Shown here one piece after another: positions 1-64,000 of a stretch of DNA of 64,000 bases. Origin of the DNA: Mesorhizobium waimense (GTDB lineage: Bacteria > Pseudomonadota > Alphaproteobacteria > Rhizobiales > Rhizobiaceae). The translations under genes and the position numbers were made by a program. Each line of letters starts with the position of its first letter. Position 1 is the first letter of the stretch. Below the pieces are notes generated by a model that was not told the DNA's origin, did not search any database, and saw nothing but the letters and a program-made list of their open reading frames with translations. The stretch covers positions 62,001 through 126,000 of the forward strand of contig NZ_QZWZ01000004.1 of the NCBI RefSeq assembly GCF_003601975.1, given 5' to 3'.

Positions 1-213
1 ACCGGTTCAGGCCACTATGGTCTGGCGGCTCTGCAACCCAACACAACCAGTCTCTCACGCTTTTGCGAAACAAAGACGCGATTTTCCTTTACAAGAAAGG
101 GACTTAAGCTGTCTCGAAACCAATCTGCAACAAAGTCCCGCCCGCGCGGCATGATCTGGATACAGCCCGGCCGCACAGTTGACGTAACGAAAAGCAGTCG
201 GCACCAAACGAAA

Positions 214-546
214 ATGAGCAGGAAAACGAACATCCCGTTCTGGATCTTCAGGATAAGCATCGCGGCGATCATCGTCGGCGGCGTCGGCACAGTTGCCGGA
301 AGCCCGATGACAACGCTTGCGGCGATGAATACGGGCGAGGTTTCGACACTGCATGCCGCACTGTTCATAGCCACGGTCTGGATCGTCTCCAGCCTGCGCA
401 TTAACCGGCTCAAGGCCCTCTGGCGGGTCGGCCTTGGGCTGAAGTGGATGCGCGGCGCCTCCGGCTACTTGCTGCCGAGAGGACCGAAGGCCCGCGCCGC
501 GACGGGGGGCTCCGTGGGCGGCGCGGGCACTTCGGGGGTTTCCTGA
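214..546 (+). CDS. Putative small membrane protein
   Basis: The reading frame encodes about 110 residues from ATG 214. Two hydrophobic stretches (roughly residues 8-28 and 44-60) suggest two membrane helices, followed by a basic segment and a Gly/Ala-rich tail. Third codon positions are GC-rich, as in real genes here, but no clear Shine-Dalgarno sequence precedes ATG 214. An upstream in-frame ATG at 151 would add 21 polar residues and looks less natural. I do not recognise the family. The opposite strand is also open here, so the call is tentative. Confidence 0.4.
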   Translation: MSRKTNIPFWIFRISIAAIIVGGVGTVAGSPMTTLAAMNTGEVSTLHAALFIATVWIVSSLRINRLKALWRVGLGLKWMRGASGYLLPRGPKARAATGGSVGGAGTSGVS

Positions 547-586
547 AGCGCCAATATATTTTGGTCTGATCTGAAGGGATGGAAAA

Positions 587-754
587 ATGAACACGAAATC
601 TGCCGCCGCGGTGCTTTCTGCATTGCTTTATGCCCAAGCCCTGCTCGGCTTTGCCGGCCTTGCCGCGGTGCTGTTGCGGGATCGTGCCCAGACCTATGAG
701 GTCACCCTCGCCAGCGATATGCCGTCAGGGCCATCCGAACTCGTGGTGCGCTGA
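587..754 (+). CDS. Small single-pass membrane protein (55 aa)
   Basis: A short frame starts at ATG 587 with a plausible ribosome binding site (AAGGGATGG, 574-582) and ends at TGA 752-754. The product has an N-terminal hydrophobic helix (about residues 7-30, rich in Ala and Leu) followed by a short charged tail, so it is either a membrane-anchored peptide or a secreted one. It follows the small membrane ORF at 214-546 by 40 bp and could be co-transcribed. A palindromic hairpin begins 6 bp after its stop. No function can be assigned. Confidence 0.5.
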   Translation: MNTKSAAAVLSALLYAQALLGFAGLAAVLLRDRAQTYEVTLASDMPSGPSELVVR

Positions 755-760
755 GCGATT

Positions 761-795
761 GCATCGGACCCAGAAGATGGAGACCGGTCCGATGC
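761..795. repeat. Palindromic hairpin (10-bp stem)
   Basis: GCATCGGACC (761-770) and its exact reverse complement GGTCCGATGC (786-795) are separated by 15 bases. It lies between the convergent genes ending at 754 (+) and 828 (-), so it could work as a transcript end. No T-run follows on either strand, so it is not a standard intrinsic terminator. It resembles the small palindromic intergenic repeats common in rhizobia. Confidence 0.5.
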
Positions 796-827
796 TGAAA
801 CAAAGAAACAGGATGACCGCCCTGTTC

Positions 828-1511
828 TCAGTCGGCGCGCTGCGTCGGCGGATCGAACCGGTAGCCGGCTCCTCTTATCGTGGTGATGGTATCTGTGTCG
901 AGCTTGCGGCGCAGCCGCACGATGCGCGAATCGATCGAGCGATCGAAGGCGTCGGCGTTCTCAGCAGGTGCCGCCGCAATGATGTCGTCGCGCGTCAGCA
1001 CCTTGCGCGGGCTGGCCAGAAACAGCCTGAGCAGCGCCACCTGGCCCGGCGAGAGCTGGTCCTCAGTGCCCGAGCGATGCATGACCATGGCCGACCTCAG
1101 ATCGACGGTCGCATTCTCCAGCACCACCAGTTCCCCCGCACCTCTGCCGCGCCGCGCCAGCAGGCCGCCGATGCGCGCGGCAAGCTCGCGGACATTGAGC
1201 GGACTTTCGACGACGTCGGCGGCACCGAGCTCGAGCGCCAGCACCTTGTCGACAAGGTCGGCCGGCCGGCAGATCAGGATGAAATCAGGCCCGCCCTCGC
1301 CGCCATGGCGCCTGAGCAGATCGCGTCCCTCGGCCTGGCTCAGACTGTCGCCGACAACCACCACGTCGATGCCCTTGGCCGAAAGCAGCGATTCCGCTTC
1401 CCAGGGCTGGCGCGCTTCGCGCACGTCGTGGCCACGCCGCTCAAGATGGTCGGCGAGATCGCTCGCAACCACTTGCGCTACGGATACGAGCGCGATGACC
1501 GATCGTGCCAT
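828..1511 (-). CDS. OmpR-type response regulator with degenerate receiver
   Basis: The product is about 227 residues from ATG 1511: an N-terminal receiver-like domain (about 1-120) and a C-terminal winged-helix DNA-binding domain (about 130-225, ending in the typical IRGAGYRFD region). The receiver appears degenerate. The usual acidic pair after the first strand is replaced by SVAQ; the expected phosphoacceptor position is Gly54, with an Asp one residue later; and the conserved Lys before Pro near residue 108 is Ser. It may therefore bind DNA without phosphorylation. It is divergent from a canonical OmpR-type regulator at 1606. In-frame starts further upstream (up to 1604) exist, but this one sits directly before the receiver fold. 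Confidence 0.8.
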   Translation of the reverse strand: MARSVIALVSVAQVVASDLADHLERRGHDVREARQPWEAESLLSAKGIDVVVVGDSLSQAEGRDLLRRHGGEGGPDFILICRPADLVDKVLALELGAADVVESPLNVRELAARIGGLLARRGRGAGELVVLENATVDLRSAMVMHRSGTEDQLSPGQVALLRLFLASPRKVLTRDDIIAAAPAENADAFDRSIDSRIVRLRRKLDTDTITTIRGAGYRFDPPTQRAD

Positions 1512-1605
1512 GTTTTTCCACCCCGCGACAGACATCTCAAGATGAGTGCTGGACATGATGTTTATACCCAATCTACTTTCCGCTGAAAGCGGGAGCGAGA
1601 GCATA

Positions 1606-2334
1606 GTGCGGGCACGGATTGTAGTCGTCGAGGACGAGCCTGACCTGAGGGAGGCGGTCGCCGAGTATCTTGGCGCCAGCGGCTATGAGGTGGCGATGGC
1701 GGAAAGTGCCGCCGAGGCGCGGACCTTGCTGGAAACGCAATCCTTCCATCTGGCCATTCTCGACATCGCCATGCCCGGCGAGGACGGTCTGTCGTTCGGC
1801 CGCTGGCTGCGCTCCAAAACTCCGATCGGCATCATCTATGCCACCGCCGCCGGCACCGCGCTCGACCGCATCGTCGGACTGGAGCTCGGCGCCGACGACT
1901 ACATCGTCAAGCCGTATGAGTTGCGCGAGGTTCTGGCCAGGGTGCGCAGCGTGCTGCGCCGCGTTCCGCAGCCGACCGTGCCGCAGGCCGCCAAGGCCGA
2001 GACGGGCGCCGGGCGCCGCCTGAGCTTCGGCTCCTTCCAGGCCGATCTCGACGGCAGGCTCGTCACCGGCGCCAACGGCGCGGTCATTGACATGGCCAAG
2101 AGCGAGTTCGACGTGCTGGAGGTCTTCCTGACCCGCGCCAACCGTCTTTTGACGCGCGCCGCAATCTCCGAAGCGATCGGGTTTGTCGAAGATCCGGAAT
2201 CCTCGCGCGCGGTCGACATTCGCATCATGCGGCTGCGCAAGAAGATCGAGGCCGATCCTGCCAATCCGAAATTCCTGCGCACGGTACGCGGCGAAGGCTA
2301 TATCTTCTCGCTGCCGAATGGCGACAGCAAATAG
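1606..2334 (+). CDS. OmpR-family two-component response regulator
   Basis: The protein has about 242 residues from GTG 1606, which follows a purine-rich GGGAGCGAG (1591-1599). ATG codons at 1546, 1555 and 1558 are alternative starts that would add up to 20 residues. The receiver (about 1-120) keeps the acidic VVEDEPD cluster, the phosphoacceptor in LAILDIAMPG and the conserved lysine in DDYIVKPYE. The C-terminal winged helix (about 140-235) ends with the TVRGEGYIFSLP wing. It is transcribed divergently from the pseudo-receiver regulator at 828-1511 and is followed in the same direction by a GAF-PAS hybrid kinase at 2563, which may be its partner. Regulated genes are unknown. Confidence 0.9.
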   Translation: MRARIVVVEDEPDLREAVAEYLGASGYEVAMAESAAEARTLLETQSFHLAILDIAMPGEDGLSFGRWLRSKTPIGIIYATAAGTALDRIVGLELGADDYIVKPYELREVLARVRSVLRRVPQPTVPQAAKAETGAGRRLSFGSFQADLDGRLVTGANGAVIDMAKSEFDVLEVFLTRANRLLTRAAISEAIGFVEDPESSRAVDIRIMRLRKKIEADPANPKFLRTVRGEGYIFSLPNGDSK

Positions 2335-2562
2335 GCCGCGGCCCGGCGTCGTGGATTGAAGTTCTCGCTGTTTCGGCGATAGGGTTCGCCAATTTTCAGG
2401 ATTCAAAACCGTAAGACAGCGCCGCGCGTCCTTTCGGACACGCAAGCGAAGCTGTAGCATTCTGATTTTGCGCAGGATGCTTCCGGAAATCGGCATCGAT
2501 TTTAGGGCTCATGCGCTGAATTCCGTGGTTTATCAGATGTGGCTTTTGGATAATTGCTGATC

Positions 2563-4653
2563 ATGACTGCCGACGCAGCAAACACGGACATGAAGAGCGA
2601 CCGCCAAGGCGCGGCGATGGCGGCTGTGCGCGTCGTTCGCCGGCTGCGCGAGGCCGGCGACTGGCAGCGCGAGATGGAGACCATCCTGGAGACGCTGTGC
2701 CGCGCCATGGATTGCCAGCGCGGCATCCTGTTCCGGTTGCGCGAATTGCCTGGCCAGGGCTTTGCCCAGTCTGTCTCGGCCTACTGGATCGACGCCGACT
2801 TCGGCGGCGAACTGGCATCACCGACGGTCATCATGCAATCGGTCGTCAATTCGGATCCGCTGCTGGAGCGGCTGGGCGAGGACGAGCGTCAGGGCAAGGT
2901 CTTCGCCGGTCATACGCGCAATCTGGAAGGCTTTCTCAGAACCGACTTCGAAAAGCAGAACATCAAGTCGTTCCTGTCGGTTTCGGTCTTCGCGCACGGC
3001 CATCTGTGGGGCACGCTCGCGGTCAACGACTGCGTCGACGAGCGCGACTGGACCGACGAGGAAGAGGCGACGCTGCACATCATCGCGCTCGCCATCGGCG
3101 ACGCCATCGAGCGCTCGCCCTCGGACGCCCATGCCAGCGAAGTCATCCGCCGTACCATGCTGCAGGCCTCGCTCGACGCCATCATCGTCATCGACGAGAC
3201 CGGCTCGATCATCGAATTCAATCCGGCCGCCGAAAAGATGTTCGGCTTCCGACGCTCTGACATACTCGGCAAGGACCTGCTCGATACGGTGGTTCCGGCA
3301 TATTATCGCAAGGGCTATGCGTCGGGCGCCGACTATATGTCGGGCCGTGGCTCGCCGATGGTCGGCCAGCGGCTCGAAACGGTCACCCAGAATGCGGCCG
3401 GCGAGGTCTTTCCGATCGAATTGACGGCGACCGAGATGCGGGTCGCCGACCGCCGTCTCATCTTCGGCTCGATCCGCGACCTGCGCGACAAGCTGCGCGC
3501 CGAGGAGGAGATCGGCCGCCAGCGCGAGAAACTGCATCAGAACGAGAAGATGGCGGCGATGGGTTCGCTGCTGGCAGGTGTCTCGCATGAGCTGAACAAC
3601 CCGCTTGCCGTGGTCGTCGCGCAGTCGACGCTTCTGCACGAATTCGCCACCGACCCGCAGACCAAGGTGCGTGCCGAAAAGGTCCGCGCCGCCGCAGAGC
3701 GCTGCGGCCGTATCGTCAAGAGCTTCCTGTCTATGGTGCGCCTGCATCCGGCGGCACAGGCCGAGACCGATCTCAACCAGGTGATCCGCGCGGCACTCGA
3801 AGTGACCGCCTATGGCGCACGGTCGAGCGGCATAATCATCGACACCGATTTCGCCGCCGGCCCGCTGCTGGCCATGGCCGATGCCGACCACGTGACACAG
3901 GTGGCGGCCAATTTCCTGATCAACAGCCAGCATGCTTTGGCCGGGGTCGCGGGCGACCGGCTGATCAAGGTGCGCACATTTCGCAGCGACCGCGGCAATC
4001 CCGGCTTTTCGATCGAGGACAACGGACCGGGCGTGCCGGAAGCGATCCGTTCGCGCATCTTCGAATCCTATTTCACCACCAAGCCGGTCGGCGTCGGCAC
4101 CGGCATCGGCCTGTCGATCTCGAAATCGATCATCGAACGGCACAACGGCAACATCTGGTTCGAGGAAGTCCTGCCGAGGGGTGCCCGCTTCGTCGTTCAG
4201 TTGCCGGCGATCGCCGCCGGTGCTACCGCGGCCGGCGAAAGCCCGGCGCGCTCGAGCGGCCTGCGGCATGCGCTGATCATCGACGACGAGCCCGATGTCG
4301 CCGGCTCGCTGTCCGACATTCTGGAGCTGATGGGCTTGAAGTCGAGGGTGGTGGCGGCCTGGACATCGGCAGCCGGGATCCTCGCAGGGCATATGCCGCC
4401 CGACATCGTCTTTTCCGACCTGCGCATGCCCGGCACCAGCGGCATCGCCATCTATCGCGAGCTGCTTGCCGAACGGCCTGACCTGGCGCAGCGCTTCGTG
4501 CTCGTCACCGGCGACCTGATCGGCGCCAAGGCCGAGATCGAGGCGTTGCCGGCGCCACAGCGCCCGCAAATCCTCGAGAAGCCTTTCAGCACGCTGGACG
4601 TCCGCGGCGTGCTCTCGGCCATTGCCGAGCAGGTCGCCGTGGCCGCCGGCTGA
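2563..4653 (+). CDS. Hybrid sensor histidine kinase (GAF-PAS-HisKA-HATPase-REC)
   Basis: The protein has 696 residues from ATG 2563; a TTG at 2554 would add three. Domains in order: GAF-like sensor (about 20-185), PAS (about 195-315, with ASLDAIIVIDETG), HisKA dimerisation with phosphorylatable His342 in GVSHELNNPL, HATPase with N box (NFLINSQHA), G1 box (DNGPGVP) and G2 box (GTGIGL), and a C-terminal receiver (about 565-690) with IIDDEPD, the phosphoacceptor in FSDLRMPG and Lys in LEKPF. No membrane segment is visible, so it is probably a cytoplasmic sensor. Signal and output are unknown; the divergent OmpR-type pair upstream is the nearest candidate partner. A MITE-like palindrome begins 10 bp after its stop. 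Confidence 0.92.
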   Translation: MTADAANTDMKSDRQGAAMAAVRVVRRLREAGDWQREMETILETLCRAMDCQRGILFRLRELPGQGFAQSVSAYWIDADFGGELASPTVIMQSVVNSDPLLERLGEDERQGKVFAGHTRNLEGFLRTDFEKQNIKSFLSVSVFAHGHLWGTLAVNDCVDERDWTDEEEATLHIIALAIGDAIERSPSDAHASEVIRRTMLQASLDAIIVIDETGSIIEFNPAAEKMFGFRRSDILGKDLLDTVVPAYYRKGYASGADYMSGRGSPMVGQRLETVTQNAAGEVFPIELTATEMRVADRRLIFGSIRDLRDKLRAEEEIGRQREKLHQNEKMAAMGSLLAGVSHELNNPLAVVVAQSTLLHEFATDPQTKVRAEKVRAAAERCGRIVKSFLSMVRLHPAAQAETDLNQVIRAALEVTAYGARSSGIIIDTDFAAGPLLAMADADHVTQVAANFLINSQHALAGVAGDRLIKVRTFRSDRGNPGFSIEDNGPGVPEAIRSRIFESYFTTKPVGVGTGIGLSISKSIIERHNGNIWFEEVLPRGARFVVQLPAIAAGATAAGESPARSSGLRHALIIDDEPDVAGSLSDILELMGLKSRVVAAWTSAAGILAGHMPPDIVFSDLRMPGTSGIAIYRELLAERPDLAQRFVLVTGDLIGAKAEIEALPAPQRPQILEKPFSTLDVRGVLSAIAEQVAVAAG

Positions 4654-4662
4654 CCTGTGCTT

Positions 4663-4807
4663 GGGGTCTGTTGAGATTCAGGTCAGGCCTGGCCGAGAGT
4701 GGTGGTTTCCGAGAACCGAAATGGGGCGCATATTTGGGTACGTGACTATCGGAAGCGCAGGATACCGCCATTCGCAGGTCGGCCTCACCTGAATATCAAC
4801 AGGCCCC
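4663..4807. mobile_element. MITE-like 145-bp imperfect palindrome
   Basis: The left end (4663-4689, starting GGGGTCTGTTGAGATTCAGG) and the right end (4781-4807) are inverted copies over about 27 bp with a few mismatches. The similarity continues inward: GAGTGGTGGTTTCC on the left matches GAATGGCGGTATCC in the reverse complement of the right half. There is no transposase frame. The ends look like terminal inverted repeats, so a non-autonomous miniature element or an IS remnant is likely. No clear target-site duplication is visible. Only one copy is in this window. Confidence 0.6.
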
Positions 4808-4843
4808 AAAAAAAAGACTCCCGACCGACGTGCGGCGGGAGCC
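4808..4843 (-). terminator. Rho-independent terminator for the 4929-5336 gene
   Basis: Read on the minus strand, an 8-bp stem (4836-4843 with 4816-4823, one G-U pair) and a small inner helix are followed directly by eight T (A-run 4808-4815 on the plus strand). It is 86 bp downstream of the stop of the minus-strand gene at 4929. The T-run abuts the end of the MITE-like element. Confidence 0.8.
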
Positions 4844-4879
4844 TGACTGAGCGCTGGAGGTGCGCTCTGGGAGGTCCAA

Positions 4880-4918
4880 GCATGATCCGAAGACTAGATA
4901 CCTACTGTCGGATCATGC
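4880..4918. repeat. Palindromic repeat, 11-bp perfect arms
   Basis: GCATGATCCGA (4880-4890) and TCGGATCATGC (4908-4918) are exact inverted copies with a 17-base spacer. It lies between the stop of the minus-strand gene at 4929 and that gene's terminator. The GCATGATCC core resembles rhizobial RIME-type intergenic palindromes. Its function is unknown. Confidence 0.55.
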
Positions 4919-4928
4919 CTAGCAGAAC

Positions 4929-5336
4929 TCAAAAAACATTCGGCGTGTTGCTCATTGGCGCGGCATTGGCAATCATGCGGACGGCGCGGTCTCTATGCAC
5001 GCCGGACTGGGCGGCAATGACGCGCAGGCAATCCGCGCTCTCGGCGCCCCAGGCCTGGCCCTTGCAGGCAAAATCGATCTCCGGCATCGGCAGCCGCGCC
5101 GTCTTGACCGTGGTCGAGGCGCCGTCGATGACGTTGGCTGGCGGATTGAACGAGGCGAAGGCCGGACCGGCCGCCGGCGTGAATGCCATGATTGCGAAGG
5201 CGCAGGCGCCCATCATCATGAACATCACCATCGGATGATCGCTGGCGCGCTGGCGCAGTGCCAGCTTCGGACGCCTGTCATTGCGCTCCGGCACTTCCCT
5301 GCCGCGGTCGCTGTTGGCGTGAACCTTCGTAAACAT
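4929..5336 (-). CDS. Hypothetical protein with one membrane helix or signal anchor
   Basis: The product has 135 residues. A basic N-terminus (about 1-35) is followed by one hydrophobic segment rich in Met, Ala and Phe (about 36-58), then a polar part with two Cys (about 90 and 102) that may be extracytoplasmic and disulfide-linked. The shape is that of a type II membrane protein or a protein with a long signal peptide. An intrinsic terminator for this strand at 4808-4843 supports it being a real transcription unit. I do not recognise the family. Confidence 0.7.
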   Translation of the reverse strand: MFTKVHANSDRGREVPERNDRRPKLALRQRASDHPMVMFMMMGACAFAIMAFTPAAGPAFASFNPPANVIDGASTTVKTARLPMPEIDFACKGQAWGAESADCLRVIAAQSGVHRDRAVRMIANAAPMSNTPNVF

Positions 5337-5449
5337 CGCCTTTCCCCTCGTTTATTTTTGTCTTTGCTATATAACGAACTTAATCGCGCCTGGTAACGGA
5401 CGAACGACGCGCGAAGGTTGCCCGTGTAACAGGGATGAAACAAGAAAAT

Positions 5450-5479
5450 CGGGCAAATCCGGGCACAACCGGGCAAGCG
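5450..5479. repeat. Three tandem 10-bp units beginning CGGGCA
   Basis: CGGGCAAATC, CGGGCACAAC and CGGGCAAGCG follow one another directly. The 10-bp period places each copy on nearly the same DNA face, as in some activator sites. No regulator is known for them. Confidence 0.45.
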
Positions 5480-5828
5480 CCGATGGCGTGTTTCGTTTGC
5501 GAAGCTGTTTCATGTGCATGATCAGGATGTTGCCTAGACGGTTCTAGCGTTGAGCTATGCCCGGACCTGCCCGGCCAGACTATGAGCAAGATCACACTCC
5601 GGGCGGCAATCTGCCGGCGCCGGGGCTTTTTCCTCGGAAATGGGTTCATTTTTCCAGGCGCGGCGCCCACGAATCCCCGCGCCCGGTGTATCTTCCACAA
5701 CCGGCGCTAAGGCCCGGAATTTCCGGGATTTTCTCTGGTCGGGCCAGATCCAGGTCTGCTCAATTCAGCCATCTTGAAAATTTCCTATTTTCGCAAGCCA
5801 TTGCATTTTAAAGCAAAATATGATTTTA

Positions 5829-5844
5829 TTGAATGAGTATTCAA
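5829..5844. promoter_or_regulatory. Operator-like palindrome TTGAA-N6-TTCAA (Rieske gene)
   Basis: TTGAATGAGTATTCAA ends 17 bp before the ATG of the Rieske oxygenase gene. The extended 22-bp sequence around it matches the reverse complement of the 17784-17799 site at 20 of 22 positions. A third copy is at 9532-9547. A BetI-like TetR repressor (16212-16898) encoded in the same island is the natural candidate for binding. Binding is inferred, not shown. Confidence 0.65.
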
Positions 5845-5861
5845 CAAATGAAGAGCCTTTG

Positions 5862-7064
5862 ATGAACCCGCACCTCCGTGACGTGGCGATCCCCAACAAT
5901 TGGGACCGGCGGGGCCTGCCGGGTTGGAGTTACCACTCCGACGCCCTTCTCGAACTCGAGAAGGAATACGTCTTCCGCAACCACTGGCAGATCGCCGGCC
6001 ATGTCTGCGACGTGCCGAATGCCGGCGACTATCTGACCATGGACGTGGTCGGCGAGCGGGCGCTGATCGTGCGCGGCAAGGACGGCGTCGTGCGCGCCTT
6101 CAACAACATGTGCCGCCACCGCGGCAGCCGCGTCGTCGCCGACAGCCAGGGCACCTGCAAGAACGCCTTGGTCTGCCCCTTCCATGGCTGGGTATACAAT
6201 CTTGACGGCACGCTGCGCGGTGCTGCCCGTCCGCGCTCCTTCCCCGATCTCGACAAGACCGAGTTCGGCCTGGTACCGCTCGACCTGGAAATCTGGATGG
6301 GCTTCGTCTTCATCCGCTTCCGCAAGGGCGGCCCGCAGCCATCGGTGGCCGAACTGCTGAAGCCGATCGAGGCCGAGATGACTTACTACAATGTTGCCGA
6401 CATGGTGCCGTCCTGGGGCATCTGGACGCAGAAATCGCCGGTCAACTGGAAGTCGGTACGCGATGTCGACAATGAAGGCTACCACGTCGCCATGGCGCAT
6501 CCGGCGCTGCAGGACCTCTACGGCGCGACCTATTTCGACGAGCCGTTCATCAACGGCGTGTCGCGCTCCTTCGCCACCTACAATCGGCATGCCGGGCGGC
6601 GCTGGAGCGTGCGGGAGTACATCAAGCTCGCCCCCGACGCGTCGCATCTGCCGGAGCACCTGCGCAAGGCCTGGATCTACTACGGCATCTTCCCCAACAA
6701 CGCGCTGTCGATCATGCCGGAATCGGTGCAGTTCTATCAGGAGTTCCCGCTGTCGACTGGCGAGACGCTGCTGCGCGGCGCCATCTACCGCTACCCCGAC
6801 GAGACCAGGGAGCAGGCGGCGGCACGCTATCTCGCCTACCGCATCGATCGCGACACCATGAACGAGGACGTGCAGCTCTCGGTGTGGTCGAACGAATCGA
6901 TGCTGTCGGAAGCCTTCGGCGGCTTTTACCTCTCCGATCTCGAATACGGCGTGCGCACCCACCACGACCATTTGCGCAAGCAGATCCCCGTGCTCGGGCT
7001 GGAGACGGCGCCCGAGGAGAAGGACATGTGGGCGCTGAACGACGCGCTGAGGTCGCAGTCGTAG
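5862..7064 (+). CDS. Rieske non-heme iron oxygenase, alpha subunit
   Basis: The protein has 400 residues from ATG 5862, which has GAAGAG 8 bp upstream; an in-frame ATG at 5820 lies inside the promoter region. The Rieske [2Fe-2S] ligands are Cys84/His86 and Cys105/His108. The mononuclear iron site is NEGYHVAMAH with His208 and His213. It resembles the ring-hydroxylating oxygenase alpha family, which includes N-demethylases of glycine betaine, proline betaine and carnitine. Such enzymes need an electron-donating reductase, and none is encoded in this window. Neighbouring genes for amine uptake, deamination and folate-linked oxidation favour an N-demethylation role, but the substrate is unproven. 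The operator-like palindrome just upstream links it to the rest of the island. Confidence 0.9.
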   Translation: MNPHLRDVAIPNNWDRRGLPGWSYHSDALLELEKEYVFRNHWQIAGHVCDVPNAGDYLTMDVVGERALIVRGKDGVVRAFNNMCRHRGSRVVADSQGTCKNALVCPFHGWVYNLDGTLRGAARPRSFPDLDKTEFGLVPLDLEIWMGFVFIRFRKGGPQPSVAELLKPIEAEMTYYNVADMVPSWGIWTQKSPVNWKSVRDVDNEGYHVAMAHPALQDLYGATYFDEPFINGVSRSFATYNRHAGRRWSVREYIKLAPDASHLPEHLRKAWIYYGIFPNNALSIMPESVQFYQEFPLSTGETLLRGAIYRYPDETREQAAARYLAYRIDRDTMNEDVQLSVWSNESMLSEAFGGFYLSDLEYGVRTHHDHLRKQIPVLGLETAPEEKDMWALNDALRSQS

Positions 7065-7215
7065 GACGGCGAAGCCGGACCATGTGCGGGCTGCTCGGCC
7101 CGGACGGCCCGACAGGCACATTCACGCACGCGGAACTCGGCACCATCCCGTGGTAACCCATTTCGGACTGCGCACCGCGAGTCGAATCCAAATGAAGCCT
7201 GAGCAACCACCAGCT

Positions 7216-7731
7216 TCAGGGTTTTGTTCGGCGTGCAAAATGCTCATACGTGATTTGCCAAGCATCGCTCTCGGAAGATCGTTCCTCGCCGATCCAATGG
7301 AAGCTGTCGGCAGTGATCTCGGTAAAACGCCATCGAGTTTTCAGACCGCACGAATCACTGCCGAGCTGGACAATGTCGCTACCTTCGGCCCGCCCGATCT
7401 GGCGCGAGTGATCTTGGTTGAGCGGGTCGTTCCATATGATGTGCCAGCCATCGATCCCAGGATCGAAGATGCGCAAAGTCGTGCCATACATCGTGGACGG
7501 CGCAGGGCGCTTGGGCCTGATCCAAACGTCCTGAATCGCGCGGCCTCCGAGCACCCAGCCAAAATGGCATTCTCCATCCCATTTCTGGATTGTGCCGTCG
7601 TCGAGGTAGTGGACCGAGTCCATTTCCCAGCTTCCAATTAGCCATCCATAAAGGTCCATGTCTTTCGCTCGGTCGGCTGGGGGACCTTCGGATCCGAGAG
7701 CGATGAGAAACGGAGAAATCGTCATCGTCAT
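7216..7731 (-). CDS. Conserved hypothetical protein, lipocalin/DUF1579-like fold possible
   Basis: The product has 171 residues from ATG 7731, preceded by AAAGGCAG. Longer upstream frames have low-complexity sequence and are unlikely. It has no signal peptide or membrane helix. It contains many Trp and Gly residues, with the recurring patterns WLIGSWEMD and GWVLGGRAIQDVWI. These resemble small cytosolic beta-barrel proteins of the kind annotated as DUF1579-like or lipocalin-like, which might bind a small ligand. It sits alone between the Rieske gene (convergent side) and the aminotransferase. The function is unknown. Confidence 0.7.
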   Translation of the reverse strand: MTMTISPFLIALGSEGPPADRAKDMDLYGWLIGSWEMDSVHYLDDGTIQKWDGECHFGWVLGGRAIQDVWIRPKRPAPSTMYGTTLRIFDPGIDGWHIIWNDPLNQDHSRQIGRAEGSDIVQLGSDSCGLKTRWRFTEITADSFHWIGEERSSESDAWQITYEHFARRTKP

Positions 7732-8002
7732 ACTGCCTTTCGCTTCCAAGCAGACGGATTGAACTGCCAGCGCAGCTCCGCCGGTCCATTGTCGCGCCGG
7801 CCTGCCGCAAGCGCGCCTTGTGGGATTTTGCGACAGAATTGCCGCCACAACTTGCAGCGGAGCGGTGTCCTGCGCTTGGGGAAAATTGCTATGATGCCGA
7901 GCTGGCCCCCAAGGCGAGTTGCCGATGGGCGACGACCCAGCAGGGCAATTCACGGCGCCGGCTGGGCCGCGATCAGCTTCGCTGCGCCCCTGCCGGCACT
8001 TT

Positions 8003-8021
8003 CTTCCCGTCGAACGGGAAG
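8003..8021. repeat. Short hairpin CTTCCCG-TCGAA-...CGGGAAG
   Basis: Perfect 7-bp arms (8003-8009 and 8015-8021) flank a 5-base loop, just beyond the stop of the minus-strand aminotransferase. There is no T-run, so termination is uncertain. The rest of the 7732-8028 interval shows no gene. Confidence 0.35.
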
Positions 8022-8028
8022 TAAGGAA

Positions 8029-9444
8029 TTATCCTTGCCACACACCTTCCCGACGCAGGTCCTCCATCGTGCGCGAAATGCCTTCGCGCAGGATCGCCAC
8101 CATGTCGTCGATCTGCTCGCGCGAAATGATCAGCGGCGGCGACATCACGCACATGTTGATCAGCGGCCTGACCAAGAGGCCAAGATCATGGCAATGCGCG
8201 TCGATCCGCTTGCCGACATCCTTGTCGAGCTTCAACGGATCCTTGCTTTCGCGGTCGGCGACGCATTCGACGCAGCCCATCAGCCCCATGCCGCGCACCT
8301 CGCCGACCAGAAGCAGTTCCTCCAGCGTCTTCAGTTGCGCTTGGAAATAGGGCGCGACCTCGCGCGTGTGGGCGAGCACGCTCTCCTCGAGGATGTCGAG
8401 GTTCTTCAGCGCCACCGCACAGCCGATGGGATGGCTGGTGTAGGTCAGACCATGGCCGAACAGCGCGTCGGGGTGGTTCGAACGGCGCAACTGCTGCAAA
8501 ATCCGCTCCGAGATGACGACGCCGCCGAGCGGGAAATAGCCTGAGGTGACGCCCTTGGCGAAGGTGATCATGTCGGGGTCGATGCCGAACACTTCGCCGG
8601 AGGCAAAGACGTGGCCGAGCCGGCCGAAGCCGGTCACCACCTCGTCCGAGACATAGAGGATGTCGTTGTCGCGGCAGATCTCGCGGATGCGCTTCAGATA
8701 GCCGTCCGGCGGCACGATGACGCCGCCCGATGCCTGCACCGGCTCGCCGACGAAGGCGCCGATCCTGTCGGCGCCGACGCGGGCGACAGTGTCGCGGAAC
8801 TGATCGACCAGGAAATCGGTGAATGCCTCGATGCTCGTGCCTTGCGGGCGACGGAACGGATCGGGCGAGGACAGCTTGACCACCAGCTCGTCGGCGCCAT
8901 CCATCCAGTCGCGGTCGCGCGGACGGCCGTTGAGCGAGGCCGACAGATAAGTCGAACCGTGATAAGCGCCGCCGCGGCTGAGGATCAGCTTCTTTTCCGG
9001 CCGTCCCCGTACATTGTTGTAGAACTGCATGAAGCGCAGCGCCGTCTCCACCGCCGAGGAGCCGCCGGTGGTGAAGAAGACATGGCTGAGGTCACCCGGC
9101 GCGTGCCCCGCGATGCGCATGGCGAGCTCCGCCGACGGCGCGTTCATCGTGTACCATGGCGTGTTGTAGGACAGCGCCATCGCCTGGTCGTACATCACCT
9201 TGGCAAGCTCCTCGCGGCGGTGGCCGACATTGATGCACCACATGCCGGCCGGCCCGTCGATCAGCCGCTTGCCGGAAGCATCGGTGATGTAGATGCCCTC
9301 GCCCTCGCCGATCAGCGCGCGCGCCTCGGCGCCGACCGAGCCCGCGAACGGCCAGGGCTGGACGAGATGGCGCTTGGCCAGTTCGACGGCGTCAACACCG
9401 GCATCCGCGGCCTCCATCGCCTTCAGGTCTCTTGCTGCCGCCAT
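8029..9444 (-). CDS. Class III PLP-dependent aminotransferase (omega-amine type)
   Basis: The protein has 471 residues from ATG 9444, preceded by GTGAGGC; upstream codons to 9525 are not needed for the fold. It is a fold-type I class III enzyme with the PLP lysine at about Lys297 in ITFAKGVTSGYFPLGG, the acidic SDEVVTGFGR strand that holds the pyridine nitrogen, and TTGGSSAVETA for the phosphate cup. The family moves the amino group of putrescine, beta-alanine, GABA or similar omega-amines to pyruvate or 2-oxoglutarate. It is divergent from a PotBCA-like transporter, with a shared operator-like palindrome at 9532-9547 between them, so polyamine or omega-amine catabolism is likely. The exact substrate cannot be read from the sequence. 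Confidence 0.92.
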   Translation of the reverse strand: MAAARDLKAMEAADAGVDAVELAKRHLVQPWPFAGSVGAEARALIGEGEGIYITDASGKRLIDGPAGMWCINVGHRREELAKVMYDQAMALSYNTPWYTMNAPSAELAMRIAGHAPGDLSHVFFTTGGSSAVETALRFMQFYNNVRGRPEKKLILSRGGAYHGSTYLSASLNGRPRDRDWMDGADELVVKLSSPDPFRRPQGTSIEAFTDFLVDQFRDTVARVGADRIGAFVGEPVQASGGVIVPPDGYLKRIREICRDNDILYVSDEVVTGFGRLGHVFASGEVFGIDPDMITFAKGVTSGYFPLGGVVISERILQQLRRSNHPDALFGHGLTYTSHPIGCAVALKNLDILEESVLAHTREVAPYFQAQLKTLEELLLVGEVRGMGLMGCVECVADRESKDPLKLDKDVGKRIDAHCHDLGLLVRPLINMCVMSPPLIISREQIDDMVAILREGISRTMEDLRREGVWQG

Positions 9445-9531
9445 CTTTGCCTCACATGCTCTCGTGACAATTTTCAGCGGACACGAAATCAAGCTCCAAG
9501 CCATGGGAAAAGCGGCTTTTTTCACTTCATT

Positions 9532-9547
9532 TTGAATGTCCGTTCAA
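9532..9547. promoter_or_regulatory. Operator-like palindrome TTGAA-N6-TTCAA (aminotransferase/transporter)
   Basis: TTGAATGTCCGTTCAA lies in the 297-bp divergent region between the aminotransferase and the transporter operon. It shares the arms and the TG after TTGAA with the 5829 site. The rest of the 9445-9741 interval shows no gene. Confidence 0.6.
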
Positions 9548-9741
9548 TCAATATTACAGAAATAGCGCTTGATTTCAATCGCCGGATGCGCGCATGATGA
9601 AAGAAAGCCGGCAAGCTTGATGCGCGACCCGCAAATCGTGCTCCAGGCATAAATTGGGAACAGGCAGCTGGTACCAACAATGGGATGCAGCATGGCAGGA
9701 CAGTCCGAGCCAGCAACGAAGATCGCGCCGGGGGCGCTGCA

Positions 9742-10659
9742 ATGACGGCGGCTGCCGAAGGGTCGCCTGCACGGCGCATGACGCGGGCCAGGCGAAACGC
9801 TCTTCTGCAGTCCGAACCCGTCCAGGGCTTTGCCCTGATCAGCCCCACCTTCCTCTATGCCCTCATCCTTCTGGTCCTGCCGATCCTGGTGGTCATCGCC
9901 CACTCCTTCTGGACGCAGAACTACCTCACCATCGACCGCACCTTCACGCTGGAGAACTACCGCATCGCGCTGACCGAGCCGATCTATCGCGACCTGCTCT
10001 GGCGCTCGCTCTACATCTCGCTGATGGTGAGCTTCTTCACGGTCGTGCTCGCCTACCCGATCGCCTATTTCATCTCGTTCCATGGCGGCCGCCACAAGAG
10101 CCTGTGGCTGTTCCTGATCACCATCCCGTTCTGGACCAGCTATCTGCTGCGCGTGATGTCGTGGAAGGTCATTCTCGGCTACAATGGCGTGCTCAATTCC
10201 GGATTGATGGGCCTCGGCATCATCGACGAGCCGTCGACCGCACTGCTCTACAATTCGACCGCCGTCATCATCACGCTGACCCATGCCTGGGCGGCCTTCG
10301 CAATCCTGCCGATCTTTGTGTCATTGGAAAAAGTCGACCGCACGCTGGTCGAGGCGGCCAAGGATCTCGGCGACGGTCCGCTGCGCTCCTTCCTGCGCGT
10401 GACGCTGCCGCTGTCGGTGCCCGGCGTCATTTCGGCGGCGCTGATCGTCATGATCCCGACCGTCGGCGACTACGTCACGCCGAAGCTTGTCGGCGGCAAG
10501 GACGGCGTCATGATCGCCAACGCCATCCAGGCGCAGTTCGGCAAGGCGTCCAACTGGCCGCTGGGCGCCGCACTTTCCGTCACCACCATGGTGATCGTGA
10601 CACTGATCGCCGGCGCCATGGTGCTGGTCATCCGCGCCGCCCAGAGGCTGGCACGATGA
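9742..10659 (+). CDS. ABC transporter permease, PotB-like
   Basis: The protein has 305 residues from ATG 9742; ATG 9685 is an alternative that adds 19 polar residues. About six membrane helices are visible, starting near residue 30 (FALISPTFLYALILLVLPIL). The cytoplasmic EAA loop that contacts the ATPase is VEAAKDLGDGPLRSFLRVTLP. It belongs to the spermidine/putrescine (PotB) type inner-membrane permeases. It overlaps the next permease gene by 4 bp and forms an operon with it and the ATPase. The two periplasmic binding proteins at 13883-16155 on the other strand presumably deliver substrate. Confidence 0.92.
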   Translation: MTAAAEGSPARRMTRARRNALLQSEPVQGFALISPTFLYALILLVLPILVVIAHSFWTQNYLTIDRTFTLENYRIALTEPIYRDLLWRSLYISLMVSFFTVVLAYPIAYFISFHGGRHKSLWLFLITIPFWTSYLLRVMSWKVILGYNGVLNSGLMGLGIIDEPSTALLYNSTAVIITLTHAWAAFAILPIFVSLEKVDRTLVEAAKDLGDGPLRSFLRVTLPLSVPGVISAALIVMIPTVGDYVTPKLVGGKDGVMIANAIQAQFGKASNWPLGAALSVTTMVIVTLIAGAMVLVIRAAQRLAR

Positions 10660-11480
10660 CGGCGTTGCGGCGTCTCCTGGGCAGCGGCTGGCTGTCGGCC
10701 TATGCCTTTCTTTACGTGGTGTTCCTCTATCTGCCGGTCATCTTCCTGCCGATCTTCTCGATCAACACCGCGGCGACGCCGAAATTCCCGCTCTCCGGCT
10801 ACACCCTCAAATGGTACGAGGATCTGCCGCGCACGCCGGCACTGCTCGACGCCGCCTGGAACAGCCTCGTCGTCGGCGTCTCGGCGTCCATCCTCGCCAC
10901 CGTCTTCGGCATCCTCGCCGCCCGCTCCATCACCCGCTACCGCTACCCCGGCCGCCGTGCGATCAACGGCCTGATCATGGCGCCGCTGGTGCTGCCGGAG
11001 GTGATCGTCGCCATCTCGATGCTGCTGGTGATGCTGCAACTGGGCTTGAGCCTGTCGCTGTTCACGGTCGTGCTTGGCCATGTGCTGGTCTGTATACCTT
11101 ATTCGATGACGGTGCTGACCTCCGGCTTCGAAGGGTTCGACCGCAGCCTGGAAGAGGCCTCCGCCGATCTCGGCGAGAGCGCCTTCGGCACCTTCCGGCG
11201 GGTGACGCTGCCGATGGTGTCGCCGGCGATCATCTCCAGCCTGCTGGTCTGCTTCACCATCTCGCTCGACGAGTTCATAATCGCCTTCTTCCTGACCGGC
11301 ACCGATGCGACGCTGCCGATCTACATCTGGGGACAGCTGCGTTTTGCGTCGAAGCTGCCCGGCGTGCTGGCGCTGGGCACCTTGCTGCTGGTCGCCTCGT
11401 TCCTGCTGATGACCGTCGCCGAAATCCTGCGCCGCCGCGCGGCCGGGCGCACCCAGAACGAGGGAGGCCTCTATGCCTGA
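10656..11480 (+). CDS. ABC transporter permease, PotC-like
   Basis: The protein has 274 residues. ATG 10656 overlaps the stop of the preceding permease (ATGA), which indicates translational coupling. It has about six membrane helices and the EAA loop LEEASADLGESAFGTFRRVTLP. It is the second, PotC-type, half of the permease heterodimer for polyamine-like substrates. Its 3' end overlaps the ATPase gene start by 8 bp. A longer frame open from 9654 reads through the first permease in another phase and is not coding there. Confidence 0.93.
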   Translation: MTALRRLLGSGWLSAYAFLYVVFLYLPVIFLPIFSINTAATPKFPLSGYTLKWYEDLPRTPALLDAAWNSLVVGVSASILATVFGILAARSITRYRYPGRRAINGLIMAPLVLPEVIVAISMLLVMLQLGLSLSLFTVVLGHVLVCIPYSMTVLTSGFEGFDRSLEEASADLGESAFGTFRRVTLPMVSPAIISSLLVCFTISLDEFIIAFFLTGTDATLPIYIWGQLRFASKLPGVLALGTLLLVASFLLMTVAEILRRRAAGRTQNEGGLYA

Positions 11481-12612
11481 ACAATCGCAGGCCGCACGGC
11501 CTCATCAGTCCGAACGGCCCCCGCTATCCGAAAGGCCCATGATCGAGATCCGCAACGTCACCCGCAGCTACGGCGCCTTCAAGGCGCTGGACGATGCCAC
11601 ACTGACCATCCGGGAAGGCGAATTCTTCTCGCTGCTCGGCCCGTCCGGCTGCGGCAAGACCACGCTGCTGCGCATGATCGCCGGCTTCGACAATCCGACC
11701 ACCGGCTCGATCGCCGTCGGCGGCCAGCCGATGGAAGGCATCCCCGCCAACCGCCGGCCGACCAACATGGTGTTCCAGAGCTATGCGATCTTCCCGCATC
11801 TCAATGTCGAGCAGAATGTCGCTTACGGGCTGAAGCGCCTGAAGCTGCAGGGGACGGAGGAAAAGCGCCGCGTCGAGGAGGCGCTGGAACAGGTCTCGTT
11901 GACCGGTCTCGGCAAGCGTCTGGCCACCGAACTTTCCGGCGGCCAGCGCCAGCGCGTAGCGCTCGCCCGTGCGCTGGTGATGCGGCCCAAAGTGCTGCTG
12001 CTCGACGAGCCGCTGTCGGCGCTGGACAAGAAACTGCGCGAGCAGATGCAGGTCGAACTGCGCCGCCTGCAGCAGGCGGTTGGCATTACGTTCGTGCTGG
12101 TCACCCACGACCAGTATGAGGCTTTAGCAATGTCCGACCGCATCGCCGTGATGTTCGGCGGCAAGATCGCCCAGGTCGCATCGCCCAAGGAGATCTACCA
12201 GCGGCCGGTCAACCGCCAGGTGGCCGACTTTCTCGGCGGCATGAATTTCGTCAAGGCCGAGATCGTCGAGGAGAACGGCGCTTCGCTGGTCCTCGACACG
12301 CTGGGCTTCGGCCGCGTCAAGGCCGACAAACCCAAAGCGTTTGTCCGCAATGGCGAAGCCGCGACGCTCGGCATACGACCGGAGCGGCTGCGCGTTCTGT
12401 GGGACAATGCCACGGCGAAATTCGAAGTCGCCGGCAAGGTGGTCGAGCGCCACTATTTTGGTGAGATCACCCATCTGATCGTCGAGATCCCAGGGCTGGA
12501 AAAGCCGCTCTCGGTGACCGAAACCAACGACTTCGGCGCCGACGACATCCCGGTCGGCACCTCGATCCGCCTCGCTTATGATCCTGAAGCTTTAGTGGCG
12601 ATGGCAGACTGA
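11473..12612 (+). CDS. ABC transporter ATP-binding protein, PotA-like
   Basis: The protein has 379 residues. The nucleotide-binding domain (about 23-260) carries Walker A GPSGCGKTT, the signature LSGGQRQRVALARAL, Walker B VLLLDEP and the H-loop in VTHDQYEAL, where Tyr replaces the usual Glu. A C-terminal TOBE-type domain (about 290-375) follows. The N-terminal 22 residues are a polar extension; MIEIRN (11539) is a possible second start. It energises the PotBC-like permeases upstream. Its last 37 bp overlap tail-to-tail with the flavoprotein gene on the other strand (12576-13886). Confidence 0.93.
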   Translation: MPEQSQAARPHQSERPPLSERPMIEIRNVTRSYGAFKALDDATLTIREGEFFSLLGPSGCGKTTLLRMIAGFDNPTTGSIAVGGQPMEGIPANRRPTNMVFQSYAIFPHLNVEQNVAYGLKRLKLQGTEEKRRVEEALEQVSLTGLGKRLATELSGGQRQRVALARALVMRPKVLLLDEPLSALDKKLREQMQVELRRLQQAVGITFVLVTHDQYEALAMSDRIAVMFGGKIAQVASPKEIYQRPVNRQVADFLGGMNFVKAEIVEENGASLVLDTLGFGRVKADKPKAFVRNGEAATLGIRPERLRVLWDNATAKFEVAGKVVERHYFGEITHLIVEIPGLEKPLSVTETNDFGADDIPVGTSIRLAYDPEALVAMAD

Positions 12613-13886
12613 AGTTCGGCGGTGATCTTCTTGGCGGCGATGCGTCCCGCCACGATCGCGCCCTCGACATAGCCGGGAAATGACGGCGACACTTCCGACG
12701 AGGCGAAATGGACGGGCGGCGCGCCTGCAAGGATCGTGCGCTCAGCATCGGTCGCCGTCACATCGACAATGAGGTCGCTGTAGGCGCCGCCGCTCCAGCG
12801 ATCATGCGTCCAGTCGCGCTGGCTGAAATCGAGGATATCGGCCGCGTCCGGGCCGAGCGCTTCCTCGAGCCTTGCGGTCACTTCGGCGCGAAGTGTTGCA
12901 TCGCTGAACTCGCGCCAGCGCAGCGCAAGCGGTCCGCCGACGAACACGACGAGCGCGGCATGGACCGCATCCTTGCTGGAGTCACAGGCAAACAGTCCCG
13001 GCCGGTCGCGCCACATCACCATGCCGCTCAAGCCGCGGTCGCGCCAAAATGGCGTGGCATAGCGCACCAGTATCTTGATCACCGCACCGCTCTTCCAAAC
13101 GCCGAGCGCCCTCTTCAAGCTAACCGGCAGAGATGGTGCGAAATCGAGTTTCGCAGCCATCACCGGCGGCAGCGCGACCAGGACTTGGCGCGCTTCGATC
13201 GCGCCGCTGGCCGAGATGACAAGGACGCCTTTCGGCCCGTGCTCGATCTGCGTCACAGGTTCGCTCAGCCGCAACCGGTCGCCGAGGTCGCCGGCCAGAT
13301 CATCCGCCAGCGACTGCATGGTCTCGCGCAAGAAATATTGCAGCTCCGGCACCTCGTTGGTGATACGGCGATCATTGTTGATCAGGTGCCAGAGCGGCAC
13401 CTTTTCCAGTGCCAGGCACCACAGGCCCTCGATCATCGACCGGAAGGCTGCCTTGCCTTCGCCGGTATCGTTCTGGCGGTCGAGCCAGGCTGCGACGGTC
13501 AGCCCGGCAATCGAGGCATTGTCAGGCGCGATCGCATTCATGCGCTCGCGGATCGCCATCGCAGCGAAATAAGTCCGTTCGGCTGCTTGCGGCGACATTG
13601 ACGGCCGCGCGATGAAATCGCCCTCGACATAGGTCTCGACCAGCGTCTTGCCGCGCGCCTCGATCAGCGCCATCAATTCCGGCATGTCCTCGCACAGGAA
13701 CTGACCGCCGCTGTCGATCAAGTCACCAAGGCCATTCAGGCTCGATTCCACACGGCCGCCGACGCGGTCGCGTGCCTCGAGCAGCACGAAATCGATGCCG
13801 GCTTTTTGCAGCTCATGGGCGGCCGACAGGCCGGTGAAGCCGGCGCCGACGATGACAACGCCGGTTTTTTCGATTTCTTTGTTCAA
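12576..13886 (-). CDS. FAD-dependent amine oxidase-like flavoprotein
   Basis: The protein has 436 residues. The N-terminal Rossmann fold VVIVGAGFTGLSAAHELQ and the following ARDRVGGRVES motif are typical of the monoamine-oxidase/polyamine-oxidase family. A C-terminal FAD-binding segment (SPSFPGYVEGAIVAGRIAA) completes the fold. It has no signal peptide, so it should act in the cytoplasm, oxidising an amine to an imine or aldehyde with release of H2O2. It overlaps the binding-protein gene upstream by 4 bp (13883-13886) and is the last gene of the minus-strand unit methyltransferase, repressor, two binding proteins, oxidase. The substrate is likely the imported amine or a product of it. Confidence 0.88.
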   Translation of the reverse strand: MNKEIEKTGVVIVGAGFTGLSAAHELQKAGIDFVLLEARDRVGGRVESSLNGLGDLIDSGGQFLCEDMPELMALIEARGKTLVETYVEGDFIARPSMSPQAAERTYFAAMAIRERMNAIAPDNASIAGLTVAAWLDRQNDTGEGKAAFRSMIEGLWCLALEKVPLWHLINNDRRITNEVPELQYFLRETMQSLADDLAGDLGDRLRLSEPVTQIEHGPKGVLVISASGAIEARQVLVALPPVMAAKLDFAPSLPVSLKRALGVWKSGAVIKILVRYATPFWRDRGLSGMVMWRDRPGLFACDSSKDAVHAALVVFVGGPLALRWREFSDATLRAEVTARLEEALGPDAADILDFSQRDWTHDRWSGGAYSDLIVDVTATDAERTILAGAPPVHFASSEVSPSFPGYVEGAIVAGRIAAKKITAELQSAIATKASGS

Positions 13887-14959
13887 TAGCCGGCCTTGAT
13901 CTTCTCGAACTCGGCGACCATGCGCTGCTTGAGCTCCGGCGCCACCGGCTGCTGGAACAGCGTCTTGTCGAGGAATTTGTCGAGATTGTCGAAGCCGCGC
14001 TCGACCAGGATGCCGTGGTCGATCGCCGCCATGCCGGCGCCGTTGCCATGGCCGTAGCCGAAGGTCTTGACCATATAGTCCGAAACCCCGGGCGCGTTGA
14101 CCGCGTTCAGGAAATCATAGGCCTGGTCGAGCTTGCCGGGCGCATCCTTCATCAGCACATAACCGCACACCCAGGTCGACAGGCCCTCCTTGGTGTCGCG
14201 GTTCATTTCGATCGGCACGCCCTGGCCCTTCAGCGTCACGAAGGTCTCGTTCCAGCCCCAGGCGAGATCGACCTCGTTGCCGGAAAAGGCCTGGTTGATG
14301 TCGGTATCGTCGGTCCAGTAGAAGCGCACGTTCTTGTGCACCGCGCGTAGGAAATCGGACGCCTCCTTGAACTGGGCGTCGGTCATCTTGGTCCAGTCCT
14401 TCAGCCCGATGACCAGGCTTGCCAGCGCATAGGCATCGTCGACATTATCGCCGATGGTGACGCGTCCCTTGAACTTCGGATCGGCGAATATCTTGAGCGA
14501 CTGCGCCTCTTCCTTGGTGACATTGTCGGTCCGGTAGAGCAGCGAAGTGTTGCCCCAGTCAAAGGGCATGAACCAGGCCTTGCCGTCGGCGGTCGTCGCC
14601 AGATCCTTCATCGCCATGATGCCGGGATTGAGATCCTTCCAGCCTGATATTTTTGACGTGTCGAGCGGCTGCAGCATCCCGGCATCCCGCCATTTCACCA
14701 CGCTTTGAGAGCAGGGATGCGCGATGTCGGCCTTGAAGCCGGCGCGCATCTTCTCGAACGCCTCGTCCTCGTCGCCGAAGAAAGCGAAGGTCGGCTCTGC
14801 GCCGTATTTGGCGGCGTATTCGGGATGCAGCAATGGGTCCTCGTAGCCCGACCAGTCGAACACGACGAGGTCGCCGCCGCCTTCGGCAAGCGCGTAGACC
14901 GCACCCGCGCCGATGGTGCAGGCGGCGGCAAGCGCAAGGCGGCGAAGCATGGAATTCAT
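13883..14959 (-). CDS. PotD-like periplasmic substrate-binding protein (copy 2)
   Basis: The product has 358 residues from ATG 14959, which has GGGGGAG 9 bp upstream; ATG 14977 is an in-frame alternative. A signal peptide (about 1-25, RRLALAAACTIGAGAVYA) precedes a type II solute-binding fold of the spermidine/putrescine family starting at DLVVFDWSGYEDP. Long stretches match the neighbouring protein at 15073-16155, so the pair is a tandem duplication. It is probably a receptor for the PotABC-like transporter at 9742-12612, on the other strand. Two receptors may widen the substrate range. Confidence 0.9.
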   Translation of the reverse strand: MNSMLRRLALAAACTIGAGAVYALAEGGGDLVVFDWSGYEDPLLHPEYAAKYGAEPTFAFFGDEDEAFEKMRAGFKADIAHPCSQSVVKWRDAGMLQPLDTSKISGWKDLNPGIMAMKDLATTADGKAWFMPFDWGNTSLLYRTDNVTKEEAQSLKIFADPKFKGRVTIGDNVDDAYALASLVIGLKDWTKMTDAQFKEASDFLRAVHKNVRFYWTDDTDINQAFSGNEVDLAWGWNETFVTLKGQGVPIEMNRDTKEGLSTWVCGYVLMKDAPGKLDQAYDFLNAVNAPGVSDYMVKTFGYGHGNGAGMAAIDHGILVERGFDNLDKFLDKTLFQQPVAPELKQRMVAEFEKIKAGY

Positions 14960-15026
14960 GGCGCGAAACTCCCCCATCGCGAAAACGGCGCGGCGACGTT
15001 AGGAGAATTCCCGCGCTTTGGCGAGC

Positions 15027-15056
15027 CCGTCCGCCCGCCATGTCGGCGGCGGACGG
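15027..15056. repeat. GC-rich hairpin between the two binding-protein genes
   Basis: A stem of 12 bp with one bulged C (15027-15039 and 15045-15056) closes a 5-base loop. It lies 17 bp after the stop of the first binding-protein gene. No T-run follows, so it may protect the upstream message from 3' decay rather than terminate it. This is inference. Confidence 0.5.
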
Positions 15057-15072
15057 ACCGGCCGGAGCAACA

Positions 15073-16155
15073 TCAATAGCCGGCTTTTATCTTCTCGAAT
15101 TCGGCGATCATCTTGAGCTTGAGATCGGAGGGAACCGGCGACTGGAACAGCGTCTTGTCGACGAATTTCTGCACGTCGTCATAGCCCTTTTCCTTCAGGA
15201 TCGCCTGGTCGACTCCCGCCATGCCCTGGGCGTTAGCCTGGCCGTAGCCCCAGTCTTTGACCAGCACCTTGGCGATTTCCGGATCGTTGATGGCGTTCAG
15301 ATAATCATAGGCCTTGTCGACATTATCGGGCGCATCCTTGAACAGCACATAGCCGCAGACCCATGTCGAGATACCCTCGGCGGTATCCTTCTTAGCCTTG
15401 ATCGGCACGCCGGCGGCCACCGACTGCACCGTGGCGTCATTCCACGCCCAGGCGAGATCGACCTCGCCGCCGCTCAGCTGCTGGACGATGTCGGTGGTGT
15501 CGGTCCAGTAGGAGCGGACGTTCTTGTGCACTTGGCGCAGGAAATCGGATGCCTGCTTGAACTGGTCGTCCGTCATCTTGGTCCAGTCCTTCAGGCCGAT
15601 GGCGAGGCTGGCCAGCGCGTAGGCGTCGTCGACATTGTCGCCGATCGACACCTTGCCCTGGAACTTGGGATCGGCGAACGCCTTCAGCGACTGCACGTCC
15701 TTCTCGTCGACCTTGTTGGAATTGTAGGTCAGTTGGCTGTTGCCCCAATCCCAAGGCATGAACCAGGCCTTGCCGTCGGCGGTGGTGGCAAGATCCTTCA
15801 TCGCCATGATGCCGGGATTGAGGTCTTTCCAGCCTGATATCTTCGAGGTGTCGAGCGGCTGCAGCAGCCCTGCCTCGCGCCATTTTACCACGCTCTGCGA
15901 ACAGGGATGGCCGAGATCGGCCTTGAAGCCGGAGCGGACCTTCTCGAACGCCTCGTCCTCGTCGCCGAAGAAAGTGAAGGTCGGCGAGTCGCCGTTCTTC
16001 TCGACATATTTCGGATGGAAGCTCGGATCCTCATAGCCCGACCAGTCGAACACGATCAGGTCCTTGTCGGCGGCAACGGCCCGCGCCGCCGCCGAAGCCG
16101 CCAGCGCAGCAGTCAGTGCCAATGTCAGTGTCAGGCGTCGGCTGAGTGTTTTCAT
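15073..16155 (-). CDS. PotD-like periplasmic substrate-binding protein (copy 1)
   Basis: The product has 360 residues from ATG 16155, with AGAGGAT as ribosome binding site. A signal peptide (about 1-29, ending near ARAVA) leads into the mature domain KDLIVFDWSGYEDP. The family binds polyamines or related cationic amines in the periplasm. The conserved aromatic and acidic residues usually seen in the pocket, for example in WFMPWDWGNS and YWTDTTDI, are present in both copies but differ in detail, so ligand preference may differ. The gene is 56 bp downstream of the BetI-like repressor gene in the same direction. Confidence 0.92.
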   Translation of the reverse strand: MKTLSRRLTLTLALTAALAASAAARAVAADKDLIVFDWSGYEDPSFHPKYVEKNGDSPTFTFFGDEDEAFEKVRSGFKADLGHPCSQSVVKWREAGLLQPLDTSKISGWKDLNPGIMAMKDLATTADGKAWFMPWDWGNSQLTYNSNKVDEKDVQSLKAFADPKFQGKVSIGDNVDDAYALASLAIGLKDWTKMTDDQFKQASDFLRQVHKNVRSYWTDTTDIVQQLSGGEVDLAWAWNDATVQSVAAGVPIKAKKDTAEGISTWVCGYVLFKDAPDNVDKAYDYLNAINDPEIAKVLVKDWGYGQANAQGMAGVDQAILKEKGYDDVQKFVDKTLFQSPVPSDLKLKMIAEFEKIKAGY

Positions 16156-16211
16156 TGCTGTTCCATCCTCTTTTCTTGGTTGTTCATACCGGCTTGAAGC
16201 CGCCGGCTTTC

Positions 16212-16898
16212 TCAGGCGTAGTGCTTTGGAAACGCCGCCGACAGGAACGCGTTCGCCGCCTGCAGCGCGCTCTCGCGGGTGACGTCCTCGGTCCCCATCA
16301 TCAGCCGTAGCCACAGGCCCTCCAGCATGGCGCTCAGCGCCAGCGCGATGACTTGCGGCTCATAGGCATAGCCGCCGCTCTCTTTGAGCGTCGCGCAAAG
16401 GTCGATGAAGATCTTCTGGTAGGCGGCGTCGCGCGCGCCGCACAGCGCCTGATAGGTCGGCCGCGACTTTGCCTCGCCCCAGAAGGCGCACCAGGCGGCC
16501 AGCTTGCGCTTGTTGCAGATCGAGCGGTCGAAGTCGGCGGCGACCAGCGCCCGCAACTGGTGGGCCGGATCCTCGCCGGCCCTGGTCAATGCGGCACGCC
16601 AGTGCGCGGCATATTCGTCGGCCATGTATTGCAACGTGGCGACGAGCAGCTTGTCCTTGCTTTCGAAGTGAAAGTTGACGATGCCGCGCGACAGGCCTGC
16701 GCCATCGGCGACATCGGCCATCGTCGTCTCCGAATAGCCGCGCTTGGCCAGCGAATCGATCGTCGCCTCGATCAACTGCTGCTGCCGGACTTCCTTCGAC
16801 GCCTTGCGGCCGCGCTTTTCGGGATCGCCTTTTCGTGCTGGTTCAGGCAGAACATCCTTGGCATCTGCGGTCTTCATCGGTGTCATGATCTCCAGCAT
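16212..16898 (-). CDS. BetI-like TetR-family transcriptional repressor
   Basis: The protein has 228 residues; ATG 16886 and 16877 are possible later starts. A basic N-terminal tail is followed by a TetR helix-turn-helix (about 38-85, with TMADVADGAGLSRGIVNFHFESKDKLL). The C-terminal domain contains AAWCAFWGEAKSRPTYQAL, which resembles the ligand-binding region of BetI, the choline-responsive repressor. It is embedded in the minus-strand unit of the island. I infer that it controls the TTGAA-N6-TTCAA sites at 5829, 9532 and 17784 and is released by a quaternary or methylated amine. Direct evidence is lacking. Confidence 0.88.
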   Translation of the reverse strand: MLEIMTPMKTADAKDVLPEPARKGDPEKRGRKASKEVRQQQLIEATIDSLAKRGYSETTMADVADGAGLSRGIVNFHFESKDKLLVATLQYMADEYAAHWRAALTRAGEDPAHQLRALVAADFDRSICNKRKLAAWCAFWGEAKSRPTYQALCGARDAAYQKIFIDLCATLKESGGYAYEPQVIALALSAMLEGLWLRLMMGTEDVTRESALQAANAFLSAAFPKHYA

Positions 16899-16904
16899 TG
16901 CCGG

Positions 16905-17699
16905 CTACCCAACCGGCTTTCGACCGCGAAGATGAGTGGGACGGTGCTCACCACTGTCAAGCACCTTCTGCATGGCTTCCCAGGTCCGGATGTTCTTGTC
17001 GACATAGGCGGCACCTACCGCGGCCGCGACCGTCGGATAGAGCGGACCTTTCAGCCTTTCCAACTCGCCGCGGGCGACCTCGCGATACCACGGATTGCGG
17101 TCGCGTATGGTGACATCGGCAAAGCCTGCCCGACGCATCGCCAGCGCATAACGCTCAGGCGAGGCCATGGCAAAGGACAGGCCTTCGGCGGCGACATAGG
17201 CCTGCATCTCGGGCGACGGCTGGCCGTCATGCGAGATCATCCAGTTCGACGCGGCGAAGGCGCCGCCCGGTTTCAGCACCCGGAAGATTTCGGCAAACAG
17301 CGCGTCCTTGTCGGGCACATGCAGCAGCGCATCCTTGGAGAAGACGATATCGAAGGAAGCATCGGTGAACGGCAGACGACCGGGCGGCGCCTGGATAAAG
17401 CTGGCGCGATCGGAAAGCCCGCGCGCCGCTGTCCGTTGCCTGGCCGTCTCGATCACCGGGCGCTCGACATCGAAACCCGTGGCGTGGGCAGCAGCATGAC
17501 GCTCGACCAGATGCAGCGTGATGCCGCCTAAGCCGCAGCCTATGTCGAGGACCGTCTTGCCCGCGAGCGACAGGCCTTCGACGACGCGGTCGACTTCGTC
17601 CGGCCCGCCTGGCGACAGATAGCCGTCGCCCCAGAGCGCCTCCAGGAAGCGGATGGCGGTGTCGTCATATTCCGGCTCGGCGTCTGCCGTTTCGATCAT
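16905..17699 (-). CDS. Class I SAM-dependent methyltransferase
   Basis: The protein has 264 residues. The SAM site is clear: motif [11 protein letters not shown] (about residues 50-60), the acidic ribose-binding residue in GFDVERP, and the motif IV region [15 protein letters not shown]. The start [22 protein letters not shown] resembles phosphoethanolamine and glycine/sarcosine N-methyltransferases. Its place as first gene of the repressor/binding-protein unit, with 6 bp to the repressor gene, suggests a substrate in the same amine pathway. An N-methyltransferase beside demethylating enzymes could salvage or detoxify an intermediate. The function is inferred from context. Confidence 0.85.
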
Positions 17700-17783
17700 C
17701 TGACCTCAGCCCCAACTGCCGATTGAGCAGTCAAGAATGTCGGCAAAGCCTAGCGCATAAACAGGAAAACGCAACATCATTTG

Positions 17784-17799
17784 TTGAACATTCATTCAA
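17784..17799. promoter_or_regulatory. Operator-like palindrome TTGAA-N6-TTCAA (divergent promoter)
   Basis: TTGAACATTCATTCAA lies in the 200-bp region between the methyltransferase gene (minus) and the first flavoprotein gene (plus). Its reverse complement, TTGAATGAATGTTCAA, matches the core of the 5829 site closely. A repressor bound here could control both directions. Confidence 0.65.
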
Positions 17800-17899
17800 T
17801 ATGGCTGGACAAAATGGCCGAAGCCGTGCCAAATTCCTCGCATTGGGGAAACAGATCACATAAAATGAACGGTGAGATCGCCATGAAGGCTCGGCGTAT

Positions 17900-19519
17900 A
17901 TGAAGGCGTGGGATGCGATCGTCATCGGCGGCGGCCACAACGGACTGGTCAACGCCTGCTACCTGCAGCGCGCCGGCCTCGACGTGCTGGTGGTCGAGAA
18001 GAACGACTGGGTCGGCGGTGCGGCCACCAGCCGCGAATTGACACCTGGTTTCCTCTATTCCAACTGCTCCTATGTCTGCTCGCTGTTCAGGCCCGAGATC
18101 ATGCGCGACCTGGAGCTGCCGCGCTTCGGCCTGCAAGTGATTTCCTACGAGGGTGGCGCGGTCTTCACCAGGGACGGCGACTATCTCGCCAACTACCGCG
18201 ATCACGACGCCCACCGGCGCGAGTTCGCCCGCTTCTCCAAGCGCGATGCCGAAGCATATGACCGCTACGCCCGCGACGTGACGCGGCAGTGCCGCTTCAT
18301 CCAGCCGCTGCTGATGCGCACCGCGCCGGACCCGACCAGTTTTCGACCGCGTGACCTCGGCGAGCTTCTCTATCTCGGCAAGAAATTCGCCGGGCTGTCG
18401 GCGGAAGAAATGGCACTGACGCTGCGCTTCTGGACGATGTCGATCTCGGACTTCCTCGATGAGTATTTCGAGACCGATGTCATCAAGGCGAACTTCGCTT
18501 TGTCCGGCATCATCGGCACCGCGCTTGGACCGATGTCACCCGGCACGGCTTACGTGCTGCTGCACCACTATATGGGCGAAGTCGACGGCTCGGTCGGCGC
18601 CTGGGGCTATGCGCGCGGCGGCATGGGCGCCGTCACCAAGGCGCTCGCGGCGTCCTTCAAGGCCTCCGGCGGCACCATCCGCACCGGCGCCGAGGTCGAC
18701 CACGTGCTGGTTAGCCGAGGCAAGGCGAAAGGCGTGGCGCTGGCCGGCGGCGAGGATATTTACGGCAAGCTCGTCGTATCCAACGCCGACGTGAAGCGCA
18801 CCTTCCTCAAGCTGGTCGAGGAAAAGGAACTGCCCGACATCTTTCTGCGCCGGGTGAGGAACTTCAAGATTCGCGGCTCGTCCGGCAAGGTCAACATTGC
18901 GCTCGATTCGCTGCCCGAATTCCCGGCGCTGCCGAAGGATTCTCCGGCCTATCGCGGCGACATGCATTTCACCGATTCGATGGAGCGCATGGAGCGCGCT
19001 TATGACGACTGGAAAGCCGGGCGCTGGTCGGCCGACCCGTTCCTCGACATGGTAATCCCGACGACGCTCGACCCGACCATGGCGCCGCCGGGCAAGCACT
19101 TCATGAGCTGCTTCGTGCAATACGCTCCACCCAAGATAGCAGGGGCGGACTGGACCGACGCTGATCGCGATGGGTTCGCCGAAAGCGTGATTTCGCAGAT
19201 CGCCGAATATTCGCCCGGCTTCCGCGATCGTATCGTCCACATGGAGGTGCGCACGCCGCGCGAGATCGAAGCCGAGGTCGGGCTGACCGAAGGCAATATC
19301 TTCCAGGGCGAACTGACCTTCGACCAGCTGCTTTTCAATCGACCGGTGCCGGGCTACGCGCAATACCGCTCGCCGCTCAGTGGGCTCTATATGTGCGGCT
19401 CGTCGACTCATCCCGGCGGCGGCGTCATGGGCGCGCCCGGCCGCAACGCCGCCGCCGAGATCCTGCGCGACCTCGCCAAATCGACCTCGCATATGAGCCC
19501 GGCCCATGACGTCATTTGA
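17900..19519 (+). CDS. NAD(P)/FAD-dependent oxidoreductase, PYROXD2/phytoene-desaturase-like (A)
   Basis: The protein has 539 residues. The N-terminal FAD-binding motif is DAIVIGGGHNGLVNACYLQ followed by VVEKNDWVGGAATSREL. The C-terminal FAD segment is LYMCGSSTHPGGGVMGAPGRNAA, as in phytoene-desaturase-type and PYROXD2-type oxidoreductases. It has no signal peptide. Its last 14 bases overlap the start of a second, related flavoprotein gene, so the two are translationally coupled and may form a heteromer. The GcvT-like gene follows. In this setting it could oxidise an N-methyl or amine group with folate as acceptor; that is inference. Confidence 0.87.
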   Translation: MKAWDAIVIGGGHNGLVNACYLQRAGLDVLVVEKNDWVGGAATSRELTPGFLYSNCSYVCSLFRPEIMRDLELPRFGLQVISYEGGAVFTRDGDYLANYRDHDAHRREFARFSKRDAEAYDRYARDVTRQCRFIQPLLMRTAPDPTSFRPRDLGELLYLGKKFAGLSAEEMALTLRFWTMSISDFLDEYFETDVIKANFALSGIIGTALGPMSPGTAYVLLHHYMGEVDGSVGAWGYARGGMGAVTKALAASFKASGGTIRTGAEVDHVLVSRGKAKGVALAGGEDIYGKLVVSNADVKRTFLKLVEEKELPDIFLRRVRNFKIRGSSGKVNIALDSLPEFPALPKDSPAYRGDMHFTDSMERMERAYDDWKAGRWSADPFLDMVIPTTLDPTMAPPGKHFMSCFVQYAPPKIAGADWTDADRDGFAESVISQIAEYSPGFRDRIVHMEVRTPREIEAEVGLTEGNIFQGELTFDQLLFNRPVPGYAQYRSPLSGLYMCGSSTHPGGGVMGAPGRNAAAEILRDLAKSTSHMSPAHDVI

Positions 19520-21071
19520 TGCAATCGTCATTGGCGGCGGCCATAACGGCCTCGTCGCCGCCGCCGTGCTGGCAAAGAGCGGCCGCAAAGTGCTGGTGCT
19601 GGAAGCCGCAACGGATATCGGCGGTGCGGCGCGGACCGAGGAATTCGCGCCGGGCTTTCGCGTCTCTTCCGTCGCCCATGTGCTGAACCGTCTGCATCCC
19701 GATGTGGTGAAGACGCTGGAGCTGGAACGTCACGGGCTGGAGATTGCGCGCGGCGACTTCGTGCCTTCCGTGGCGCTGTCCAGGGATGGGCCACCGCTTG
19801 TACTGCATGGCGCCTATGGAGAGGCGCTGACCGGCGCCAGTTCGTCCGAGCAAACCGCATGGAAGGAACTAAGCGCCCAACTGCTGCGCTATGCCGGCAT
19901 ATTGAAACCGTTTCTGTCACGCCGTCCGCCCGATCTTAGCGCCATGTCGCTGCTAGAGACGGCAGCGCTCGGCCAGACCGCGCTGGCGCTGAAGAAACTC
20001 GGCAAGGAAGACATGCGCGATTTCCTGCGCGTGCTTTTAATGAATGTCGCCGACCTGCTCGACGAGCAGCTCACCGACGACCGGCTGAAAGGCTTGCTCG
20101 CCTTCGATGCGACGCTCGGCGGCCATCTCGGTCCGCGTTCGCCGACCTCGCTGCTCGGCCTCTACTACCGGCTGGCGGGCGAGATCGGCGGTGCTGCCGG
20201 CGCGCAGGCGCTGCCGAAGGGCGGCATGGGCGCGGTCGTCACCGCCATCCGCGCAGCGGCGGAGAAGGCTGGCGTGACAATCCGCGCCGCCTCACCGGTG
20301 GCCAAGATCATCGTCGAAAAAGGTCGCGCCGTCGGCGTCGCACTCGACAACGGCGAGGTGCTGCATGCGAAAGCGATCGTCTCCGCCATCAATCCGGCAA
20401 CCACTGTCCTCGACCTCGTCGGACCGCGCGAGGTCGACACAGGTTTCGTGCGCAAGGTCAAGAACATCCGGATGAAGGGCAATGCGGCCAAGCTCAACCT
20501 GGCGCTCGACCGGCCGCCGCAATTTGTCGGCGTCGACGCCGCCGGCCACAAAGGCCGCCTGGTCATCGCGCCCTCGCCCGACCATGTCGAGCGTGCCTTC
20601 AATCCCTGCAAATATGGCGAGTTCTCGCCCGAACCCGTGATGGAGATCACGCTGCCCTCGCTTGCCGATCCGTCGCTCGCGCCAGCAGGTGCCTGCGTGC
20701 TCTCGGCGGTCGTGCAGTATGCGCCCTATGCGCTGAAGGAAGGCTGGGGCGCCAGCAAACCGAAATTCCTGAAGGCGATCATGGCTCAGCTAGAGGCTTA
20801 TGCGCCAGGGATCTCCAAGACCGTGCTTCACAGCGAGCTTTTGACGCCGACCGACATTGAGGCGCGTTACCGCATGCCCGGCGGTCACTGGCATCACGGC
20901 GAATTGCAGGCCGACCAGATGCTGATGTCGCGGCCGGTCTCCGGCTGGTCGGGCTACGACACGCCGGTCGAAGGCCTGTTCCTCGCCGGCGCCGGTTCGC
21001 ATCCGGGAGGTGGCGTCTCCGGCAGGCCCGGTTTGAACGCCGCCCGGCGCATCATCGCGATGAGGGGATAG
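19506..21071 (+). CDS. NAD(P)/FAD-dependent oxidoreductase, PYROXD2/phytoene-desaturase-like (B)
   Basis: The protein has 521 residues and starts at ATG 19506 inside the end of the preceding gene (14-bp overlap). The FAD motif DAIVIGGGHNGLVAAAVLAKSG, LEAATDIGGAARTEEFAPG and the C-terminal LFLAGAGSHPGGGVSGRPG match the same family as its neighbour. The two are clearly paralogous but diverged, which suggests an old duplication with separate roles or a two-subunit enzyme. The GcvT-like gene starts 3 bp after its stop, so the unit is tightly coupled. Confidence 0.87.
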   Translation: MTSFDAIVIGGGHNGLVAAAVLAKSGRKVLVLEAATDIGGAARTEEFAPGFRVSSVAHVLNRLHPDVVKTLELERHGLEIARGDFVPSVALSRDGPPLVLHGAYGEALTGASSSEQTAWKELSAQLLRYAGILKPFLSRRPPDLSAMSLLETAALGQTALALKKLGKEDMRDFLRVLLMNVADLLDEQLTDDRLKGLLAFDATLGGHLGPRSPTSLLGLYYRLAGEIGGAAGAQALPKGGMGAVVTAIRAAAEKAGVTIRAASPVAKIIVEKGRAVGVALDNGEVLHAKAIVSAINPATTVLDLVGPREVDTGFVRKVKNIRMKGNAAKLNLALDRPPQFVGVDAAGHKGRLVIAPSPDHVERAFNPCKYGEFSPEPVMEITLPSLADPSLAPAGACVLSAVVQYAPYALKEGWGASKPKFLKAIMAQLEAYAPGISKTVLHSELLTPTDIEARYRMPGGHWHHGELQADQMLMSRPVSGWSGYDTPVEGLFLAGAGSHPGGGVSGRPGLNAARRIIAMRG

Positions 21072-21074
21072 ACC

Positions 21075-22334
21075 ATGGCAAAGGCAACCAGGAAGAAGCC
21101 CGCCGTGACCGAGATCGATGCGCCTGCCGATGCTCGCACAGCCGCTCAATCCCATTTCCGGACCTTGCGGCTCGGCACGCCGTTCCAGCCGCGCATCGAT
21201 GCGTTGGCGAGGACCGATGACTGGTACAATTGGGCCGGCTATCGCGCCCCGCATTCGCTGTGGGACGAGGAGCTCGAATATTTCGCCATCCGCAGCCAGG
21301 CCGCTTTGTTCGACATCTCGCCGATGACGAAATACCGTATCGAGGGCTCGGACGCCGAAGCCTTCCTCAATCGCGTCACCTTGCGCGATGTGGCGAAGCT
21401 CAAGCCGGGCCGCGTCCACTATACCGCCTGGTGCGACGACGCAGGTTTTGTCCTCGACGACGGCACTTTGTTCCGGCTGTCGCCGACGCGCTTTCGTCTT
21501 TGCTCGCAGGAGCGGCATCTGCCCTGGCTGCTCGACAGTGCTATCGGCTCAGAGGTCACCGTTGAGGAAGAAACCGAGGCCGTCGGCGGCCTGGCACTGC
21601 AAGGCCCGACCTCGTTCGCCGTGCTTGTCGACGCCGGTTTCGCCGGCGTCGACAAGCTGAAAATATTCGACCTCGCCGAGTTCCCGCATGACGGCGGCAC
21701 CGTCACCATCTCGCGCACCGGCTTCACCGGCGACCTCGGCTACGAACTGTTCGTGCCAGCCGAAAAGGCGCTGAGCCTCTGGGACCGGCTGATGATTGCG
21801 GGCGAACTGCGCGGCATCCGCGCCATCGGCTATACGGCGCTGAACCGCGCTCGGCTGGAAGCCGGACTGATCGTCGCAAATGCCGACTTCACCACCGCCG
21901 AACATGCCATCCGCACCGACCGCTTGCGTATGCCTGACGAGATCGGTCTCGGCTTCATGATCGACCTGGAGAAAGGTCATTTCAACGGCCGTCGCGCCAT
22001 CCTCGAGGCCCGCACCAAGCGCAAGCTGCGGCATGTGCTGGTCGGGCTGGAGATCGAGGGCAACATCCCGGCCGAGCACGCCATCGTCTACTACAAGAAA
22101 AGCCAAGAAGTCGGGCTGGTCAGCGCCGCCATGTGGTCGCCGATGGCCAAGCGCAACATCGCCCTCGCCTCTCTCAAGCGGCCGTTTGGCGATACGATGG
22201 TCGAAGACCTCTGGGTCGAGATCTATGCCATGCGCGAGTTGCAGTACCAAAAGCTGATGAAGCGGGCCAAGGTGGTGCAGCGCCCCTTCATCAAGCTCGA
22301 CCGCCGCACCGCCAATCCGCCGGCGGATTTCTGA
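21075..22334 (+). CDS. Aminomethyltransferase (GcvT) family folate-dependent protein
   Basis: The protein has 419 residues, longer than the usual 360-370 of glycine cleavage T protein because of a 40-residue N-terminal extension. Recognisable GcvT parts include RSQAALFDISPMTKYRIEGSDA, ISRTGFTGDLGYELFV and the C-terminal beta-barrel with PAEHAIVYYKKSQEVGLVSAAMWSP. The family transfers one-carbon units from substrate amines to tetrahydrofolate, as GcvT, the C-terminal domain of dimethylglycine and sarcosine dehydrogenases, or DMSP demethylase. The two coupled flavoproteins upstream make a split, multi-polypeptide version of a dimethylglycine-dehydrogenase-like enzyme plausible. The ribosome binding site is GAGGGGATAGA. 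Confidence 0.87.
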   Translation: MAKATRKKPAVTEIDAPADARTAAQSHFRTLRLGTPFQPRIDALARTDDWYNWAGYRAPHSLWDEELEYFAIRSQAALFDISPMTKYRIEGSDAEAFLNRVTLRDVAKLKPGRVHYTAWCDDAGFVLDDGTLFRLSPTRFRLCSQERHLPWLLDSAIGSEVTVEEETEAVGGLALQGPTSFAVLVDAGFAGVDKLKIFDLAEFPHDGGTVTISRTGFTGDLGYELFVPAEKALSLWDRLMIAGELRGIRAIGYTALNRARLEAGLIVANADFTTAEHAIRTDRLRMPDEIGLGFMIDLEKGHFNGRRAILEARTKRKLRHVLVGLEIEGNIPAEHAIVYYKKSQEVGLVSAAMWSPMAKRNIALASLKRPFGDTMVEDLWVEIYAMRELQYQKLMKRAKVVQRPFIKLDRRTANPPADF

Positions 22335-22337
22335 TCC

Positions 22338-22583
22338 ATGAGTGACGAGGCAGAGCTCGAAGCCGCCGATCAGTGGCAACTGGTCAATACGCCGCTCGGT
22401 GAAAAATGGTCGGGCCGTACGCGCTATGCCGCTGCCATGTTCTTCTACAAACGCGGCGAGATGAGCGCCGAGACGCTCGAAGTCTACCGTATCTGCGCGC
22501 GGCTGGACTCCACCGATCCGTTGCCGATCATCCGCGATCGCGGCGGCGGCCAGGACTGGCTGAAGCGCATGGGCTACAAATAG
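22338..22583 (+). CDS. Small hypothetical protein (81 aa) coupled to the GcvT-like gene
   Basis: The product has 81 residues and starts 4 bp after the GcvT-like stop, so co-translation is likely. It is soluble and acidic, with no signal or membrane helix. Recognisable stretches are WQLVNTPLGEKWSGRTRYAAAMFFYKRGEMS and a Gly-rich DRGGGQDWLKRMGYK end. I know no named domain for it. Its fixed place behind the two flavoproteins and the folate enzyme suggests a small subunit or assembly factor of that complex. The frame ends 13 bp before the end of the convergent dipeptidase gene. Confidence 0.75.
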   Translation: MSDEAELEAADQWQLVNTPLGEKWSGRTRYAAAMFFYKRGEMSAETLEVYRICARLDSTDPLPIIRDRGGGQDWLKRMGYK

Positions 22584-22596
22584 TGACGCGGGTCGA

Positions 22597-23655
22597 TTAT
22601 CCGATCGTCTTCTCGAGCATGCCGATCCAGTTTCGGTAAGCGATCTTCTCAATCAGCGCCCGCCCGAAGCCGCGTACTGCAAGCGCGTCGATCAGCTTCG
22701 GCAGGCCGGCAACGTCACCGATGACGGCCGGGATCATAGCGCCGTCGAAATCCGATCCCAGGCCGACGCCGTCCTCGCCCAGCGCCTGCAGCAGCGAGTC
22801 GACGTGGCGAACCATGATCTCGAGGCTGGTGTCGGCGTTCATACGGCCGTCCTCGCGCAGAAACCCGGTGGCGAAGTTCAGCCCGACCATGCCGCCGGTC
22901 TCGCGAATCGCGCCGAGCTGCCAGTTGGTGAGGTTGCGCGAATGGCCGCAGATCGCATGCACGTTGGAATGGGTCGCCACCAGCGGCGCGTCGCTGATCG
23001 CGGCGACATCGCGAAAACCCTTCTCGTTGAGATGCGAGAGGTCGATCATGATCCTGAGCTGGTTGCAAGCCTTGACCAGCGCCTTGCCGGCGTTGGTCAG
23101 ACCAGGGCCGGTGTCGGGCGACGACGGAAAGCGGAACGGCACGCCATTGCCGAAGGCGTTGGGGCGGCTCCAGACGATGCCGAGCGAACGCAGGCCGGCG
23201 GCGTGCAGAACGTCGAGCATGGTGAGCTCGGGGTCGATCGCCTCGACACCCTCGATGTGGAATACCGCCGCGATCGCATCCTTCGCCATCGCCTCGCGCA
23301 CATCGCCGGCGCTGCGGCAGACGGTCACCGCTCCCGCCCGCTCCAGCCGGAACAGGATCGAGGCCATGGCGATGGTCGAGGCGAGTGCTTCAGAGCGCGG
23401 AAGCTCCGGCGGCAAGGGCTCGTTGTCGCTCGGCGCCGGCGGCACCGAGGCGCGTTTGGTTTTCTCGACCGGCGGCGGGAAGATCGCGAACATGCCGCCG
23501 GCAAAGCCGCCCTTCTTGGCGCGCGGCAGGTCGATATGGCCGCCCTGCGTCCCCTCGATGAACAGCTTTTCGACATCCGCGTCCTTCGACTGGTAGAGCC
23601 TGAGCAGCGTGTCGTTGTGGCCGTCGAACACGGGGACGAGATCGGTTTCGGTCAT
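22597..23655 (-). CDS. Membrane dipeptidase family (M19) metallohydrolase
   Basis: The protein has 352 residues. The metal-binding start VPVFDGHNDTLL (HxD pair), FHIEGVEAI (bridging Glu), DLSHLNEKGF and ATHSNVHA are the hallmarks of the renal/membrane dipeptidase family, a dizinc amidohydrolase fold. There is no signal peptide, so it is probably cytoplasmic. In Pseudomonas aeruginosa an M19 homologue is encoded beside the dimethylglycine catabolic genes, near glycine-betaine demethylase. Its presence here fits a methylated-amine pathway, though its reaction there is not established. Confidence 0.9.
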   Translation of the reverse strand: MTETDLVPVFDGHNDTLLRLYQSKDADVEKLFIEGTQGGHIDLPRAKKGGFAGGMFAIFPPPVEKTKRASVPPAPSDNEPLPPELPRSEALASTIAMASILFRLERAGAVTVCRSAGDVREAMAKDAIAAVFHIEGVEAIDPELTMLDVLHAAGLRSLGIVWSRPNAFGNGVPFRFPSSPDTGPGLTNAGKALVKACNQLRIMIDLSHLNEKGFRDVAAISDAPLVATHSNVHAICGHSRNLTNWQLGAIRETGGMVGLNFATGFLREDGRMNADTSLEIMVRHVDSLLQALGEDGVGLGSDFDGAMIPAVIGDVAGLPKLIDALAVRGFGRALIEKIAYRNWIGMLEKTIG

Positions 23656-23778
23656 CAGGAAGCCATTCGGTTGAGATAAGCGAGGCCGCGGACCGTGAGC
23701 CGGCCCGCGGGCGATACCTCTACTTAGGCAAGATGGCCAAATCGCGCAAATGCCAGACGGGTGATTGCGTTCGTTTCT

Positions 23779-23808
23779 GCCCGTGCGGCCGTCTGTCCCC
23801 GCGCGGGC
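23779..23808. repeat. GC-rich hairpin after the GNAT gene
   Basis: Ten-base arms (23779-23788 and 23799-23808, one wobble pair) with a 10-base loop lie 6 bp beyond the stop of the minus-strand GNAT gene. No T-run follows. It may separate the dioxygenase/hydrolase/GNAT unit from the dipeptidase gene. Confidence 0.45.
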
Positions 23809-23814
23809 AAACTC

Positions 23815-24114
23815 CTATTGCTTCAGCACGTCGGCCCATTCCGGGTGGCGGCGGAACTGGGCGTTGGCGAAAGGGCAGAGCGGAATGATCTTCTTGCCGG
23901 CCGCGCGGGCATCCTCGACGGCACGGGTGACAAGCCGAAGCCCCGCGCCCTGGCCGCGAAACGCATCCGGCACCTCGGTATGATCGATGATGAGCTGGTG
24001 CTCGCCGATCTTGGTGAAGGTCATCTCCGCCTCGGCGCCGCCAGGTCCGCGCAAGAGATAACGCCCCTTGGAGCCGCGGTCCTCCAACTCGACCTCAGGC
24101 AATTGGTCAGGCAT
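23815..24114 (-). CDS. Small GNAT-fold N-acetyltransferase-like protein
   Basis: The protein has 99 residues, typical of the short GNAT subfamily (YjdJ/NATD1-like). The acetyl-CoA pyrophosphate loop is VPDAFRGQGAGLRLVTRAVEDARAAG and the end is KIIPLCPFANAQFRRHPEWADVL, which is very characteristic of the group. The target is unknown. The gene starts 2 bp from the end of the alpha/beta hydrolase gene, so it belongs to the same unit. Confidence 0.9.
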   Translation of the reverse strand: MPDQLPEVELEDRGSKGRYLLRGPGGAEAEMTFTKIGEHQLIIDHTEVPDAFRGQGAGLRLVTRAVEDARAAGKKIIPLCPFANAQFRRHPEWADVLKQ

Positions 24115-24116
24115 CG

Positions 24117-24740
24117 CTAGGCTCCTTCAACAGGCATGCCGGCAAAGAGCCGCCGCGCCGCCTCGATTTCATTCGGCCGCACCTCGTGTCCGCCGTCATG
24201 CCATTCCACAGTGACATCGGCGCCATCGGCGCGCAAATAGGCTTCGAGCCGTGACGTCAGGTTCGGCGGACAGATCGGGTCGCGCTTGCCCGCGGTGACC
24301 AGGATGCGGCGGCCGGCAAGACTGCCCTTCACCTCCGGCTCGAACGGGATCAGCGGATGCATCAGCACCGCCGCATCGAACAGGTCGGGTGCCGCCAACA
24401 CCACCGAGGCCAGGATGTTGGCGCCGTTGGAATAGCCGAGCCCAAGCACCGAAGACGGTTTTGCCGCCTCGATATGCGCCTTGATGAAACCCGCCATCTT
24501 GTCCGTGGCCCGAGACAGGTCGTCCATGTCGTAGACGCCCTCGCCGGTGCGGCGGAAGAAGCGCGCCGCGCCAATTTCGGCAACGTCACCGCGCGGCGAC
24601 ACTATCGTTGCGTCTGGAACGAGATCGCGCCCGAGCGAAAGCAACTGGCTTTCGTCTCCGCCGGTGCCATGGAAGACGAAGAGCAGCGGGCCGCCAGGCG
24701 AACCTGGCAGCACCTTGTGGATGTAAGCGTCCTTGCTCAT
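24117..24740 (-). CDS. Alpha/beta hydrolase (phospholipase/carboxylesterase, MhqD-like)
   Basis: The protein has 207 residues. It is a compact serine hydrolase with the oxyanion region VFHGTGGDE, the nucleophile elbow GYSNGA, an acidic residue in AGKRDPICP and the histidine in WHDGGHEV. The family includes carboxylesterases and MhqD, which in Bacillus is linked to quinone and hydroquinone resistance. It is directly downstream of an MhqO-like ring-cleaving dioxygenase gene (5-bp gap), which favours that function. It has no signal peptide. Confidence 0.9.
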   Translation of the reverse strand: MSKDAYIHKVLPGSPGGPLLFVFHGTGGDESQLLSLGRDLVPDATIVSPRGDVAEIGAARFFRRTGEGVYDMDDLSRATDKMAGFIKAHIEAAKPSSVLGLGYSNGANILASVVLAAPDLFDAAVLMHPLIPFEPEVKGSLAGRRILVTAGKRDPICPPNLTSRLEAYLRADGADVTVEWHDGGHEVRPNEIEAARRLFAGMPVEGA

Positions 24741-24745
24741 GGCTC

Positions 24746-25678
24746 TCAGCCTTCCAGCTTCTGCAGATGCTGTTCGAGATAGGGCCTGAGATGCTGGTGC
24801 TGCGACGGCAGCTTCAGCGCCTCGCCGAGATGGGCAGTGTCCTCATCGCGATCGAAGCCGGGCTCGTTGGTGGCGACTTCGAACAGCACGCCACCCGGCG
24901 TGCGGAAGTAGATCGCCCAGAAATAGTCGCGGTCGATCACCGGCGTCACCTGGTAGCCGGTGTCCATCAGCGCCTTGCGCACTTCGAGTTGCCTGGCGCG
25001 GTTCTCGACGGCAAAGGCGACATGGTGGACCGAGCCGGCGCCGAGATCGGCAAAGCCCGCACCCGGCAGCGATTCGATGTCGACGACATCGGCGCCGTTG
25101 CCATTCTTCACCGCCAGCCGGCTGACATTGCCGGACTTGTCGACCTCTTCATAGCCCATGAACTTCAACAGCTCCTCGGTAGCGCCGCCATCCCTGAGCC
25201 GGAGCGACACCGAGTGGAAGCCTCGGATCGCTTCGTCGGCGGGAACGCCGCCCTTCACCCAGGGCGCGCGGCTGTCGGCCTTGCCCTCGACCAGCGCGAA
25301 ACCGTCGCCGTCGGGACCGGCAAAGGCCAACCGCTTCTCGCCGAACGTCTCTTCGCGCGAAAGCCCGGCGACACCCTCGTCGGCAAAACGCTTCTCCCAA
25401 TAGGCGAGCGTGCCTTCGGGCACCGAATAGACAGTGGTGCCGACTTCGCCGACGCCATGGCGGCCCTTGCCGATGTTCGGGAACGGAAAGTAGGTCATCA
25501 CCGAACCCGGCGTGCCGACCTCGTCGGCATAGTAGAGGTGGTAGACGTCGGGCGCGTCGAAGTTGACCGTCTTCTTGACCCGGCGCAGGCCGAGTTTTCT
25601 GGTGAAGAACTCGTTGTTCTGGCGCGCATCGCTGGCCATCGAGGTGACGTGATGCAGGCCCTTGATCTGGTCGAGCAT
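24746..25678 (-). CDS. VOC-family ring-cleaving dioxygenase (MhqO-like)
   Basis: The protein has 310 residues from ATG 25678, preceded by GGAAGGAG; the upstream in-frame ATG at 25726 is less likely. Two VOC halves are visible: KGLHHVTSMASDARQNNEFF (first metal His) and IRGFHSVSLRLRDGG, with VHHVAFAVENRARQ and a final Glu in TPGGVLFEVATNEPGF. This is the arrangement of MhqO/glyoxalase-type extradiol dioxygenases acting on hydroquinones. It is the first gene of a three-gene unit with the hydrolase and GNAT genes. A palindromic site upstream (25792-25818) may bind a regulator. Confidence 0.9.
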   Translation of the reverse strand: MLDQIKGLHHVTSMASDARQNNEFFTRKLGLRRVKKTVNFDAPDVYHLYYADEVGTPGSVMTYFPFPNIGKGRHGVGEVGTTVYSVPEGTLAYWEKRFADEGVAGLSREETFGEKRLAFAGPDGDGFALVEGKADSRAPWVKGGVPADEAIRGFHSVSLRLRDGGATEELLKFMGYEEVDKSGNVSRLAVKNGNGADVVDIESLPGAGFADLGAGSVHHVAFAVENRARQLEVRKALMDTGYQVTPVIDRDYFWAIYFRTPGGVLFEVATNEPGFDRDEDTAHLGEALKLPSQHQHLRPYLEQHLQKLEG

Positions 25679-25791
25679 TGTTCTGCTCCTTCCCTTGGTT
25701 CTGGTGCGGCCCATGCCGCTGTCCACGCCAATATGAGGATAGGCAGGCCGTCGTTAAAGGCGGCAAACACAGAATGGACTGTGCTGTATAA

Positions 25792-25818
25792 GTGAACAGC
25801 TGCACTTATTTTGTTCAC
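25792..25818. promoter_or_regulatory. Candidate operator, GTGAACA-N13-TGTTCAC
   Basis: Exact 7-bp inverted arms (25792-25798 and 25812-25818), with a second nested pair AAGTG/CACTT (25790-25794, 25803-25807), lie between the divergent dioxygenase and sulfatase genes. No regulator gene is adjacent, so the assignment is tentative. Confidence 0.35.
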
Positions 25819-25897
25819 CAAACCGTAAGCGCACGAGACTTGCGCCACTGCTCGAATTCGGCTCCATGAACAGCGTGCCGGGATGAGGAGATAGCAA

Positions 25898-27469
25898 TTG
25901 GCCAGCATTGGCAAACGCCCCAACGTTCTCCTGATCACCTGCGACCAGTGGCGCAGCGACTGCCTGTCGGTGGCCAGCCATCCTGTGGTTAGGACGCCCA
26001 ACGCCGACGCGCTTGCCGCCGAAGGCGTCCTGTTCCGGCGACACTATGGTGGCGCCGCACCATGCTCGCCGGCGCGCGCCTGCCTCTATACCGGCCTCTA
26101 CCAGATGAACAACCGCGTCTGCCGTAACGGCACGCCGCTCGACGCTCGCCACGGCAACATCGCGCTCGCCATCCGCGCTCTGGGTTATGATCCAACGCTG
26201 TTCGGCTACACCGACGTCTCGCTCGACCCGCGCCGCCTGGCGCCCGGCGACCCGAGGCTGAAGAGCTACGAGGGCGTGCTGCCCGGCTTCAGCGTGCGGC
26301 AGTTCCTGCCCGAGCACCAGAAACCCTGGCTGTCATGGCTGCAGGCGCGCGGCGTCGAAACCGACGCCGGCTTTCCCGACATCCATCGCCCCGTCGGTGG
26401 AGAGGCCGGCAATGACGTGACCAGCACGCCGCCCGTCTATTCGAAGGACGAGACGCCGACGGCCTTCCTCGCCGGCGAGTTCATCCGCTGGCTGGGCGAA
26501 CAGGAACGCGACGCGCCATGGTTCGCGCACCTCTCCTTCATCAGCCCGCACCCGCCCTTCATCGTTCCGGAACCCTACAACACACTATACGATCCAGCCG
26601 ATGGCCCCGCCTTCCGCCGCGCCGAGAGCTGGCAAACCGAAGCCGGGAGCCATCCCTATCTCGCTTACGATCTCGACCGGCAGAAACGGAAAAACTTCCG
26701 CCCCGGCGCCGAGGGCAAGGTGCGCGACTGGGGCGACGACAATGTCCGCGCCGTCCGCGCGCTCTATTACGGCATGATCTCCGAAGTGGACGCGCAGCTC
26801 GGCCGCCTCTGGCAAGCGCTCAAGGCGGCTGGCGCATGGGACGACACCGTCATCGTGCTGACCTCGGACCACGCGGAGCTGATGGGCGATCATTTCATGC
26901 TCGGCAAAGGTGGTTTCTTCGACGGCAGTTTTCACATCCCGCTGATCATCCGCGACCCGCGTCGCAGCGGGACATCAGGCAGCCAGGTCGACCGCTTCAC
27001 CGAGGCCGTGGACATACTGCCGACGCTGCTCGACCTGCTCGACCAGGACCCGCCGCCGCATCTCGACGGATTTTCGCTGAAGCCATTCCTGGAGGGCGAG
27101 GTGCCCAAGGACTGGCGCGACGCGGCACATTGGGAATTCGATTTCCGCTCGATCGCCGGCGGCGAACCTGAACGCCATTTCGGCATCGACTCGCGCCAGT
27201 GCAATCTTGCCGTCATCCGCGCGGAAAAGTTCAAATATGTGCATTTCGGCGGCGGCCTGCCGGCGCTGCTGTTCGACCTGACGAAGGACCCCGGCGAGCT
27301 GACCAACGTCGCCACCGACCCGGCCTATCTCGCAGCGCGGCTGGAGTTTGCCGAGAAACTCCTCGCCTGGCGCGCCACCCATCTCGACCAGTCGCTGGCG
27401 CTGGCCGAACTGACGGAGGACGGCGTTGTGGGGTACGTTGATAGGGGGAGTAAGGGAATAGGGCAGTAG
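25898..27469 (+). CDS. Sulfatase / phosphonate monoester hydrolase family enzyme
   Basis: The protein has 523 residues and starts at TTG 25898 with a strong GGATGAGGAG. The formylglycine motif is Cys56-Ser-Pro-Ala-Arg (CSPAR), and NVLLITCDQWRSDCL carries the first metal Asp. LTSDHAELMGDH and FHIPLIIRDP give the rest of the alkaline-phosphatase-superfamily site. The overall pattern, including RNGTPLDARHGNIALAIRALGYDP, resembles rhizobial phosphonate monoester hydrolases more than classic arylsulfatases. It would need a formylglycine-generating enzyme or autoconversion; none is in the window. Its final codons run into the 8-bp repeat-like sequence. Confidence 0.9.
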   Translation: MASIGKRPNVLLITCDQWRSDCLSVASHPVVRTPNADALAAEGVLFRRHYGGAAPCSPARACLYTGLYQMNNRVCRNGTPLDARHGNIALAIRALGYDPTLFGYTDVSLDPRRLAPGDPRLKSYEGVLPGFSVRQFLPEHQKPWLSWLQARGVETDAGFPDIHRPVGGEAGNDVTSTPPVYSKDETPTAFLAGEFIRWLGEQERDAPWFAHLSFISPHPPFIVPEPYNTLYDPADGPAFRRAESWQTEAGSHPYLAYDLDRQKRKNFRPGAEGKVRDWGDDNVRAVRALYYGMISEVDAQLGRLWQALKAAGAWDDTVIVLTSDHAELMGDHFMLGKGGFFDGSFHIPLIIRDPRRSGTSGSQVDRFTEAVDILPTLLDLLDQDPPPHLDGFSLKPFLEGEVPKDWRDAAHWEFDFRSIAGGEPERHFGIDSRQCNLAVIRAEKFKYVHFGGGLPALLFDLTKDPGELTNVATDPAYLAARLEFAEKLLAWRATHLDQSLALAELTEDGVVGYVDRGSKGIGQ

Positions 27470-27491
27470 GGAATAGGAACAAGGCTGATCC

Positions 27492-27547
27492 TACTGCCCT
27501 ACTGCCCTACTGCCCTACTGCCCTACTGCCCTACTGCCCTACTGCCT
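27492..27547. repeat. Tandem 8-bp repeat (TACTGCCC), seven units
   Basis: Six perfect TACTGCCC units (27492-27539) and one variant TACTGCCT (27540-27547) stand between two convergent genes. One inverted unit GGGCAGTA at 27461-27468 overlaps the sulfatase stop codon and could pair with the array. A copy-number-variable microsatellite is likely. Confidence 0.9.
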
Positions 27548-27551
27548 TACT

Positions 27552-28880
27552 TCACTTCACCATCATTCGCTGCTGATCGCGCTGCTCGGCATAGCTGCCC
27601 TTGTCGTAGGCGGTCTGTGCCTCGAGCTGTTCCTTGGTGAAGGTGGTGTAGAGATACTTCTTGCCGTCCTTGTCGGTCATGAATTTCAGATTGTCCATGC
27701 CGACAGCCACTTCTTTCTCCCCGACGCCGAGGAAGCCGCCAACGTCGACGATGACCGCGTCAGGCTTGTTGTCCGGCGCCAGCACGACATCGCCGATCTC
27801 GCCGACCTTGACGTCGTTGGCGCCGTAGACGGTCGTGCCTTTGAGGTCGTCACCCCTGATTTCGCCGACCGGCATCTCTGTCAGCGTCGACTTGTCGATC
27901 GCCGCGGTCTGCGTGGGGTCGGTTGCCTTCACATCGGGCGCGGGGGTAGCCGGAGCCTCAGCTGTCTTTTCCCCCGGGGCCGGGGCGGTCGTTGTTGGGG
28001 CGGCAGCCTTCGGGACCTCGTTCGAGGCCGTGCTGGCCGCCGGGGCCGGATCATAGGCCTTGCGGTTGAAGTCCGGCTGCGCCTGCAGCTCTTCCTTCGT
28101 CGTCTGCACGACCAGCCAGCGATCGCCGTTCCGCTCGGCCCATTCCGTCTTTGCGAAGTCATAGGCGACGTTCTTTTCGCCAAGGCCAAGGAACCCGCCG
28201 ACGCCGATGACAAGCGACTGCGCCTTGCCGTCCTTGGTCAAAACGATGTCGTTCACATCGCCGATGTTCTGGGCGTCATCAGCGGTGCCGTTATAGACGG
28301 ATTCGCCAATGATGTTGGTAGCCAGGTTCCCATCAGCCTTCTTTACAACGGGTTCAGCCGGCGCCGCGTTCATGTCGACAGGCTTCTGTGTTCCGGTAGC
28401 GTCCGTTGAAGCCGCCGGCGCTGTCGCCGACGTATCGGTCGAGGCTGCCGGGGCTGGGTCATAAGGCTTCCTGTCGAAGTCCGGCAGAGCCGTCAGCGCT
28501 TCCTTCGACGTCTCCGCGACCAGCCAGCGGTCGCCGTTCTTCTCGACCCATTGCAGCTTGTCATAGTCGAACGCGACATCCTTCGCCCCGATGCCAAGAA
28601 AGCCGCCGACGCCGATGACAGCGGATTTCGCCTTGCCGTTTTCGTCAAAGACAACATCGCTGACCTGGCCAATGCTTTGCGCATCGTCGGCCGTGCCGTT
28701 ATAGACGGATTCGCCGATGATGTTGGTCATCAGGCTCCCTTCAGCGCGCATCACCGGAGCCGCGGGAGCGCTCTCGGTGGCGGGTGCCTGTGCAGGCGCT
28801 GGGGTTGTTGCCGTCTGTGCAAAAGCGCCGGTTGCAATCAGCGTTGCCAACGCTGTCGTCGCTAAAAGAGTGCGGATCAT
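27552..28880 (-). CDS. Triple PRC-barrel domain exported protein
   Basis: The protein has 442 residues. A signal peptide (about 1-22, ending GAFAQ) is followed by three PRC-barrel repeats (about 50-140, 185-275 and 335-430), joined by Pro/Ala/Thr-rich linkers. Each repeat has a GESVYNG- or GTTVYGA-like start and an IGVGGFLG core. The PRC-barrel fold occurs in photosynthetic reaction centre H subunit, RimM and many rhizobial envelope proteins of unknown role. An exact EcfG-type promoter at 28959-28983 marks it as a likely general stress gene. Repeats 1 and 2 are much more alike than repeat 3. Confidence 0.9.
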   Translation of the reverse strand: MIRTLLATTALATLIATGAFAQTATTPAPAQAPATESAPAAPVMRAEGSLMTNIIGESVYNGTADDAQSIGQVSDVVFDENGKAKSAVIGVGGFLGIGAKDVAFDYDKLQWVEKNGDRWLVAETSKEALTALPDFDRKPYDPAPAASTDTSATAPAASTDATGTQKPVDMNAAPAEPVVKKADGNLATNIIGESVYNGTADDAQNIGDVNDIVLTKDGKAQSLVIGVGGFLGLGEKNVAYDFAKTEWAERNGDRWLVVQTTKEELQAQPDFNRKAYDPAPAASTASNEVPKAAAPTTTAPAPGEKTAEAPATPAPDVKATDPTQTAAIDKSTLTEMPVGEIRGDDLKGTTVYGANDVKVGEIGDVVLAPDNKPDAVIVDVGGFLGVGEKEVAVGMDNLKFMTDKDGKKYLYTTFTKEQLEAQTAYDKGSYAEQRDQQRMMVK

Positions 28881-28958
28881 GATCGTCTCTCCTCGTGCCT
28901 GATTTCTGCACGCCGAACCCGACGAGAGGTCAGCCTCGGCATCCTCCTACTGGTTCAC

Positions 28959-28983
28959 AACGTCGTGACCACGCTGTTGTTCC
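28959..28983 (-). promoter_or_regulatory. EcfG-type promoter for the PRC-barrel gene
   Basis: On the minus strand GGAAC (28983-28979), 16 bases, CGTT (28962-28959). The -10 element is about 78 bp from the ATG at 28880. The pattern matches the known EcfG consensus exactly. Confidence 0.8.
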
Positions 28984-29049
28984 GAAATTAGGTGTGCTCG
29001 GCGCATCCGCATAAGCCGCCGGAAACCTTGGGGGATTTCGCCCATCCAG

Positions 29050-29074
29050 GGAACCTTTCATCGGCCATTTCGTT
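29050..29074 (+). promoter_or_regulatory. EcfG-type promoter for the lipid kinase gene
   Basis: GGAAC (29050-29054), 16 bases, CGTT (29071-29074), 56 bp before ATG 29131. Exact match to the consensus. Confidence 0.8.
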
Positions 29075-29130
29075 CAGCCTGTGGCTGGGGGCCTTCCCGG
29101 CCCGATGGGTTGTGAAAAATCGGAGCGGGC

Positions 29131-30051
29131 ATGCGATTTGCGGCGGTGCTGAACCAGGACGGCGGCACCTTGCGCACGACCGATCTTCCAGCCTTTTGCG
29201 AGCAGATGCGCAAGACGCTGGAGGCAGCGGGCCATTCCATCGACATCGACATCGTTGCCGGTGGCGACATAGAGGCTGCGCTGGAGAAAGCCGCGGCGCG
29301 GCGCGGTGTCAACGTCGTCCTTGCCGGTGGCGGCGACGGCACCATCTCGGCCGCGGCGGCCCTGCTGATGAATCGCAAGAAGGCATTGGCCATCCTGCCC
29401 GCCGGCACCATGAACCTTTTCGCCCGTGGACTCGGCATCCCGCAAACGCTCGACGCTGCTGTGAAATCCTTTGCCGATGGCGAGATGATCGCCGTCGACA
29501 TTGCCAGCGCCAATGGCCGGCCATTCGTGCATCAGTTCTCGGTCGGCCTGCATGCAAAAATGGTGCAACTGCGCCAGAAGATGGAGTTCGGCTCACGCCT
29601 GGGCAAGATGAGGGCTTCGGTCCGTGCCGCCTGGGTAACCATCAACAACCCGCCGGCCATGAACGTGACGCTGTCCATCGGCGAAGCCGAGATCATCACC
29701 CGCACCACCGGCATCGGCATCACCAACAATCTGTTCGGCGAAGGCCACCTGCCCTACGCCGACAATCCCACCGGCGGCGTGCTCGGCATCTACATTGCCG
29801 TGGCGCGGCAGCGTGGCGAGTTGGCCAGGTTCTTCCTCGACATGGCGCGCGGCAGATGGCGCGACAGCGAGCACGTCGAAATCCACCAGTCCGACAGGGC
29901 GATCCTGAAAATCCATTCGGCGGCGAAGAAATTCCGCGCTGTCATGGACGGCGAACTGGTCAGGCTCGATCGCGAAACGACGATCGAGATCCACCCCAGT
30001 GCGCTTAATGTCCTTGTGCCCGCGCGCGCTGCCCGGGCAAAGGCCGCGTAA
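29131..30051 (+). CDS. Diacylglycerol kinase/sphingosine kinase family lipid kinase
   Basis: The protein has 306 residues; GGAGCGGGC precedes ATG 29131. The catalytic domain contains the ATP-binding VVLAGGGDGTISAAAALL (about residues 62-80), followed by LAILPAGTMNLFARGLGIP, both diagnostic of the DAGK_cat family. A C-terminal beta-sandwich with FRAVMDGELVRLD completes the YegS/DgkB-like fold. It phosphorylates a lipid hydroxyl at the inner membrane; the lipid is unknown. An exact EcfG promoter upstream suggests membrane lipid remodelling in the stress response. Confidence 0.92.
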   Translation: MRFAAVLNQDGGTLRTTDLPAFCEQMRKTLEAAGHSIDIDIVAGGDIEAALEKAAARRGVNVVLAGGGDGTISAAAALLMNRKKALAILPAGTMNLFARGLGIPQTLDAAVKSFADGEMIAVDIASANGRPFVHQFSVGLHAKMVQLRQKMEFGSRLGKMRASVRAAWVTINNPPAMNVTLSIGEAEIITRTTGIGITNNLFGEGHLPYADNPTGGVLGIYIAVARQRGELARFFLDMARGRWRDSEHVEIHQSDRAILKIHSAAKKFRAVMDGELVRLDRETTIEIHPSALNVLVPARAARAKAA

Positions 30052-30077
30052 TGCAGCCCGACGCCATGAAGCCACAG

Positions 30078-30251
30078 CTAGCCGGCGGGTGCCTGGTCTT
30101 GATCTGCGGGCGTGTTGGTGTCGATCATCTCGCCATAAATCTCGGCGATGCCCCATGCGACAAAAGCCAGAAGCAGGGCCGCGATCAGAATCCTGAGGCC
30201 GTGCCGTCCCCACCGCCCTTGACGGGCTTTGTCTTCAGGGATGATCTTCAT
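30078..30251 (-). CDS. Small single-pass membrane protein under EcfG control
   Basis: The product has 57 residues from ATG 30251, preceded by GGGGAAGCC; ATG 30266 is an in-frame alternative. A basic N-terminus (RQGRWGRHG) leads into one membrane helix (about 22-40, LRILIAALLLAFVAWGIAEI) and a short acidic tail, so the C-terminus probably faces the periplasm. An exact EcfG-type promoter lies at 30309-30333. It converges with the lipid kinase gene. No function is known. Confidence 0.75.
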   Translation of the reverse strand: MKIIPEDKARQGRWGRHGLRILIAALLLAFVAWGIAEIYGEMIDTNTPADQDQAPAG

Positions 30252-30308
30252 GGTCGGCTTCCCCATGGATTGGCGACGGCGGGCGGGACTGGCAAAACAT
30301 TGTCGGGT

Positions 30309-30333
30309 AACGATTCCTTGCTACGAAAGTTCC
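30309..30333 (-). promoter_or_regulatory. EcfG-type promoter for the 57-aa membrane protein
   Basis: On the minus strand GGAAC (30333-30329), 16 bases, CGTT (30312-30309). The -10 element is about 57 bp from ATG 30251. Exact match. Confidence 0.78.
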
Positions 30334-30396
30334 GCAGACAGCCGCGTCTGACTGCGTGGCGGCTTGCGACCACAAACCCGGGTATTTGGGGGCTCG

Positions 30397-31929
30397 GTGG
30401 ACAACAGGGTTGAGAGTGCACCGGGACTACCGGCAGACGTGTTTGGCGCCGTAAACGCGCCGGACCGGCTTGCCGTGCTCCACGGCCTCGATGCGCTCGA
30501 CACGGCAGCCGATCCGGACTTCGATCGCATCAGCGGCCTCGCCGTGGCCGTCATGCTGGCGCCTGTCGCACTGATCACCCTGGTTGATGCCGAGCGGCAG
30601 TGGTTCAAATCCTGCATTGGCTTCGAAGAGACCGAAACGGCGACCGAAATATCCTTCTGCGCCCATGCGATTGCCGCCGGCGACGAGCCGATGGTGGTGG
30701 CCGACGCCACGCTCGATCCTCGCTTCGCCGGCAATCCGCTGGTCACCGGCAAACACCATGTCCGGTTCTACGCCGGCGCGCCGATGGTGGTGGCCGGCAC
30801 CCGCATCGGCACGCTCTGCGTGCTCGACCGCAAGCCGCACGCCTTTCCTTCGGCCGCCAAGCTCGAGCAATTGAAGGCGCTTGCCGGCCTTGCCGCCAGC
30901 CTGTTCACGCTGAAGGACGCCACCCGCAACGGCGCCATCGCCGCGGCCGCACTTGAGCGCGAGGAAAAGCGCCGCGCCATCGCACTCGACGCTGCATCGC
31001 TTGCCAGCTGGGCCTGGGACATCCGCACCGACATCATCGAATGCGATGTACTGCTGTCGGAGTTGTTCAACCTGCCGCGCTCCAACCGGCTGAGGGCCCG
31101 CGACATCTTGGCCGCCATCGACCCGCGCGACGTCTACCAGACAGAGACCCGCTTTCGCGATGCGCTGACCGGCAGCGACGACTACTTTGGCGAATATCGC
31201 GTCAAGGGCATGCATCCGCCGCGCTGGGTCGCCACGCGCGGCCGTGTCATCGAACGCGACGGCGACGGCAAACCGACACTGATCTTCGGCGTCAACTACG
31301 ACATCACCGAGCGCAAGCTCGGCGACGAGCGGCAAAGGTTGCTGTTGCGCGAGCTGAATCACCGCGTCAAGAACACGCTGGCGACAGTGCAGGCGCTGGC
31401 GACGCAGACCGTTCGCCATGCCCGCCAGCCCAGCGAATTCCTCGAAGCCTTCGGCGCCAGGCTGCAGGCGCTGGGCGTTGCCCACAATCTGTTGTCGGAC
31501 CGCGAATGGCGCGGCATCGGCATCAGGGAGCTGGTGCAGATCGAGGTCAAACCGTTCGACAGCACTGAGCGGCCGCGCATGACCATTTCCGGCGCGGATC
31601 TCCTGCTTACGCCCGACCAGGCGGTTGGGCTGGGCCTGATCCTGCACGAGCTTGCCAGCAATGCGCTGCAATATGGGTCGCTGTCGGTGGCGTCCGGAAG
31701 GGTCGATCTCACCTGGAAGGCCGAAGGCAAACGAGGCGCGCGGCGCCTGGTGCTGACCTGGCGCGAAAGCGGCGGCCCGCAGGTGGAGCCCCCCGACCGC
31801 CACGGCTTTGGCTCGATCCTGATCCGCCGCAGCCTGGCCAAGGTCATCTCCAGCGAGGTGACCCACGAATTCCGTCCCGAGGGCGTCTTTGCCGAAATCT
31901 CGATGCCGCTGGAGGATCTGCCGAAGTAA
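30397..31929 (+). CDS. GAF-PAS sensor kinase, HWE/HisKA_2 family
   Basis: The protein has 510 residues from GTG 30397, with GGGGGC just upstream; TTG 30364 is an alternative. Domains: GAF (about 25-165, with FCAHAIAAGDEPMVVADATLDPRF), a PAS fold (about 185-305) and the HWE/HisKA_2 kinase core with phosphorylatable His322 in LLRELNHRVKNTLATVQALA. The ATP-binding domain has LGLILHELASNALQYG, with the extended N box typical of the class. No membrane helix is seen. In alphaproteobacteria many HWE/HisKA_2 kinases phosphorylate PhyR, and this one sits 3 kb from the nepR-ecfG/phyR locus, so it is a candidate GSR sensor. Confidence 0.92.
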   Translation: MDNRVESAPGLPADVFGAVNAPDRLAVLHGLDALDTAADPDFDRISGLAVAVMLAPVALITLVDAERQWFKSCIGFEETETATEISFCAHAIAAGDEPMVVADATLDPRFAGNPLVTGKHHVRFYAGAPMVVAGTRIGTLCVLDRKPHAFPSAAKLEQLKALAGLAASLFTLKDATRNGAIAAAALEREEKRRAIALDAASLASWAWDIRTDIIECDVLLSELFNLPRSNRLRARDILAAIDPRDVYQTETRFRDALTGSDDYFGEYRVKGMHPPRWVATRGRVIERDGDGKPTLIFGVNYDITERKLGDERQRLLLRELNHRVKNTLATVQALATQTVRHARQPSEFLEAFGARLQALGVAHNLLSDREWRGIGIRELVQIEVKPFDSTERPRMTISGADLLLTPDQAVGLGLILHELASNALQYGSLSVASGRVDLTWKAEGKRGARRLVLTWRESGGPQVEPPDRHGFGSILIRRSLAKVISSEVTHEFRPEGVFAEISMPLEDLPK

Positions 31930-31943
31930 GCCCCGAATCTAAT

Positions 31944-32408
31944 TTAGTCCGCTTCGCCGGTATCCTTGTCGTCGGCATCGGGCTTCACATTCTCGCGGTA
32001 GATGGCGTAGGCGGCGAGCGCGACCGCCGGGCCGAGAATAGCACCCAGGCCGCCCTTGCCCTTGAGCAGCGCCGGCAATACGGCAAGGGCCGCCGTGATG
32101 CCGATTGCTTTCATGTCCGCGCTGCGCCTGCGCGCCCGGCGCCGCGCGCGGGCACCGGCCGACAGCTGATAGACGATGAGAGTGAGCCCCGCGACCGCCA
32201 AGAAGCCGACGCCGAAGCCAATGGCGGCGGCCAACGAGCCATAGCGTTCAGCCGCCCAGATATAGGCCGCCCCGATGAGGAAGCCGAGGCCGCACAGTGC
32301 GGCAGCCGCGACAACCGCATAAACGATTGCGGCCCTGCGCGCGCGGCGCAGGGCCGCAACCGTTTCGCCTGTGGCGAGGGCTGAGATCAGCGATGCCAGC
32401 ATTCCCAT
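31944..32408 (-). CDS. Membrane protein, phage-holin-family/DUF1469-like
   Basis: The product has 154 residues from ATG 32408; ATG 32402 is possible. Several hydrophobic segments (about 28-50, 58-85, 105-120 and 125-140) give three to four membrane helices separated by an Arg-rich loop (ARARRRARRRSAD). The arrangement resembles the Actinobacteria-type phage holin/DUF1469 group that is often encoded beside DUF883 proteins. It starts 11 bp after the stop of the DUF883-like gene and is co-transcribed with it, behind an EcfG promoter. Confidence 0.8.
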   Translation of the reverse strand: MGMLASLISALATGETVAALRRARRAAIVYAVVAAAALCGLGFLIGAAYIWAAERYGSLAAAIGFGVGFLAVAGLTLIVYQLSAGARARRRARRRSADMKAIGITAALAVLPALLKGKGGLGAILGPAVALAAYAIYRENVKPDADDKDTGEAD

Positions 32409-32419
32409 CTGTGCAGGAA

Positions 32420-32746
32420 CTAGCGCCGCGCCAACAGCGCGAAGAGGAAGCCCACACCGGCGGCGATTGCCAGCGAGGTCACCGGCTTTTCGCGCACATT
32501 CGCCGCTATCTGCGCTTCGATGTCCTTGGCGTTGCCGCGCAAACTGTCGAAGGCGGCTTCGCCTTGGGCGCGCAATTGCTCGACGCCTTCGGTGGCGGCG
32601 CGGCGCGCCGTGCCATACCCATGTTCGCCGGTCTTGGCCAACTGCTTGGTGAGTTTTTCGATGTCGGCTTTCAACTGCCTGATGTCGGCTTCGAGATCCG
32701 AATTCGTCCGGCTTTCGTTCGCGGTCTTTCCAGTGGCAGTCGCCAT
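32420..32746 (-). CDS. DUF883-like protein (ElaB/YqjD family)
   Basis: The product has 108 residues. An N-terminal amphipathic coiled coil (about 15-80, SDLEADIRQLKADIEKLTKQLA) is followed by a C-terminal membrane anchor (about 88-106, VTSLAIAAGVGFLFALLARR). This is the layout of DUF883/YqjD/ElaB proteins, which tether ribosomes to the inner membrane in stationary-phase E. coli. An exact EcfG promoter lies 31 bp upstream, in line with stress or stationary-phase expression. Confidence 0.88.
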   Translation of the reverse strand: MATATGKTANESRTNSDLEADIRQLKADIEKLTKQLAKTGEHGYGTARRAATEGVEQLRAQGEAAFDSLRGNAKDIEAQIAANVREKPVTSLAIAAGVGFLFALLARR

Positions 32747-32776
32747 TGCTTAACTCCTTGCGTTTGCTTGATTTCA

Positions 32777-32801
32777 AACGCCCGACACACGCCGAGGTTC
32801 C
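32777..32801 (-). promoter_or_regulatory. EcfG-type promoter for the DUF883-like operon
   Basis: On the minus strand GGAAC (32801-32797), 16 bases, CGTT (32780-32777), ending 31 bp before the start codon at 32746. Exact match. Confidence 0.82.
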
Positions 32802-32898
32802 GAAGATACGCCCCAAGCTTCCGAAATCGAAACGACGGCCATGAAAGGGTGTTTGCGCTTATGGGTCCAGCCCAGTTCGAATTCCTTCGGCTGAAGCG

Positions 32899-33660
32899 TC
32901 AGATCAGCGGCCTGCGATCCTCGCTCAGCCCCTCCCAATGGGCGAGCTCCTTGAGTCTGTCGCTGTCGACCACCTCGCAGCCGCCATCGCGCCAGACGAT
33001 CAGCTTGCGGTCCATCAGCTTGCGGATCGTCTTGTTGGTATGGACCAGCGACAGGCCCAGCGTGTCGGCGACGTGCTGCTGGGTGATCGGTATCTGCACC
33101 GGTGTCTTGCCGTTGAGGCCAACCGCGCGGGCGCGGCTTGAGATGAAGGCGATGAGATAGGCGGCGCGCTCCATAGCCGTGCGCCGGCCGATGCTGAGCA
33201 GGTTCTCGTCCAGCATGCGTTCCTCCCGCGACGCGATCCAGGTGATGTCGTAGGCGAGCCCCGGATGATTGCGATAGAGCTCATGCAGTTGTTCGCGCTC
33301 GAAGACGCAAAGCAGCATCGGCGACAGCGCCTCGACGGAGTGCTGCATCTCGCCCATCAGGCTGCCCTGCAGGCCGATGAGATCGCCGGGCATCGAATAG
33401 TTCAGGATCTGGCGGCGGCCGTCCGACAGCAATTTGTAGCGGAAGGCCCAGCCCGAGAGTACCGTGTAGAGATGCGCGCTGTGACTGCCCTCGACCAGAA
33501 CCGTGGCGCCCTTGTCGACAGCCAACTCCCCCTTCTTGAACGTGCTGACAAACAGCAGTTCCTTCTCCTCGAACTCGCGGAACGCCGGCAGCGGCCGCAG
33601 CGGGCAGTCTTCGCATGGATACTGACGACTGGAGAAAGAACGACCATGTTGCGCGGGCAT
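32899..33660 (-). CDS. Crp/Fnr-family transcriptional regulator
   Basis: The protein has 253 residues from ATG 33660, with GAGGGGG upstream. A cyclic-nucleotide-binding-like beta-barrel (about 30-150) and the central dimerisation helix are followed by a Crp-type helix-turn-helix (about 190-235, ITQQHVADTLGLSLVHTNKTIRKLM). The N-terminus has a CEDCPLR pair of cysteines, but not the four-Cys cluster of oxygen-sensing FNR. An EcfG-type promoter with a 17-base spacer lies upstream, so this may be a second-tier regulator in the stress network. The effector is unknown. Confidence 0.9.
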   Translation of the reverse strand: MPAQHGRSFSSRQYPCEDCPLRPLPAFREFEEKELLFVSTFKKGELAVDKGATVLVEGSHSAHLYTVLSGWAFRYKLLSDGRRQILNYSMPGDLIGLQGSLMGEMQHSVEALSPMLLCVFEREQLHELYRNHPGLAYDITWIASREERMLDENLLSIGRRTAMERAAYLIAFISSRARAVGLNGKTPVQIPITQQHVADTLGLSLVHTNKTIRKLMDRKLIVWRDGGCEVVDSDRLKELAHWEGLSEDRRPLI

Positions 33661-33705
33661 TTCGACCCCCTCTTCGAAACCCGGCCTCTGACGGGGCCGA
33701 CTGCA

Positions 33706-33731
33706 AACGCGTTGCCGGAACGGAAGGTTCC
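33706..33731 (-). promoter_or_regulatory. EcfG-type promoter (17-bp spacer) for the Crp/Fnr gene
   Basis: On the minus strand GGAAC (33731-33727), 17 bases, CGTT (33709-33706), 45 bp before ATG 33660. Spacers of 16 or 17 are both known for EcfG. Confidence 0.7.
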
Positions 33732-33816
33732 GCAATCGCCATGGCCATGTCTTTTTTAAATGACAGACCGTCAAATAGCGCTCATGACTCGCTCCGTTTC
33801 AAGGAGACATTGCCCG

Positions 33817-34215
33817 GTGCCCTCATTGCTCGACGGATTGCGGATCCTCGTCCTCGAAGATGAATTCCTGATTGCTATGGATGTCGAGCAGCTGTGCCGC
33901 GACTATGGCGCCGGCAACGTGGTGATTGCCCGCGACCTTGCGGACATCGAGCCCCAGGATGTTGTTGCGCAATTCGACGCGGCCATCGTCGACCTCATGC
34001 TGGGCGGCGCTTCGACACGCGACTTCGCCTCGGCACTGCGCGAATCGGGCGTGCCCTTTATCTTCGCCTCCGGTCATTCGGACCCGGACGAGATCAAGGC
34101 GTCCTTTCCGGGCGTCAGGCTGGTCGCCAAGCCCTATTCGGGAGACGACCTCGTCGAGGCTGTGGCCGCGGCCTGCGGGCGCTCGTCTGAATCAGGATGC
34201 CGGTACCGGGACTAG
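33817..34215 (+). CDS. Single-domain response regulator, FAT-GUY type
   Basis: The product has 132 residues from GTG 33817, which has AAGGAGA upstream; ATG codons at 33760 and 33784 overlap the divergent Crp/Fnr promoter region. Only a receiver is present: acidic LEDE near residue 15, phosphoacceptor Asp59 (IVDLMLGG), Lys105 in VAKPYS. Residues 80-87 read PFIFASGH, close to the PFxFATG(G/Y) motif of FAT-GUY receivers such as SdrG, which take part in alphaproteobacterial GSR signalling. Ala-Ser in place of Ala-Thr is a conservative change. A phosphorelay or phosphate-sink role toward PhyR is inferred. Confidence 0.85.
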   Translation: MPSLLDGLRILVLEDEFLIAMDVEQLCRDYGAGNVVIARDLADIEPQDVVAQFDAAIVDLMLGGASTRDFASALRESGVPFIFASGHSDPDEIKASFPGVRLVAKPYSGDDLVEAVAAACGRSSESGCRYRD

Positions 34216-34222
34216 CTGAAGC

Positions 34223-34774
34223 TCACGCGGCGTTCGACCCTGTCACCTGCGTCGAGATCGCATCCGGGCCGTATTCGTCCTCGCCGGAAATCTTCAGGAT
34301 TTCCTGCAACCGTGTCCGGGCGCGGCTGACGCGGCTTTTGATCGTGCCGACCGCGCAGCCGCAGATCTCGGCGGCTTCCTCGTAGGAAAAACCGGACGCG
34401 CCGATCAGGATGATGGCTTCGCGCTGGTCCTCAGGCAATTGCTCGAGCGCGCCGCGAAAATCCTTGAGGTCGAGCTGACCGTGCTGGGCCGGATGCACCG
34501 CGAGCCTCGCCGTCATGATGCCGTCGCTGTCTTGCACCTCGCGGCCGCGCTTGCGCATTTGAGAGTAGAATTCATTGCGCAGGATGGTAAACAGCCAAGC
34601 CTTGAGATTGGTGCCCGGTTGGAAGCTTTCATGCTTGTCCCAGGCCTTGACGAGCGTTTCCTGCACCAGGTCGTCGGCCTTGTCGGCGTTCTGCGTCAGC
34701 GACACGGCAAAGGCGCGCAGGCTCGGGATCGAGCCGAGCAAATCGGTCTTGAAGCTCTGGGAAACGGCCGTCAT
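34223..34774 (-). CDS. ecfG: General stress response sigma factor EcfG
   Basis: The protein has 183 residues. Sigma region 2 (about 20-90, ADDLVQETLVKAWDKHESF, LKAWLFTILRNEFYSQMRKR) and region 4 (about 115-165, LPEDQREAIILIGASGFSYEEAAEICGCAVGTIKSRVSRARTRL) are those of the ECF15/EcfG group. It directs RNA polymerase to GGAAC-N16/17-CGTT promoters and is held inactive by NepR until PhyR-P removes NepR. The gene starts 2 bp after nepR, so the two are translationally coupled, and both are transcribed from an EcfG-type promoter at 35072-35096. At least ten more such sites lie in this window. Confidence 0.95.
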   Translation of the reverse strand: MTAVSQSFKTDLLGSIPSLRAFAVSLTQNADKADDLVQETLVKAWDKHESFQPGTNLKAWLFTILRNEFYSQMRKRGREVQDSDGIMTARLAVHPAQHGQLDLKDFRGALEQLPEDQREAIILIGASGFSYEEAAEICGCAVGTIKSRVSRARTRLQEILKISGEDEYGPDAISTQVTGSNAA

Positions 34775-34776
34775 GC

Positions 34777-34980
34777 TCAGTCTTTCTTCGGTGCGGGTTC
34801 GGTCCGCTCCAGCTGGCTGAGCAGCTGGGCAAAACGATCCGGCACGTGATCGGAGACCAGCTCATCGTAATACTGCTTGAGTTTGCGGCCGATTTCCGAA
34901 TTTGGCCCGAGCGGGTCACCGGAAACAGCCCGGCGCCTGCCCGCGGCGCCAGCCGTGATATCTTTCGTCATATCTTTCAT
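34777..34980 (-). CDS. nepR: Anti-sigma factor NepR
   Basis: The product has 67 residues from ATG 34980; a longer frame to 35061 has an unrelated hydrophobic start and is unlikely. The conserved helix pair GPNSEIGRKLKQYYDELVSDHVPDRFAQLLSQLE is diagnostic of NepR, the small anti-sigma factor that binds EcfG and is captured by phosphorylated PhyR. Its position just before ecfG and divergent from phyR is the standard alphaproteobacterial arrangement. Confidence 0.93.
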   Translation of the reverse strand: MKDMTKDITAGAAGRRRAVSGDPLGPNSEIGRKLKQYYDELVSDHVPDRFAQLLSQLERTEPAPKKD

Positions 34981-35071
34981 TTTGCCCTTGATTCCAGCAC
35001 CCGAGCCGCACCCCAACAACACAAAACACAAGGCAAGCGGCACCCTCGTCTGGTTGCCCATCCCAGCTCAG

Positions 35072-35096
35072 AACGCCCTCCTGTTATATTAGTTCC
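35072..35096 (-). promoter_or_regulatory. EcfG-type promoter for nepR-ecfG
   Basis: On the minus strand GGAAC (35096-35092), 16 bases, CGTT (35075-35072), 91 bp before the nepR ATG. It lies only 9 bp from the divergent phyR promoter, so both respond to EcfG (positive autoregulation). Confidence 0.85.
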
Positions 35097-35105
35097 ACGT
35101 TGATC

Positions 35106-35130
35106 GGAACTTTTTCGGAAAGCTGGCGTT
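35106..35130 (+). promoter_or_regulatory. EcfG-type promoter for phyR
   Basis: GGAAC (35106-35110), 16 bases, CGTT (35127-35130), 73 bp before ATG 35204. Exact match, back to back with the nepR promoter. Confidence 0.85.
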
Positions 35131-35203
35131 TGTGTCTTCGGGGCTTGCGTTCGGCTTGACCTGCGACTTATGCAAATTGCGTCATCTGAGGGAGACGTCC
35201 ATC

Positions 35204-35998
35204 ATGAGCTTGTCCGCAACCATCGCGCCACACCTGCCGTTCCTGCGCCGTTTCTCGCGCGCCGTTTCCGGATCACAGGAAAGTGGCGATGCACTGGTCG
35301 CCGCGATGCTCGAAGCCATCATCGCCGACGTCGATATCTTTCCCGATGCATCGAACGACCGCATTGCGCTGTACAAGGTTTTCGCCAGGCTGTTCACCTC
35401 GATCGCCATCCGTGTTCCGCAGGAGCATGCGCAATCAGCATGGGAGCAGCGCGCGGCGGCCAATCTGAACGCGATCGCCCCGCGCCCGCGCCAGGCCTTC
35501 CTGCTGGTCGCTGTCGAGGGCTTCAGCGAGGATGAGGCGGCAGAAATCCTCGATGCCGACGAACAGGAGTTCTCGGATCTGCTTGCCCAGGCGAGCAACG
35601 AGATTTCCCGCCAGGTGGCGACCGATGTGCTGATCATCGAGGACGAGCCGCTGATTGCCATGGACATCGAAGAGATGGTCGAGAGTCTGGGCCATCGCGT
35701 CGTCGGAACGGCACGCACCCATGCCGAGGCGGTGACGATATTCGGCAAGACGCGGCCGAAGATGGTGCTGGCCGACATTCAGCTTGCCGACGGCAGCTCG
35801 GGCATTGAGGCTGTAAACGAGATCCTGTCTTCCACATCGGTGCCGGTGATCTTCATCACCGCCTTTCCCGAACGCCTGCTGACCGGCGAACGGCCTGAAC
35901 CGGCCTTCCTCGTCACCAAGCCGTTCAATCCGGACATGGTCAAGGCGCTGATCAGTCAGGCGCTGTTCTTCGACAGGCAGGCCAAGGCAGCCGCATAG
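35204..35998 (+). CDS. phyR: General stress response anti-anti-sigma regulator PhyR
   Basis: The protein has 264 residues from ATG 35204 with AGGGAGA upstream. The N-terminal half (about 1-140) is a sigma-like domain with sigma2- and sigma4-like parts (PRPRQAFLLVAVEGFSEDEAAEIL) that mimics EcfG and captures NepR. The C-terminal receiver (about 143-262) has IIEDEPLIAMD, phosphoacceptor Asp191 in LADIQLADG and Lys in VTKPFN. HWE/HisKA_2 kinases activate it; three are encoded within 6 kb. A GC-rich terminator follows the gene. Confidence 0.95.
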   Translation: MSLSATIAPHLPFLRRFSRAVSGSQESGDALVAAMLEAIIADVDIFPDASNDRIALYKVFARLFTSIAIRVPQEHAQSAWEQRAAANLNAIAPRPRQAFLLVAVEGFSEDEAAEILDADEQEFSDLLAQASNEISRQVATDVLIIEDEPLIAMDIEEMVESLGHRVVGTARTHAEAVTIFGKTRPKMVLADIQLADGSSGIEAVNEILSSTSVPVIFITAFPERLLTGERPEPAFLVTKPFNPDMVKALISQALFFDRQAKAAA

Positions 35999-36001
35999 CA
36001 G

Positions 36002-36034
36002 GGGCTCGCGCCTTCGGGGCGCGCGGCCCGTTTT
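36002..36034 (+). terminator. Terminator after phyR
   Basis: A strong stem (CGCGCC 36007-36012 with GGCGCG 36018-36023, extended by GGG/CCC outside) with a TTCGG loop is followed by TTTTCTCT. It lies just after the phyR stop. Confidence 0.65.
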
Positions 36035-36150
36035 CTCTCCGATGAAATGACGTTTTGCAACTCAGCGCCCGCCGAGTCGGCGGTTGGCGCCGCATGGCCA
36101 AATTTCGCGTCGGAGCGGTTTTCCAGGGGTCGTCTTTTTCGGCAAATGGT

Positions 36151-36175
36151 GGAACAAACACCAACCAACCACGTT
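36151..36175 (+). promoter_or_regulatory. EcfG-type promoter for the DUF1328-like gene
   Basis: GGAAC (36151-36155), 16 bases, CGTT (36172-36175), 28 bp before ATG 36204. Exact match. Confidence 0.82.
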
Positions 36176-36203
36176 TTGCCTCAGCATTGGAAGGAGACGG
36201 ATC

Positions 36204-36368
36204 ATGCTTTACTGGGCGCTGGTATTTCTTGTCGTGGCGATCATCGCCGGCGCGCTTGGTTTCGGCGGCATCGCCGGCACCTCGGCCGGCATTGCACAGA
36301 TACTGTTCTTCATCTTTCTCGCCTTCTTGATCATCTCGCTGCTTGCCGGCCTATTTAGACGGGCGTGA
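36204..36368 (+). CDS. DUF1328-family small membrane protein
   Basis: The product has 54 residues from ATG 36204, preceded by GAAGGAGA. Two membrane helices (about 2-21 and 28-50) are joined by [17 protein letters not shown], the characteristic core of the DUF1328/YtjA family of short inner-membrane proteins. These are often stress-induced and have no known function. Here an EcfG-type promoter lies 28 bp upstream. Confidence 0.88.
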
Positions 36369-36396
36369 GGTAAGCGTCGGACACTGGAAGCCGCAC

Positions 36397-36468
36397 CCCT
36401 CAAACGGTTTCCAGCCACCGCCGGGCGGTGCACTCCAACGAGGTGCCGCCCGGCGGACCGTTTGAGGG
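36397..36468. repeat. Large two-stage hairpin abutting an EcfG promoter
   Basis: Outer arms of 12 bp (36397-36408 and 36457-36468, CCCTCAAACGGT and complement) enclose inner arms of 11 bp (36418-36428 and 36446-36456). The right arms are contiguous; the left arms are split by a 9-base bulge. It lies between the DUF1328-like gene and a HWE kinase gene, and its last bases are part of the kinase's GGAAC element. There is no T-run on either strand. Confidence 0.7.
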
Positions 36469-36491
36469 AACCCATTTCACAGTGAACCGTT
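36467..36491 (+). promoter_or_regulatory. EcfG-type promoter for the PAS-HWE kinase gene
   Basis: GGAAC (36467-36471), 16 bases, CGTT (36488-36491), 26 bp before ATG 36518. Exact match. Confidence 0.78.
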
Positions 36492-36517
36492 CAGCCTGGG
36501 ATCGGTGGCAATGATCG

Positions 36518-37552
36518 ATGCGTTCCAAGGCCGCAGACATGAGCGACAGCCGGCAGAGTGATGAAGTCATCGCTCTGCATCCAGGCGAAGGCGGAATGCA
36601 GCTTGGCCGGGCACTTCTTCACGCGCTGCACAATGCCGGCATTTCCGTTCTCTATCAGGATCGCGAGATGAAGACCGTCTGGGCGCGCAACATGCGCGCG
36701 CCATGGGCGTCCGACACCGCCGACAGTAACGGCATATTGCCGCCGGCGCAGGCAGAGCGCATCCGCGCCGCCAAACGCAACGTCATCGCCTCCGGCAGTC
36801 CGGAGCGTCTCGAACTCGGTGTTCCCGCCGAGGACGGCATACGCTGGTTCCAGGTGTGGATCGATGCCGATCACAGCGAAAGCGGTGCCGTCCAGGGCGT
36901 CGTCACCACCATGGTGGAAACGACCGAGCAGAAACGCCGCGAGCAGACCCTGAAGACACTGCTGCGCGAGGTCAGCCATCGCTCGAAGAACCTTTTGGCC
37001 ATCATCCAGAGCATCGCCACCCAGACCGGCCGCTATTCCGAAACGCTCGGTGATTTCCTGACCCGCTTTCGTGGCCGGCTGCAGTCGCTTGCCTCGTCCC
37101 AGGATCTGGTGACGTCTTCCAACTGGCGAGGTGCAGCCCTGCACGAACTGGTCTCCGGGCAGGTTGCGCGCTACGGTTCCGACCCGAAGCGCAGCTTGCG
37201 TTTCGAAGGCGAAAACCCGTACCTCAACCCCAATGCGGCCTTGCATATCGGCCTGGCGATGCACGAACTCGCCGTCAATTCGGTGAGCTACGGCGCCCTG
37301 TCGCGGCCGGATGGCTTTGTCGAGGTGACAGCCAAACTGACCGCCGCTTCCGCCGACAAGCCTGCCCTGTCGCTGACATGGGCCGAAGCCATCGGCGCCC
37401 GTGACCGGCAACCCAGCGAGAAGCGTTTTGGCAGCGTTGCGCTCGAGCGCGTCGTACCGACATCGCTGAACGGAACGGCGACGCTTGAGATCACCGGCGA
37501 CCGTGTCGAATACCACTTGGTCGTGCCGCACGGCAATTTCGAAACGGACTGA
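36518..37552 (+). CDS. PAS-type sensor kinase, HWE/HisKA_2 family
   Basis: The protein has 344 residues; ATG 36539 is an alternative start. A single PAS-like sensor (about 25-135) precedes the kinase core with His154 in LLREVSHRSKNLLAIIQSIATQTG and the ATP domain with LHIGLAMHELAVNSVSYGAL. The lack of membrane segments indicates a cytoplasmic sensor. An exact EcfG-type promoter 26 bp upstream means that a candidate activator of the stress response is itself under EcfG control, which would give positive feedback. The partner regulator is inferred to be PhyR. Confidence 0.9.
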   Translation: MRSKAADMSDSRQSDEVIALHPGEGGMQLGRALLHALHNAGISVLYQDREMKTVWARNMRAPWASDTADSNGILPPAQAERIRAAKRNVIASGSPERLELGVPAEDGIRWFQVWIDADHSESGAVQGVVTTMVETTEQKRREQTLKTLLREVSHRSKNLLAIIQSIATQTGRYSETLGDFLTRFRGRLQSLASSQDLVTSSNWRGAALHELVSGQVARYGSDPKRSLRFEGENPYLNPNAALHIGLAMHELAVNSVSYGALSRPDGFVEVTAKLTAASADKPALSLTWAEAIGARDRQPSEKRFGSVALERVVPTSLNGTATLEITGDRVEYHLVVPHGNFETD

Positions 37553-37677
37553 CCGGATATCGCCGAGAAGTTGCAGTTCTTAACCGGCTGTTCACCATAA
37601 AATTGGATGCTGCCTTACCCGGATAGCGCTGGAGCCTGCCGACCCGGCGGATGTCCCCGCCGCGGTCGCAGCGCAAC

Positions 37678-37780
37678 AGAGCAATTTCAGGAAAAGTGCG
37701 CAGCGGTTTTGCCGTCCGGAATTGCGCAAAAACAAATATTTGGAGCGGGACAGCGCATCTATCAAAAGCTGAATCGCTCC
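37678..37780. repeat. Interspersed intergenic repeat, copy 1
   Basis: The segment includes CCGTCCGGA-ATT-GCGCAAAAACAAA and GAGCGGG, which are matched in order at about 57069-57104 (copy 2). The last part forms a hairpin (GGAGCG 37742-37747 with CGCTCC 37775-37780, inner CAGC/GCTG). It resembles RIME-like repeats of rhizobia. The hairpin ends just before the ribosome binding site of the small gene at 37797. Confidence 0.6.
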
Positions 37781-37796
37781 TAGGGGAGGATTGGTC

Positions 37797-37970
37797 TTGA
37801 CGGTTGCCGACATGAACAGGCTTGAGCAAGCCGCCCGCGTCTCGATGAGTGGATTCCAGGATCCCGAGGCCCCTGCCTCGGGATCGCGGCACTTCCACCC
37901 TATGCTTCACTTCGCCGCTGTCGTTTTGGTCGCTGCCGTAGTGCTGGCGGCGGCATGGCATCTGACCTGA
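37797..37970 (+). CDS. Small membrane protein (57 aa), TTG start
   Basis: A frame from TTG 37797, with GGGGAGGA at 37783-37790, to TGA 37968 encodes 57 residues. ATG 37812 is an alternative start. A polar N-terminal half is followed by one membrane helix near the C-terminus (about 36-54, MLHFAAVVLVAAVVLAAAW). Tail-anchored small proteins of this shape are common next to stress genes. No EcfG site is visible upstream. No family is recognised. Confidence 0.5.
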   Translation: MTVADMNRLEQAARVSMSGFQDPEAPASGSRHFHPMLHFAAVVLVAAVVLAAAWHLT

Positions 37971-38069
37971 CGTCGAACCAGAATACTTTCGCGCTCGTCT
38001 GAAAATCGCTGCGGAGGCTTCGGCGAGCTGCTGCCCCCAATTGTTGGTGGTGCCCGCGCCTCCGGCGCA

Positions 38070-38094
38070 GGAACTTTGGCTGATTTCGACCGTT
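38070..38094 (+). promoter_or_regulatory. EcfG-type promoter for the 108-aa protein gene
   Basis: GGAAC (38070-38074), 16 bases, CGTT (38091-38094), 23 bp before ATG 38118. Exact match. It shows that the in-frame ATG at 38076, which lies inside the promoter, is not the start. Confidence 0.78.
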
Positions 38095-38117
38095 CTTATG
38101 GCGAGAGGTTTGTCGCC

Positions 38118-38444
38118 ATGGAACACATCGCCGCTTTGCTGCTGGTCATCGGCTGCTCGAACACCATGACCGAGTGCCGTGAATTGTCCGTACCGGTCAG
38201 CGTCTTCGAGACCGCCGCGGAATGCACCGCCGAAAGGCCTTTCGCCCTGACCGATGTCCAGGGCAAAGCTCCGCATATCGTTGCCGAGTGCCTCACTGTC
38301 GATCCGGCGCTGGAGGATGACTACGACCAGATCGTCTGGAACGTGCGCCCGGACGGCACGCTCGACGCCTCCTTGCAGGTTTCCAACCTTGTGGTTGCAT
38401 CGAACGCTGCGCGCCCCGAAAAATACTATCTTAGCCAACAGTAA
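38118..38444 (+). CDS. Hypothetical exported protein under EcfG control
   Basis: The product has 108 residues from ATG 38118, with GCGAGAGG upstream. A short hydrophobic start (EHIAALLLVIGC) could be a weak signal sequence or the first strand. Cysteines near residues 13, 20, 35 and 57 may form disulfides, in line with export. The body contains DDYDQIVWNVRPDGTLDASLQV. The family is not recognised. An exact EcfG promoter lies 23 bp upstream. Confidence 0.75.
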   Translation: MEHIAALLLVIGCSNTMTECRELSVPVSVFETAAECTAERPFALTDVQGKAPHIVAECLTVDPALEDDYDQIVWNVRPDGTLDASLQVSNLVVASNAARPEKYYLSQQ

Positions 38445-38527
38445 AATCGGGCGGGCAAAGGCCGTTGTTTCATGCTAAATGACGGCTGGCACTCGCTAAA
38501 ATCAGGACAAAAGTGAGGAGAGACTCT

Positions 38528-38770
38528 ATGCGGAAAGTGATTATTGCCATGGTTGCCGTGGTCGCAATCAGCGGCTGCAGCACGACCGAGCAGGACGTTG
38601 GCGTCGGCGCCGGTGTCGGCGCAGTGGCCGGCGGCCTGATCGGCGGCGGCAGGGGTGCGCTCATCGGCGCAGCCGTCGGTGCCGGATCCGGCCTGCTCGT
38701 GCGCAACCTGCGCAATGGCTATTGCCAGTACCGCGACAATCGCGGTCGTCTCTACACGGCCCGCTGCTGA
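38528..38770 (+). CDS. Glycine-zipper outer membrane lipoprotein
   Basis: The product has 80 residues from ATG 38528 with AGGAGAG upstream. A lipoprotein signal ends at the lipobox ISGC (about Cys17). The middle (about 26-58, VGVGAGVGAVAGGLIGGGRG) is a glycine-zipper, as in the osmotically inducible OsmB/SlyB-type lipoproteins. A YCQYRDNRGRLYTARC end has two cysteines. A strong terminator follows at 38797-38825. No EcfG site is visible in the 80 bp upstream. Confidence 0.85.
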   Translation: MRKVIIAMVAVVAISGCSTTEQDVGVGAGVGAVAGGLIGGGRGALIGAAVGAGSGLLVRNLRNGYCQYRDNRGRLYTARC

Positions 38771-38796
38771 TCCGCTTCGGCATGCAAGCATAGCGC

Positions 38797-38825
38797 CGGA
38801 GACCGGTCGTCCGGTCTCCGTTTTT
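38797..38825 (+). terminator. Rho-independent terminator after the lipoprotein gene
   Basis: A perfect 10-bp stem (38797-38806 with 38811-38820), a TCGT loop and five T (38821-38825). Confidence 0.88.
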
Positions 38826-38864
38826 CTGCGTAGCGCGGGCTGGTTCGCTAGCCGCAGCGGCGAT

Positions 38865-40544
38865 TCAAACCAATGGGATTCTGATTTCCACCTTCAGCCC
38901 GTCGGCGTGAAAGTCGCGCTTGATCGTACCGCCCAATTCGCGCGTGACGTTGAGGTCGATCAGCTTGGTGCCGAAGCCGGTCTTGGCTGGTGCTTCCAGT
39001 CTCTTGCCCCCGGTTTCACGCCAATTGAGCGCCAGCGTCCGGTCACGCCCGCGCCCTTCGACCGACCAGTCGACCTTGAGCGCGCCTACCGAATTGCCGG
39101 CCTCGCCATATTTCAGCGCATTCGTCGCCAGTTCATGGAAGGTCAGGCCGAGCGCCTGCGTCGTGGTCTCGTCGAGCAGCACTTCCGGCCCCGACAATAT
39201 CCCCTCTGGAAGCTCCTTGCCGAACACCTGGCCAAGCTCGATGCGCAGCAGGTCGCCGAGATCGGCCTTCTGCCAGCGCGAACGCGTCAGCATGTCCTGC
39301 GAAGCGGCCATCGCCTGCAGCCTGGCCGAGAAGGATGACGAGAACTCCTTCACGTCGGTGGCGTGCGACGCCGTCTGGCGGGCGATCGCCAGCACCCTTG
39401 TGATCGAGTTCTTGATGCGATGCTTCATTTCCTGCAGCATCAGGTCTTTTTCGAGCAGGCTCTTTTCGGTCGTCTCGTGCAGCAGCGAAACCGCGTCATA
39501 GGCCCGCTCCTGAAAGCGAGCCACCAGCGCAATGGCGCCCGCAAGCAGCAGCCCGAACAGGCCGAGCATCACCGGAATGGCGCGCGACGAGGGCTGCGAG
39601 AAGGCGCTTGTCGGCCTGAACAGGACGGTCCATTGCCGCCCTGCCACGACGAGCTTGCGGGTGACCAGCAGCCGGTCGCCGAATATCGAAACCGGCGGCG
39701 TCTCAGACTGGAACAGAAGATTTCCGGCATCCACCTCGCCGTCATAGATCTCGGTGTTGACCGGCAGCAACGGCGCGCGGCTGAGCGCGATCTGGAACAG
39801 GTCGCGGGCGCGGAAGGCCGCATAGAGGAAACCCGCTGTCGAGGAGCGCGTGGCGTTGATGACATCAGGCGCGGTTTCGACATTGAGCCGCACGAAGACC
39901 AGGAAGCCGGTAAAGGTCTGCGCGGCACCTGTCCCCTGGCCGAGTTGGATCAGGCCGCTTGCATGCTGCTGGTCGTCGGCCATCGCCTTTTCGATCGCCG
40001 CCCGCCGGACCGGTTCGGTGAACATGTCGAAGCCGATGCTGGCCTGGTTGGAAGGATCCATCGGTTCGAACAGCACGACCGGCGTGCGCCATGGCTGCGT
40101 CGTCGCCGGATAGACCGCATGCGCGACACCCTGGTCGCGCAGTATGTCGCGCTCGACCGCGGCCTCGTCGCCGGTCTTGGCCAGCTTGAGATAGCCGATG
40201 CCGCGCAGTCCGGCGAAATTGTTGTCGACATCGAGCGCGCTGAAGAAAGCCTTGAACTCGCCGCGCGAAATGTCGCCGTTGCGGGCGTCGAACAGCGCCT
40301 GGGTCGAGCGCAGCAGCGACAGATGCAGATCGATGCGGCTCTCGATGCGGTTGAGCGCGTCATCCGCCGTCGCAGCGAACTTGATGCGCGCTGCCTCCTG
40401 CGTGGCGAAATAGGCAAAGCCCGCCATCGTCAGGCTGATCAGCGCGACGGCGATGAAGGCGACGATCGGGAAAAACTTCTTCAACGGATGGAGTTGTCCA
40501 TGGGCGATTCGGACCCTTTTATGGGCAAGTCCCCGCACCAACAC
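38865..40544 (-). CDS. CHASE-domain membrane sensor kinase, HWE/HisKA_2 family
   Basis: The protein has 559 residues from GTG 40544; TTG 40541 and GTG 40538 are close alternatives, and no convincing ribosome binding site is seen. Membrane helix 1 (about 24-46), a CHASE-type extracellular sensor (about 75-310, with LRGIGYLKLAKTG and SIGFDMFTEPVRRAAIEKA), helix 2 (about 327-345), then the kinase core with His375 in LQEMKHRIKNSITRVLAIARQTA and LGLTFHELATNALKYG. CHASE domains bind small molecules or peptides outside the cell. It is the third HWE kinase of the GSR island and the only membrane-bound one. Confidence 0.9.
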   Translation of the reverse strand: MLVRGLAHKRVRIAHGQLHPLKKFFPIVAFIAVALISLTMAGFAYFATQEAARIKFAATADDALNRIESRIDLHLSLLRSTQALFDARNGDISRGEFKAFFSALDVDNNFAGLRGIGYLKLAKTGDEAAVERDILRDQGVAHAVYPATTQPWRTPVVLFEPMDPSNQASIGFDMFTEPVRRAAIEKAMADDQQHASGLIQLGQGTGAAQTFTGFLVFVRLNVETAPDVINATRSSTAGFLYAAFRARDLFQIALSRAPLLPVNTEIYDGEVDAGNLLFQSETPPVSIFGDRLLVTRKLVVAGRQWTVLFRPTSAFSQPSSRAIPVMLGLFGLLLAGAIALVARFQERAYDAVSLLHETTEKSLLEKDLMLQEMKHRIKNSITRVLAIARQTASHATDVKEFSSSFSARLQAMAASQDMLTRSRWQKADLGDLLRIELGQVFGKELPEGILSGPEVLLDETTTQALGLTFHELATNALKYGEAGNSVGALKVDWSVEGRGRDRTLALNWRETGGKRLEAPAKTGFGTKLIDLNVTRELGGTIKRDFHADGLKVEIRIPLV

Positions 40545-40615
40545 AATGGCGCGGCCAAACCATCATGACGGCTGGCATATCACATGGAAGACAATTAGCC
40601 GGCTTACTTTATGCC

Positions 40616-41413
40616 TCAGGCAGCGATTTTCAGTGCACCTGGCCCGGGAATGGCGCCGGGCGGGCACTTGCCGAGGATGATCATGCCGAGCACTTCATCC
40701 TGGGTGACATCGCCGGTGCGGGCCGTGCCGACGACCTGGCCGTTCTTCATCACGCAGACCCGGTCGGCAAGCTCGAACACATCGTGGATGTCGTGGCTGA
40801 TCAGGAAGATGCCGATGCCGTCGGCCTTCAACTGCCTGACCAGTTCGCCGACCTGGGCTGTTTCCTGAGGCCCAAGTGCGGCCGTCGGCTCGTCCATGAT
40901 CAGGATGCGGGCGTTGAACAGGATGGCGCGCGCGATCGCCACCGACTGCCGCTGGCCGCCCGAGAGCTTGACCACCGGTTCCTTGAAGCGCTGGAAGCGC
41001 GGATTGAGCCGGCCCATCACCTTGCGCGCCTCGGCCTCCATGGCGACATCGTCGAGCGTGCCCCAGCCAGTCTTCAGCTCGCGGCCAAGGAACAGGTTGG
41101 CGGCGGCGTCGACATTGTCGGCCAGCGCCAGCGTCTGGTAGATCGTCTCGATGCCATACTTCTTGGCGTCGCGCGGGTTGGCGATCGAGGCCTCCTCGCC
41201 GTTGACGAAGATCTGGCCCGCATCGCGCTTATAGGCGCCGGACAGGATCTTGATCAGCGTCGACTTGCCGGCGCCATTGTGGCCGAGCAGCGCCACCACC
41301 TCGCCCGGGAAGAGATCGATCGACGCATCGTCGACGGCGCGAATGCCGCCGAAGGCAATCGAGATGTTGCGCATGTCGATCAGCGGTGTGCCCGTGGGAG
41401 TAGTCTTTTCCAT
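40616..41413 (-). CDS. Sugar ABC transporter ATP-binding protein (single-domain)
   Basis: The protein has 265 residues from ATG 41413, preceded by GAGGAGG. One ATPase domain carries Walker [10 protein letters not shown], signature [15 protein letters not shown], Walker [12 protein letters not shown] and ISHDIHDV. E. coli XylG has two fused ATPase domains (about 510 residues); this protein has only one, like FrcA of the rhizobial fructose system, and would function as a homodimer. It is the last gene of the xylF-xylH unit. Confidence 0.92.
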
Positions 41414-41426
41414 GGCCGCGTCCTCC

Positions 41427-42746
41427 TCAGACACGCTTGCGATAGACGGTGTCGAGCCACACGGCGACGACCAGCACGGCGCCAACGACGATGCTCTGCA
41501 GCGGCGAATCGATGCCGAGCAGCACCATGCCGGACTGCAACGACTGCATCAGCAGCGCGCCGAGCATGGCGCCCAGCACCGTTCCTGAGCCGCCGGCGAG
41601 CGACGTGCCGCCGATGACGGCGGCGGCGATGACGAGAAGCTCGTCCAGCGTGCCCAGCGCATTGGTCGAGGCGTTGAGGCGCGCCGACGAGATTGCCGCG
41701 CTGATTGCCGCCAGCACGCCCATGATCATGAACACCTTCATCGTCACCCAGCGCGTGTTGATGCCGGCGAGTTCCGCCGCTTCCGGATTGCCGCCAATGG
41801 CGAACACATAGCGGCCGAACCGGGTCCGCCTGGTGATGAAGGTCATGACGATGCCGACCGCGACCGCCATCAGCACCGGGATGGCGATGCCATGGGCGAT
41901 GAACAGGCCACCTTCGGGAATGGTGATGCCGTTCTGCTGCGCATACTGGCGCACGATGCCGACCGGCCACGGATAGGAATTGGCGATCCACACCGCGCCG
42001 AGGATGGCGGCGCAGGCGACCACGCCAAGGAATGTCTCCGCCCACACCGGGCGCAGCGGGAAGCTGAAGCGTTTGCGCTGTGAGCGGCCGTTGAGCAGTG
42101 CGAAGGCGACTGCCGCGCAAGCCACGACACCGACGATCCAGCTGGCGCTAGCGCCGATGGCGCCGCGTGGCCCGCCACCCATCAGCTGAAAGGTGGCATC
42201 GAGCGGCGCGACGGTGCGGCCGCTGGTGATCAGCCACGCCATGCCACGCCAGACCAGCAGGCCGCCCAGCGTCACGATGAAGGCAGGCACCTCCATATAG
42301 GCGATGACGAAGCCCTGGAACGCGCCGATCAAAAGACCGAGCGCCACGCCGGCGGCGAGTGCGATGATCCAAAGCCAGGGATTGCCGAGCTGGAAGCCGA
42401 TGACCCGAATGAGGAATTCGGCCTGCGCCACGCCCATGATCATGCCGATCACGCCTTCGACGGAGCCGACCGAAAGGTCGATGTTGCGCATGACGATGAC
42501 CAGCACCATGCCGGTCGCCATGATCGCCACCGACGAGGTCTGCACCGACAGGTTCCAAAGATTGCGCGGTGTCAGGAAAAGTCCACCCGACAGGAGGTGG
42601 ATGCCGATCCAGATGACCAGCAGCGCGCCGACCATGCCGAGCATGCGCGTGTCGAGTTCGGTTGCCTTGAGAAAGCGTCCGACGGCGCTGAGCTCGGCAG
42701 CCCGCGCCCGATCCGCGACCGGCGTGTTGGAAGTCGTATCGGTCAT
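41427..42746 (-). CDS. xylH: Xylose-type sugar ABC transporter permease
   Basis: The protein has 439 residues from ATG 42746, with GGGAGGA upstream. About ten membrane helices are visible, with the BPD_transp_2 family markers [45 protein letters not shown] and [16 protein letters not shown]. It is somewhat longer than E. coli XylH because of an N-terminal tail and an extra central segment. It forms the membrane channel for the sugar delivered by XylF. The gene follows xylF after a hairpin. Confidence 0.92.
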
Positions 42747-42842
42747 GATGTCCTCCCACCGGTCTGCCGTCTGGCGCGGTTGCCGGAACACGATGCTATT
42801 TGCTTTCCCGGCTCAATTGAAGCGGAAAGCCCCTTTGAGAAA

Positions 42843-42866
42843 CGCCGCGGCTTTAGGGCCGCGGCG
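42843..42866 (-). terminator. Hairpin between xylF and xylH (attenuator or 3' stabiliser)
   Basis: A 9-bp perfect GC stem (42843-42851 with 42858-42866) and a 6-base loop, followed on the minus strand by TTTCTC. Such hairpins after binding-protein genes typically let the binding protein be made in excess over the permease. Confidence 0.6.
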
Positions 42867-42894
42867 CCGAACTCGCTACCGGTATCAGCCGGTT

Positions 42895-43935
42895 TTAGTT
42901 GCAGGCCGCGACGCTGCCCGCGGCGACGCCCGCGCAGACTTCGTCCTTCTTGATCCAGCCGGCATCGATGACGACGTTGAGGTTGTCCTTGGTGATCGCC
43001 ACCGGGGTCAGGAACAGCGACTTGACGGTGTTGCCGCCGGGCGTCGTGAAGTCCTTGACGCCGGCAATGTCGGTCATCTGCTTTCCATCGGCCAGCTGCG
43101 AGGCGATCTCGGCGGCGTTCTTGCCGAGTTCGCGCGCGTCCTTCCACACCGACACGGTCTGCGTGCCGAGCGCGATGCGGTTCAGCGCGGCGTGGTCGCC
43201 GTCCTGGCCCGAGACCGGAACGGTTCCGGCTAGCCCCTGCGCCGTCAGCGCGGCAACGACGCCGCCGGCGGTGCCATCATTGGCCGCCACCACCGCGTCG
43301 ACCTTGTTGTCGTTGGCGGTCAGGAACTGTTCCATGTTCTTCTGCGCATTGGCCGGCAGCCAACCGTCCGTATAGGCCTCGCCGACATTCTTGATCTTGC
43401 CGCCGTCGATGGCTTCCTTCAGCACTTCCATGGAACCGGCGAACAGGAAATCGGCGTTCGGATCGGCGCCCGAACCCTTGATGAAGACATAGTTGCCTTC
43501 GGGCTTCGCCTTGAACACTTCGCGGGCCTGCATGCGGCCGACTTCCTTGTTGTCGAAGGTCAGGTAGAACACGTCCTTGTTCTCGATCAGCCGGTCGTAG
43601 CCGACGACCGGAATGCCTTCGTCAAGCGCCTTCTGCACCGCCGGCCCGATGGCCGAAGCGTCCTGCGCCAGCACGATGAGCGCATTCGCACCTTGCGAGA
43701 TCAGGCTTTCGACATCGGTCAGCTGCTTGCCGGGATTGGACTGCGCGTCGGCGGAAATGTACTTGTCGCCGGCTGCCTCGATCGCCGCCTTCATCGCCGC
43801 CTCGTCGGTCTTCCAGCGCTCTTCCTGGAAGTTCGACCACGACACGCCAATGACCTTGTCCTTCGCCTGCGCGACCGACGCCAGTGTCAGCGACATGGCG
43901 ACACCCGCCAGCATGGCGACTGCAAATTTCTTCAT
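42895..43935 (-). CDS. xylF: D-xylose-binding periplasmic protein
   Basis: The protein has 346 residues from ATG 43935, with GGGAGGATATC upstream. A signal peptide (about 1-24, ending SVAQA) precedes a type I sugar-binding fold. The order [89 protein letters not shown] and [25 protein letters not shown] matches XylF closely. It delivers xylose or a related pentose to the XylH-type permease. The divergent ROK regulator and two palindromic operators upstream suggest repression in the absence of sugar. xylA and xylB are not in the window. Confidence 0.93.
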
Positions 43936-43999
43936 GATATCCTCCCTGCGCCGCGCACGGCGCGACAAACTGACCCGATGGGCCGGCACAAGGCTCTCT

Positions 44000-44020
44000 T
44001 TTTTTCGAGCCTCGAAAAAA
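44000..44020. promoter_or_regulatory. ROK-type operator 1 (near xylF)
   Basis: A 21-bp perfect palindrome, TTTTTTCGAG-C-CTCGAAAAAA. It ends 65 bp upstream of the xylF start. ROK repressors of the XylR/NagC type bind AT-flanked palindromes of this kind. Confidence 0.8.
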
Positions 44021-44083
44021 TACTGATCCAACGCCGAAGCGCTGTCAACATCGATTCTGATGGTTTTTGATGGGTCGGCGAAT

Positions 44084-44104
44084 TTTTTTCGAGTCTCGGA
44101 ATAA
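44084..44104. promoter_or_regulatory. ROK-type operator 2 (near the ROK gene)
   Basis: TTTTTTCGAG-T-CTCGGAATAA, the same palindrome with a less perfect right arm. Its centre is 84 bp from that of operator 1, close to eight helical turns. Confidence 0.72.
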
Positions 44105-44207
44105 ATAAATGACAGGACTTCCCGATTCTGCCACTATTCAGTGAGCGCGTCGACGGCCTTCGACGTTCACGAAAGGCTGCGGCGGCGGCAGGGAGGAGAC
44201 GCAGGTC

Positions 44208-45443
44208 ATGTCGGTTGGTATCCGCCACGACGATCTTCGCCGGCGCAACCGGGCGATGGTGATTTCGGCCGTGCGCCGGGCCGGCCAGCCCTCACGAACC
44301 GAGATCGCCGCGACCACCGGCCTCAGCCATTCGACCATTTCGGCGATCTCCTCCGACCTGATCCAGGAAGGCATCCTCACCGAGAGCAAGCCGAGCGAGA
44401 CGGCTTCCCTGAAGCGTGGCCGGCCACAGGTCGGCCTCGGCCTCAATCCGGAAGCCACGGCGGTGATGACCGTGGTGCTGTCGCTGAACTTCCTCTCCGT
44501 CGCCGTCATCGATTATGCCGGACAGGTCATCGCCGAGGAACAGCGCCGCCTCGACACGCTGACCATGCCGCGCGACGAACTGATCGGCGAATGCACGGCA
44601 ATAGTCCGGCGCCGGTTCGAGGATCCCGACCTCGATGTGCGCAGCGTCGCCCGCATCGCGATGGGCATCCAGGGCATCACCGACACCCATGCCCGCGCCA
44701 TGCTGTGGTCGCCAATCACGTCGCAGACCGACATCCCCTTTGCCGACATTCTGGAAGGCGAATTCGGCATTCCCGCCACCATGGAAAACGACTGCAACAT
44801 GATGGCGGTGGCGCTGCAATGGCGCGATCCCGAGCGATACCGCGACGATTTCATCGCCATCCTGCTGTCGCACGGCATCGGCATGGGGCTGGTGCTGAAG
44901 GGCGAGCTGTTCACCGGCACGCATTCCTCCGGCGGTGAGTTCGGCCACATGATCCACCGGCCGGGCGGCGCGCTCTGCCGCTGCGGACGGCGCGGCTGCG
45001 TCGAGGCCTATGCCGGCAACTATGCCATCTGGCGCAACGCCAGGATGATGAGCGAGGATGCCGAACCAGCCGATGTCGGCGACGCCGACATGCGCGCGCT
45101 CGCCGCCCGCGCCCGCGAGAGCGACGGCCCGGAGCGCGAAGCCTATCGCAAGGCCGGCGAGGCGCTCGGCTTCGGCCTTGGCAGCCTGTTCGCATTGATC
45201 GACCCGGCGCCGGTCGCCATGGTCGGCGTCAGCGCCGCCGCCTTCGATCTGATCGAACCGGCGCTGCGCGAGGCGATTGCCCAGACCGCCGGCGGCCAGC
45301 ACTCGAAATCAATCTCCTTCGACACCGAGCCGAACGAGCTGCCGCTGATCCGCGAGGGCTGCGCCATGCGCGCGCTTGGCTTCGTCGACCAGGAGATTTT
45401 CGCGCCGGGCGTTCAGGTGAAGCCCGGCAAGCACGTGGCGTGA
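44208..45443 (+). CDS. ROK-family transcriptional repressor, XylR-type
   Basis: The protein has 411 residues. An N-terminal winged helix-turn-helix (about 12-75, PSRTEIAATTGLSHSTISAISSDLIQEGIL) is followed by a ROK sugar-kinase-like domain. The zinc site has GHMIHRPGGALCRCGRRGCVEAYAG. Kinase activity is not expected in regulators of this type, and the domain binds the inducing sugar. It is divergent from xylF, with two matching operators between, so autoregulation and repression of the transporter are likely. The inducer is probably xylose or a related sugar. Confidence 0.92.
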   Translation: MSVGIRHDDLRRRNRAMVISAVRRAGQPSRTEIAATTGLSHSTISAISSDLIQEGILTESKPSETASLKRGRPQVGLGLNPEATAVMTVVLSLNFLSVAVIDYAGQVIAEEQRRLDTLTMPRDELIGECTAIVRRRFEDPDLDVRSVARIAMGIQGITDTHARAMLWSPITSQTDIPFADILEGEFGIPATMENDCNMMAVALQWRDPERYRDDFIAILLSHGIGMGLVLKGELFTGTHSSGGEFGHMIHRPGGALCRCGRRGCVEAYAGNYAIWRNARMMSEDAEPADVGDADMRALAARARESDGPEREAYRKAGEALGFGLGSLFALIDPAPVAMVGVSAAAFDLIEPALREAIAQTAGGQHSKSISFDTEPNELPLIREGCAMRALGFVDQEIFAPGVQVKPGKHVA

Positions 45444-45479
45444 CAGCGGCACTCGCGCAACGGCAACAGGCGCTGATCG

Positions 45480-46169
45480 TCAGTCTTCGCGGATCGCGTA
45501 GCCGGCGCCGCGGATGGTGCGGATGACGTCGGGCATGCGGCCATTGTTGACCGCCTTGCGCAGCCGGCCGACATGCACGTCGACCGTGCGCTCGTCGATA
45601 TAGATCGTCTCGCCCCAGACATTGTCGAGCAGCTGGCTGCGTGAGAACACCCGGCCCGGATGCCGCATCATGAATTCGAGCAGCCGGAACTCGGTCGGCC
45701 CGAGCCTGATCTCGCTCTTCTTGCGGTAGACCCGGTGCGACTCGCGATCGAGCACGATGTCGCCGACCTTGAGCATGCTGGACAGCACTTCCGGCTTGGC
45801 GCGGCGCAGCAGCGCCTTGACCCTGGCCATGAACTCCGGCGTCGAGAACGGCTTGACCAGATAGTCGTCGGCGCCGGTGGAGAGGCCGCGCACGCGGTCG
45901 CTCTCCTCGCCGCGCGCCGTCAGCATGATGATCGGCAGCCGCTCGGTCTCGGGCCGCATCCTCAGGCGCCGGCAAAGCTCGATGCCGGAAACCGCCGGCA
46001 CCATCCAATCGAGCACCAGAAGATCGGGAACGTTCTCCTGCAGGCGGATCTCGGCCTCGTCGCCGCGCGTCACCACCTCGACCTGGTAGCCTTCGGATTC
46101 CAGATTGTAGCGGAGCAGCACCCCCAGCGGCTCCTCGTCCTCCACCACCATGATGCGTGGCGCGATCAT
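45480..46169 (-). CDS. phoB: Phosphate regulon response regulator PhoB
   Basis: The protein has 229 residues. The receiver has MVVEDEEPLG, the phosphoacceptor in LLVLDWMVP and Lys in DDYLVKPFS. The winged helix contains RTVDVHVGRLRKAVNNG and ends IRTIRGAGYAIRED, as in PhoB. It activates Pho-box promoters when phosphate is scarce. It is the last gene of the pstSCAB-phoU-phoB unit, 16 bp after phoU. The usual sensor kinase gene phoR is not in the window. Confidence 0.95.
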   Translation of the reverse strand: MIAPRIMVVEDEEPLGVLLRYNLESEGYQVEVVTRGDEAEIRLQENVPDLLVLDWMVPAVSGIELCRRLRMRPETERLPIIMLTARGEESDRVRGLSTGADDYLVKPFSTPEFMARVKALLRRAKPEVLSSMLKVGDIVLDRESHRVYRKKSEIRLGPTEFRLLEFMMRHPGRVFSRSQLLDNVWGETIYIDERTVDVHVGRLRKAVNNGRMPDVIRTIRGAGYAIRED

Positions 46170-46185
46170 CAGTCGGCTACCCCTG

Positions 46186-46896
46186 TCATGCCGCCGGCGC
46201 AGACATCGCCGTCTCGTCCTGTTTGGGACGATTGGCGGGCAATTGCGAGCCTGTCAGCACATAGTAGGCGTTCTCGGCAATGTTGGTGACATGATCGCCG
46301 ATGCGCTCCAGGTTCTTGGCGCAGAACAGCAGATGCGTGCAAGCCGTGATGTTGCGCGGATCTTCCATCATGTAGGTCAGCAGCTCACGGAACACCGAGG
46401 TGTATTTGACGTCGATGCGCTCGTCGTCGTTCCGAAGCTTGGCAAGGGCCGCAGCGTCGGCGGCGGCGTATTCCTCGATCACCCCTTGCACCTGGACCAG
46501 CACCAGCTGCGCCATCACATCGATGGAGTGCGAGAGGTCGCGTGGCGTGACGCTGAGGCCGACGGTGCCGACGCGCTTGGCGATGTTCTTGGCGAGATCG
46601 CCAATGCGCTCGAGATCTCCGGCCATGCGGATCGAGCCAACCACCGCGCGCAGATCATTGGCCATCGGCTGGCGCTTGGCGATCAGCGTGATGGCGCGGT
46701 CGTCCAGCTCGCGCTGGCGCGCATCCATGATGGCGTCGTCGGAAACGACGCGCTGGGCCAGCGCATTGTCGGAATTCAGAAGGGCCTTGGTCGCACCGCC
46801 GACCATCGAGCCGGCCAGTTCGCCCATGTCGGAGATCAGCTTGCTGATCGCCCCGAGATCCTCATCGAAAGAGGCGACGGTATGATGTTCACCCAT
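46186..46896 (-). CDS. phoU: Phosphate transport system regulator PhoU
   Basis: The protein has 236 residues from ATG 46896, preceded by GAGGACAGG. Two PhoU three-helix repeats (about 15-110 and 115-215) contain the metal-binding acidic motifs, e.g. DLERIGDLAKNIAKR and LERIGDHVTNIAENAYY. PhoU couples the state of the Pst transporter to PhoR/PhoB signalling and keeps the regulon silent when phosphate is ample. The upstream continuation of the frame to 47223 is a shadow of pstB. Confidence 0.95.
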   Translation of the reverse strand: MGEHHTVASFDEDLGAISKLISDMGELAGSMVGGATKALLNSDNALAQRVVSDDAIMDARQRELDDRAITLIAKRQPMANDLRAVVGSIRMAGDLERIGDLAKNIAKRVGTVGLSVTPRDLSHSIDVMAQLVLVQVQGVIEEYAAADAAALAKLRNDDERIDVKYTSVFRELLTYMMEDPRNITACTHLLFCAKNLERIGDHVTNIAENAYYVLTGSQLPANRPKQDETAMSAPAA

Positions 46897-46934
46897 GATC
46901 CTGTCCTCGTGCCTGAAAGTTGCCGCCGGACCAC

Positions 46935-47759
46935 TCAGCCGAACCGGCCGGTGATATAGTCCTGCGTGCGCTTGTCGTCGGGGTTGGTGAACATCTTGTC
47001 GGTAGCGCCCTCCTCGACCAGATAGCCAAGGTGGAACATGGCCGTGCGCTGCGACACGCGCGCCGCCTGCTGCATCGAGTGCGTGACGATGACGATCGTG
47101 TAGTTTTGGCGCAGCTCGTCGATCAGCTCCTCGACACGGGCGGTGGCGATCGGATCGAGCGCCGAGCAGGGCTCGTCCATCAGGATCACTTCCGGCGACA
47201 CGGCAATGGCGCGCGCGATGCACAGGCGCTGCTGCTGGCCGCCGGAGAGGCCGGTGCCGGGCTCTTGCAGGCGGTCCTTCACCTCGTTCCAGATCGCCGC
47301 CTTCTTCAGGCTCGATTCGACGATCTGGTCCATGTCGGTCTTGCGTTTGGCCAGCCCGTGGATGCGCGGGCCATAGGCGACGTTCTCATAGATCGACTTC
47401 GGGAACGGATTGGGCTTCTGGAACACCATGCCGACGCGGGCTCTGAGTTCGACGACATCGATGTTCTTGTCGTAGATGTCCTCTTCGTCGAGTGTGATCT
47501 TGCCGGTCACCCGCGCCGAGTCGATGGTGTCGTTCATGCGGTTGAGGCAGCGCAGGAAGGTCGACTTGCCGCAGCCCGAAGGGCCGATCAGCGCCGTCAC
47601 CTGGTTGAGGCGGACGTCGAGATTGACGTCGAACAGCGCCTGCTTGTCGCCATAGAACACGCCGACCTTGTCGCCGCGCATCTTGATCACTTCGTTCGAC
47701 TTGGCGTTCATCTTGTCGCCCACTGCGTTTTCAAGGGACTGTTCTGTCATGATGTTCAT
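46935..47759 (-). CDS. pstB: Phosphate ABC transporter ATP-binding protein PstB
   Basis: The protein has 274 residues. Walker [11 protein letters not shown]-loop [24 protein letters not shown], signature [16 protein letters not shown], Walker [14 protein letters not shown] and the H-loop VTHSMQQA are classic PstB features. It powers phosphate import through PstA and PstC. It lies 15 bp after pstA and 38 bp before phoU in the same direction. Confidence 0.96.
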
Positions 47760-47774
47760 ACCAGATGCCTTCTT

Positions 47775-49091
47775 TTACCAGCGCCGTTCGAAGCGGCGCC
47801 GCAGCACGATCGCTGTGATGTTCATGGCCATGAGGAAGACGAGCAGGATGATGATGGCGCCCGACATACGCTCGACGAAGGCGCGTTCGGCCTCGTTCGC
47901 CCACATGTAGATCTGCACCGGCAGCGCGGTGGCCGGATCGAAAGGCGTCGTCGGATAATCGGCGACAAAGGCCACCATGCCGATCAGCAGCAGCGGCGCG
48001 GTTTCACCGAGCGCACGCGCCAGACCGATGATGGTGCCGGTAAGGATGCCGGGGGCGGCAAGCGGCAGGATGTGGTGGAACACCATCTGCATCTTGGACG
48101 CGCCAAGGCCGAGCGCTGCCGAGCGGATCGACGGCGGCACGGCGGCAAGGGCAGCGCGCGTGGCGATGATGATCGTCGGCAGCGTCATCAGCGTCAGCAC
48201 CAGGCCGCCGACGAAAGCGGCCGAGCGCGGCATGCCGAGGAAGTTGATGAACACGGCAAGCCCGAGCAGGCCGAAGACGATCGACGGCACCGCCGCCAGA
48301 TTGTTGATGTTGACTTCGATCAGGTCGGTGAGGCGGTTCTTCTTGGCGAATTCTTCAAGATAGATCGAGGCGGCGACGCCGATCGGCAGCGCCAAAAGCA
48401 GCACGATCACCATCATGTAGAACGAGCCGATGATCGCCACGCCCATGCCCGACGTTTCCGGTCGGCTGGAGGCGCCATAGCTGAACAGGCCGGTGTTGAA
48501 ATGCTCGGCCATCACGCCGTCGGCCTTGAGCTTGTTCATCCACGTGATCTGCTGGTCCGAGACCTTGCGGCGCGCCTCCTCGACACTGAGGTCGATCTGG
48601 CCCTTGAAGGCGGAGTCGAGATTGGCGGCGGCGAGGATGTTGACGTCGCGCGTTGTGCCGATGACCGACGGGTCGGCGGCGACGATGTCGCGCAGCTGGA
48701 CGCGGGCGCCTTCCGACAGGAAGCCCTTGAGCTTCATGACCATCGGCTTGTTGCTGGGATCGATGCCGAGCTTGGCGATCAGCGCGCGTTCGGCGAGCTT
48801 GGGGTAATTTGCCTTGATCAGCACGCTCGGATCGGTGGCGCGCTTGTTGGACGGATCGATCAGCTTCTCATCGAAGTTGATCGGCAGCGTCACAGTCGTC
48901 TGCCAGAAGGCGGTGTAGCCCTTCGACACGATGGTGATCAGCATGATGGCGAGGAACGCCAGGCCGACCGAGATCGCCAGCGCGCCATAGATGCGGAAGC
49001 GGCGTTCGGCGGCGTAGCGGGCCTTGAGGCCGATGTCGCGGCGCGGATGAGCCGCCGCCCGGACCATCGAATCCATGGGGATGTCGGTCAT
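47775..49091 (-). CDS. pstA: Phosphate ABC transporter permease PstA (long form)
   Basis: The protein has 438 residues, against about 296 in E. coli. After helix 1 (about 35-57) an inserted periplasmic-type region of about 140 residues precedes the permease core (about 215-430), whose EAA-like loop is AALGLGASKMQMVFHHILPLAAPGILTG. The long form is usual in rhizobia. Its start overlaps the pstC stop by 4 bp (49088-49091), so translation is coupled. Confidence 0.94.
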   Translation of the reverse strand: MTDIPMDSMVRAAAHPRRDIGLKARYAAERRFRIYGALAISVGLAFLAIMLITIVSKGYTAFWQTTVTLPINFDEKLIDPSNKRATDPSVLIKANYPKLAERALIAKLGIDPSNKPMVMKLKGFLSEGARVQLRDIVAADPSVIGTTRDVNILAAANLDSAFKGQIDLSVEEARRKVSDQQITWMNKLKADGVMAEHFNTGLFSYGASSRPETSGMGVAIIGSFYMMVIVLLLALPIGVAASIYLEEFAKKNRLTDLIEVNINNLAAVPSIVFGLLGLAVFINFLGMPRSAAFVGGLVLTLMTLPTIIIATRAALAAVPPSIRSAALGLGASKMQMVFHHILPLAAPGILTGTIIGLARALGETAPLLLIGMVAFVADYPTTPFDPATALPVQIYMWANEAERAFVERMSGAIIILLVFLMAMNITAIVLRRRFERRW

Positions 49092-50545
49092 TCGTACTGC
49101 TCCCGGTATTTGCGCACGATGTACAGCGCGACGATGTTCATCACCAGCGTCAGCGCAAACAGCGTGAGGCCGAGCGCGAAGGCGACCAGCGTCTGCGGCG
49201 AATTGAACTCGAGGTCGCCGGTGAGCTGGTTGACGATCTTGACGGTGATGGTGGTCATCGCTTCAAACGGGTTGACGGTGAGGTTGGCGGCCACGCCGGC
49301 CGCCAGCACGACGATCATGGTCTCGCCGATGGCGCGCGAAGCGGTCAGCAGGATGGCGCCGACGATGCCTGGGAGTGCCGCCGGCAGGATCACCCGCTTG
49401 ATCGTTTCGGAGCGTGTTGCCCCGAGGCCGAGTGAGCCGTCGCGCATGGCGCGCGGCACCGCGGTGATGATGTCGTCGGACAGCGAGGACACGACAGGGA
49501 TCAGCATGATGCCCATGACCAGGCCGGCGGTGAAAATGCTCTGGCCCTGGATGAAGGGCGAGCCGCCGGTCAGCGCCGCCGAGAGATCGCGCAGGAACGG
49601 CCCGAGCGTAACGACGGCGAAGATGCCGTAGACGATGGTGGGGATGCCGGCGAGCAGCTCAAGCGCCGGCTTGACCACCCCGCGCACCTTGGGCGACGCA
49701 TATTCGGCCATGTAGACCGCCGACATCAGCCCGACAGGCACCGCAACCAGAAGGGCGACGGCGGCGATGTAGAGCGTGCCAGCAAGAAGTGGGATCAGGC
49801 CGAACTGGCCTTGGCTGCCGCCCGAACCGGCATCGGCGAAACGCGGATCCCACACAGTGCCGAAGAAGAAGCTCATCGGCGATACGCTTTCAAAGAAGGT
49901 GATCGTCTGGAACAGCATCGACAGCACGATGCCGATGGTGGTCAGGATGGCGATGGTCGAGGCGGCGAGCAGCCCCCACAGCATCAGCCTCTCGACATTG
50001 TTCCTGGCGCGCGCGCGCGGCGCGATCTGCCTGAGCGCATAAAAGGCGCCGGCGATTGCCAGAGCAAGGGTGATGACCGCGCCGAACAGGCCGAGCCTGT
50101 CCTGGACCTTGTTCGCCTCGACGGCGATCGGGATCATGTAGTCCTGCGTGTCGGTCGCCAGCGCCACACCCTTGGCGGCGAGCAGCGGCTGCAGTTCGGC
50201 AAAGCTGGCGGGCAACGTGTTGGCATCGAGCCGGCGAATGCCTTTGGCAAGGCTCTTCACAAGGCTGACATCAAGCGCCTCGCTGGCGACCTTGCTGTCA
50301 GCGGTGCGCTCGGGCAGGGCGGCATGAATGTGCCGGTCGAGATAGACGGAAGAGCCAATGGTCCAGACGGCAAGCAGCAGAAGGGCGGGCAGGACGGCGA
50401 GCAGGAAAGCCCACCAGCCGTGATAGTGGGCGCGTGAATGTGGCTTCACCGTGCCGTTTTCGTGCGCTGCGGCACGCTGCCGGCCGATCAGGAACGCAAC
50501 CACGCCTATGGCGACGACGATGGCGAGTACGAGCAAGGACGACAT
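49088..50545 (-). CDS. pstC: Phosphate ABC transporter permease PstC (long form)
   Basis: The protein has 485 residues, with an N-terminal extension of about 150 residues that contains two or three additional helices (about 1-22, 45-67 and 150-172). The permease core follows, with LGLGATRSETIKRVILPAALPGIVGAILL as the ATPase-contact loop. It pairs with PstA. A 12-bp hairpin separates it from pstS. Confidence 0.94.
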   Translation of the reverse strand: MSSLLVLAIVVAIGVVAFLIGRQRAAAHENGTVKPHSRAHYHGWWAFLLAVLPALLLLAVWTIGSSVYLDRHIHAALPERTADSKVASEALDVSLVKSLAKGIRRLDANTLPASFAELQPLLAAKGVALATDTQDYMIPIAVEANKVQDRLGLFGAVITLALAIAGAFYALRQIAPRARARNNVERLMLWGLLAASTIAILTTIGIVLSMLFQTITFFESVSPMSFFFGTVWDPRFADAGSGGSQGQFGLIPLLAGTLYIAAVALLVAVPVGLMSAVYMAEYASPKVRGVVKPALELLAGIPTIVYGIFAVVTLGPFLRDLSAALTGGSPFIQGQSIFTAGLVMGIMLIPVVSSLSDDIITAVPRAMRDGSLGLGATRSETIKRVILPAALPGIVGAILLTASRAIGETMIVVLAAGVAANLTVNPFEAMTTITVKIVNQLTGDLEFNSPQTLVAFALGLTLFALTLVMNIVALYIVRKYREQYE

Positions 50546-50604
50546 GGACCCACCCCCGGGGAAACTTCAGACCAGTCGCCGGCGCCAATGCGGCAGGCGA
50601 TAAG

Positions 50605-50635
50605 ACCAGGGCGCGGACTTGGCCCGCGCCCTGGT
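50605..50635 (-). terminator. Hairpin between pstS and pstC (attenuator or 3' stabiliser)
   Basis: A perfect 12-bp stem (50605-50616 with 50624-50635) and a 7-base loop lie 13 bp after the pstS stop, followed on the minus strand by CTTATC. It probably sets pstS mRNA above the level of the rest of the operon. Confidence 0.65.
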
Positions 50636-50647
50636 TTGGAAGATTGA

Positions 50648-51676
50648 CTACATCGACTTTCCGGCGGCAAAAGCGTCGCGCTGGGCCTGACGCTCGGCTT
50701 CCGGAGCAGCCACGAGGCCATATTCGGCGAGCGGGCTTTCCGGGCCGACCATCTGGTCGTCGAGGAAGAATTCAACATATTCCTTCAGGCCCGGAACGAC
50801 GCCGAGATGCGCCTTCTTGACGTAGAAGAACAGCGGGCGCGAAACCGGATACTTGCCGCTGGCGATGGTCTCGGTCGAAGGCGTGATGTCGTCCACGGTG
50901 GCGACCTTCAGCTTGTCGGCATTGTTCTCGTAGAAGGAGAGGCCGAACACGCCGACGCCGGTCTTGTTCGAGTCGATGCGGGCCAATGTCTCGGTATAGT
51001 CGCCATCGATGTCGACAGCCTTGCCGTCCTTGCGAACCGCGATGCAGGCCTTGCCGATTTCCTTGTCGTCGGCAACGCCGGCGGCCTTGATGGCGGCCTT
51101 GTCGCAGCCTGCGTCGAGAACCTTGGTCTCGAACACTTCACGGGTGCCGTGTTTTTCGCCGGGAATGTAGGCGGCGATATCCCAGTCGGGCAGCTTCGGA
51201 TTGACCTGGTTCCACTTGGTGTTCGGATTGTCGACGAGTTTGCCGTCGACGACCAGCTTGGCGGCGAGCGCCTTGTAGATGTCAGCGGGAACCAGCGCCC
51301 AGTCCGGACCCTTGATGTCGGTGGCGAAGACGATGCCGTCATAGCCGATGCGGACTTCCTGGATTTCCTTCACGCCGGCGTCGACGCAGGACTGGATTTC
51401 GTCCTTCTTGATCGGGCGCGAGGAGTTGGCGATGTCGATGGTGTCTTCGCCAACGCCCTTGCAGAATTCCTTGATGCCGGCGCCGCTGCCGCCGGACTCG
51501 ACCACAGGGGTCTTGAAGTTGGTGAAGGTTTCGCCGAACTGCTCGGCGACGATCTTGGCATAGGGTAGCACGGTCGACGACCCGGCGACCTGGATCTGGT
51601 CGCGCGCGGCGGCGAAGCCGGACGACGCGGCGAGCGCAAGCGCTGCGGCCGACGCCGTGAGGAGAAATTTCTTCAT
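50648..51676 (-). CDS. pstS: Phosphate-binding periplasmic protein PstS
   Basis: The protein has 342 residues. A signal peptide (about 1-24, ending GFAAA) precedes IQVAGSSTVLPYAKIVAEQFGE, the start of the phosphate-binding fold. GSGAGIKEFCKG and IANSSRPIKKDE contribute to the ligand site. The sequence is of the PstS type common in alphaproteobacteria. A Pho box at 51755-51783 precedes it, so it is the first gene of the phosphate-starvation operon. Confidence 0.94.
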   Translation of the reverse strand: MKKFLLTASAAALALAASSGFAAARDQIQVAGSSTVLPYAKIVAEQFGETFTNFKTPVVESGGSGAGIKEFCKGVGEDTIDIANSSRPIKKDEIQSCVDAGVKEIQEVRIGYDGIVFATDIKGPDWALVPADIYKALAAKLVVDGKLVDNPNTKWNQVNPKLPDWDIAAYIPGEKHGTREVFETKVLDAGCDKAAIKAAGVADDKEIGKACIAVRKDGKAVDIDGDYTETLARIDSNKTGVGVFGLSFYENNADKLKVATVDDITPSTETIASGKYPVSRPLFFYVKKAHLGVVPGLKEYVEFFLDDQMVGPESPLAEYGLVAAPEAERQAQRDAFAAGKSM

Positions 51677-51754
51677 GTGGCCTGCTCCTGTTCGGAAGAT
51701 GGTCTCTCGGCAACCCTTGTCCTAGGCGCCCGGTGAGGCCAATAGCTCCCGATT

Positions 51755-51783
51755 ATTACAGTCGCATGACAGTTTGATGTCAG
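51755..51783 (-). promoter_or_regulatory. Pho box (three 7-bp PhoB half-sites)
   Basis: On the minus strand CTGACAT-CAAA-CTGTCAT-GCGA-CTGTAAT. Three CTGNMAT-like repeats at an exact 11-bp period match the PhoB consensus CTGTCAT. It ends 78 bp before the pstS start. Confidence 0.88.
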
Positions 51784-52102
51784 CCCGGTAACGTCTGACA
51801 GCCATGTCGGAAACCGCCGGCTGCCAGCCTTGGCGGCGTATCGGAGGTTTGCCGCGGGAATCAGGGACTTGCGGGATTTTCTAGCCTCGTCTGCCCTCGG
51901 CGGCACGAGCCGCGCCGCCGAGAAAAGAAAAGCCGGACGGAAACGCGTTGCCCGTGGCCAGAGCGTGTCATGGCCGAGCCATCGCCGAAAACAGGTCCGT
52001 TGGGGTAGATTCGACGCTGTTCTAGTCGGCGGTCGCTGCTCCCGCCCGTAACCGAGGGAGCCAAATTCGATGCACCCATTGTCACGGCTGGTCGCCGATT
52101 TT

Positions 52103-52126
52103 GGTATGGCGCGATCGCACCATACC
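52103..52126. repeat. 24-bp near-perfect palindrome
   Basis: GGTATGGCGCGA and TCGCACCATACC are inverted copies with one mismatched pair. It lies about 100 bp after the end of the hybrid kinase gene on the minus strand. It could be an operator or a transcript-end hairpin; no T-run follows. Confidence 0.5.
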
Positions 52127-52225
52127 TTTGGGTCACCCGGCGATTTCCGGGGCGCCGCGAGCAAATCGCGTGCGACGGCGACCGCCCTTGCAGGGACGGT
52201 GCACCGACGCACGCCGCGATAAATC

Positions 52226-55200
52226 CTATCCGGCGTTGCGCTGAGCCTGGCTATCCGCCCCGATCCAGCGTTCGAGCTTCTCGAGCAGGGCCCTGGGACT
52301 GATCGGCTTGGGCAGATAGTCGTCCATGCCGGCCTCCAAGCAGCGCTCGCGGTCGCCCTTGAGCGCATGCGCCGTGACGCCGACGATCGGCACATGCGTG
52401 CCCGTCTCTTCCTCGAGCCGGCGAATGGCGGCTGTCGCCTCCAGCCCGTTCATCTCCGGCATCGACACGTCCATCAGGATCATGCGCGGATTGAGCCTGC
52501 CGAAGGCGTCGAGCGCCTTGCGGCCATTGCCGACGATTTCGAAACCGTAGCCGGTCTCGCCGAGGATCTGGGTGAACACCATCTGGTTGACCTCATTGTC
52601 CTCCGCGACCAGAATGTCGAGCCCGCGCTCGCCCGTGGCCCGGACGCGCGCCCGAACCGGTGGCGGTTGCAGCTGGGCTCGCACCGAGGCCGCCGAGGAC
52701 GGCTGCACCGGCGACGGCGCCTGAGCGCCCCCGCCGCTCGCCAAGGGCAGCACGCGGCTGGCCTGCGCACTGTGGTGGTGACGCTGGATGGTGGCGACCA
52801 GCGCCTCCAGGAGCACCGAGGAGCGCGCCGGCTTGATCAATTGGGCATCTATGCCGAGGTCGCGGTAGCTGGTGTTGGCTAGCGACTGGTCGACGGAGGT
52901 CAGCATGATGATCGGCGTATGGGCGAGACCGGCGGTGTTGCGTACGATCCGCGCCATCTCGGCACCGCTCATGTTGGGCATCTGGTAGTCGAGCACGACG
53001 CAGTCGACCGGAACGCCATAGGCGGCGGCCGCGATCAGCACCTTCAGCCCTTCGGCGCCGCTTTCGGCCGCGCAGGAATCGAAGGTCCAAGAGGCCATCT
53101 GCTCGCTCAGGATCGACCTGTTGACGGCATTGTCGTCGACGATCAGTACCCGTGCGCCGGTTACGTCCACCGGCATGATCCGTTGCCCGCTTTGCTGCTC
53201 TGCCCTGGGCAGCGTCACCGTGAACCAGAAGGTCGAGCCTTTGCCTTCGGCACTCTCCACGCCGATCTCGCCTTCCATCAGCTCGACCAGCCGCGACGTG
53301 ATGGCGAGGCCGAGCCCGGTGCCTTCATGCCGCCTGGTCGACGAGGTGTCGACCTGATTGAATTTCTCGAAGACGGCTTTCAGCTTCTCCTCGGGGATGC
53401 CGATGCCGGTATCGGTGACCGAGATGGTGAGTTTCGTTCCCGCGGGAACCCGGACACCTGTGACATCGACCAGCACATGGCCTTCGTCGGTGAACTTCAC
53501 CGCATTGCCGAGCAGGTTGGTGACGATCTGCCTTATGCGCCCGACATCGCCGACGAACTGGCTTTCGAGGCCGGGCTGGACGCGCACGATCAGCTCGAGA
53601 TCCTTCTCCTTGGCGCGTGTCGACACCAGCGTCGCCACGTCCTCGATGGCCTCGGCCAGGTTGAAGGGCGCCGGATCGAGCACAAGCTGGCCGGCATCGA
53701 TCTTGGAGAAGTCCAGGATGTCGTTGATGATGGTCAAAAGCGCGTTGCCCGACTTGACGATGATGTCGGTAAACGTCTTCTGCTTGGGGTCGAGGTCGGA
53801 CTTGGCGAGCAACTCCGCCATGCCGAGCACGCCATTCATCGGCGTGCGGATCTCGTGGCTCATATTGGCCAGGAATTCCGACTTGGCGCGATCGGCAAGC
53901 ACCGCGCGCTGCCGCGCCTCGCTGAGTTCAGCCTCGCGCTGCTTCAGCTCGGTGATGTCGGTGGTCGAGCCGATCAGATAGAGCGAGCCATCGGACGCGA
54001 TCATCGCGCCCTTGCGGGCGAACTGGTGCCGCACCCCGCCATCGGCAAGCGTCACCGCCTCCTCGACCTCCTGCGTTTCGCCCGTGCGCAGGACGGCAAG
54101 ATCGCCATTGACGAAGGCTTCGCCGTCCTTCCCGAATATCTCGATGTCGGTCTTGCCGATCGCGTCTTCCCTGCTGAGACCGGTGAGATCGCACCAACCC
54201 TTGTTGACGTAGAACTGCCTGAGGTCGGAGCGCTTGGCGTAGATCGACACCGGCACATTATCGATCAGGCTGCGGAACACCTCGTTCTCGCGCATGCTCT
54301 CTTCCAGCACCCGCTCGCGCGCCTTGACGTCGGTGATGTCGGTACTGGAACCGACCAGATGCACCGACCCGTCGAGCGCCACCAGCCGACTCTTGCGCGT
54401 CATCAATTGCCGCAGGGTGCCATCGCGATGGGTAACCGGCTCCTCGACCTCCAATACCTTGCCGGTGACCACCACCTCGGTATCGTCGTGGCTGTAGCTG
54501 TCGGCGTCCGCGGTGCCGAACAGCTGGCGATCCGTTCGCCCGATGACGTCTTCCTTGACAAGGCCGGTCAGCGCGCACCATGCCTTGTTGACGAATTCGA
54601 TGCTGAGGTCCTGGGCCTTGATGAAGGCCGCCACCGGCAATTCGTCCATGACGTGCCGGAACAGGTCGATCTGGCGCATCGAGTCATGCAGCGCCTTCTC
54701 GCGGCGCTTGATGTCGGAAATGTCGACGCGCACCCCGATGAAGGTGCCGTCGTCGGTCCGCATGTCGTAGACCTGGTACCAGCGGCCGTCGGGGTTGAGG
54801 CGCTCGTAGGACGAGTTGGGCAGCCGGTAGCGCGCGAGGATGGCGTCCAGCCAGACGTCGAGATCGCCATCGTAGAGCCTGTCGATTTCGGCATCGCCGC
54901 TCAGCCGGAAATAGCCGGCCGAATGTCCAAGTTCCAGCGCCTCGCGGAAGCTGCGACCGGGCTGCCATGCCGGCTTCAGCGCCGGCAGCGTGTCCTGCAG
55001 CTTGCGGTTGGCGAAGACGAAATTGTCGTCGCGGTCGTAAATGATGACGGCGGCCGGCAGCGATTCCAGCACGGTGGCAAGGTTCTTGCGGGCCTCCTCT
55101 GCTTCCGTCTCGCGCCGCTTGATCACCGCCTCGGCCAGCCGCGATTTCTCCAGCGCGTCCGCAAGCTCGGCCTCGCGATCCTTCATCTCGGTGACGTCGA

Positions 55201-56473
55201 CATAGGAGATCAGCCGCTTGCCCCCGGCAAGCGGCGCCAGCGATGCGATCAACGTACGGCCGTCATTGCGCGGCAATTGCCTGGAGCCCACCACGCCGGC
55301 CATGATTTCGGCCTCGCGCTCCACGATGTGGCCCTGCCATACCGCGTCGTCGGTGCCGTAGGGGTCCGTGTCGCGGCTGGCCTGCATCAGCTCGCGGAAA
55401 CCGCAGCCGATCCCGGCGCGCTTGGGATCGATTTCCCAGAAATCATAGAAGGCCCGGTTGATCACCTCAGCGCGCATGTCCGCATCGAGGACAAGGACGC
55501 CGATCGGCATCTGATCGACCATCGTGCGAAGGTTGGCGAAGGTCTCGGTGATCTTGGCGTTGGCGCTCTCGATCTCGGCGTCGCGACGCTTGACCTCGGT
55601 GACGTCGTAGTAAGTCAACAGCCGCCTGCCGCCTGACAGGGCGGTGACCGAGAACATCATCGTCCTGCCATTGGCATGGGGAAATTCGCGCGGCGCAACG
55701 GAGCCGGCGCGAATCTCCTCGATGCGGGTGGCGAGGTAGCGCTGCCATTGCTGTTCGTCGATGTCGCCATAGATGCCGTTGCGGCGGTTGAGTTCCATCA
55801 ACAGGCTGAACGGAGCGCCAACGGTCACGGCGCCGTCCGGAATCCTGGACAGGTCGCGATAGGCCTTGTTGACGATCAGCGTGTCGAGCCGGGCATCCAG
55901 AAGCACGACGCCCATGTGCATGGCATCCATCGTCCGCTCGAGATCGGCGAGATGCTGTTCGCTGCCCTCATCGCTGGGCAGCTCGTTCTGCTCGAGTTCC
56001 TCGAAGGCACCGGCCAGTGCCGTCACGTTGCGGCCGATGCCGTGATAGCCGGCAAATTTCCCCTCGCCGTCGAAGCGTGGCAGGCCGGTGATCGAAACCC
56101 AGCGGCAATCGCTGCGGCCGCCCTTCAGCTCATAGACGAAGTCGCGAAACGGCCGGTGCGCCTGCAGGTCCTCTAGATGTGCGGCCGCGCTATGGCTGCC
56201 CTTCAACACCTGCTTGAGGAAGTCGAAGCGAAAACGACCGAGAACGCTGGCGGGCTCGATGCCGGTGGCCGCCTGATAGTTGTCCGAAAGCCGGGAAAAC
56301 CGCAGCTCGGCATCGGTTTCCCAGGTCCAGTCCGCAGCCACGTCGAGCAACTCGCGAATCGCCTCGGGCAAAGCCGCCTGTCCGGCAGGCGCAGACGCGC
56401 CGTCGCCATGCGCAACTGCCTTGCGCGAACCGCGCTTGCCAGCCGTCCCGACCGTTTCGTCCACTTCCGCCAT
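52226..56473 (-). CDS. Six-PAS hybrid sensor histidine kinase with two receivers
   Basis: The protein has 1415 residues. After a short polar start come six PAS-type sensors (roughly 35-160, 178-290, 308-425, 455-590, 598-720 and 725-845). HisKA follows with His873 in NMSHEIRTPMNGVLGMAELL, then the ATPase domain (NLLGNAVKFTDEG, DTGIGIPEEK, GTGLGLAITSRLVELMEG), receiver 1 (VLIVDDNAVNRS, VVLDYQMPNMSG) and receiver 2 (ILVAEDNEVNQ, ILMDVSMPEMNG, LPKPIS). No membrane helix is seen. PAS 2 and 3, and PAS 5 and 6, look like tandem duplicates. With no adjacent output gene it is an orphan kinase; it stands upstream of the pst operon in the same direction but has its own 549-bp separation. Confidence 0.93.
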   Translation of the reverse strand: MAEVDETVGTAGKRGSRKAVAHGDGASAPAGQAALPEAIRELLDVAADWTWETDAELRFSRLSDNYQAATGIEPASVLGRFRFDFLKQVLKGSHSAAAHLEDLQAHRPFRDFVYELKGGRSDCRWVSITGLPRFDGEGKFAGYHGIGRNVTALAGAFEELEQNELPSDEGSEQHLADLERTMDAMHMGVVLLDARLDTLIVNKAYRDLSRIPDGAVTVGAPFSLLMELNRRNGIYGDIDEQQWQRYLATRIEEIRAGSVAPREFPHANGRTMMFSVTALSGGRRLLTYYDVTEVKRRDAEIESANAKITETFANLRTMVDQMPIGVLVLDADMRAEVINRAFYDFWEIDPKRAGIGCGFRELMQASRDTDPYGTDDAVWQGHIVEREAEIMAGVVGSRQLPRNDGRTLIASLAPLAGGKRLISYVDVTEMKDREAELADALEKSRLAEAVIKRRETEAEEARKNLATVLESLPAAVIIYDRDDNFVFANRKLQDTLPALKPAWQPGRSFREALELGHSAGYFRLSGDAEIDRLYDGDLDVWLDAILARYRLPNSSYERLNPDGRWYQVYDMRTDDGTFIGVRVDISDIKRREKALHDSMRQIDLFRHVMDELPVAAFIKAQDLSIEFVNKAWCALTGLVKEDVIGRTDRQLFGTADADSYSHDDTEVVVTGKVLEVEEPVTHRDGTLRQLMTRKSRLVALDGSVHLVGSSTDITDVKARERVLEESMRENEVFRSLIDNVPVSIYAKRSDLRQFYVNKGWCDLTGLSREDAIGKTDIEIFGKDGEAFVNGDLAVLRTGETQEVEEAVTLADGGVRHQFARKGAMIASDGSLYLIGSTTDITELKQREAELSEARQRAVLADRAKSEFLANMSHEIRTPMNGVLGMAELLAKSDLDPKQKTFTDIIVKSGNALLTIINDILDFSKIDAGQLVLDPAPFNLAEAIEDVATLVSTRAKEKDLELIVRVQPGLESQFVGDVGRIRQIVTNLLGNAVKFTDEGHVLVDVTGVRVPAGTKLTISVTDTGIGIPEEKLKAVFEKFNQVDTSSTRRHEGTGLGLAITSRLVELMEGEIGVESAEGKGSTFWFTVTLPRAEQQSGQRIMPVDVTGARVLIVDDNAVNRSILSEQMASWTFDSCAAESGAEGLKVLIAAAAYGVPVDCVVLDYQMPNMSGAEMARIVRNTAGLAHTPIIMLTSVDQSLANTSYRDLGIDAQLIKPARSSVLLEALVATIQRHHHSAQASRVLPLASGGGAQAPSPVQPSSAASVRAQLQPPPVRARVRATGERGLDILVAEDNEVNQMVFTQILGETGYGFEIVGNGRKALDAFGRLNPRMILMDVSMPEMNGLEATAAIRRLEEETGTHVPIVGVTAHALKGDRERCLEAGMDDYLPKPISPRALLEKLERWIGADSQAQRNAG

Positions 56474-56657
56474 GCCGCTCCCACCCCCAGGGCCGAACCC
56501 CCTTCGCGGCCCGTCGGCGGAATGTGCCCGAGAAGCATTAACGGACCGCTAACCATAACTATCGCGACCGGGGTTCCAGACCCGGCCCTGACTGCGGCAT
56601 TTGCATCGGTTGTCGGCCATGGCTGAGCCGCGTTATAAGTATATTGGGGTGTTGCTA

Positions 56658-57008
56658 ATGTTCGGACGGATCCTGCTTGTTTTCCTTTGCCCGGCGCTGC
56701 TTGCAGCGGGAGGGTGCGCGCGCAGCGGCGACGGCACGGTGGTCATCCCGAAGCCGCTCGACGTCAGGCGTATCTGGGACAAGCCTCCACCCCATGCGCA
56801 AACCAGCCAGTCGCAGGTGGGTGTCTTTCCGCCCGCACCACCGCAGGCGCCAGCACGCTCGGCGGCCCGCAGGCTCGCCCCGCCGCCCACCCGGGCAAGA
56901 CGGGTGACATCCGGTCCCCCGCCCCTCACGTCTTCCGACCCGGCCGCGGTGCTCGCCTGCAGGAATGTCAGCAAACCCGGCACGCGCTACCGCGTCGTCT
57001 GCGAATAG
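56658..57008 (+). CDS. Proline-rich putative lipoprotein
   Basis: The product has 116 residues from ATG 56658; in-frame ATG codons at 56601 and 56619 are alternatives. A hydrophobic signal (about 3-16) ends at the lipobox LAAGGC (Cys20). The remainder is rich in Pro, Ala and Arg and ends with the pair ACRNVSKPGTRYRVVCE, whose two Cys may be disulfide-bonded. No family is recognised. It is divergent from the six-PAS kinase gene. Confidence 0.6.
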   Translation: MFGRILLVFLCPALLAAGGCARSGDGTVVIPKPLDVRRIWDKPPPHAQTSQSQVGVFPPAPPQAPARSAARRLAPPPTRARRVTSGPPPLTSSDPAAVLACRNVSKPGTRYRVVCE

Positions 57009-57044
57009 TTTCGGCGAACGAGACTTGCTCGACAGTTTGACGGC

Positions 57045-57127
57045 GCCCTGAAGGATGCAACGGGTTTCCGTCCGGAGCTGCGCAAAACAAAGAGTTAGAG
57101 CGGGTCGACGATTCAAACGCCGAACCG
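57045..57127. repeat. Interspersed intergenic repeat, copy 2
   Basis: CCGTCCGGA-GCT-GCGCAAAACAAA followed by GAGCGGG repeats the order of copy 1 at 37714-37749. It ends at the stop of the minus-strand gene at 57129. Confidence 0.55.
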
Positions 57128-57128
57128 T

Positions 57129-57365
57129 TCAGAGCGACGCCGCGCCTTTCTTGGGTTCCTTGGCGCCAAGCTTCTCCAGCGCGATGCGAACCTGCCGCAA
57201 TTCGTCCTGCCAGCCGTCATCGTCGCCCATCGGTCCTTCCGATGCCGCACGCTGCAACCCGCGCGCCTCGGATTCGATGTCACGAAGCCTGGCGATCTTC
57301 TGTTCGGTGGTCAGGGACTGATCCTCGACAATCTCCTGCACCTTCATTTCCCTGAATGTGACCAT
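57129..57365 (-). CDS. Small coiled-coil hypothetical protein under EcfG control
   Basis: The product has 78 residues from ATG 57365; upstream continuation to 57614 is low-complexity shadow sequence. It is helical and highly charged (VQEIVEDQSLTTEQKIARLRDIESEARGLQRAASEG, then DDDGWQDELRQVRIALEKLG), with no signal or membrane helix. An exact EcfG-type promoter ends 29 bp upstream of the ATG, so it is a probable GSR member outside the main island. No known function. Confidence 0.8.
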   Translation of the reverse strand: MVTFREMKVQEIVEDQSLTTEQKIARLRDIESEARGLQRAASEGPMGDDDGWQDELRQVRIALEKLGAKEPKKGAASL

Positions 57366-57394
57366 GGCGATGGCTCCGGTTGGTCGTCTGCCAC

Positions 57395-57419
57395 AACGCG
57401 ACAGCCGGCAAGCCGTTCC
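57395..57419 (-). promoter_or_regulatory. EcfG-type promoter for the 78-aa gene
   Basis: On the minus strand GGAAC (57419-57415), 16 bases, CGTT (57398-57395). Exact match. Confidence 0.78.
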
Positions 57420-57656
57420 GGCCGGGAGCCATTCGCCTGGATCGAGGGCGACGGCCGGCCAGCCATCCGCCGAAAAGTCATCCGCTGGGAAGAAGGCCGG
57501 TCCGACCACCCGCACCGGCCGCGCGCCGGCCGGCTTCTCGACCGCACCAACTACAGTTTCATTGCAAGATTGAGAGAGGCGAAAGACGATGCCGGCGCCG
57601 CGGCGCGCCGGCACGATCGACCGTGACCAATTTCACGGTGGTCGGCCGCTGCCTGT

Positions 57657-57682
57657 GAAACCTTTGTCAGACGTCTCGCGTT
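57657..57682 (+). promoter_or_regulatory. Possible weak EcfG-type promoter for the 72-aa gene
   Basis: GAAAC (57657-57661), 17 bases, CGTT (57679-57682), 22 bp before ATG 57705. The -35 element has one mismatch, so this is only a candidate. Confidence 0.35.
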
Positions 57683-57704
57683 GTAGGTAAAAAGGAGGGC
57701 AAAG

Positions 57705-57923
57705 ATGTCTATTCACTTCACCGTCTCGGGGCTGACAAGGAACCTGATCCACTCGCTTGGACTGGATCATGAGTGGTGGCGGCCGAGAGCGCTGACCCCG
57801 GAGCAGAAACTGTTGGTGGAATGCTACCTGGCGGGCCAGATTCCGGAATCGGCCTGGAACGATTACGTGTTCGAGATGCCCGAGTTGGAACGGCACGTCA
57901 ACGCCCGGCGCGGACATCACTGA
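57705..57923 (+). CDS. Small hypothetical protein (72 aa)
   Basis: The product has 72 residues from ATG 57705, preceded by AAAGGAGGGC, a strong ribosome binding site. It is soluble, with several Trp residues (DHEWWRPRALTPEQKLLVECYLAGQIPESAWNDY). Neither a signal nor a known motif is visible. The strong translation signal supports a real gene. A near-match to the EcfG promoter lies upstream. Confidence 0.75.
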   Translation: MSIHFTVSGLTRNLIHSLGLDHEWWRPRALTPEQKLLVECYLAGQIPESAWNDYVFEMPELERHVNARRGHH

Positions 57924-57978
57924 GCTCCTGCATGGGCAGGTCCCGAAGCAAGCGCCGTCTGCGCCAGCAGGCGTCGGG

Positions 57979-58350
57979 CTATTGCTTCGGTGACTTGAAC
58001 TGCAGCGTAAAGACGTTACCCGCAATGCCCTTGGCAAGCGCCGGCGAAAAGCTGAGCGGCAGACAGTTCCGCAACGCGGCGGTTGCGGCGTCGACAAAGG
58101 CCTGACGCGCCTTTTCGTCGCCGGCCACCTTGATGGCCGTAGGCTTGGGCGGGCCGATGAGCGTGCCGTCGCGCTTGAAGCTGAAGCTCAATGTGACCGT
58201 CGAATTGCCGGCGTCCGCCGGCGGCGTCCAGCACGCCTGGATCGCCGTTCCGACATCGTTCATGGTGTTGAGCGATGCGGCATTCGATTGTCCGATTGCC
58301 GCTATGAATACCGCACCGGCCATCGCCGGCAGTGCTGCGCCGCTTTTCAT
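57979..58350 (-). CDS. Exported protein with TonB-C-like domain
   Basis: The product has 123 residues from ATG 58350, with GAGGACC upstream. A signal peptide (about 1-25, ending SNA) is followed by a domain of about 95 residues with AIQACWTPPADAGNSTVTLSFSFKRDGTLIGPP and FVDAATAALRNCLPLSF. This resembles the C-terminal domain of TonB/TolA-like proteins and rhizobial relatives with a conserved Cys pair. It lacks the membrane anchor and Pro-rich spacer of real TonB, so it may be a stand-alone periplasmic module. The function is unknown. Confidence 0.8.
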   Translation of the reverse strand: MKSGAALPAMAGAVFIAAIGQSNAASLNTMNDVGTAIQACWTPPADAGNSTVTLSFSFKRDGTLIGPPKPTAIKVAGDEKARQAFVDAATAALRNCLPLSFSPALAKGIAGNVFTLQFKSPKQ

Positions 58351-58501
58351 TTGCAGGTCCTCGTTCTTCCACCGGTTGCCCGTCCGCACAGGACAACTGA
58401 AATCGATGATAGGGTCGGAGCCGGCAATGACAATATGCTTCGCAAGGGGACTTGATTTCGGCAGCGCATGGCGGCCTGCTCGCTGCCTCTGGACAGGCCC
58501 C

Positions 58502-58536
58502 CGAAAAGCAAAAAGGCCGGCGCATGGCCGACCTTT
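58502..58536 (-). terminator. Rho-independent terminator after the GST gene
   Basis: On the minus strand a 10-bp stem (58527-58536 with 58512-58521, one G-U pair) and a 5-base loop are followed by TTGCTTTT. It is about 110 bp after the stop of the GST gene. Confidence 0.7.
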
Positions 58537-58647
58537 CCTTCCACCTCTCGATCCGCGCCAGTACATCCGTGGTCGCAAGCCAGAGGTGAATTGCCATCCA
58601 GTAGACAGGGCTTTGGTTAACGAATCCTTATCGTTCGAGCCCCGCCA

Positions 58648-59466
58648 TCACGCCTTGGCTTGCGACTTCACATAAGCGATATAGCCGCGCACGTCGGCGG
58701 CCGGCTCGGCATAGGCTTTGCCGAGCTTCTTTTCGACCGCCGCCACATACTCCTTCGCCCATTTGGGCAAGGCGTAGTCGATGACGGCCAGGAATTCGAG
58801 CGTTGCCGCCAGGCGGATATCGGCGATCGACGGGTTCTTGCCGCCAATGAACGGCTTGCCGTCCCTGAAGAAGCTGTGAAAAACCTCCAGCGGCTCGGCG
58901 ATCGCGGCCATCGCGGCCTTCTGGGCCTCGGACTTCTTGTCCGGGTGGGCATCGCTGTGGCCGACCTCGCCTGCATATTGCGGGAAGCCGAGGAGCGGAT
59001 AGGTGGCGCGCGCCACATAGGGGTAGAGCGTGCCGACCAAGTAGAACATGGCGCTGTCGATCATCGCCCGCTTGGCCGGCGCCTTGGGATAGAATTTCTC
59101 CAGCCCATGCTTGTTGGAGAGGTATTGCATGATCGCGCAGCTTTCCCACAGCACGCCCCTGGGAAGGCCCTTGTCCTCGATCATCGGCGTCAGATGGGCA
59201 GGGTTGCGTGCCATGAATTCCGGCGAGCGGGTGTGACCCCAGGCATCGGTCTCCGCGGCATCCAGCCCGGCCGCCCGCGCAAAGACGCGAACGGTCATGT
59301 TGTTGACGCTGGGCTTCAGCATGCTGAGTTTCACGCCAGGTTTCTTCGCCGGCTTCGCCTTGGCCTTAGGCGCGGCTCTTGCCGTCGCCTGCGCGGCTTT
59401 TGCCGTCGCCTGCGCGGCCGGTTTGGCCGCGGGTTTCTTCGCACTCTTCGTCGCTGTCTTGGCCAT
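58648..59466 (-). CDS. Glutathione S-transferase with Lys/Ala/Pro-rich N-terminal tail
   Basis: The protein has 272 residues. Residues 1-43 are almost only Lys, Ala, Pro and Thr, with repeated AKPA-like units, as in histone-H1-like or AlgP tails. The remainder is GST-like: a thioredoxin-fold N-terminal domain from LSMLKPSVNNMTVRVFARAAGL, with SCAIMQYLSNKHG as the glutathione Ser-region, and an all-helical domain ending with PSIADIRLAATLEFLAVIDYAL. The tail may bind nucleic acid or acidic surfaces. It is 21 bp after a VOC gene in the same direction and ends at a terminator. Confidence 0.85.
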   Translation of the reverse strand: MAKTATKSAKKPAAKPAAQATAKAAQATARAAPKAKAKPAKKPGVKLSMLKPSVNNMTVRVFARAAGLDAAETDAWGHTRSPEFMARNPAHLTPMIEDKGLPRGVLWESCAIMQYLSNKHGLEKFYPKAPAKRAMIDSAMFYLVGTLYPYVARATYPLLGFPQYAGEVGHSDAHPDKKSEAQKAAMAAIAEPLEVFHSFFRDGKPFIGGKNPSIADIRLAATLEFLAVIDYALPKWAKEYVAAVEKKLGKAYAEPAADVRGYIAYVKSQAKA

Positions 59467-59487
59467 GTGTTCCTCCCTCTGGTTCGT

Positions 59488-60069
59488 TCAGTATGGGTTC
59501 TTCGGTGCCCGGTCGTCCGACAAGGTAGCGCGGGAACGCTCGACCAGCGCCTGGATCGCATCGGCGAGATGCACTTCCGCAATGTTGTAGTCGCCGCGCG
59601 CGACGCGGAGCTTGTGCGCTTCCATCAGCACGTCGGCATGGGTGAAGCCCGCCGGCGGCTCGAAACGGTAGGACGCCAGCTCGATCAGCAGGCCGAGCGG
59701 ATCCTCGAAATAGATCGAATCCATGAAGCCGCGATCCTTAACGCCGCTATGCTTGATGCCGCGCTCGTCGAGCCGCGCGACCGCCTGCAGGAAGGTGACG
59801 CGCGACACAGAAAAGGCGATGTGGTGGACGCAGCCCGGATCGGTCGGCGTACGCCGCTTCTCCGGCGTGCGGCTCTCATCGGTAAAGATGGTGATCAGCC
59901 TTCCGTCGCCCGGATCGAAATAGAGATGGCTTTCCTTGGCCTTGTCGAGGTTGGGCTGCTCGAAGATGAACGGCATGCCGAGCACGCCTTCCCAAAAATC
60001 GATCGAAGTCTGGCGCCCGGCGCCGACCAGCGTGATGTGATGGACGCCCTGCGATTGCAGCTTCTGCAT
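59488..60069 (-). CDS. VOC-family (glyoxalase/dioxygenase-like) metalloprotein
   Basis: The protein has 193 residues from ATG 60069, with GGAGGGGAGGAAGGG upstream. Two beta-alpha-beta-beta-beta modules carry metal ligands in QGVHHITLVGAG, CVHHIAFSVSR and GLLIELASY. This is the arrangement of ring-cleaving or glyoxalase-like enzymes, and the first half resembles MhqO. The substrate is unknown. The GST gene follows 21 bp downstream, so a detoxification pair is plausible. Confidence 0.87.
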   Translation of the reverse strand: MQKLQSQGVHHITLVGAGRQTSIDFWEGVLGMPFIFEQPNLDKAKESHLYFDPGDGRLITIFTDESRTPEKRRTPTDPGCVHHIAFSVSRVTFLQAVARLDERGIKHSGVKDRGFMDSIYFEDPLGLLIELASYRFEPPAGFTHADVLMEAHKLRVARGDYNIAEVHLADAIQALVERSRATLSDDRAPKNPY

Positions 60070-60280
60070 CTGCCCTTCCTCCCCGCCGGCATCAACTGCC
60101 GGTCCGGACCTGCCCAGCACCTGGCGTTCTGCGCGCCGCTAAGGCTGTGCCTCAGAATCCATGATGCGATGCTAAAGCAATCGGCCCCGCCGCGCCAGAA
60201 GCGAGGTATGCCCGCCAGGACGCGCCGCGACGCAACGCGGTGAATCGGGTTGATCGTTTGGGGGGAAGCTTGGAGAGACT

Positions 60281-60355
60281 TGGTACGCCCAAGGGGAATC
60301 GAACCCCTGTTCCCGCCGTGAGAGGGCGGTGTCCTGACCGCTAGACGATGGGCGC
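60281..60355 (-). tRNA. tRNA-Glu (anticodon CTC)
   Basis: On the minus strand the sequence starts GCGCCCATCGTCTAGCGG and ends GTACCA. The anticodon arm CCGCC-CTCTCAC-GGCGG gives anticodon CTC, reading GAG. The T arm has the standard TTCGATT loop, and CCA is encoded. The first pair is G-U, as in many tRNA-Glu genes. Confidence 0.95.
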
Positions 60356-60445
60356 GTTCAAGAACCGGCGATATAGGCTGACGGTTGGTAAAAAGCAACT
60401 GGGCTTCCGACGTTTGACGAAAGCCTCGAAATGTCTGACGCAAGC

Positions 60446-60853
60446 CTATCGTTTCGGCTCGATCAGATCCCACAGATTTCCGTAAAGATCGGCGAACACC
60501 GCCACCGTGCCGTAAGGCTCATAGCGCGGTGCTTCGCGGAATTCGACACCCTTTGCCAGCATCGCCTGATGGTCCCCGGCAAAGTCGGAGGTTTCGAGGA
60601 ACAGAAAGACGCGGCCGCCGGTCTGGTTGCCGATGCGGCTTTTCTGCGCCGCGTCGGACGCTTCGGCCAGCAGCAGTCTTGCGCCCTGGCCATCGGCCGG
60701 CGTCACCGTGACCCAGCGCTTGCCGCCGCCGAGATCGACATCCTCGGTCAGCACAAAACCGAGACGCTCGACATACCAGGCGATCGCCTCGTCGTAGTTT
60801 TTGACCACCAGCGCGACGGTCGCCACCCGGCGGTGTTCGGCGAACCCGGTCAT
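60446..60853 (-). CDS. VOC-family glyoxalase-like protein
   Basis: The product has 135 residues from ATG 60853; an upstream frame to 60988 is low-complexity. The glyoxalase/bleomycin-resistance fold is seen in VATVALVVKNYDEAIAWYVERLGF, VTVTPADGQGARLLLA and YGTVAVFADLYGNLWDLIEP. This is the common extradiol-dioxygenase-like/glyoxalase subgroup with a terminal Glu. The substrate is unknown. It is 31 bp after the membrane protein gene at 60885 in the same direction. Confidence 0.88.
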   Translation of the reverse strand: MTGFAEHRRVATVALVVKNYDEAIAWYVERLGFVLTEDVDLGGGKRWVTVTPADGQGARLLLAEASDAAQKSRIGNQTGGRVFLFLETSDFAGDHQAMLAKGVEFREAPRYEPYGTVAVFADLYGNLWDLIEPKR

Positions 60854-60884
60854 TGTTGCGGCCCGGTTATCTGCTGCGACCAAG

Positions 60885-61268
60885 TCATTTGTTCCGGATC
60901 GCAAAGCGGCCGATGAGGCGGCGCTCGGCGATGTCGTAGACAAAGATGGTGCGGCTGCCGTCGGCAAGCTCGGCATCGATCGAGACACGGTTGCCGGACA
61001 GCGACTGGCTGATCACCTTGGCGCCGACGGGCAGCACGATGTCGCCGCTGACCGGCTCGTCGGCCGGCACCTGGATATCGCCGGCCAGTGGCGGGCTGAC
61101 GGGCGGCGCATTTCGGGCTTTGTAGACAAGCGCACCGATCACCACCATAAGGGCGAGCAACAGCAGGCCGAGATTGATGGCCATGAAGCGCAAGAGTTTC
61201 TTCCGCACGCCTTCGACTTCGGGGTCGAGCGGCTTTTCTTGGTCTTCGTCGGCAATTGGCCTGGCCAT
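60885..61268 (-). CDS. Membrane-anchored hypothetical protein
   Basis: The product has 127 residues. A cytoplasmic charged N-terminus (about 1-27) leads into one membrane helix (about 28-50, FMAINLGLLLLALMVVIGALVY) and an extracytoplasmic beta-rich domain (about 55-127, with SGDIVLPVGAKVISQSLSGNRVSID and IFVYDIAERRLIGRFAI). The topology is that of a single-pass inner-membrane protein. It is divergent from rluD with only 26 bp between. No known function. Confidence 0.82.
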   Translation of the reverse strand: MARPIADEDQEKPLDPEVEGVRKKLLRFMAINLGLLLLALMVVIGALVYKARNAPPVSPPLAGDIQVPADEPVSGDIVLPVGAKVISQSLSGNRVSIDAELADGSRTIFVYDIAERRLIGRFAIRNK

Positions 61269-61294
61269 GGCAAAAATTCCGGAACTTTCTTTCG

Positions 61295-62350
61295 ATGAGC
61301 GCTCATAACGAAGAGGCCCCTGGATTGATAGAGGACCAATTCATCGTGGCCGCGCCGACCGTTCTGGAGGCCGGCACGGAGGCGGCCGGCCAGCGCCTTG
61401 ACCAGTGGCTGGCCGGAAAGCTCGGCCCGGACATGTCGCGCAACCGGGTGCAGATGCTGATCAAGCAGGGCGCGGTCAGGATCGGCGGCAAGCCAGTCGA
61501 CGAGGCCAAGCGCAAGCTGGCCGCCGGCGACGTGGTGTCGGTCACCATGCCGGAACCGGAGCCGGCCACGCCGCAGGGCGAGGCGATCGCTCTCGACATC
61601 CTCTATGAGGACGCCGAACTGATCGTCATCAACAAGCCGGCCGGGCTGGTCGTCCATCCCGGCGCCGGCAACTGGACCGGCACGCTGGTCAATGCGCTGA
61701 TCCACCATTGCGGCGACAGCCTCTCCGGCATTGGCGGCGTCAAGCGGCCGGGCATCGTGCATCGGCTGGACAAGGAAACAAGCGGCGTCATGGTCGTGGC
61801 CAAGACCGACCGTGCCCACAAGGCGCTGTCGGAGGCCTTTGCCGACCATGGGCGGACCGGCGACCTCCAGCGCGCCTATCTCGCTTTGGTCTGGGGCATA
61901 CCGCCAAGGCCGACCGGCACGGTCGATGCCCCACTAGGCCGCGCCGCCGACCGCGTCAGGCGCGCCGTGGTGCCCGAGGGTCGCGACGATGCCCGCCACG
62001 CCGTTACCCATTTCACCGTCGTCGAGCGCTTCGGCGAGCAGCAGCAGGAGTTTGCGACGGCCAGCCTGGTCGAGTGCCGGTTGGAAACCGGCCGCACCCA
62101 CCAGATCCGCGTCCACATGGCTCATATCGGCCATCCGGTGGTCGGCGATCCGGATTATGGCCAGGCCTTCCGGACCAAGGCCAACCGGCTGCCCGAGCCG
62201 CTGAAGACGACGGTGAAGACATTTCCGCGACAGGCACTGCACGCGCGCCTACTTGAATTTCGCCACCCGGCCACCCATCTAGCGATGAGGTTCGAGGCGC
62301 CGTTACCGAGGGACATGGAGGCACTCGTCGGCGGCTTCCGCAAGCTCTGA
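61295..62350 (+). CDS. rluD: RluA-family 23S rRNA pseudouridine synthase (RluD type)
   Basis: The protein has 351 residues from ATG 61295; an upstream in-frame start at 61256 overlaps the divergent gene. An S4 RNA-binding domain (about 35-95, QRLDQWLAGKLGPDMSRNRVQMLIKQGAVRIGG) precedes the catalytic domain with Asp159 in IVHRLDKETSGVMVVAKT and LETGRTHQIRVHMAHIGHPVVGDPDYG. RluD makes pseudouridines in helix 69 of 23S rRNA (1911, 1915 and 1917 in E. coli). In alphaproteobacteria the gene is often just before rpoH, as here (214-bp gap). Confidence 0.93.
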   Translation: MSAHNEEAPGLIEDQFIVAAPTVLEAGTEAAGQRLDQWLAGKLGPDMSRNRVQMLIKQGAVRIGGKPVDEAKRKLAAGDVVSVTMPEPEPATPQGEAIALDILYEDAELIVINKPAGLVVHPGAGNWTGTLVNALIHHCGDSLSGIGGVKRPGIVHRLDKETSGVMVVAKTDRAHKALSEAFADHGRTGDLQRAYLALVWGIPPRPTGTVDAPLGRAADRVRRAVVPEGRDDARHAVTHFTVVERFGEQQQEFATASLVECRLETGRTHQIRVHMAHIGHPVVGDPDYGQAFRTKANRLPEPLKTTVKTFPRQALHARLLEFRHPATHLAMRFEAPLPRDMEALVGGFRKL

Positions 62351-62564
62351 ACCCATCATCAAGACGCTTCAAACCAACCATCAAAAAACCTGACTGGCGT
62401 TGTTCACTTTGGCGTGACACACTGTTTCGTGTTGAACAAATGCCTGTCTTTTCTGGTTTTGTTCCTATATACATCAGTTGCCGCGAGCGAGCCTTTATGG
62501 TGCTCGCGTCACACATGCCCGCCGCGTTTCGGGGGCATCACTCCAATAGAGAGGGGGCGCTACC

Positions 62565-63476
62565 ATGGCCCAGTCACTACCCAGTATCGTTTCCGGCGAA
62601 GGCGGCCTCAGCCGCTACCTGGAAGAAATCCGCCGCTTTCCGATGCTTCAGCCGCAGGAAGAGTACATGCTCGCCAAGCGCTACGCCGAGCATGAGGACA
62701 CCACGGCTGCGCACAAGCTCGTCACCAGCCATCTGAGGCTCGTCGCCAAGATCGCCATGGGCTATCGCGGCTACGGCCTGCCGATCGGCGAGGTGATCTC
62801 GGAAGGCAATGTCGGCCTGATGCAGGCCGTCAAGAAATTCGAACCGGAGCGTGGCTTCCGGCTCGCCACCTATGCCATGTGGTGGATCAAGGCCTCGATC
62901 CAGGAATACATCCTGCGCTCGTGGAGCCTGGTCAAGATGGGCACCACCGCCAACCAGAAGCGCCTGTTCTTCAACCTGCGCAAGGTGAAGGGCAAAATCC
63001 AGGCGCTCGACGATGGCGACTTGAAGCCCGACCAGATCGCCGAGATCGCCACAAGGCTCAATGTCTCCGAAGCGGAAGTGGTGTCGATGAACCGCCGCCT
63101 GTCGGGTGACGCCTCGCTCAACGCGCCCATCCGGGCGAGCGAAGGCGAGTCCGGCGAATGGCAGGACTGGCTGGTCGACGACCACGAAAGCCAGGAAGAG
63201 ATGCTGATCGAGCAGGATGAGCTGGAAAACCGGCGCACCATGCTGTCCGGCGCTCTTGCCGTGCTCAACGAGCGCGAGCGGCGCATCTTCGAGGCGCGCC
63301 GCCTCGCCGAAGAGCCGCTGACGCTCGAAGAACTGTCGGCCGAGTTCGACATCAGCCGCGAGCGCGTGCGCCAGATCGAGGTGCGCGCCTTCGAGAAGGT
63401 GCAAGACGCGGTCAAGGCCGCGGCCAAGCGCCAGATGCAGGCGTTGCGCACCATCGAGGCACAGCCGGCGGCGTAA
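62565..63476 (+). CDS. rpoH: RNA polymerase sigma factor RpoH (sigma-32)
   Basis: The protein has 303 residues, with AGAGAGGGGGCG before ATG 62565. Region 2 (SEGNVGLMQAVKKFEPERGFRLATYAMWWIKASIQEYILRSWSLVKMGTTANQKRLFFNLRK, written here over regions 2.2-2.4 and the RpoH box) and region 4 (LTLEELSAEFDISRERVRQIEVRAFEKVQ) are diagnostic. It directs transcription of chaperone and protease genes after heat shock. Many rhizobia carry two rpoH genes; which one this is cannot be decided here. A bidirectional terminator follows. Confidence 0.96.
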   Translation: MAQSLPSIVSGEGGLSRYLEEIRRFPMLQPQEEYMLAKRYAEHEDTTAAHKLVTSHLRLVAKIAMGYRGYGLPIGEVISEGNVGLMQAVKKFEPERGFRLATYAMWWIKASIQEYILRSWSLVKMGTTANQKRLFFNLRKVKGKIQALDDGDLKPDQIAEIATRLNVSEAEVVSMNRRLSGDASLNAPIRASEGESGEWQDWLVDDHESQEEMLIEQDELENRRTMLSGALAVLNERERRIFEARRLAEEPLTLEELSAEFDISRERVRQIEVRAFEKVQDAVKAAAKRQMQALRTIEAQPAA

Positions 63477-63499
63477 AGCCCTCCGGCACGAAAACAAAA

Positions 63500-63530
63500 G
63501 GCGGCGCCGGGAAACCGGCGCCGCCTTTTT
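63500..63530. terminator. Bidirectional rho-independent terminator
   Basis: A perfect 11-bp GC stem (63500-63510 with 63515-63525), GAAA loop and TTTTT (63526-63530) follow rpoH. On the other strand the A-rich run 63491-63499 supplies U residues for transcripts coming from the peroxiredoxin gene. Confidence 0.9.
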
Positions 63531-63567
63531 CATGGCCGTTGATGGCCGAACGAATTTGCCCTGCGCC

Positions 63568-64000
63568 TCAAGCCGTTGGCTGCTTGGTCTTCCTCAGATA
63601 GGGCAGGATGGTGTCGAAGGCGCCGAAACGCTTGATCGCGTCCTCGTTGGAGACCGCGGCGGTGATGATGACGTCCTCGCCTTGCTTCCAGTTGGCTGGC
63701 GTCGCCACCTGGTGCTTGGCCGTCAGCTGGATGGAATCGATGACGCGCAGGATCTCGTCGAAGTTGCGGCCGGTGGTCATCGGATAGGTGAGCACCAGCT
63801 TGATCTTCTTGTCCGGGCCGATGACGTAGACCGACCGCACCGTGGCGTTGTCTGCCGGCGTGCGGCCCTCCGAAGTCTCGCCGGCACCCGCCGGCAGCAT
63901 CTCGTAGAGCTTGGCGACCTTGAGTTCCTTGTCGCCGATCAGCGGATATTTCACCACCTGGCCGGTCGCGGTCTTGATGTCGTCCTGCCATTTGTCGTGG
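63568..64000 (-). CDS. Peroxiredoxin, 1-Cys (Prx6) type, 5' end outside the window
   Basis: The visible 143 codons are the C-terminal two thirds; the frame continues past 64000. VKYPLIGDKELKVAKLYEML, RSVYVIGPDKKIKLVLTYPMTTGRNFDEILRVIDSIQLTAKHQVATPANWK (across the Arg and dimer regions) and the C-terminal domain with YLRKTKQPTA match Prx6-type enzymes, which reduce peroxides in the cytoplasm. The catalytic Cys lies in the missing part. It converges with rpoH across a shared terminator. Confidence 0.92.
   Translation of the reverse strand, partial: HDKWQDDIKTATGQVVKYPLIGDKELKVAKLYEMLPAGAGETSEGRTPADNATVRSVYVIGPDKKIKLVLTYPMTTGRNFDEILRVIDSIQLTAKHQVATPANWKQGEDVIITAAVSNEDAIKRFGAFDTILPYLRKTKQPTA

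Follow-up and report, generated by a model that had tools for sequence, protein, structure and literature searches.

The window, a 64-kb stretch of DNA analysed here as a whole, carries a cluster of genes that, judged by a common operator sequence, appear to form one regulon. On balance, this single regulon probably serves to import a quaternary ammonium compound and to remove its N-methyl groups oxidatively. Sharply bounded and found in many rhizobia, it predicts an unrecognised N-methylated nutrient. The features of the cluster, in window coordinates, are as follows.

5829 to 5844, no strand: operator 1, TTGAA-N6-TTCAA, at the Rieske gene promoter
5862 to 7064, plus strand: Rieske oxygenase alpha subunit, 400 aa (PF00355, PF00848; ORF opens at 5820)
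7216 to 7731: ORF between the Rieske and aminotransferase genes
8029 to 9444, minus strand: AT3, class III aminotransferase (PF00202; ORF opens at 9525)
9532 to 9547, no strand: operator 2, between the divergent AT3 and PotB genes
9685 to 10659, plus strand: PotB-like ABC permease (translation; counterparts in related loci)
10656 to 11480, plus strand: PotC-like ABC permease, 274 aa (PF00528)
11473 to 12612, plus strand: PotA-like ABC ATPase (PF00005, PF08402)
12576 to 13886, minus strand: AmOx, amine-oxidase-family flavoprotein, accessory (PF01593)
13883 to 14977, minus strand: receptor SBP1, PotD/PotF-like (PF13416)
15073 to 16155, minus strand: receptor SBP2, PotD-type (ORF opens at 16314)
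16212 to 16898, minus strand: BetI-like TetR regulator (PF00440, PF13977)
16905 to 17699, minus strand: MTase, SAM-dependent methyltransferase (PF13649/PF08241)
17784 to 17799, no strand: operator 3, between the divergent MTase and FAD1 genes
17900 to 19519, plus strand: FAD1, CrtO/CrtI-like flavoprotein (PF01593 61.6 bits, PF01266 56.0)
19506 to 21071, plus strand: FAD2, FAD1 paralogue (Pfam/NCBIfam models, alignment)
21075 to 22334, plus strand: GcvT-like folate-type protein (PF01571)
22338 to 22583, plus strand: p81, conserved helical domain, 81 residues (translation)
22597 to 23655, minus strand: M19 dipeptidase (PF01244)

Domain profiles and translations confirmed that all the genes named in the initial annotation are present, among them the BetI-like regulator, the Rieske oxygenase and the flavoproteins beside a folate-type protein. 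Some details of its gene list did not stand: translation of the Rieske gene probably begins at 5862 rather than 5820, since positions 5829-5844 are operator sequence, the second receptor starts near 16155, and the ORF at 7216-7731 had been omitted. The AT3 start at 9444 is a choice among several possible starts. The FAD1 and FAD2 genes overlap by 14 bases.

Three copies of the palindrome TTGAA-N6-TTCAA lie in the window, where a mean of 0.02 is expected by chance, and all stand at promoters of the cluster: at the Rieske promoter, in the gap between AT3 and PotBCA, and in the gap between MTase-TetR-SBP2-SBP1-AmOx and FAD1-FAD2-GcvT-p81. When the whole 8.15-Mb genome was searched with the refined form TTGAAYRNNYRTTCAA, only the same three sites were recovered. 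In 80 related loci, likewise, all 99 exact palindromes lay at the corresponding promoters, and in G037 and G228 the operator also stands at the Rieske gene, which is unlinked there. We propose that the TetR protein binds the three copies and would thereby repress five transcription units. In its TetR_C_6 domain and its match to PRK00767 (129.7 bits, over the cut-off of 118) this protein resembles BetI, the choline-responsive repressor, but it falls below TIGR03384 (126.4 bits against 201.3), its refined operator is absent outside the cluster, and TTGAA-N6-TTCAA differs from the betI1 palindrome, ATTGACG*CGTCAAT (PMC12442346). One distant TetR relative is encoded elsewhere in the genome (E 1e-20). 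A search of nine distant clusters (L021, L022, L028, L030, L034, L035, L036, L037 and L038) yielded no operator, which we count against the reading of a single demethylation regulon; receptors or transaminases of the window type are encoded in four of the nine (L022, L028, L037 and L038).

The gene set recurs in Rhizobiaceae and partly in Rhodobacterales. FAD1, FAD2, GcvT, p81 and TetR genes lie together across many genera, mostly with SBP, PotABC, AT3 and Rieske genes, and the order FAD1-FAD2-GcvT is kept. The best 80 FAD1 loci are 79-98% identical and come from at least 570 stretches encoding FAD1 relatives, a number that may include distant paralogues. The catabolic island of the initial annotation is thus borne out, its neighbours being conserved together and under one operator. 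Of 297 genomes, 17 encode an orthologue of FAD1, and the same 17 encode one of the GcvT-like protein. FAD1, FAD2 and GcvT are absent from 10 of the 21 genomes with the Rieske gene, a point against the demethylation reading. The AmOx gene is present in 27 of 30 Mesorhizobium loci versus 11 of 31 others. For the M19 dipeptidase, which had been placed in the pathway, the palindrome search of the window showed no operator at the promoter, and the gene occurs in 26 of 30 Mesorhizobium loci versus none of the 31 others with enough flank. Having no operator and having been seen in Mesorhizobium-like loci alone, this gene is probably a mere neighbour. It also accompanies the cluster in L088, a Hyphomicrobiales MAG with a 96% identical FAD1 that is too short for this count.

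The Rieske protein, over the cut-offs of both its Pfam families, has CntA and Stc2 as its nearest solved relatives and shares several features with group V enzymes (CntA for carnitine, GbcA for glycine betaine, Stc2 for stachydrine). Within the part that aligns with CntA, which leaves the C-terminal half and the position of the third-ligand Asp outside, it has the Cys-X-His/Cys-X-X-His cluster motifs and two mononuclear-site His residues, and the bridging Glu (CntA E205) is kept in 12 of 12 orthologues. CntA position 203 is Tyr or Phe in group Va and Asn in group Vb (PMC7948474), whereas all 12 orthologues have Asp there; the other Rieske type found in L030 and L034 has Tyr. The cysteine pair of CntA and Stc2, Cys206-X-X-Cys209, which occurs in some group V members only (PMC10952381), is replaced by Gly and Val. 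Both the missing pair and the Asp at position 203 count against the demethylation reading, as does the lack of any recognised Rieske reductase or aldehyde dehydrogenase in a domain search of the cluster.

FAD1 and FAD2 are about 35% identical to each other, with FAD2 forming its own clade. The initial annotation had called them PYROXD2-like. Their best models are Amino_oxidase and CrtO, although both proteins exceed the cut-off of the DAO model as well, and the nearest solved structure is 4dgk; by sequence the pair is CrtO/CrtI-like. It differs from CrtO/CrtI flavoproteins in adjoining folate-type and amine genes and in scoring far under the CrtO cut-off (NF045689; 306 bits for FAD1 and 227 for FAD2, against 1000). 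The predicted FAD1 structure was poor (mean pLDDT 56.3) and was left unused, so that claims about the FAD1 fold rest on no model. Long open frames had suggested a FAD2-GcvT fusion, which we rejected, as FAD2 and GcvT are read in different frames in L028 and L029. In L038, FAD2 falls into two frames, and GcvT is out of frame with the adjoining FAD2 segment.

The GcvT-like protein matches PF01571 (GCV_T) with 191 bits but stays under the cut-offs of the GcvT families proper (203 against 300 bits for PRK00389; 151 against 236 for TIGR00528). The sequence GYEL is invariant in nine of nine aligned proteins, and includes the Glu of the GYE motif, which has a functional role in GcvT-fold folate proteins. 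The catalytic Asp101 of E. coli GcvT corresponds to His in the window protein and in eight of the nine aligned, with Met in one, and its loss counts against the demethylation reading. The nearest solved relative is the folate domain of the TMAO demethylase Tdm, in which this position is Gly and an Asp lies two residues earlier. The window protein matches the Tdm model (NF053776) over the C-terminal part only (239 bits against 1100), and unlike Tdm it stands alone, without the N-terminal domain. Next to it, p81 is a conserved helical domain with a confident predicted structure (90.8) that had no PDB match at E 0.001; a scan of viral contigs found no p81. It is fused to a DMSP-lyase-type cupin in five genomes. 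A decayed cupin following p81 in L025 was also considered and was rejected for want of a supporting open frame.

Heterotetrameric sarcosine oxidase and dimethylglycine dehydrogenase/oxidase also combine a flavoprotein with a GcvT-type folate unit. Their GcvT parts match the GcvT-like protein of the window; their flavoproteins, however, are of the DAO type, in place of which the window has two Amino_oxidase/CrtO-like paralogues. FAD1, FAD2, the GcvT-like protein and p81 may constitute a folate-coupled amine demethylase of a new class, in which a flavoprotein heteromer of the CrtO/CrtI type passes the one-carbon unit on to a Tdm-like folate subunit that is a protein of its own, a proposal that we put forward tentatively and lean slightly against. 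If true, this class would have evolved independently of both the DAO-type (sarcosine/dimethylglycine) and the TMADH-type demethylases, and a flavoprotein family that scores as carotene ketolase-like would be an amine demethylase.

A rival reading, the polyamine version of what the initial annotation proposed, is breakdown of a polyamine, N-methylated or acylated, that enters through a polyamine transporter. A PotABCD-type transporter is indeed encoded: the PotB counterparts that adjoin FAD1 in related loci are 66-98% identical, NCBIfam PotC is the best match of the second permease, albeit under its cut-off, and SBP1 and SBP2 are PotD/PotF-like in sequence and keep the PotF aromatic box, even if SBP2 reaches only 85.1 of the 582 bits set for PotD. 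Moreover, AT3, which exceeds the cut-off of PRK07036 (721 against 618 bits) and has 3i5t as its nearest PDB entry, counts putrescine and polyamine:pyruvate transaminases among its solved relatives, and the PotF carboxylates are retained by the receptors in three clusters of the second type. Of these carboxylates, D39, D247 and D278 are at least 96% conserved (PMC8666671), but in SBP1 and SBP2 they are replaced by Gly, by Thr or Ala, and by Cys, and the Gly and the Cys recur in all six receptors of the window type, the window's included. The fourth, E185, is seemingly Asp in the window receptors. Because three amine-binding carboxylates are lost, polyamine uptake by these receptors is unlikely, and we rejected the polyamine pathway as the leading reading; it is now distinctly improbable. 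A kept aromatic box with lost carboxylates would instead suit a quaternary ammonium ligand, and the N-methylated target named in the initial annotation is upheld as probable. Ordinary choline or glycine betaine catabolism with unusual enzymes would account for a BetI-like regulator that exceeds one NCBIfam cut-off and for a Rieske protein related to GbcA. That protein, however, scores 134 bits with the GbcA model against a cut-off of 670, while two further Rieske genes in this genome reach 521 and 493 (also under the cut-off), several SoxA-family genes elsewhere exceed theirs, and the operator is unlike the betI1 palindrome. The Rieske genes closer to GbcA and the SoxA-family genes make glycine betaine or sarcosine unlikely substrates, and on the family scores and these other genes we rejected this explanation, which we regard as very unlikely.

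Alternatively, one regulator might govern two pathways, with uptake, Rieske oxygenase and AT3 acting on one compound and FAD1-FAD2-GcvT-p81 on another, or on a shared breakdown product. In L142 and L143, two of the ten genomes that have the Rieske gene but lack FAD1, FAD2 and GcvT, the PotABC, AT3 and Rieske genes and operators are kept, and no match to the flavoprotein queries was found within the 20 kb read, of whose ORFs a part was scanned. Second-type clusters combine FAD1-FAD2-GcvT with another transaminase and transporter, and the Rieske gene lies on a separate contig in G037 and G228. Against this, every block with a detected operator has the same one, the unlinked Rieske genes included, and the blocks remain in one cluster even if inverted; we judge two separate pathways unlikely. 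The single demethylation regulon, which we continue to prefer, has to accommodate a transaminase type that varies among cluster variants, and it leaves the methyltransferase and p81 unexplained; both points count against it.

We infer the substrate and all catalytic steps of this demethylation pathway from these relationships. SBP1 and SBP2 with PotABC would import the quaternary ammonium compound, and the Rieske oxygenase would hydroxylate one N-methyl group, releasing formaldehyde and a tertiary amine, a step suggested by its relationship to CntA, Stc2 and GbcA and by the bridging Glu. The FAD1/FAD2 pair may then dehydrogenate the remaining N-methyl groups, the GcvT-like protein capturing the one-carbon unit as methylene-tetrahydrofolate with p81 as a small accessory subunit; these roles are suggested by co-inheritance and by the resemblance between the GcvT-like protein and the Tdm folate domain. 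AT3 would deaminate the resulting primary amine. The substrate is likely to be the betaine of an omega-amino acid (beta-alanine, GABA, 5-aminovalerate) or another trimethylammonium compound of similar kind, none of them strongly favoured. A homarine catabolism operon is known. No description of the present cluster was found among the matches listed in the open-licence PMC literature on homarine, carnitine, beta-alanine betaine and related subjects. The operator provides a handle for a direct induction assay of the substrate.

A sister regulon, L146, lacks FAD1, FAD2 and GcvT. It has a TetR matching at 54% and an operator at the gene of an OYE/TMADH-like flavoprotein, with a second operator at the Rieske gene, an arrangement that we count in favour of the demethylation reading. 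If the demethylase assignment is true, a TMADH-like enzyme replaces the FAD1/FAD2-type demethylase in at least this one sister regulon.

In the window, the palindrome TTGAA-N6-TTCAA, first spotted by eye in the promoters of the class III aminotransferase gene (AT3) and FAD1 and tested afterwards, occurs exactly three times (mean of 0.02 over 100 shuffles), at the following positions:

5829, promoter of the Rieske oxygenase gene
9532, divergent promoter of AT3 and the ABC transporter genes PotBCA
17784, divergent promoter of MTase-TetR-SBP2-SBP1-AmOx and FAD1-FAD2-GcvT-p81

Here, FAD1 and FAD2 are CrtO/CrtI-like flavoproteins, GcvT is a GcvT-like folate-type protein, p81 an 81-residue protein, MTase a methyltransferase, SBP1 and SBP2 PotD/PotF-like receptors and AmOx an amine-oxidase-family flavoprotein. 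With same-strand neighbours taken as co-read, the three operators would govern five transcription units. When the Mesorhizobium waimense genome was searched with a refined pattern, TTGAAYRNNYRTTCAA, this revealed three sites, identical to those in the window, and the reversed control gave zero sites in the whole genome. A shorter pattern, TGAAYRNNYRTTCA, again returned just these three sites genome-wide; since about two would be expected by chance (estimated from the window G+C of 0.634), the search with TTGAAYRNNYRTTCAA is the stronger test.

The same was seen in the best 80 related loci (1,607,985 bases), where all 99 exact palindromes lay at AT3 (58), FAD1 (33) or Rieske (8) promoters, with none elsewhere. 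Allowing at most one mismatch, and counting regions readable in full (leaving aside 1 truncated FAD1 region and 10 truncated Rieske regions), we found the palindrome at 66/67 AT3, 71/79 FAD1 and 19/19 Rieske promoters, and in 210 of 5000 random 360-base windows from the same loci, promoters included. Because of kinship among the loci, 39 of the 80 being counted as Mesorhizobium, these occurrences are not independent events. In two genomes (G037 and G228) the Rieske gene and FAD1 lie on different contigs, and the Rieske gene still carries the operator. In the more distant clusters L021, L022, L028, L030 and L034-L038, no operator with the flanking YR pattern was found, shorter form included. 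The gene for the BetI-like regulator, TetR, sits in the MTase-TetR-SBP2-SBP1-AmOx unit, and the genome holds one further relative of it at E 1e-20 (32% identity); we infer that the TetR of the cluster binds the palindrome. Judged by its promoters, the cluster is a predicted single regulon sharing this operator.

The window covers 62001-126000 of contig C235. Every gene named in the initial annotation is present in it; the gene list stood and two of the start sites did not: 5862 is the probable start of the Rieske gene and 16155 that of receptor 2. Among the matches listed, the nearest named loci are from Mesorhizobium, with M. amorphae nearest (90-98% protein identity across 14 genes). FAD1 and FAD2 share a 14-base overlap, and 3-base gaps precede GcvT and p81, so that in M. 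waimense these four genes are likely translated from a single message; in L025 and L027 the distances between the FAD2 and GcvT matches are 236 and 271 bases.

FAD1 (E 1e-150) and GcvT (E 1e-60) orthologues were found in the identical 17 of 297 genomes of the order. In the best 80 loci, FAD2 follows FAD1 in 77/79, p81 follows GcvT in 75/77 and a divergent TetR lies within 2 kb in 77/77; these gene-order counts omit loci whose contig ends too soon. GcvT lies at most 200 bases after FAD2 in 68/77 (39/39 outside Mesorhizobium, 29/38 within), and in the Mesorhizobium loci missed by this limit it nevertheless follows FAD2. Of the 31 non-Mesorhizobium loci with 9.5 kb of flank in each direction, 27 have AT3, 26 have PotA, 21 have Rieske, 11 have AmOx and none has the M19 dipeptidase; L088, a locus too short for this count, has M19. 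In Mesorhizobium, as in the window, some 12 kb separate the Rieske gene from FAD1, which mostly puts the former beyond the 10 kb fetched (5/30 captured); the Rhizobium-type layout has the PotABC-AT3-Rieske block in inverted orientation on the opposite side of FAD1, still inside the cluster. Further afield, the Parasedimentitalea locus L022 (Rhodobacterales) has counterparts of FAD1, FAD2, GcvT, AT3, a receptor, PotA, PotB and Rieske that are 44-66% identical, together with a TetR of 33% identity; p81 and MTase had no match in its cluster. In a tree of 18 sequences FAD1 and FAD2 form separate clades (support 100/100), which argues that the pair is old and co-inherited. The MTase (16905-17699) is SAM-dependent and lies inside a catabolic regulon; it adjoins FAD1 in 38/38 Mesorhizobium and 27/40 other loci among the best 80.

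The closest solved relatives of the Rieske enzyme are CntA and Stc2, the alignment covering the first half only. Compared with CntA, the enzyme retains the bridging Glu and has Gly and Val in place of the Cys pair. At the Y203 position it carries Asp, as do all 12 sequences of the window's type in a 15-row alignment; L030 and L034, of another type, have Tyr, and the L046 row ends before the site. According to PMC7948474 and PMC10952381, residues at these positions mark group V and its clades. We read the window's protein as a putative quaternary-amine enzyme outside both described group V clades. The receptors retain the PotF/PotD aromatic box, whereas at D39, D247 and D278 of PotF they have Gly, Thr or Ala, and Cys, respectively (Gly at 39 and Cys at 278 in 6/6 window-type receptors aligned). 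PMC8666671 describes these carboxylates as nearly invariant in PotF and tied to amine binding. An aromatic pocket lacking them would suit quaternary ammonium better than a polyamine.

All three acids are present in receptors (3/3: L021, L030, L033) from a second type of cluster, in which a different class III transaminase directly precedes FAD1 (L029, L030, L031, L033, L035, L036 and the Fuscovulum locus L021) and the transporter is a more distant one. The two transaminases scored (L033, L035) match GntE and glutamate-1-semialdehyde aminomutase models under cut-offs, and the operator, in its shorter form, precedes the transaminase in L029, L031 and L033. In L031 the surrounding genes encode an acyl-CoA dehydrogenase, a 3-hydroxyacyl-CoA dehydrogenase-thioesterase fusion, a beta-keto acid cleavage enzyme and a CoA ligase, a layout that we take to be that of carnitine dehydrogenase pathways. 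The demethylation core thus seems to serve more than one substrate.

The Rieske enzyme in turn does not always need FAD1, FAD2 and GcvT, since its orthologue (E 1e-90) occurs in 21/297 genomes, 11 of which have FAD1. In the other ten we searched 15.6-19.9 kb around the Rieske gene with a set of queries and scanned a subset of the ORFs for family matches. This revealed PotABC, AT3, Rieske and operators, with no flavoprotein recognised, in L142 and L143; PotABC and a second Rieske in L144; two OYE/TMADH-like flavoproteins in L145; a single flavoprotein of this kind in L146, alongside a TetR (54%) and another Rieske, with operators at the flavoprotein and first Rieske; a second Rieske, a different Pot-type transporter and a cupin in L147, L149 and L150; and nothing clear in L148 and L151. 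The OYE-like protein of L022 contains PF00724 and PF07992; the copies of L022 and L145 (one scanned) score under every NCBIfam cut-off listed, so "TMADH-like" is a label by architecture only. L147, L149 and L150, from one genus, share a compact cluster of a 42% TetR, two Rieske genes, the transporter and the cupin without FAD1, FAD2 or GcvT, apparently a separate undescribed pathway.

For the GcvT-like protein, the best match is TMAO demethylase, in its C-terminal domain. The protein retains the GYE glutamate and is missing the Asp found in E. coli GcvT; in that column TMAO demethylase has Gly, with Asp two residues earlier. FAD1 and FAD2 keep the dinucleotide-binding glycine motif in alignments; their top models are Amino_oxidase and CrtO (the latter under cut-off), the DAO model is above the Pfam cut-off in both, and their closest solved relatives are CrtI-type. 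In Shinella sumterensis (L056:4020-13158) a 42% FAD1 relative lies beside gcvT (31% identity to the window's GcvT over 305 columns), with genes of CoA-dependent degradation as further neighbours: a CoA ligase, an enoyl-CoA hydratase, a 3-hydroxyacyl-CoA dehydrogenase and a member of the 3-keto-5-aminohexanoate cleavage family. FAD1 relatives at 35-37% in L057, L058 and L059 have no annotated gcvT alongside, which means that association with folate proteins is not a feature of the entire family. The FAD2 of G129 (L038:14378-15911) is split into two overlapping frames, reflecting either a gene frameshift or a sequencing error.

In the case of p81, we found no Pfam match at E 0.001; it is conserved, at 43-83% identity to 25 relatives picked from the loci. 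Its AlphaFold2 model has five helices at high confidence and no PDB match. Cupins of the DMSP-lyase family from five genomes begin with 50-60 residues that match p81 at 43-46% identity:

L021:25533-26384, p81-cupin fusion, PF16867 confirmed
L049:3539-4381, p81-cupin fusion, PF16867 confirmed
L147:14521-15369, p81-cupin fusion
L149:14734-15579, p81-cupin fusion
L150:4355-5182, p81-cupin fusion

The last three are 57-61% identical to the L021 cupin, and a sixth cupin of this family (L050) has no p81 part. The L021 fusion is annotated as DMSP lyase family, despite its amine-catabolism context.

The component families of the cluster are already known. Searches of open-licence papers listed none on the cluster, and the regulon, the operator, the arrangement of two flavoproteins with a stand-alone folate-type protein, and p81 appear to be undescribed in the literature searched.

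The window also holds an ORF absent from the initial annotation:

7216-7731, minus strand, about 171 codons, between Rieske and AT3

A Pfam search gave no match for it, and the third-position GC of the longer ORF here, 0.62, is below that of neighbouring genes; it may be a recent arrival. The genome assembly (G000) comprises 8.15 Mb in 290 contigs, with a reported contamination of 2.7%; same-genus genomes listed are 6.1-6.5 Mb. Elsewhere in the window are a tRNA-Glu (60281-60355) and an ar35 alphaproteobacterial sRNA (58506-58613, minus strand; 48.1 bits against a gathering score of 45).
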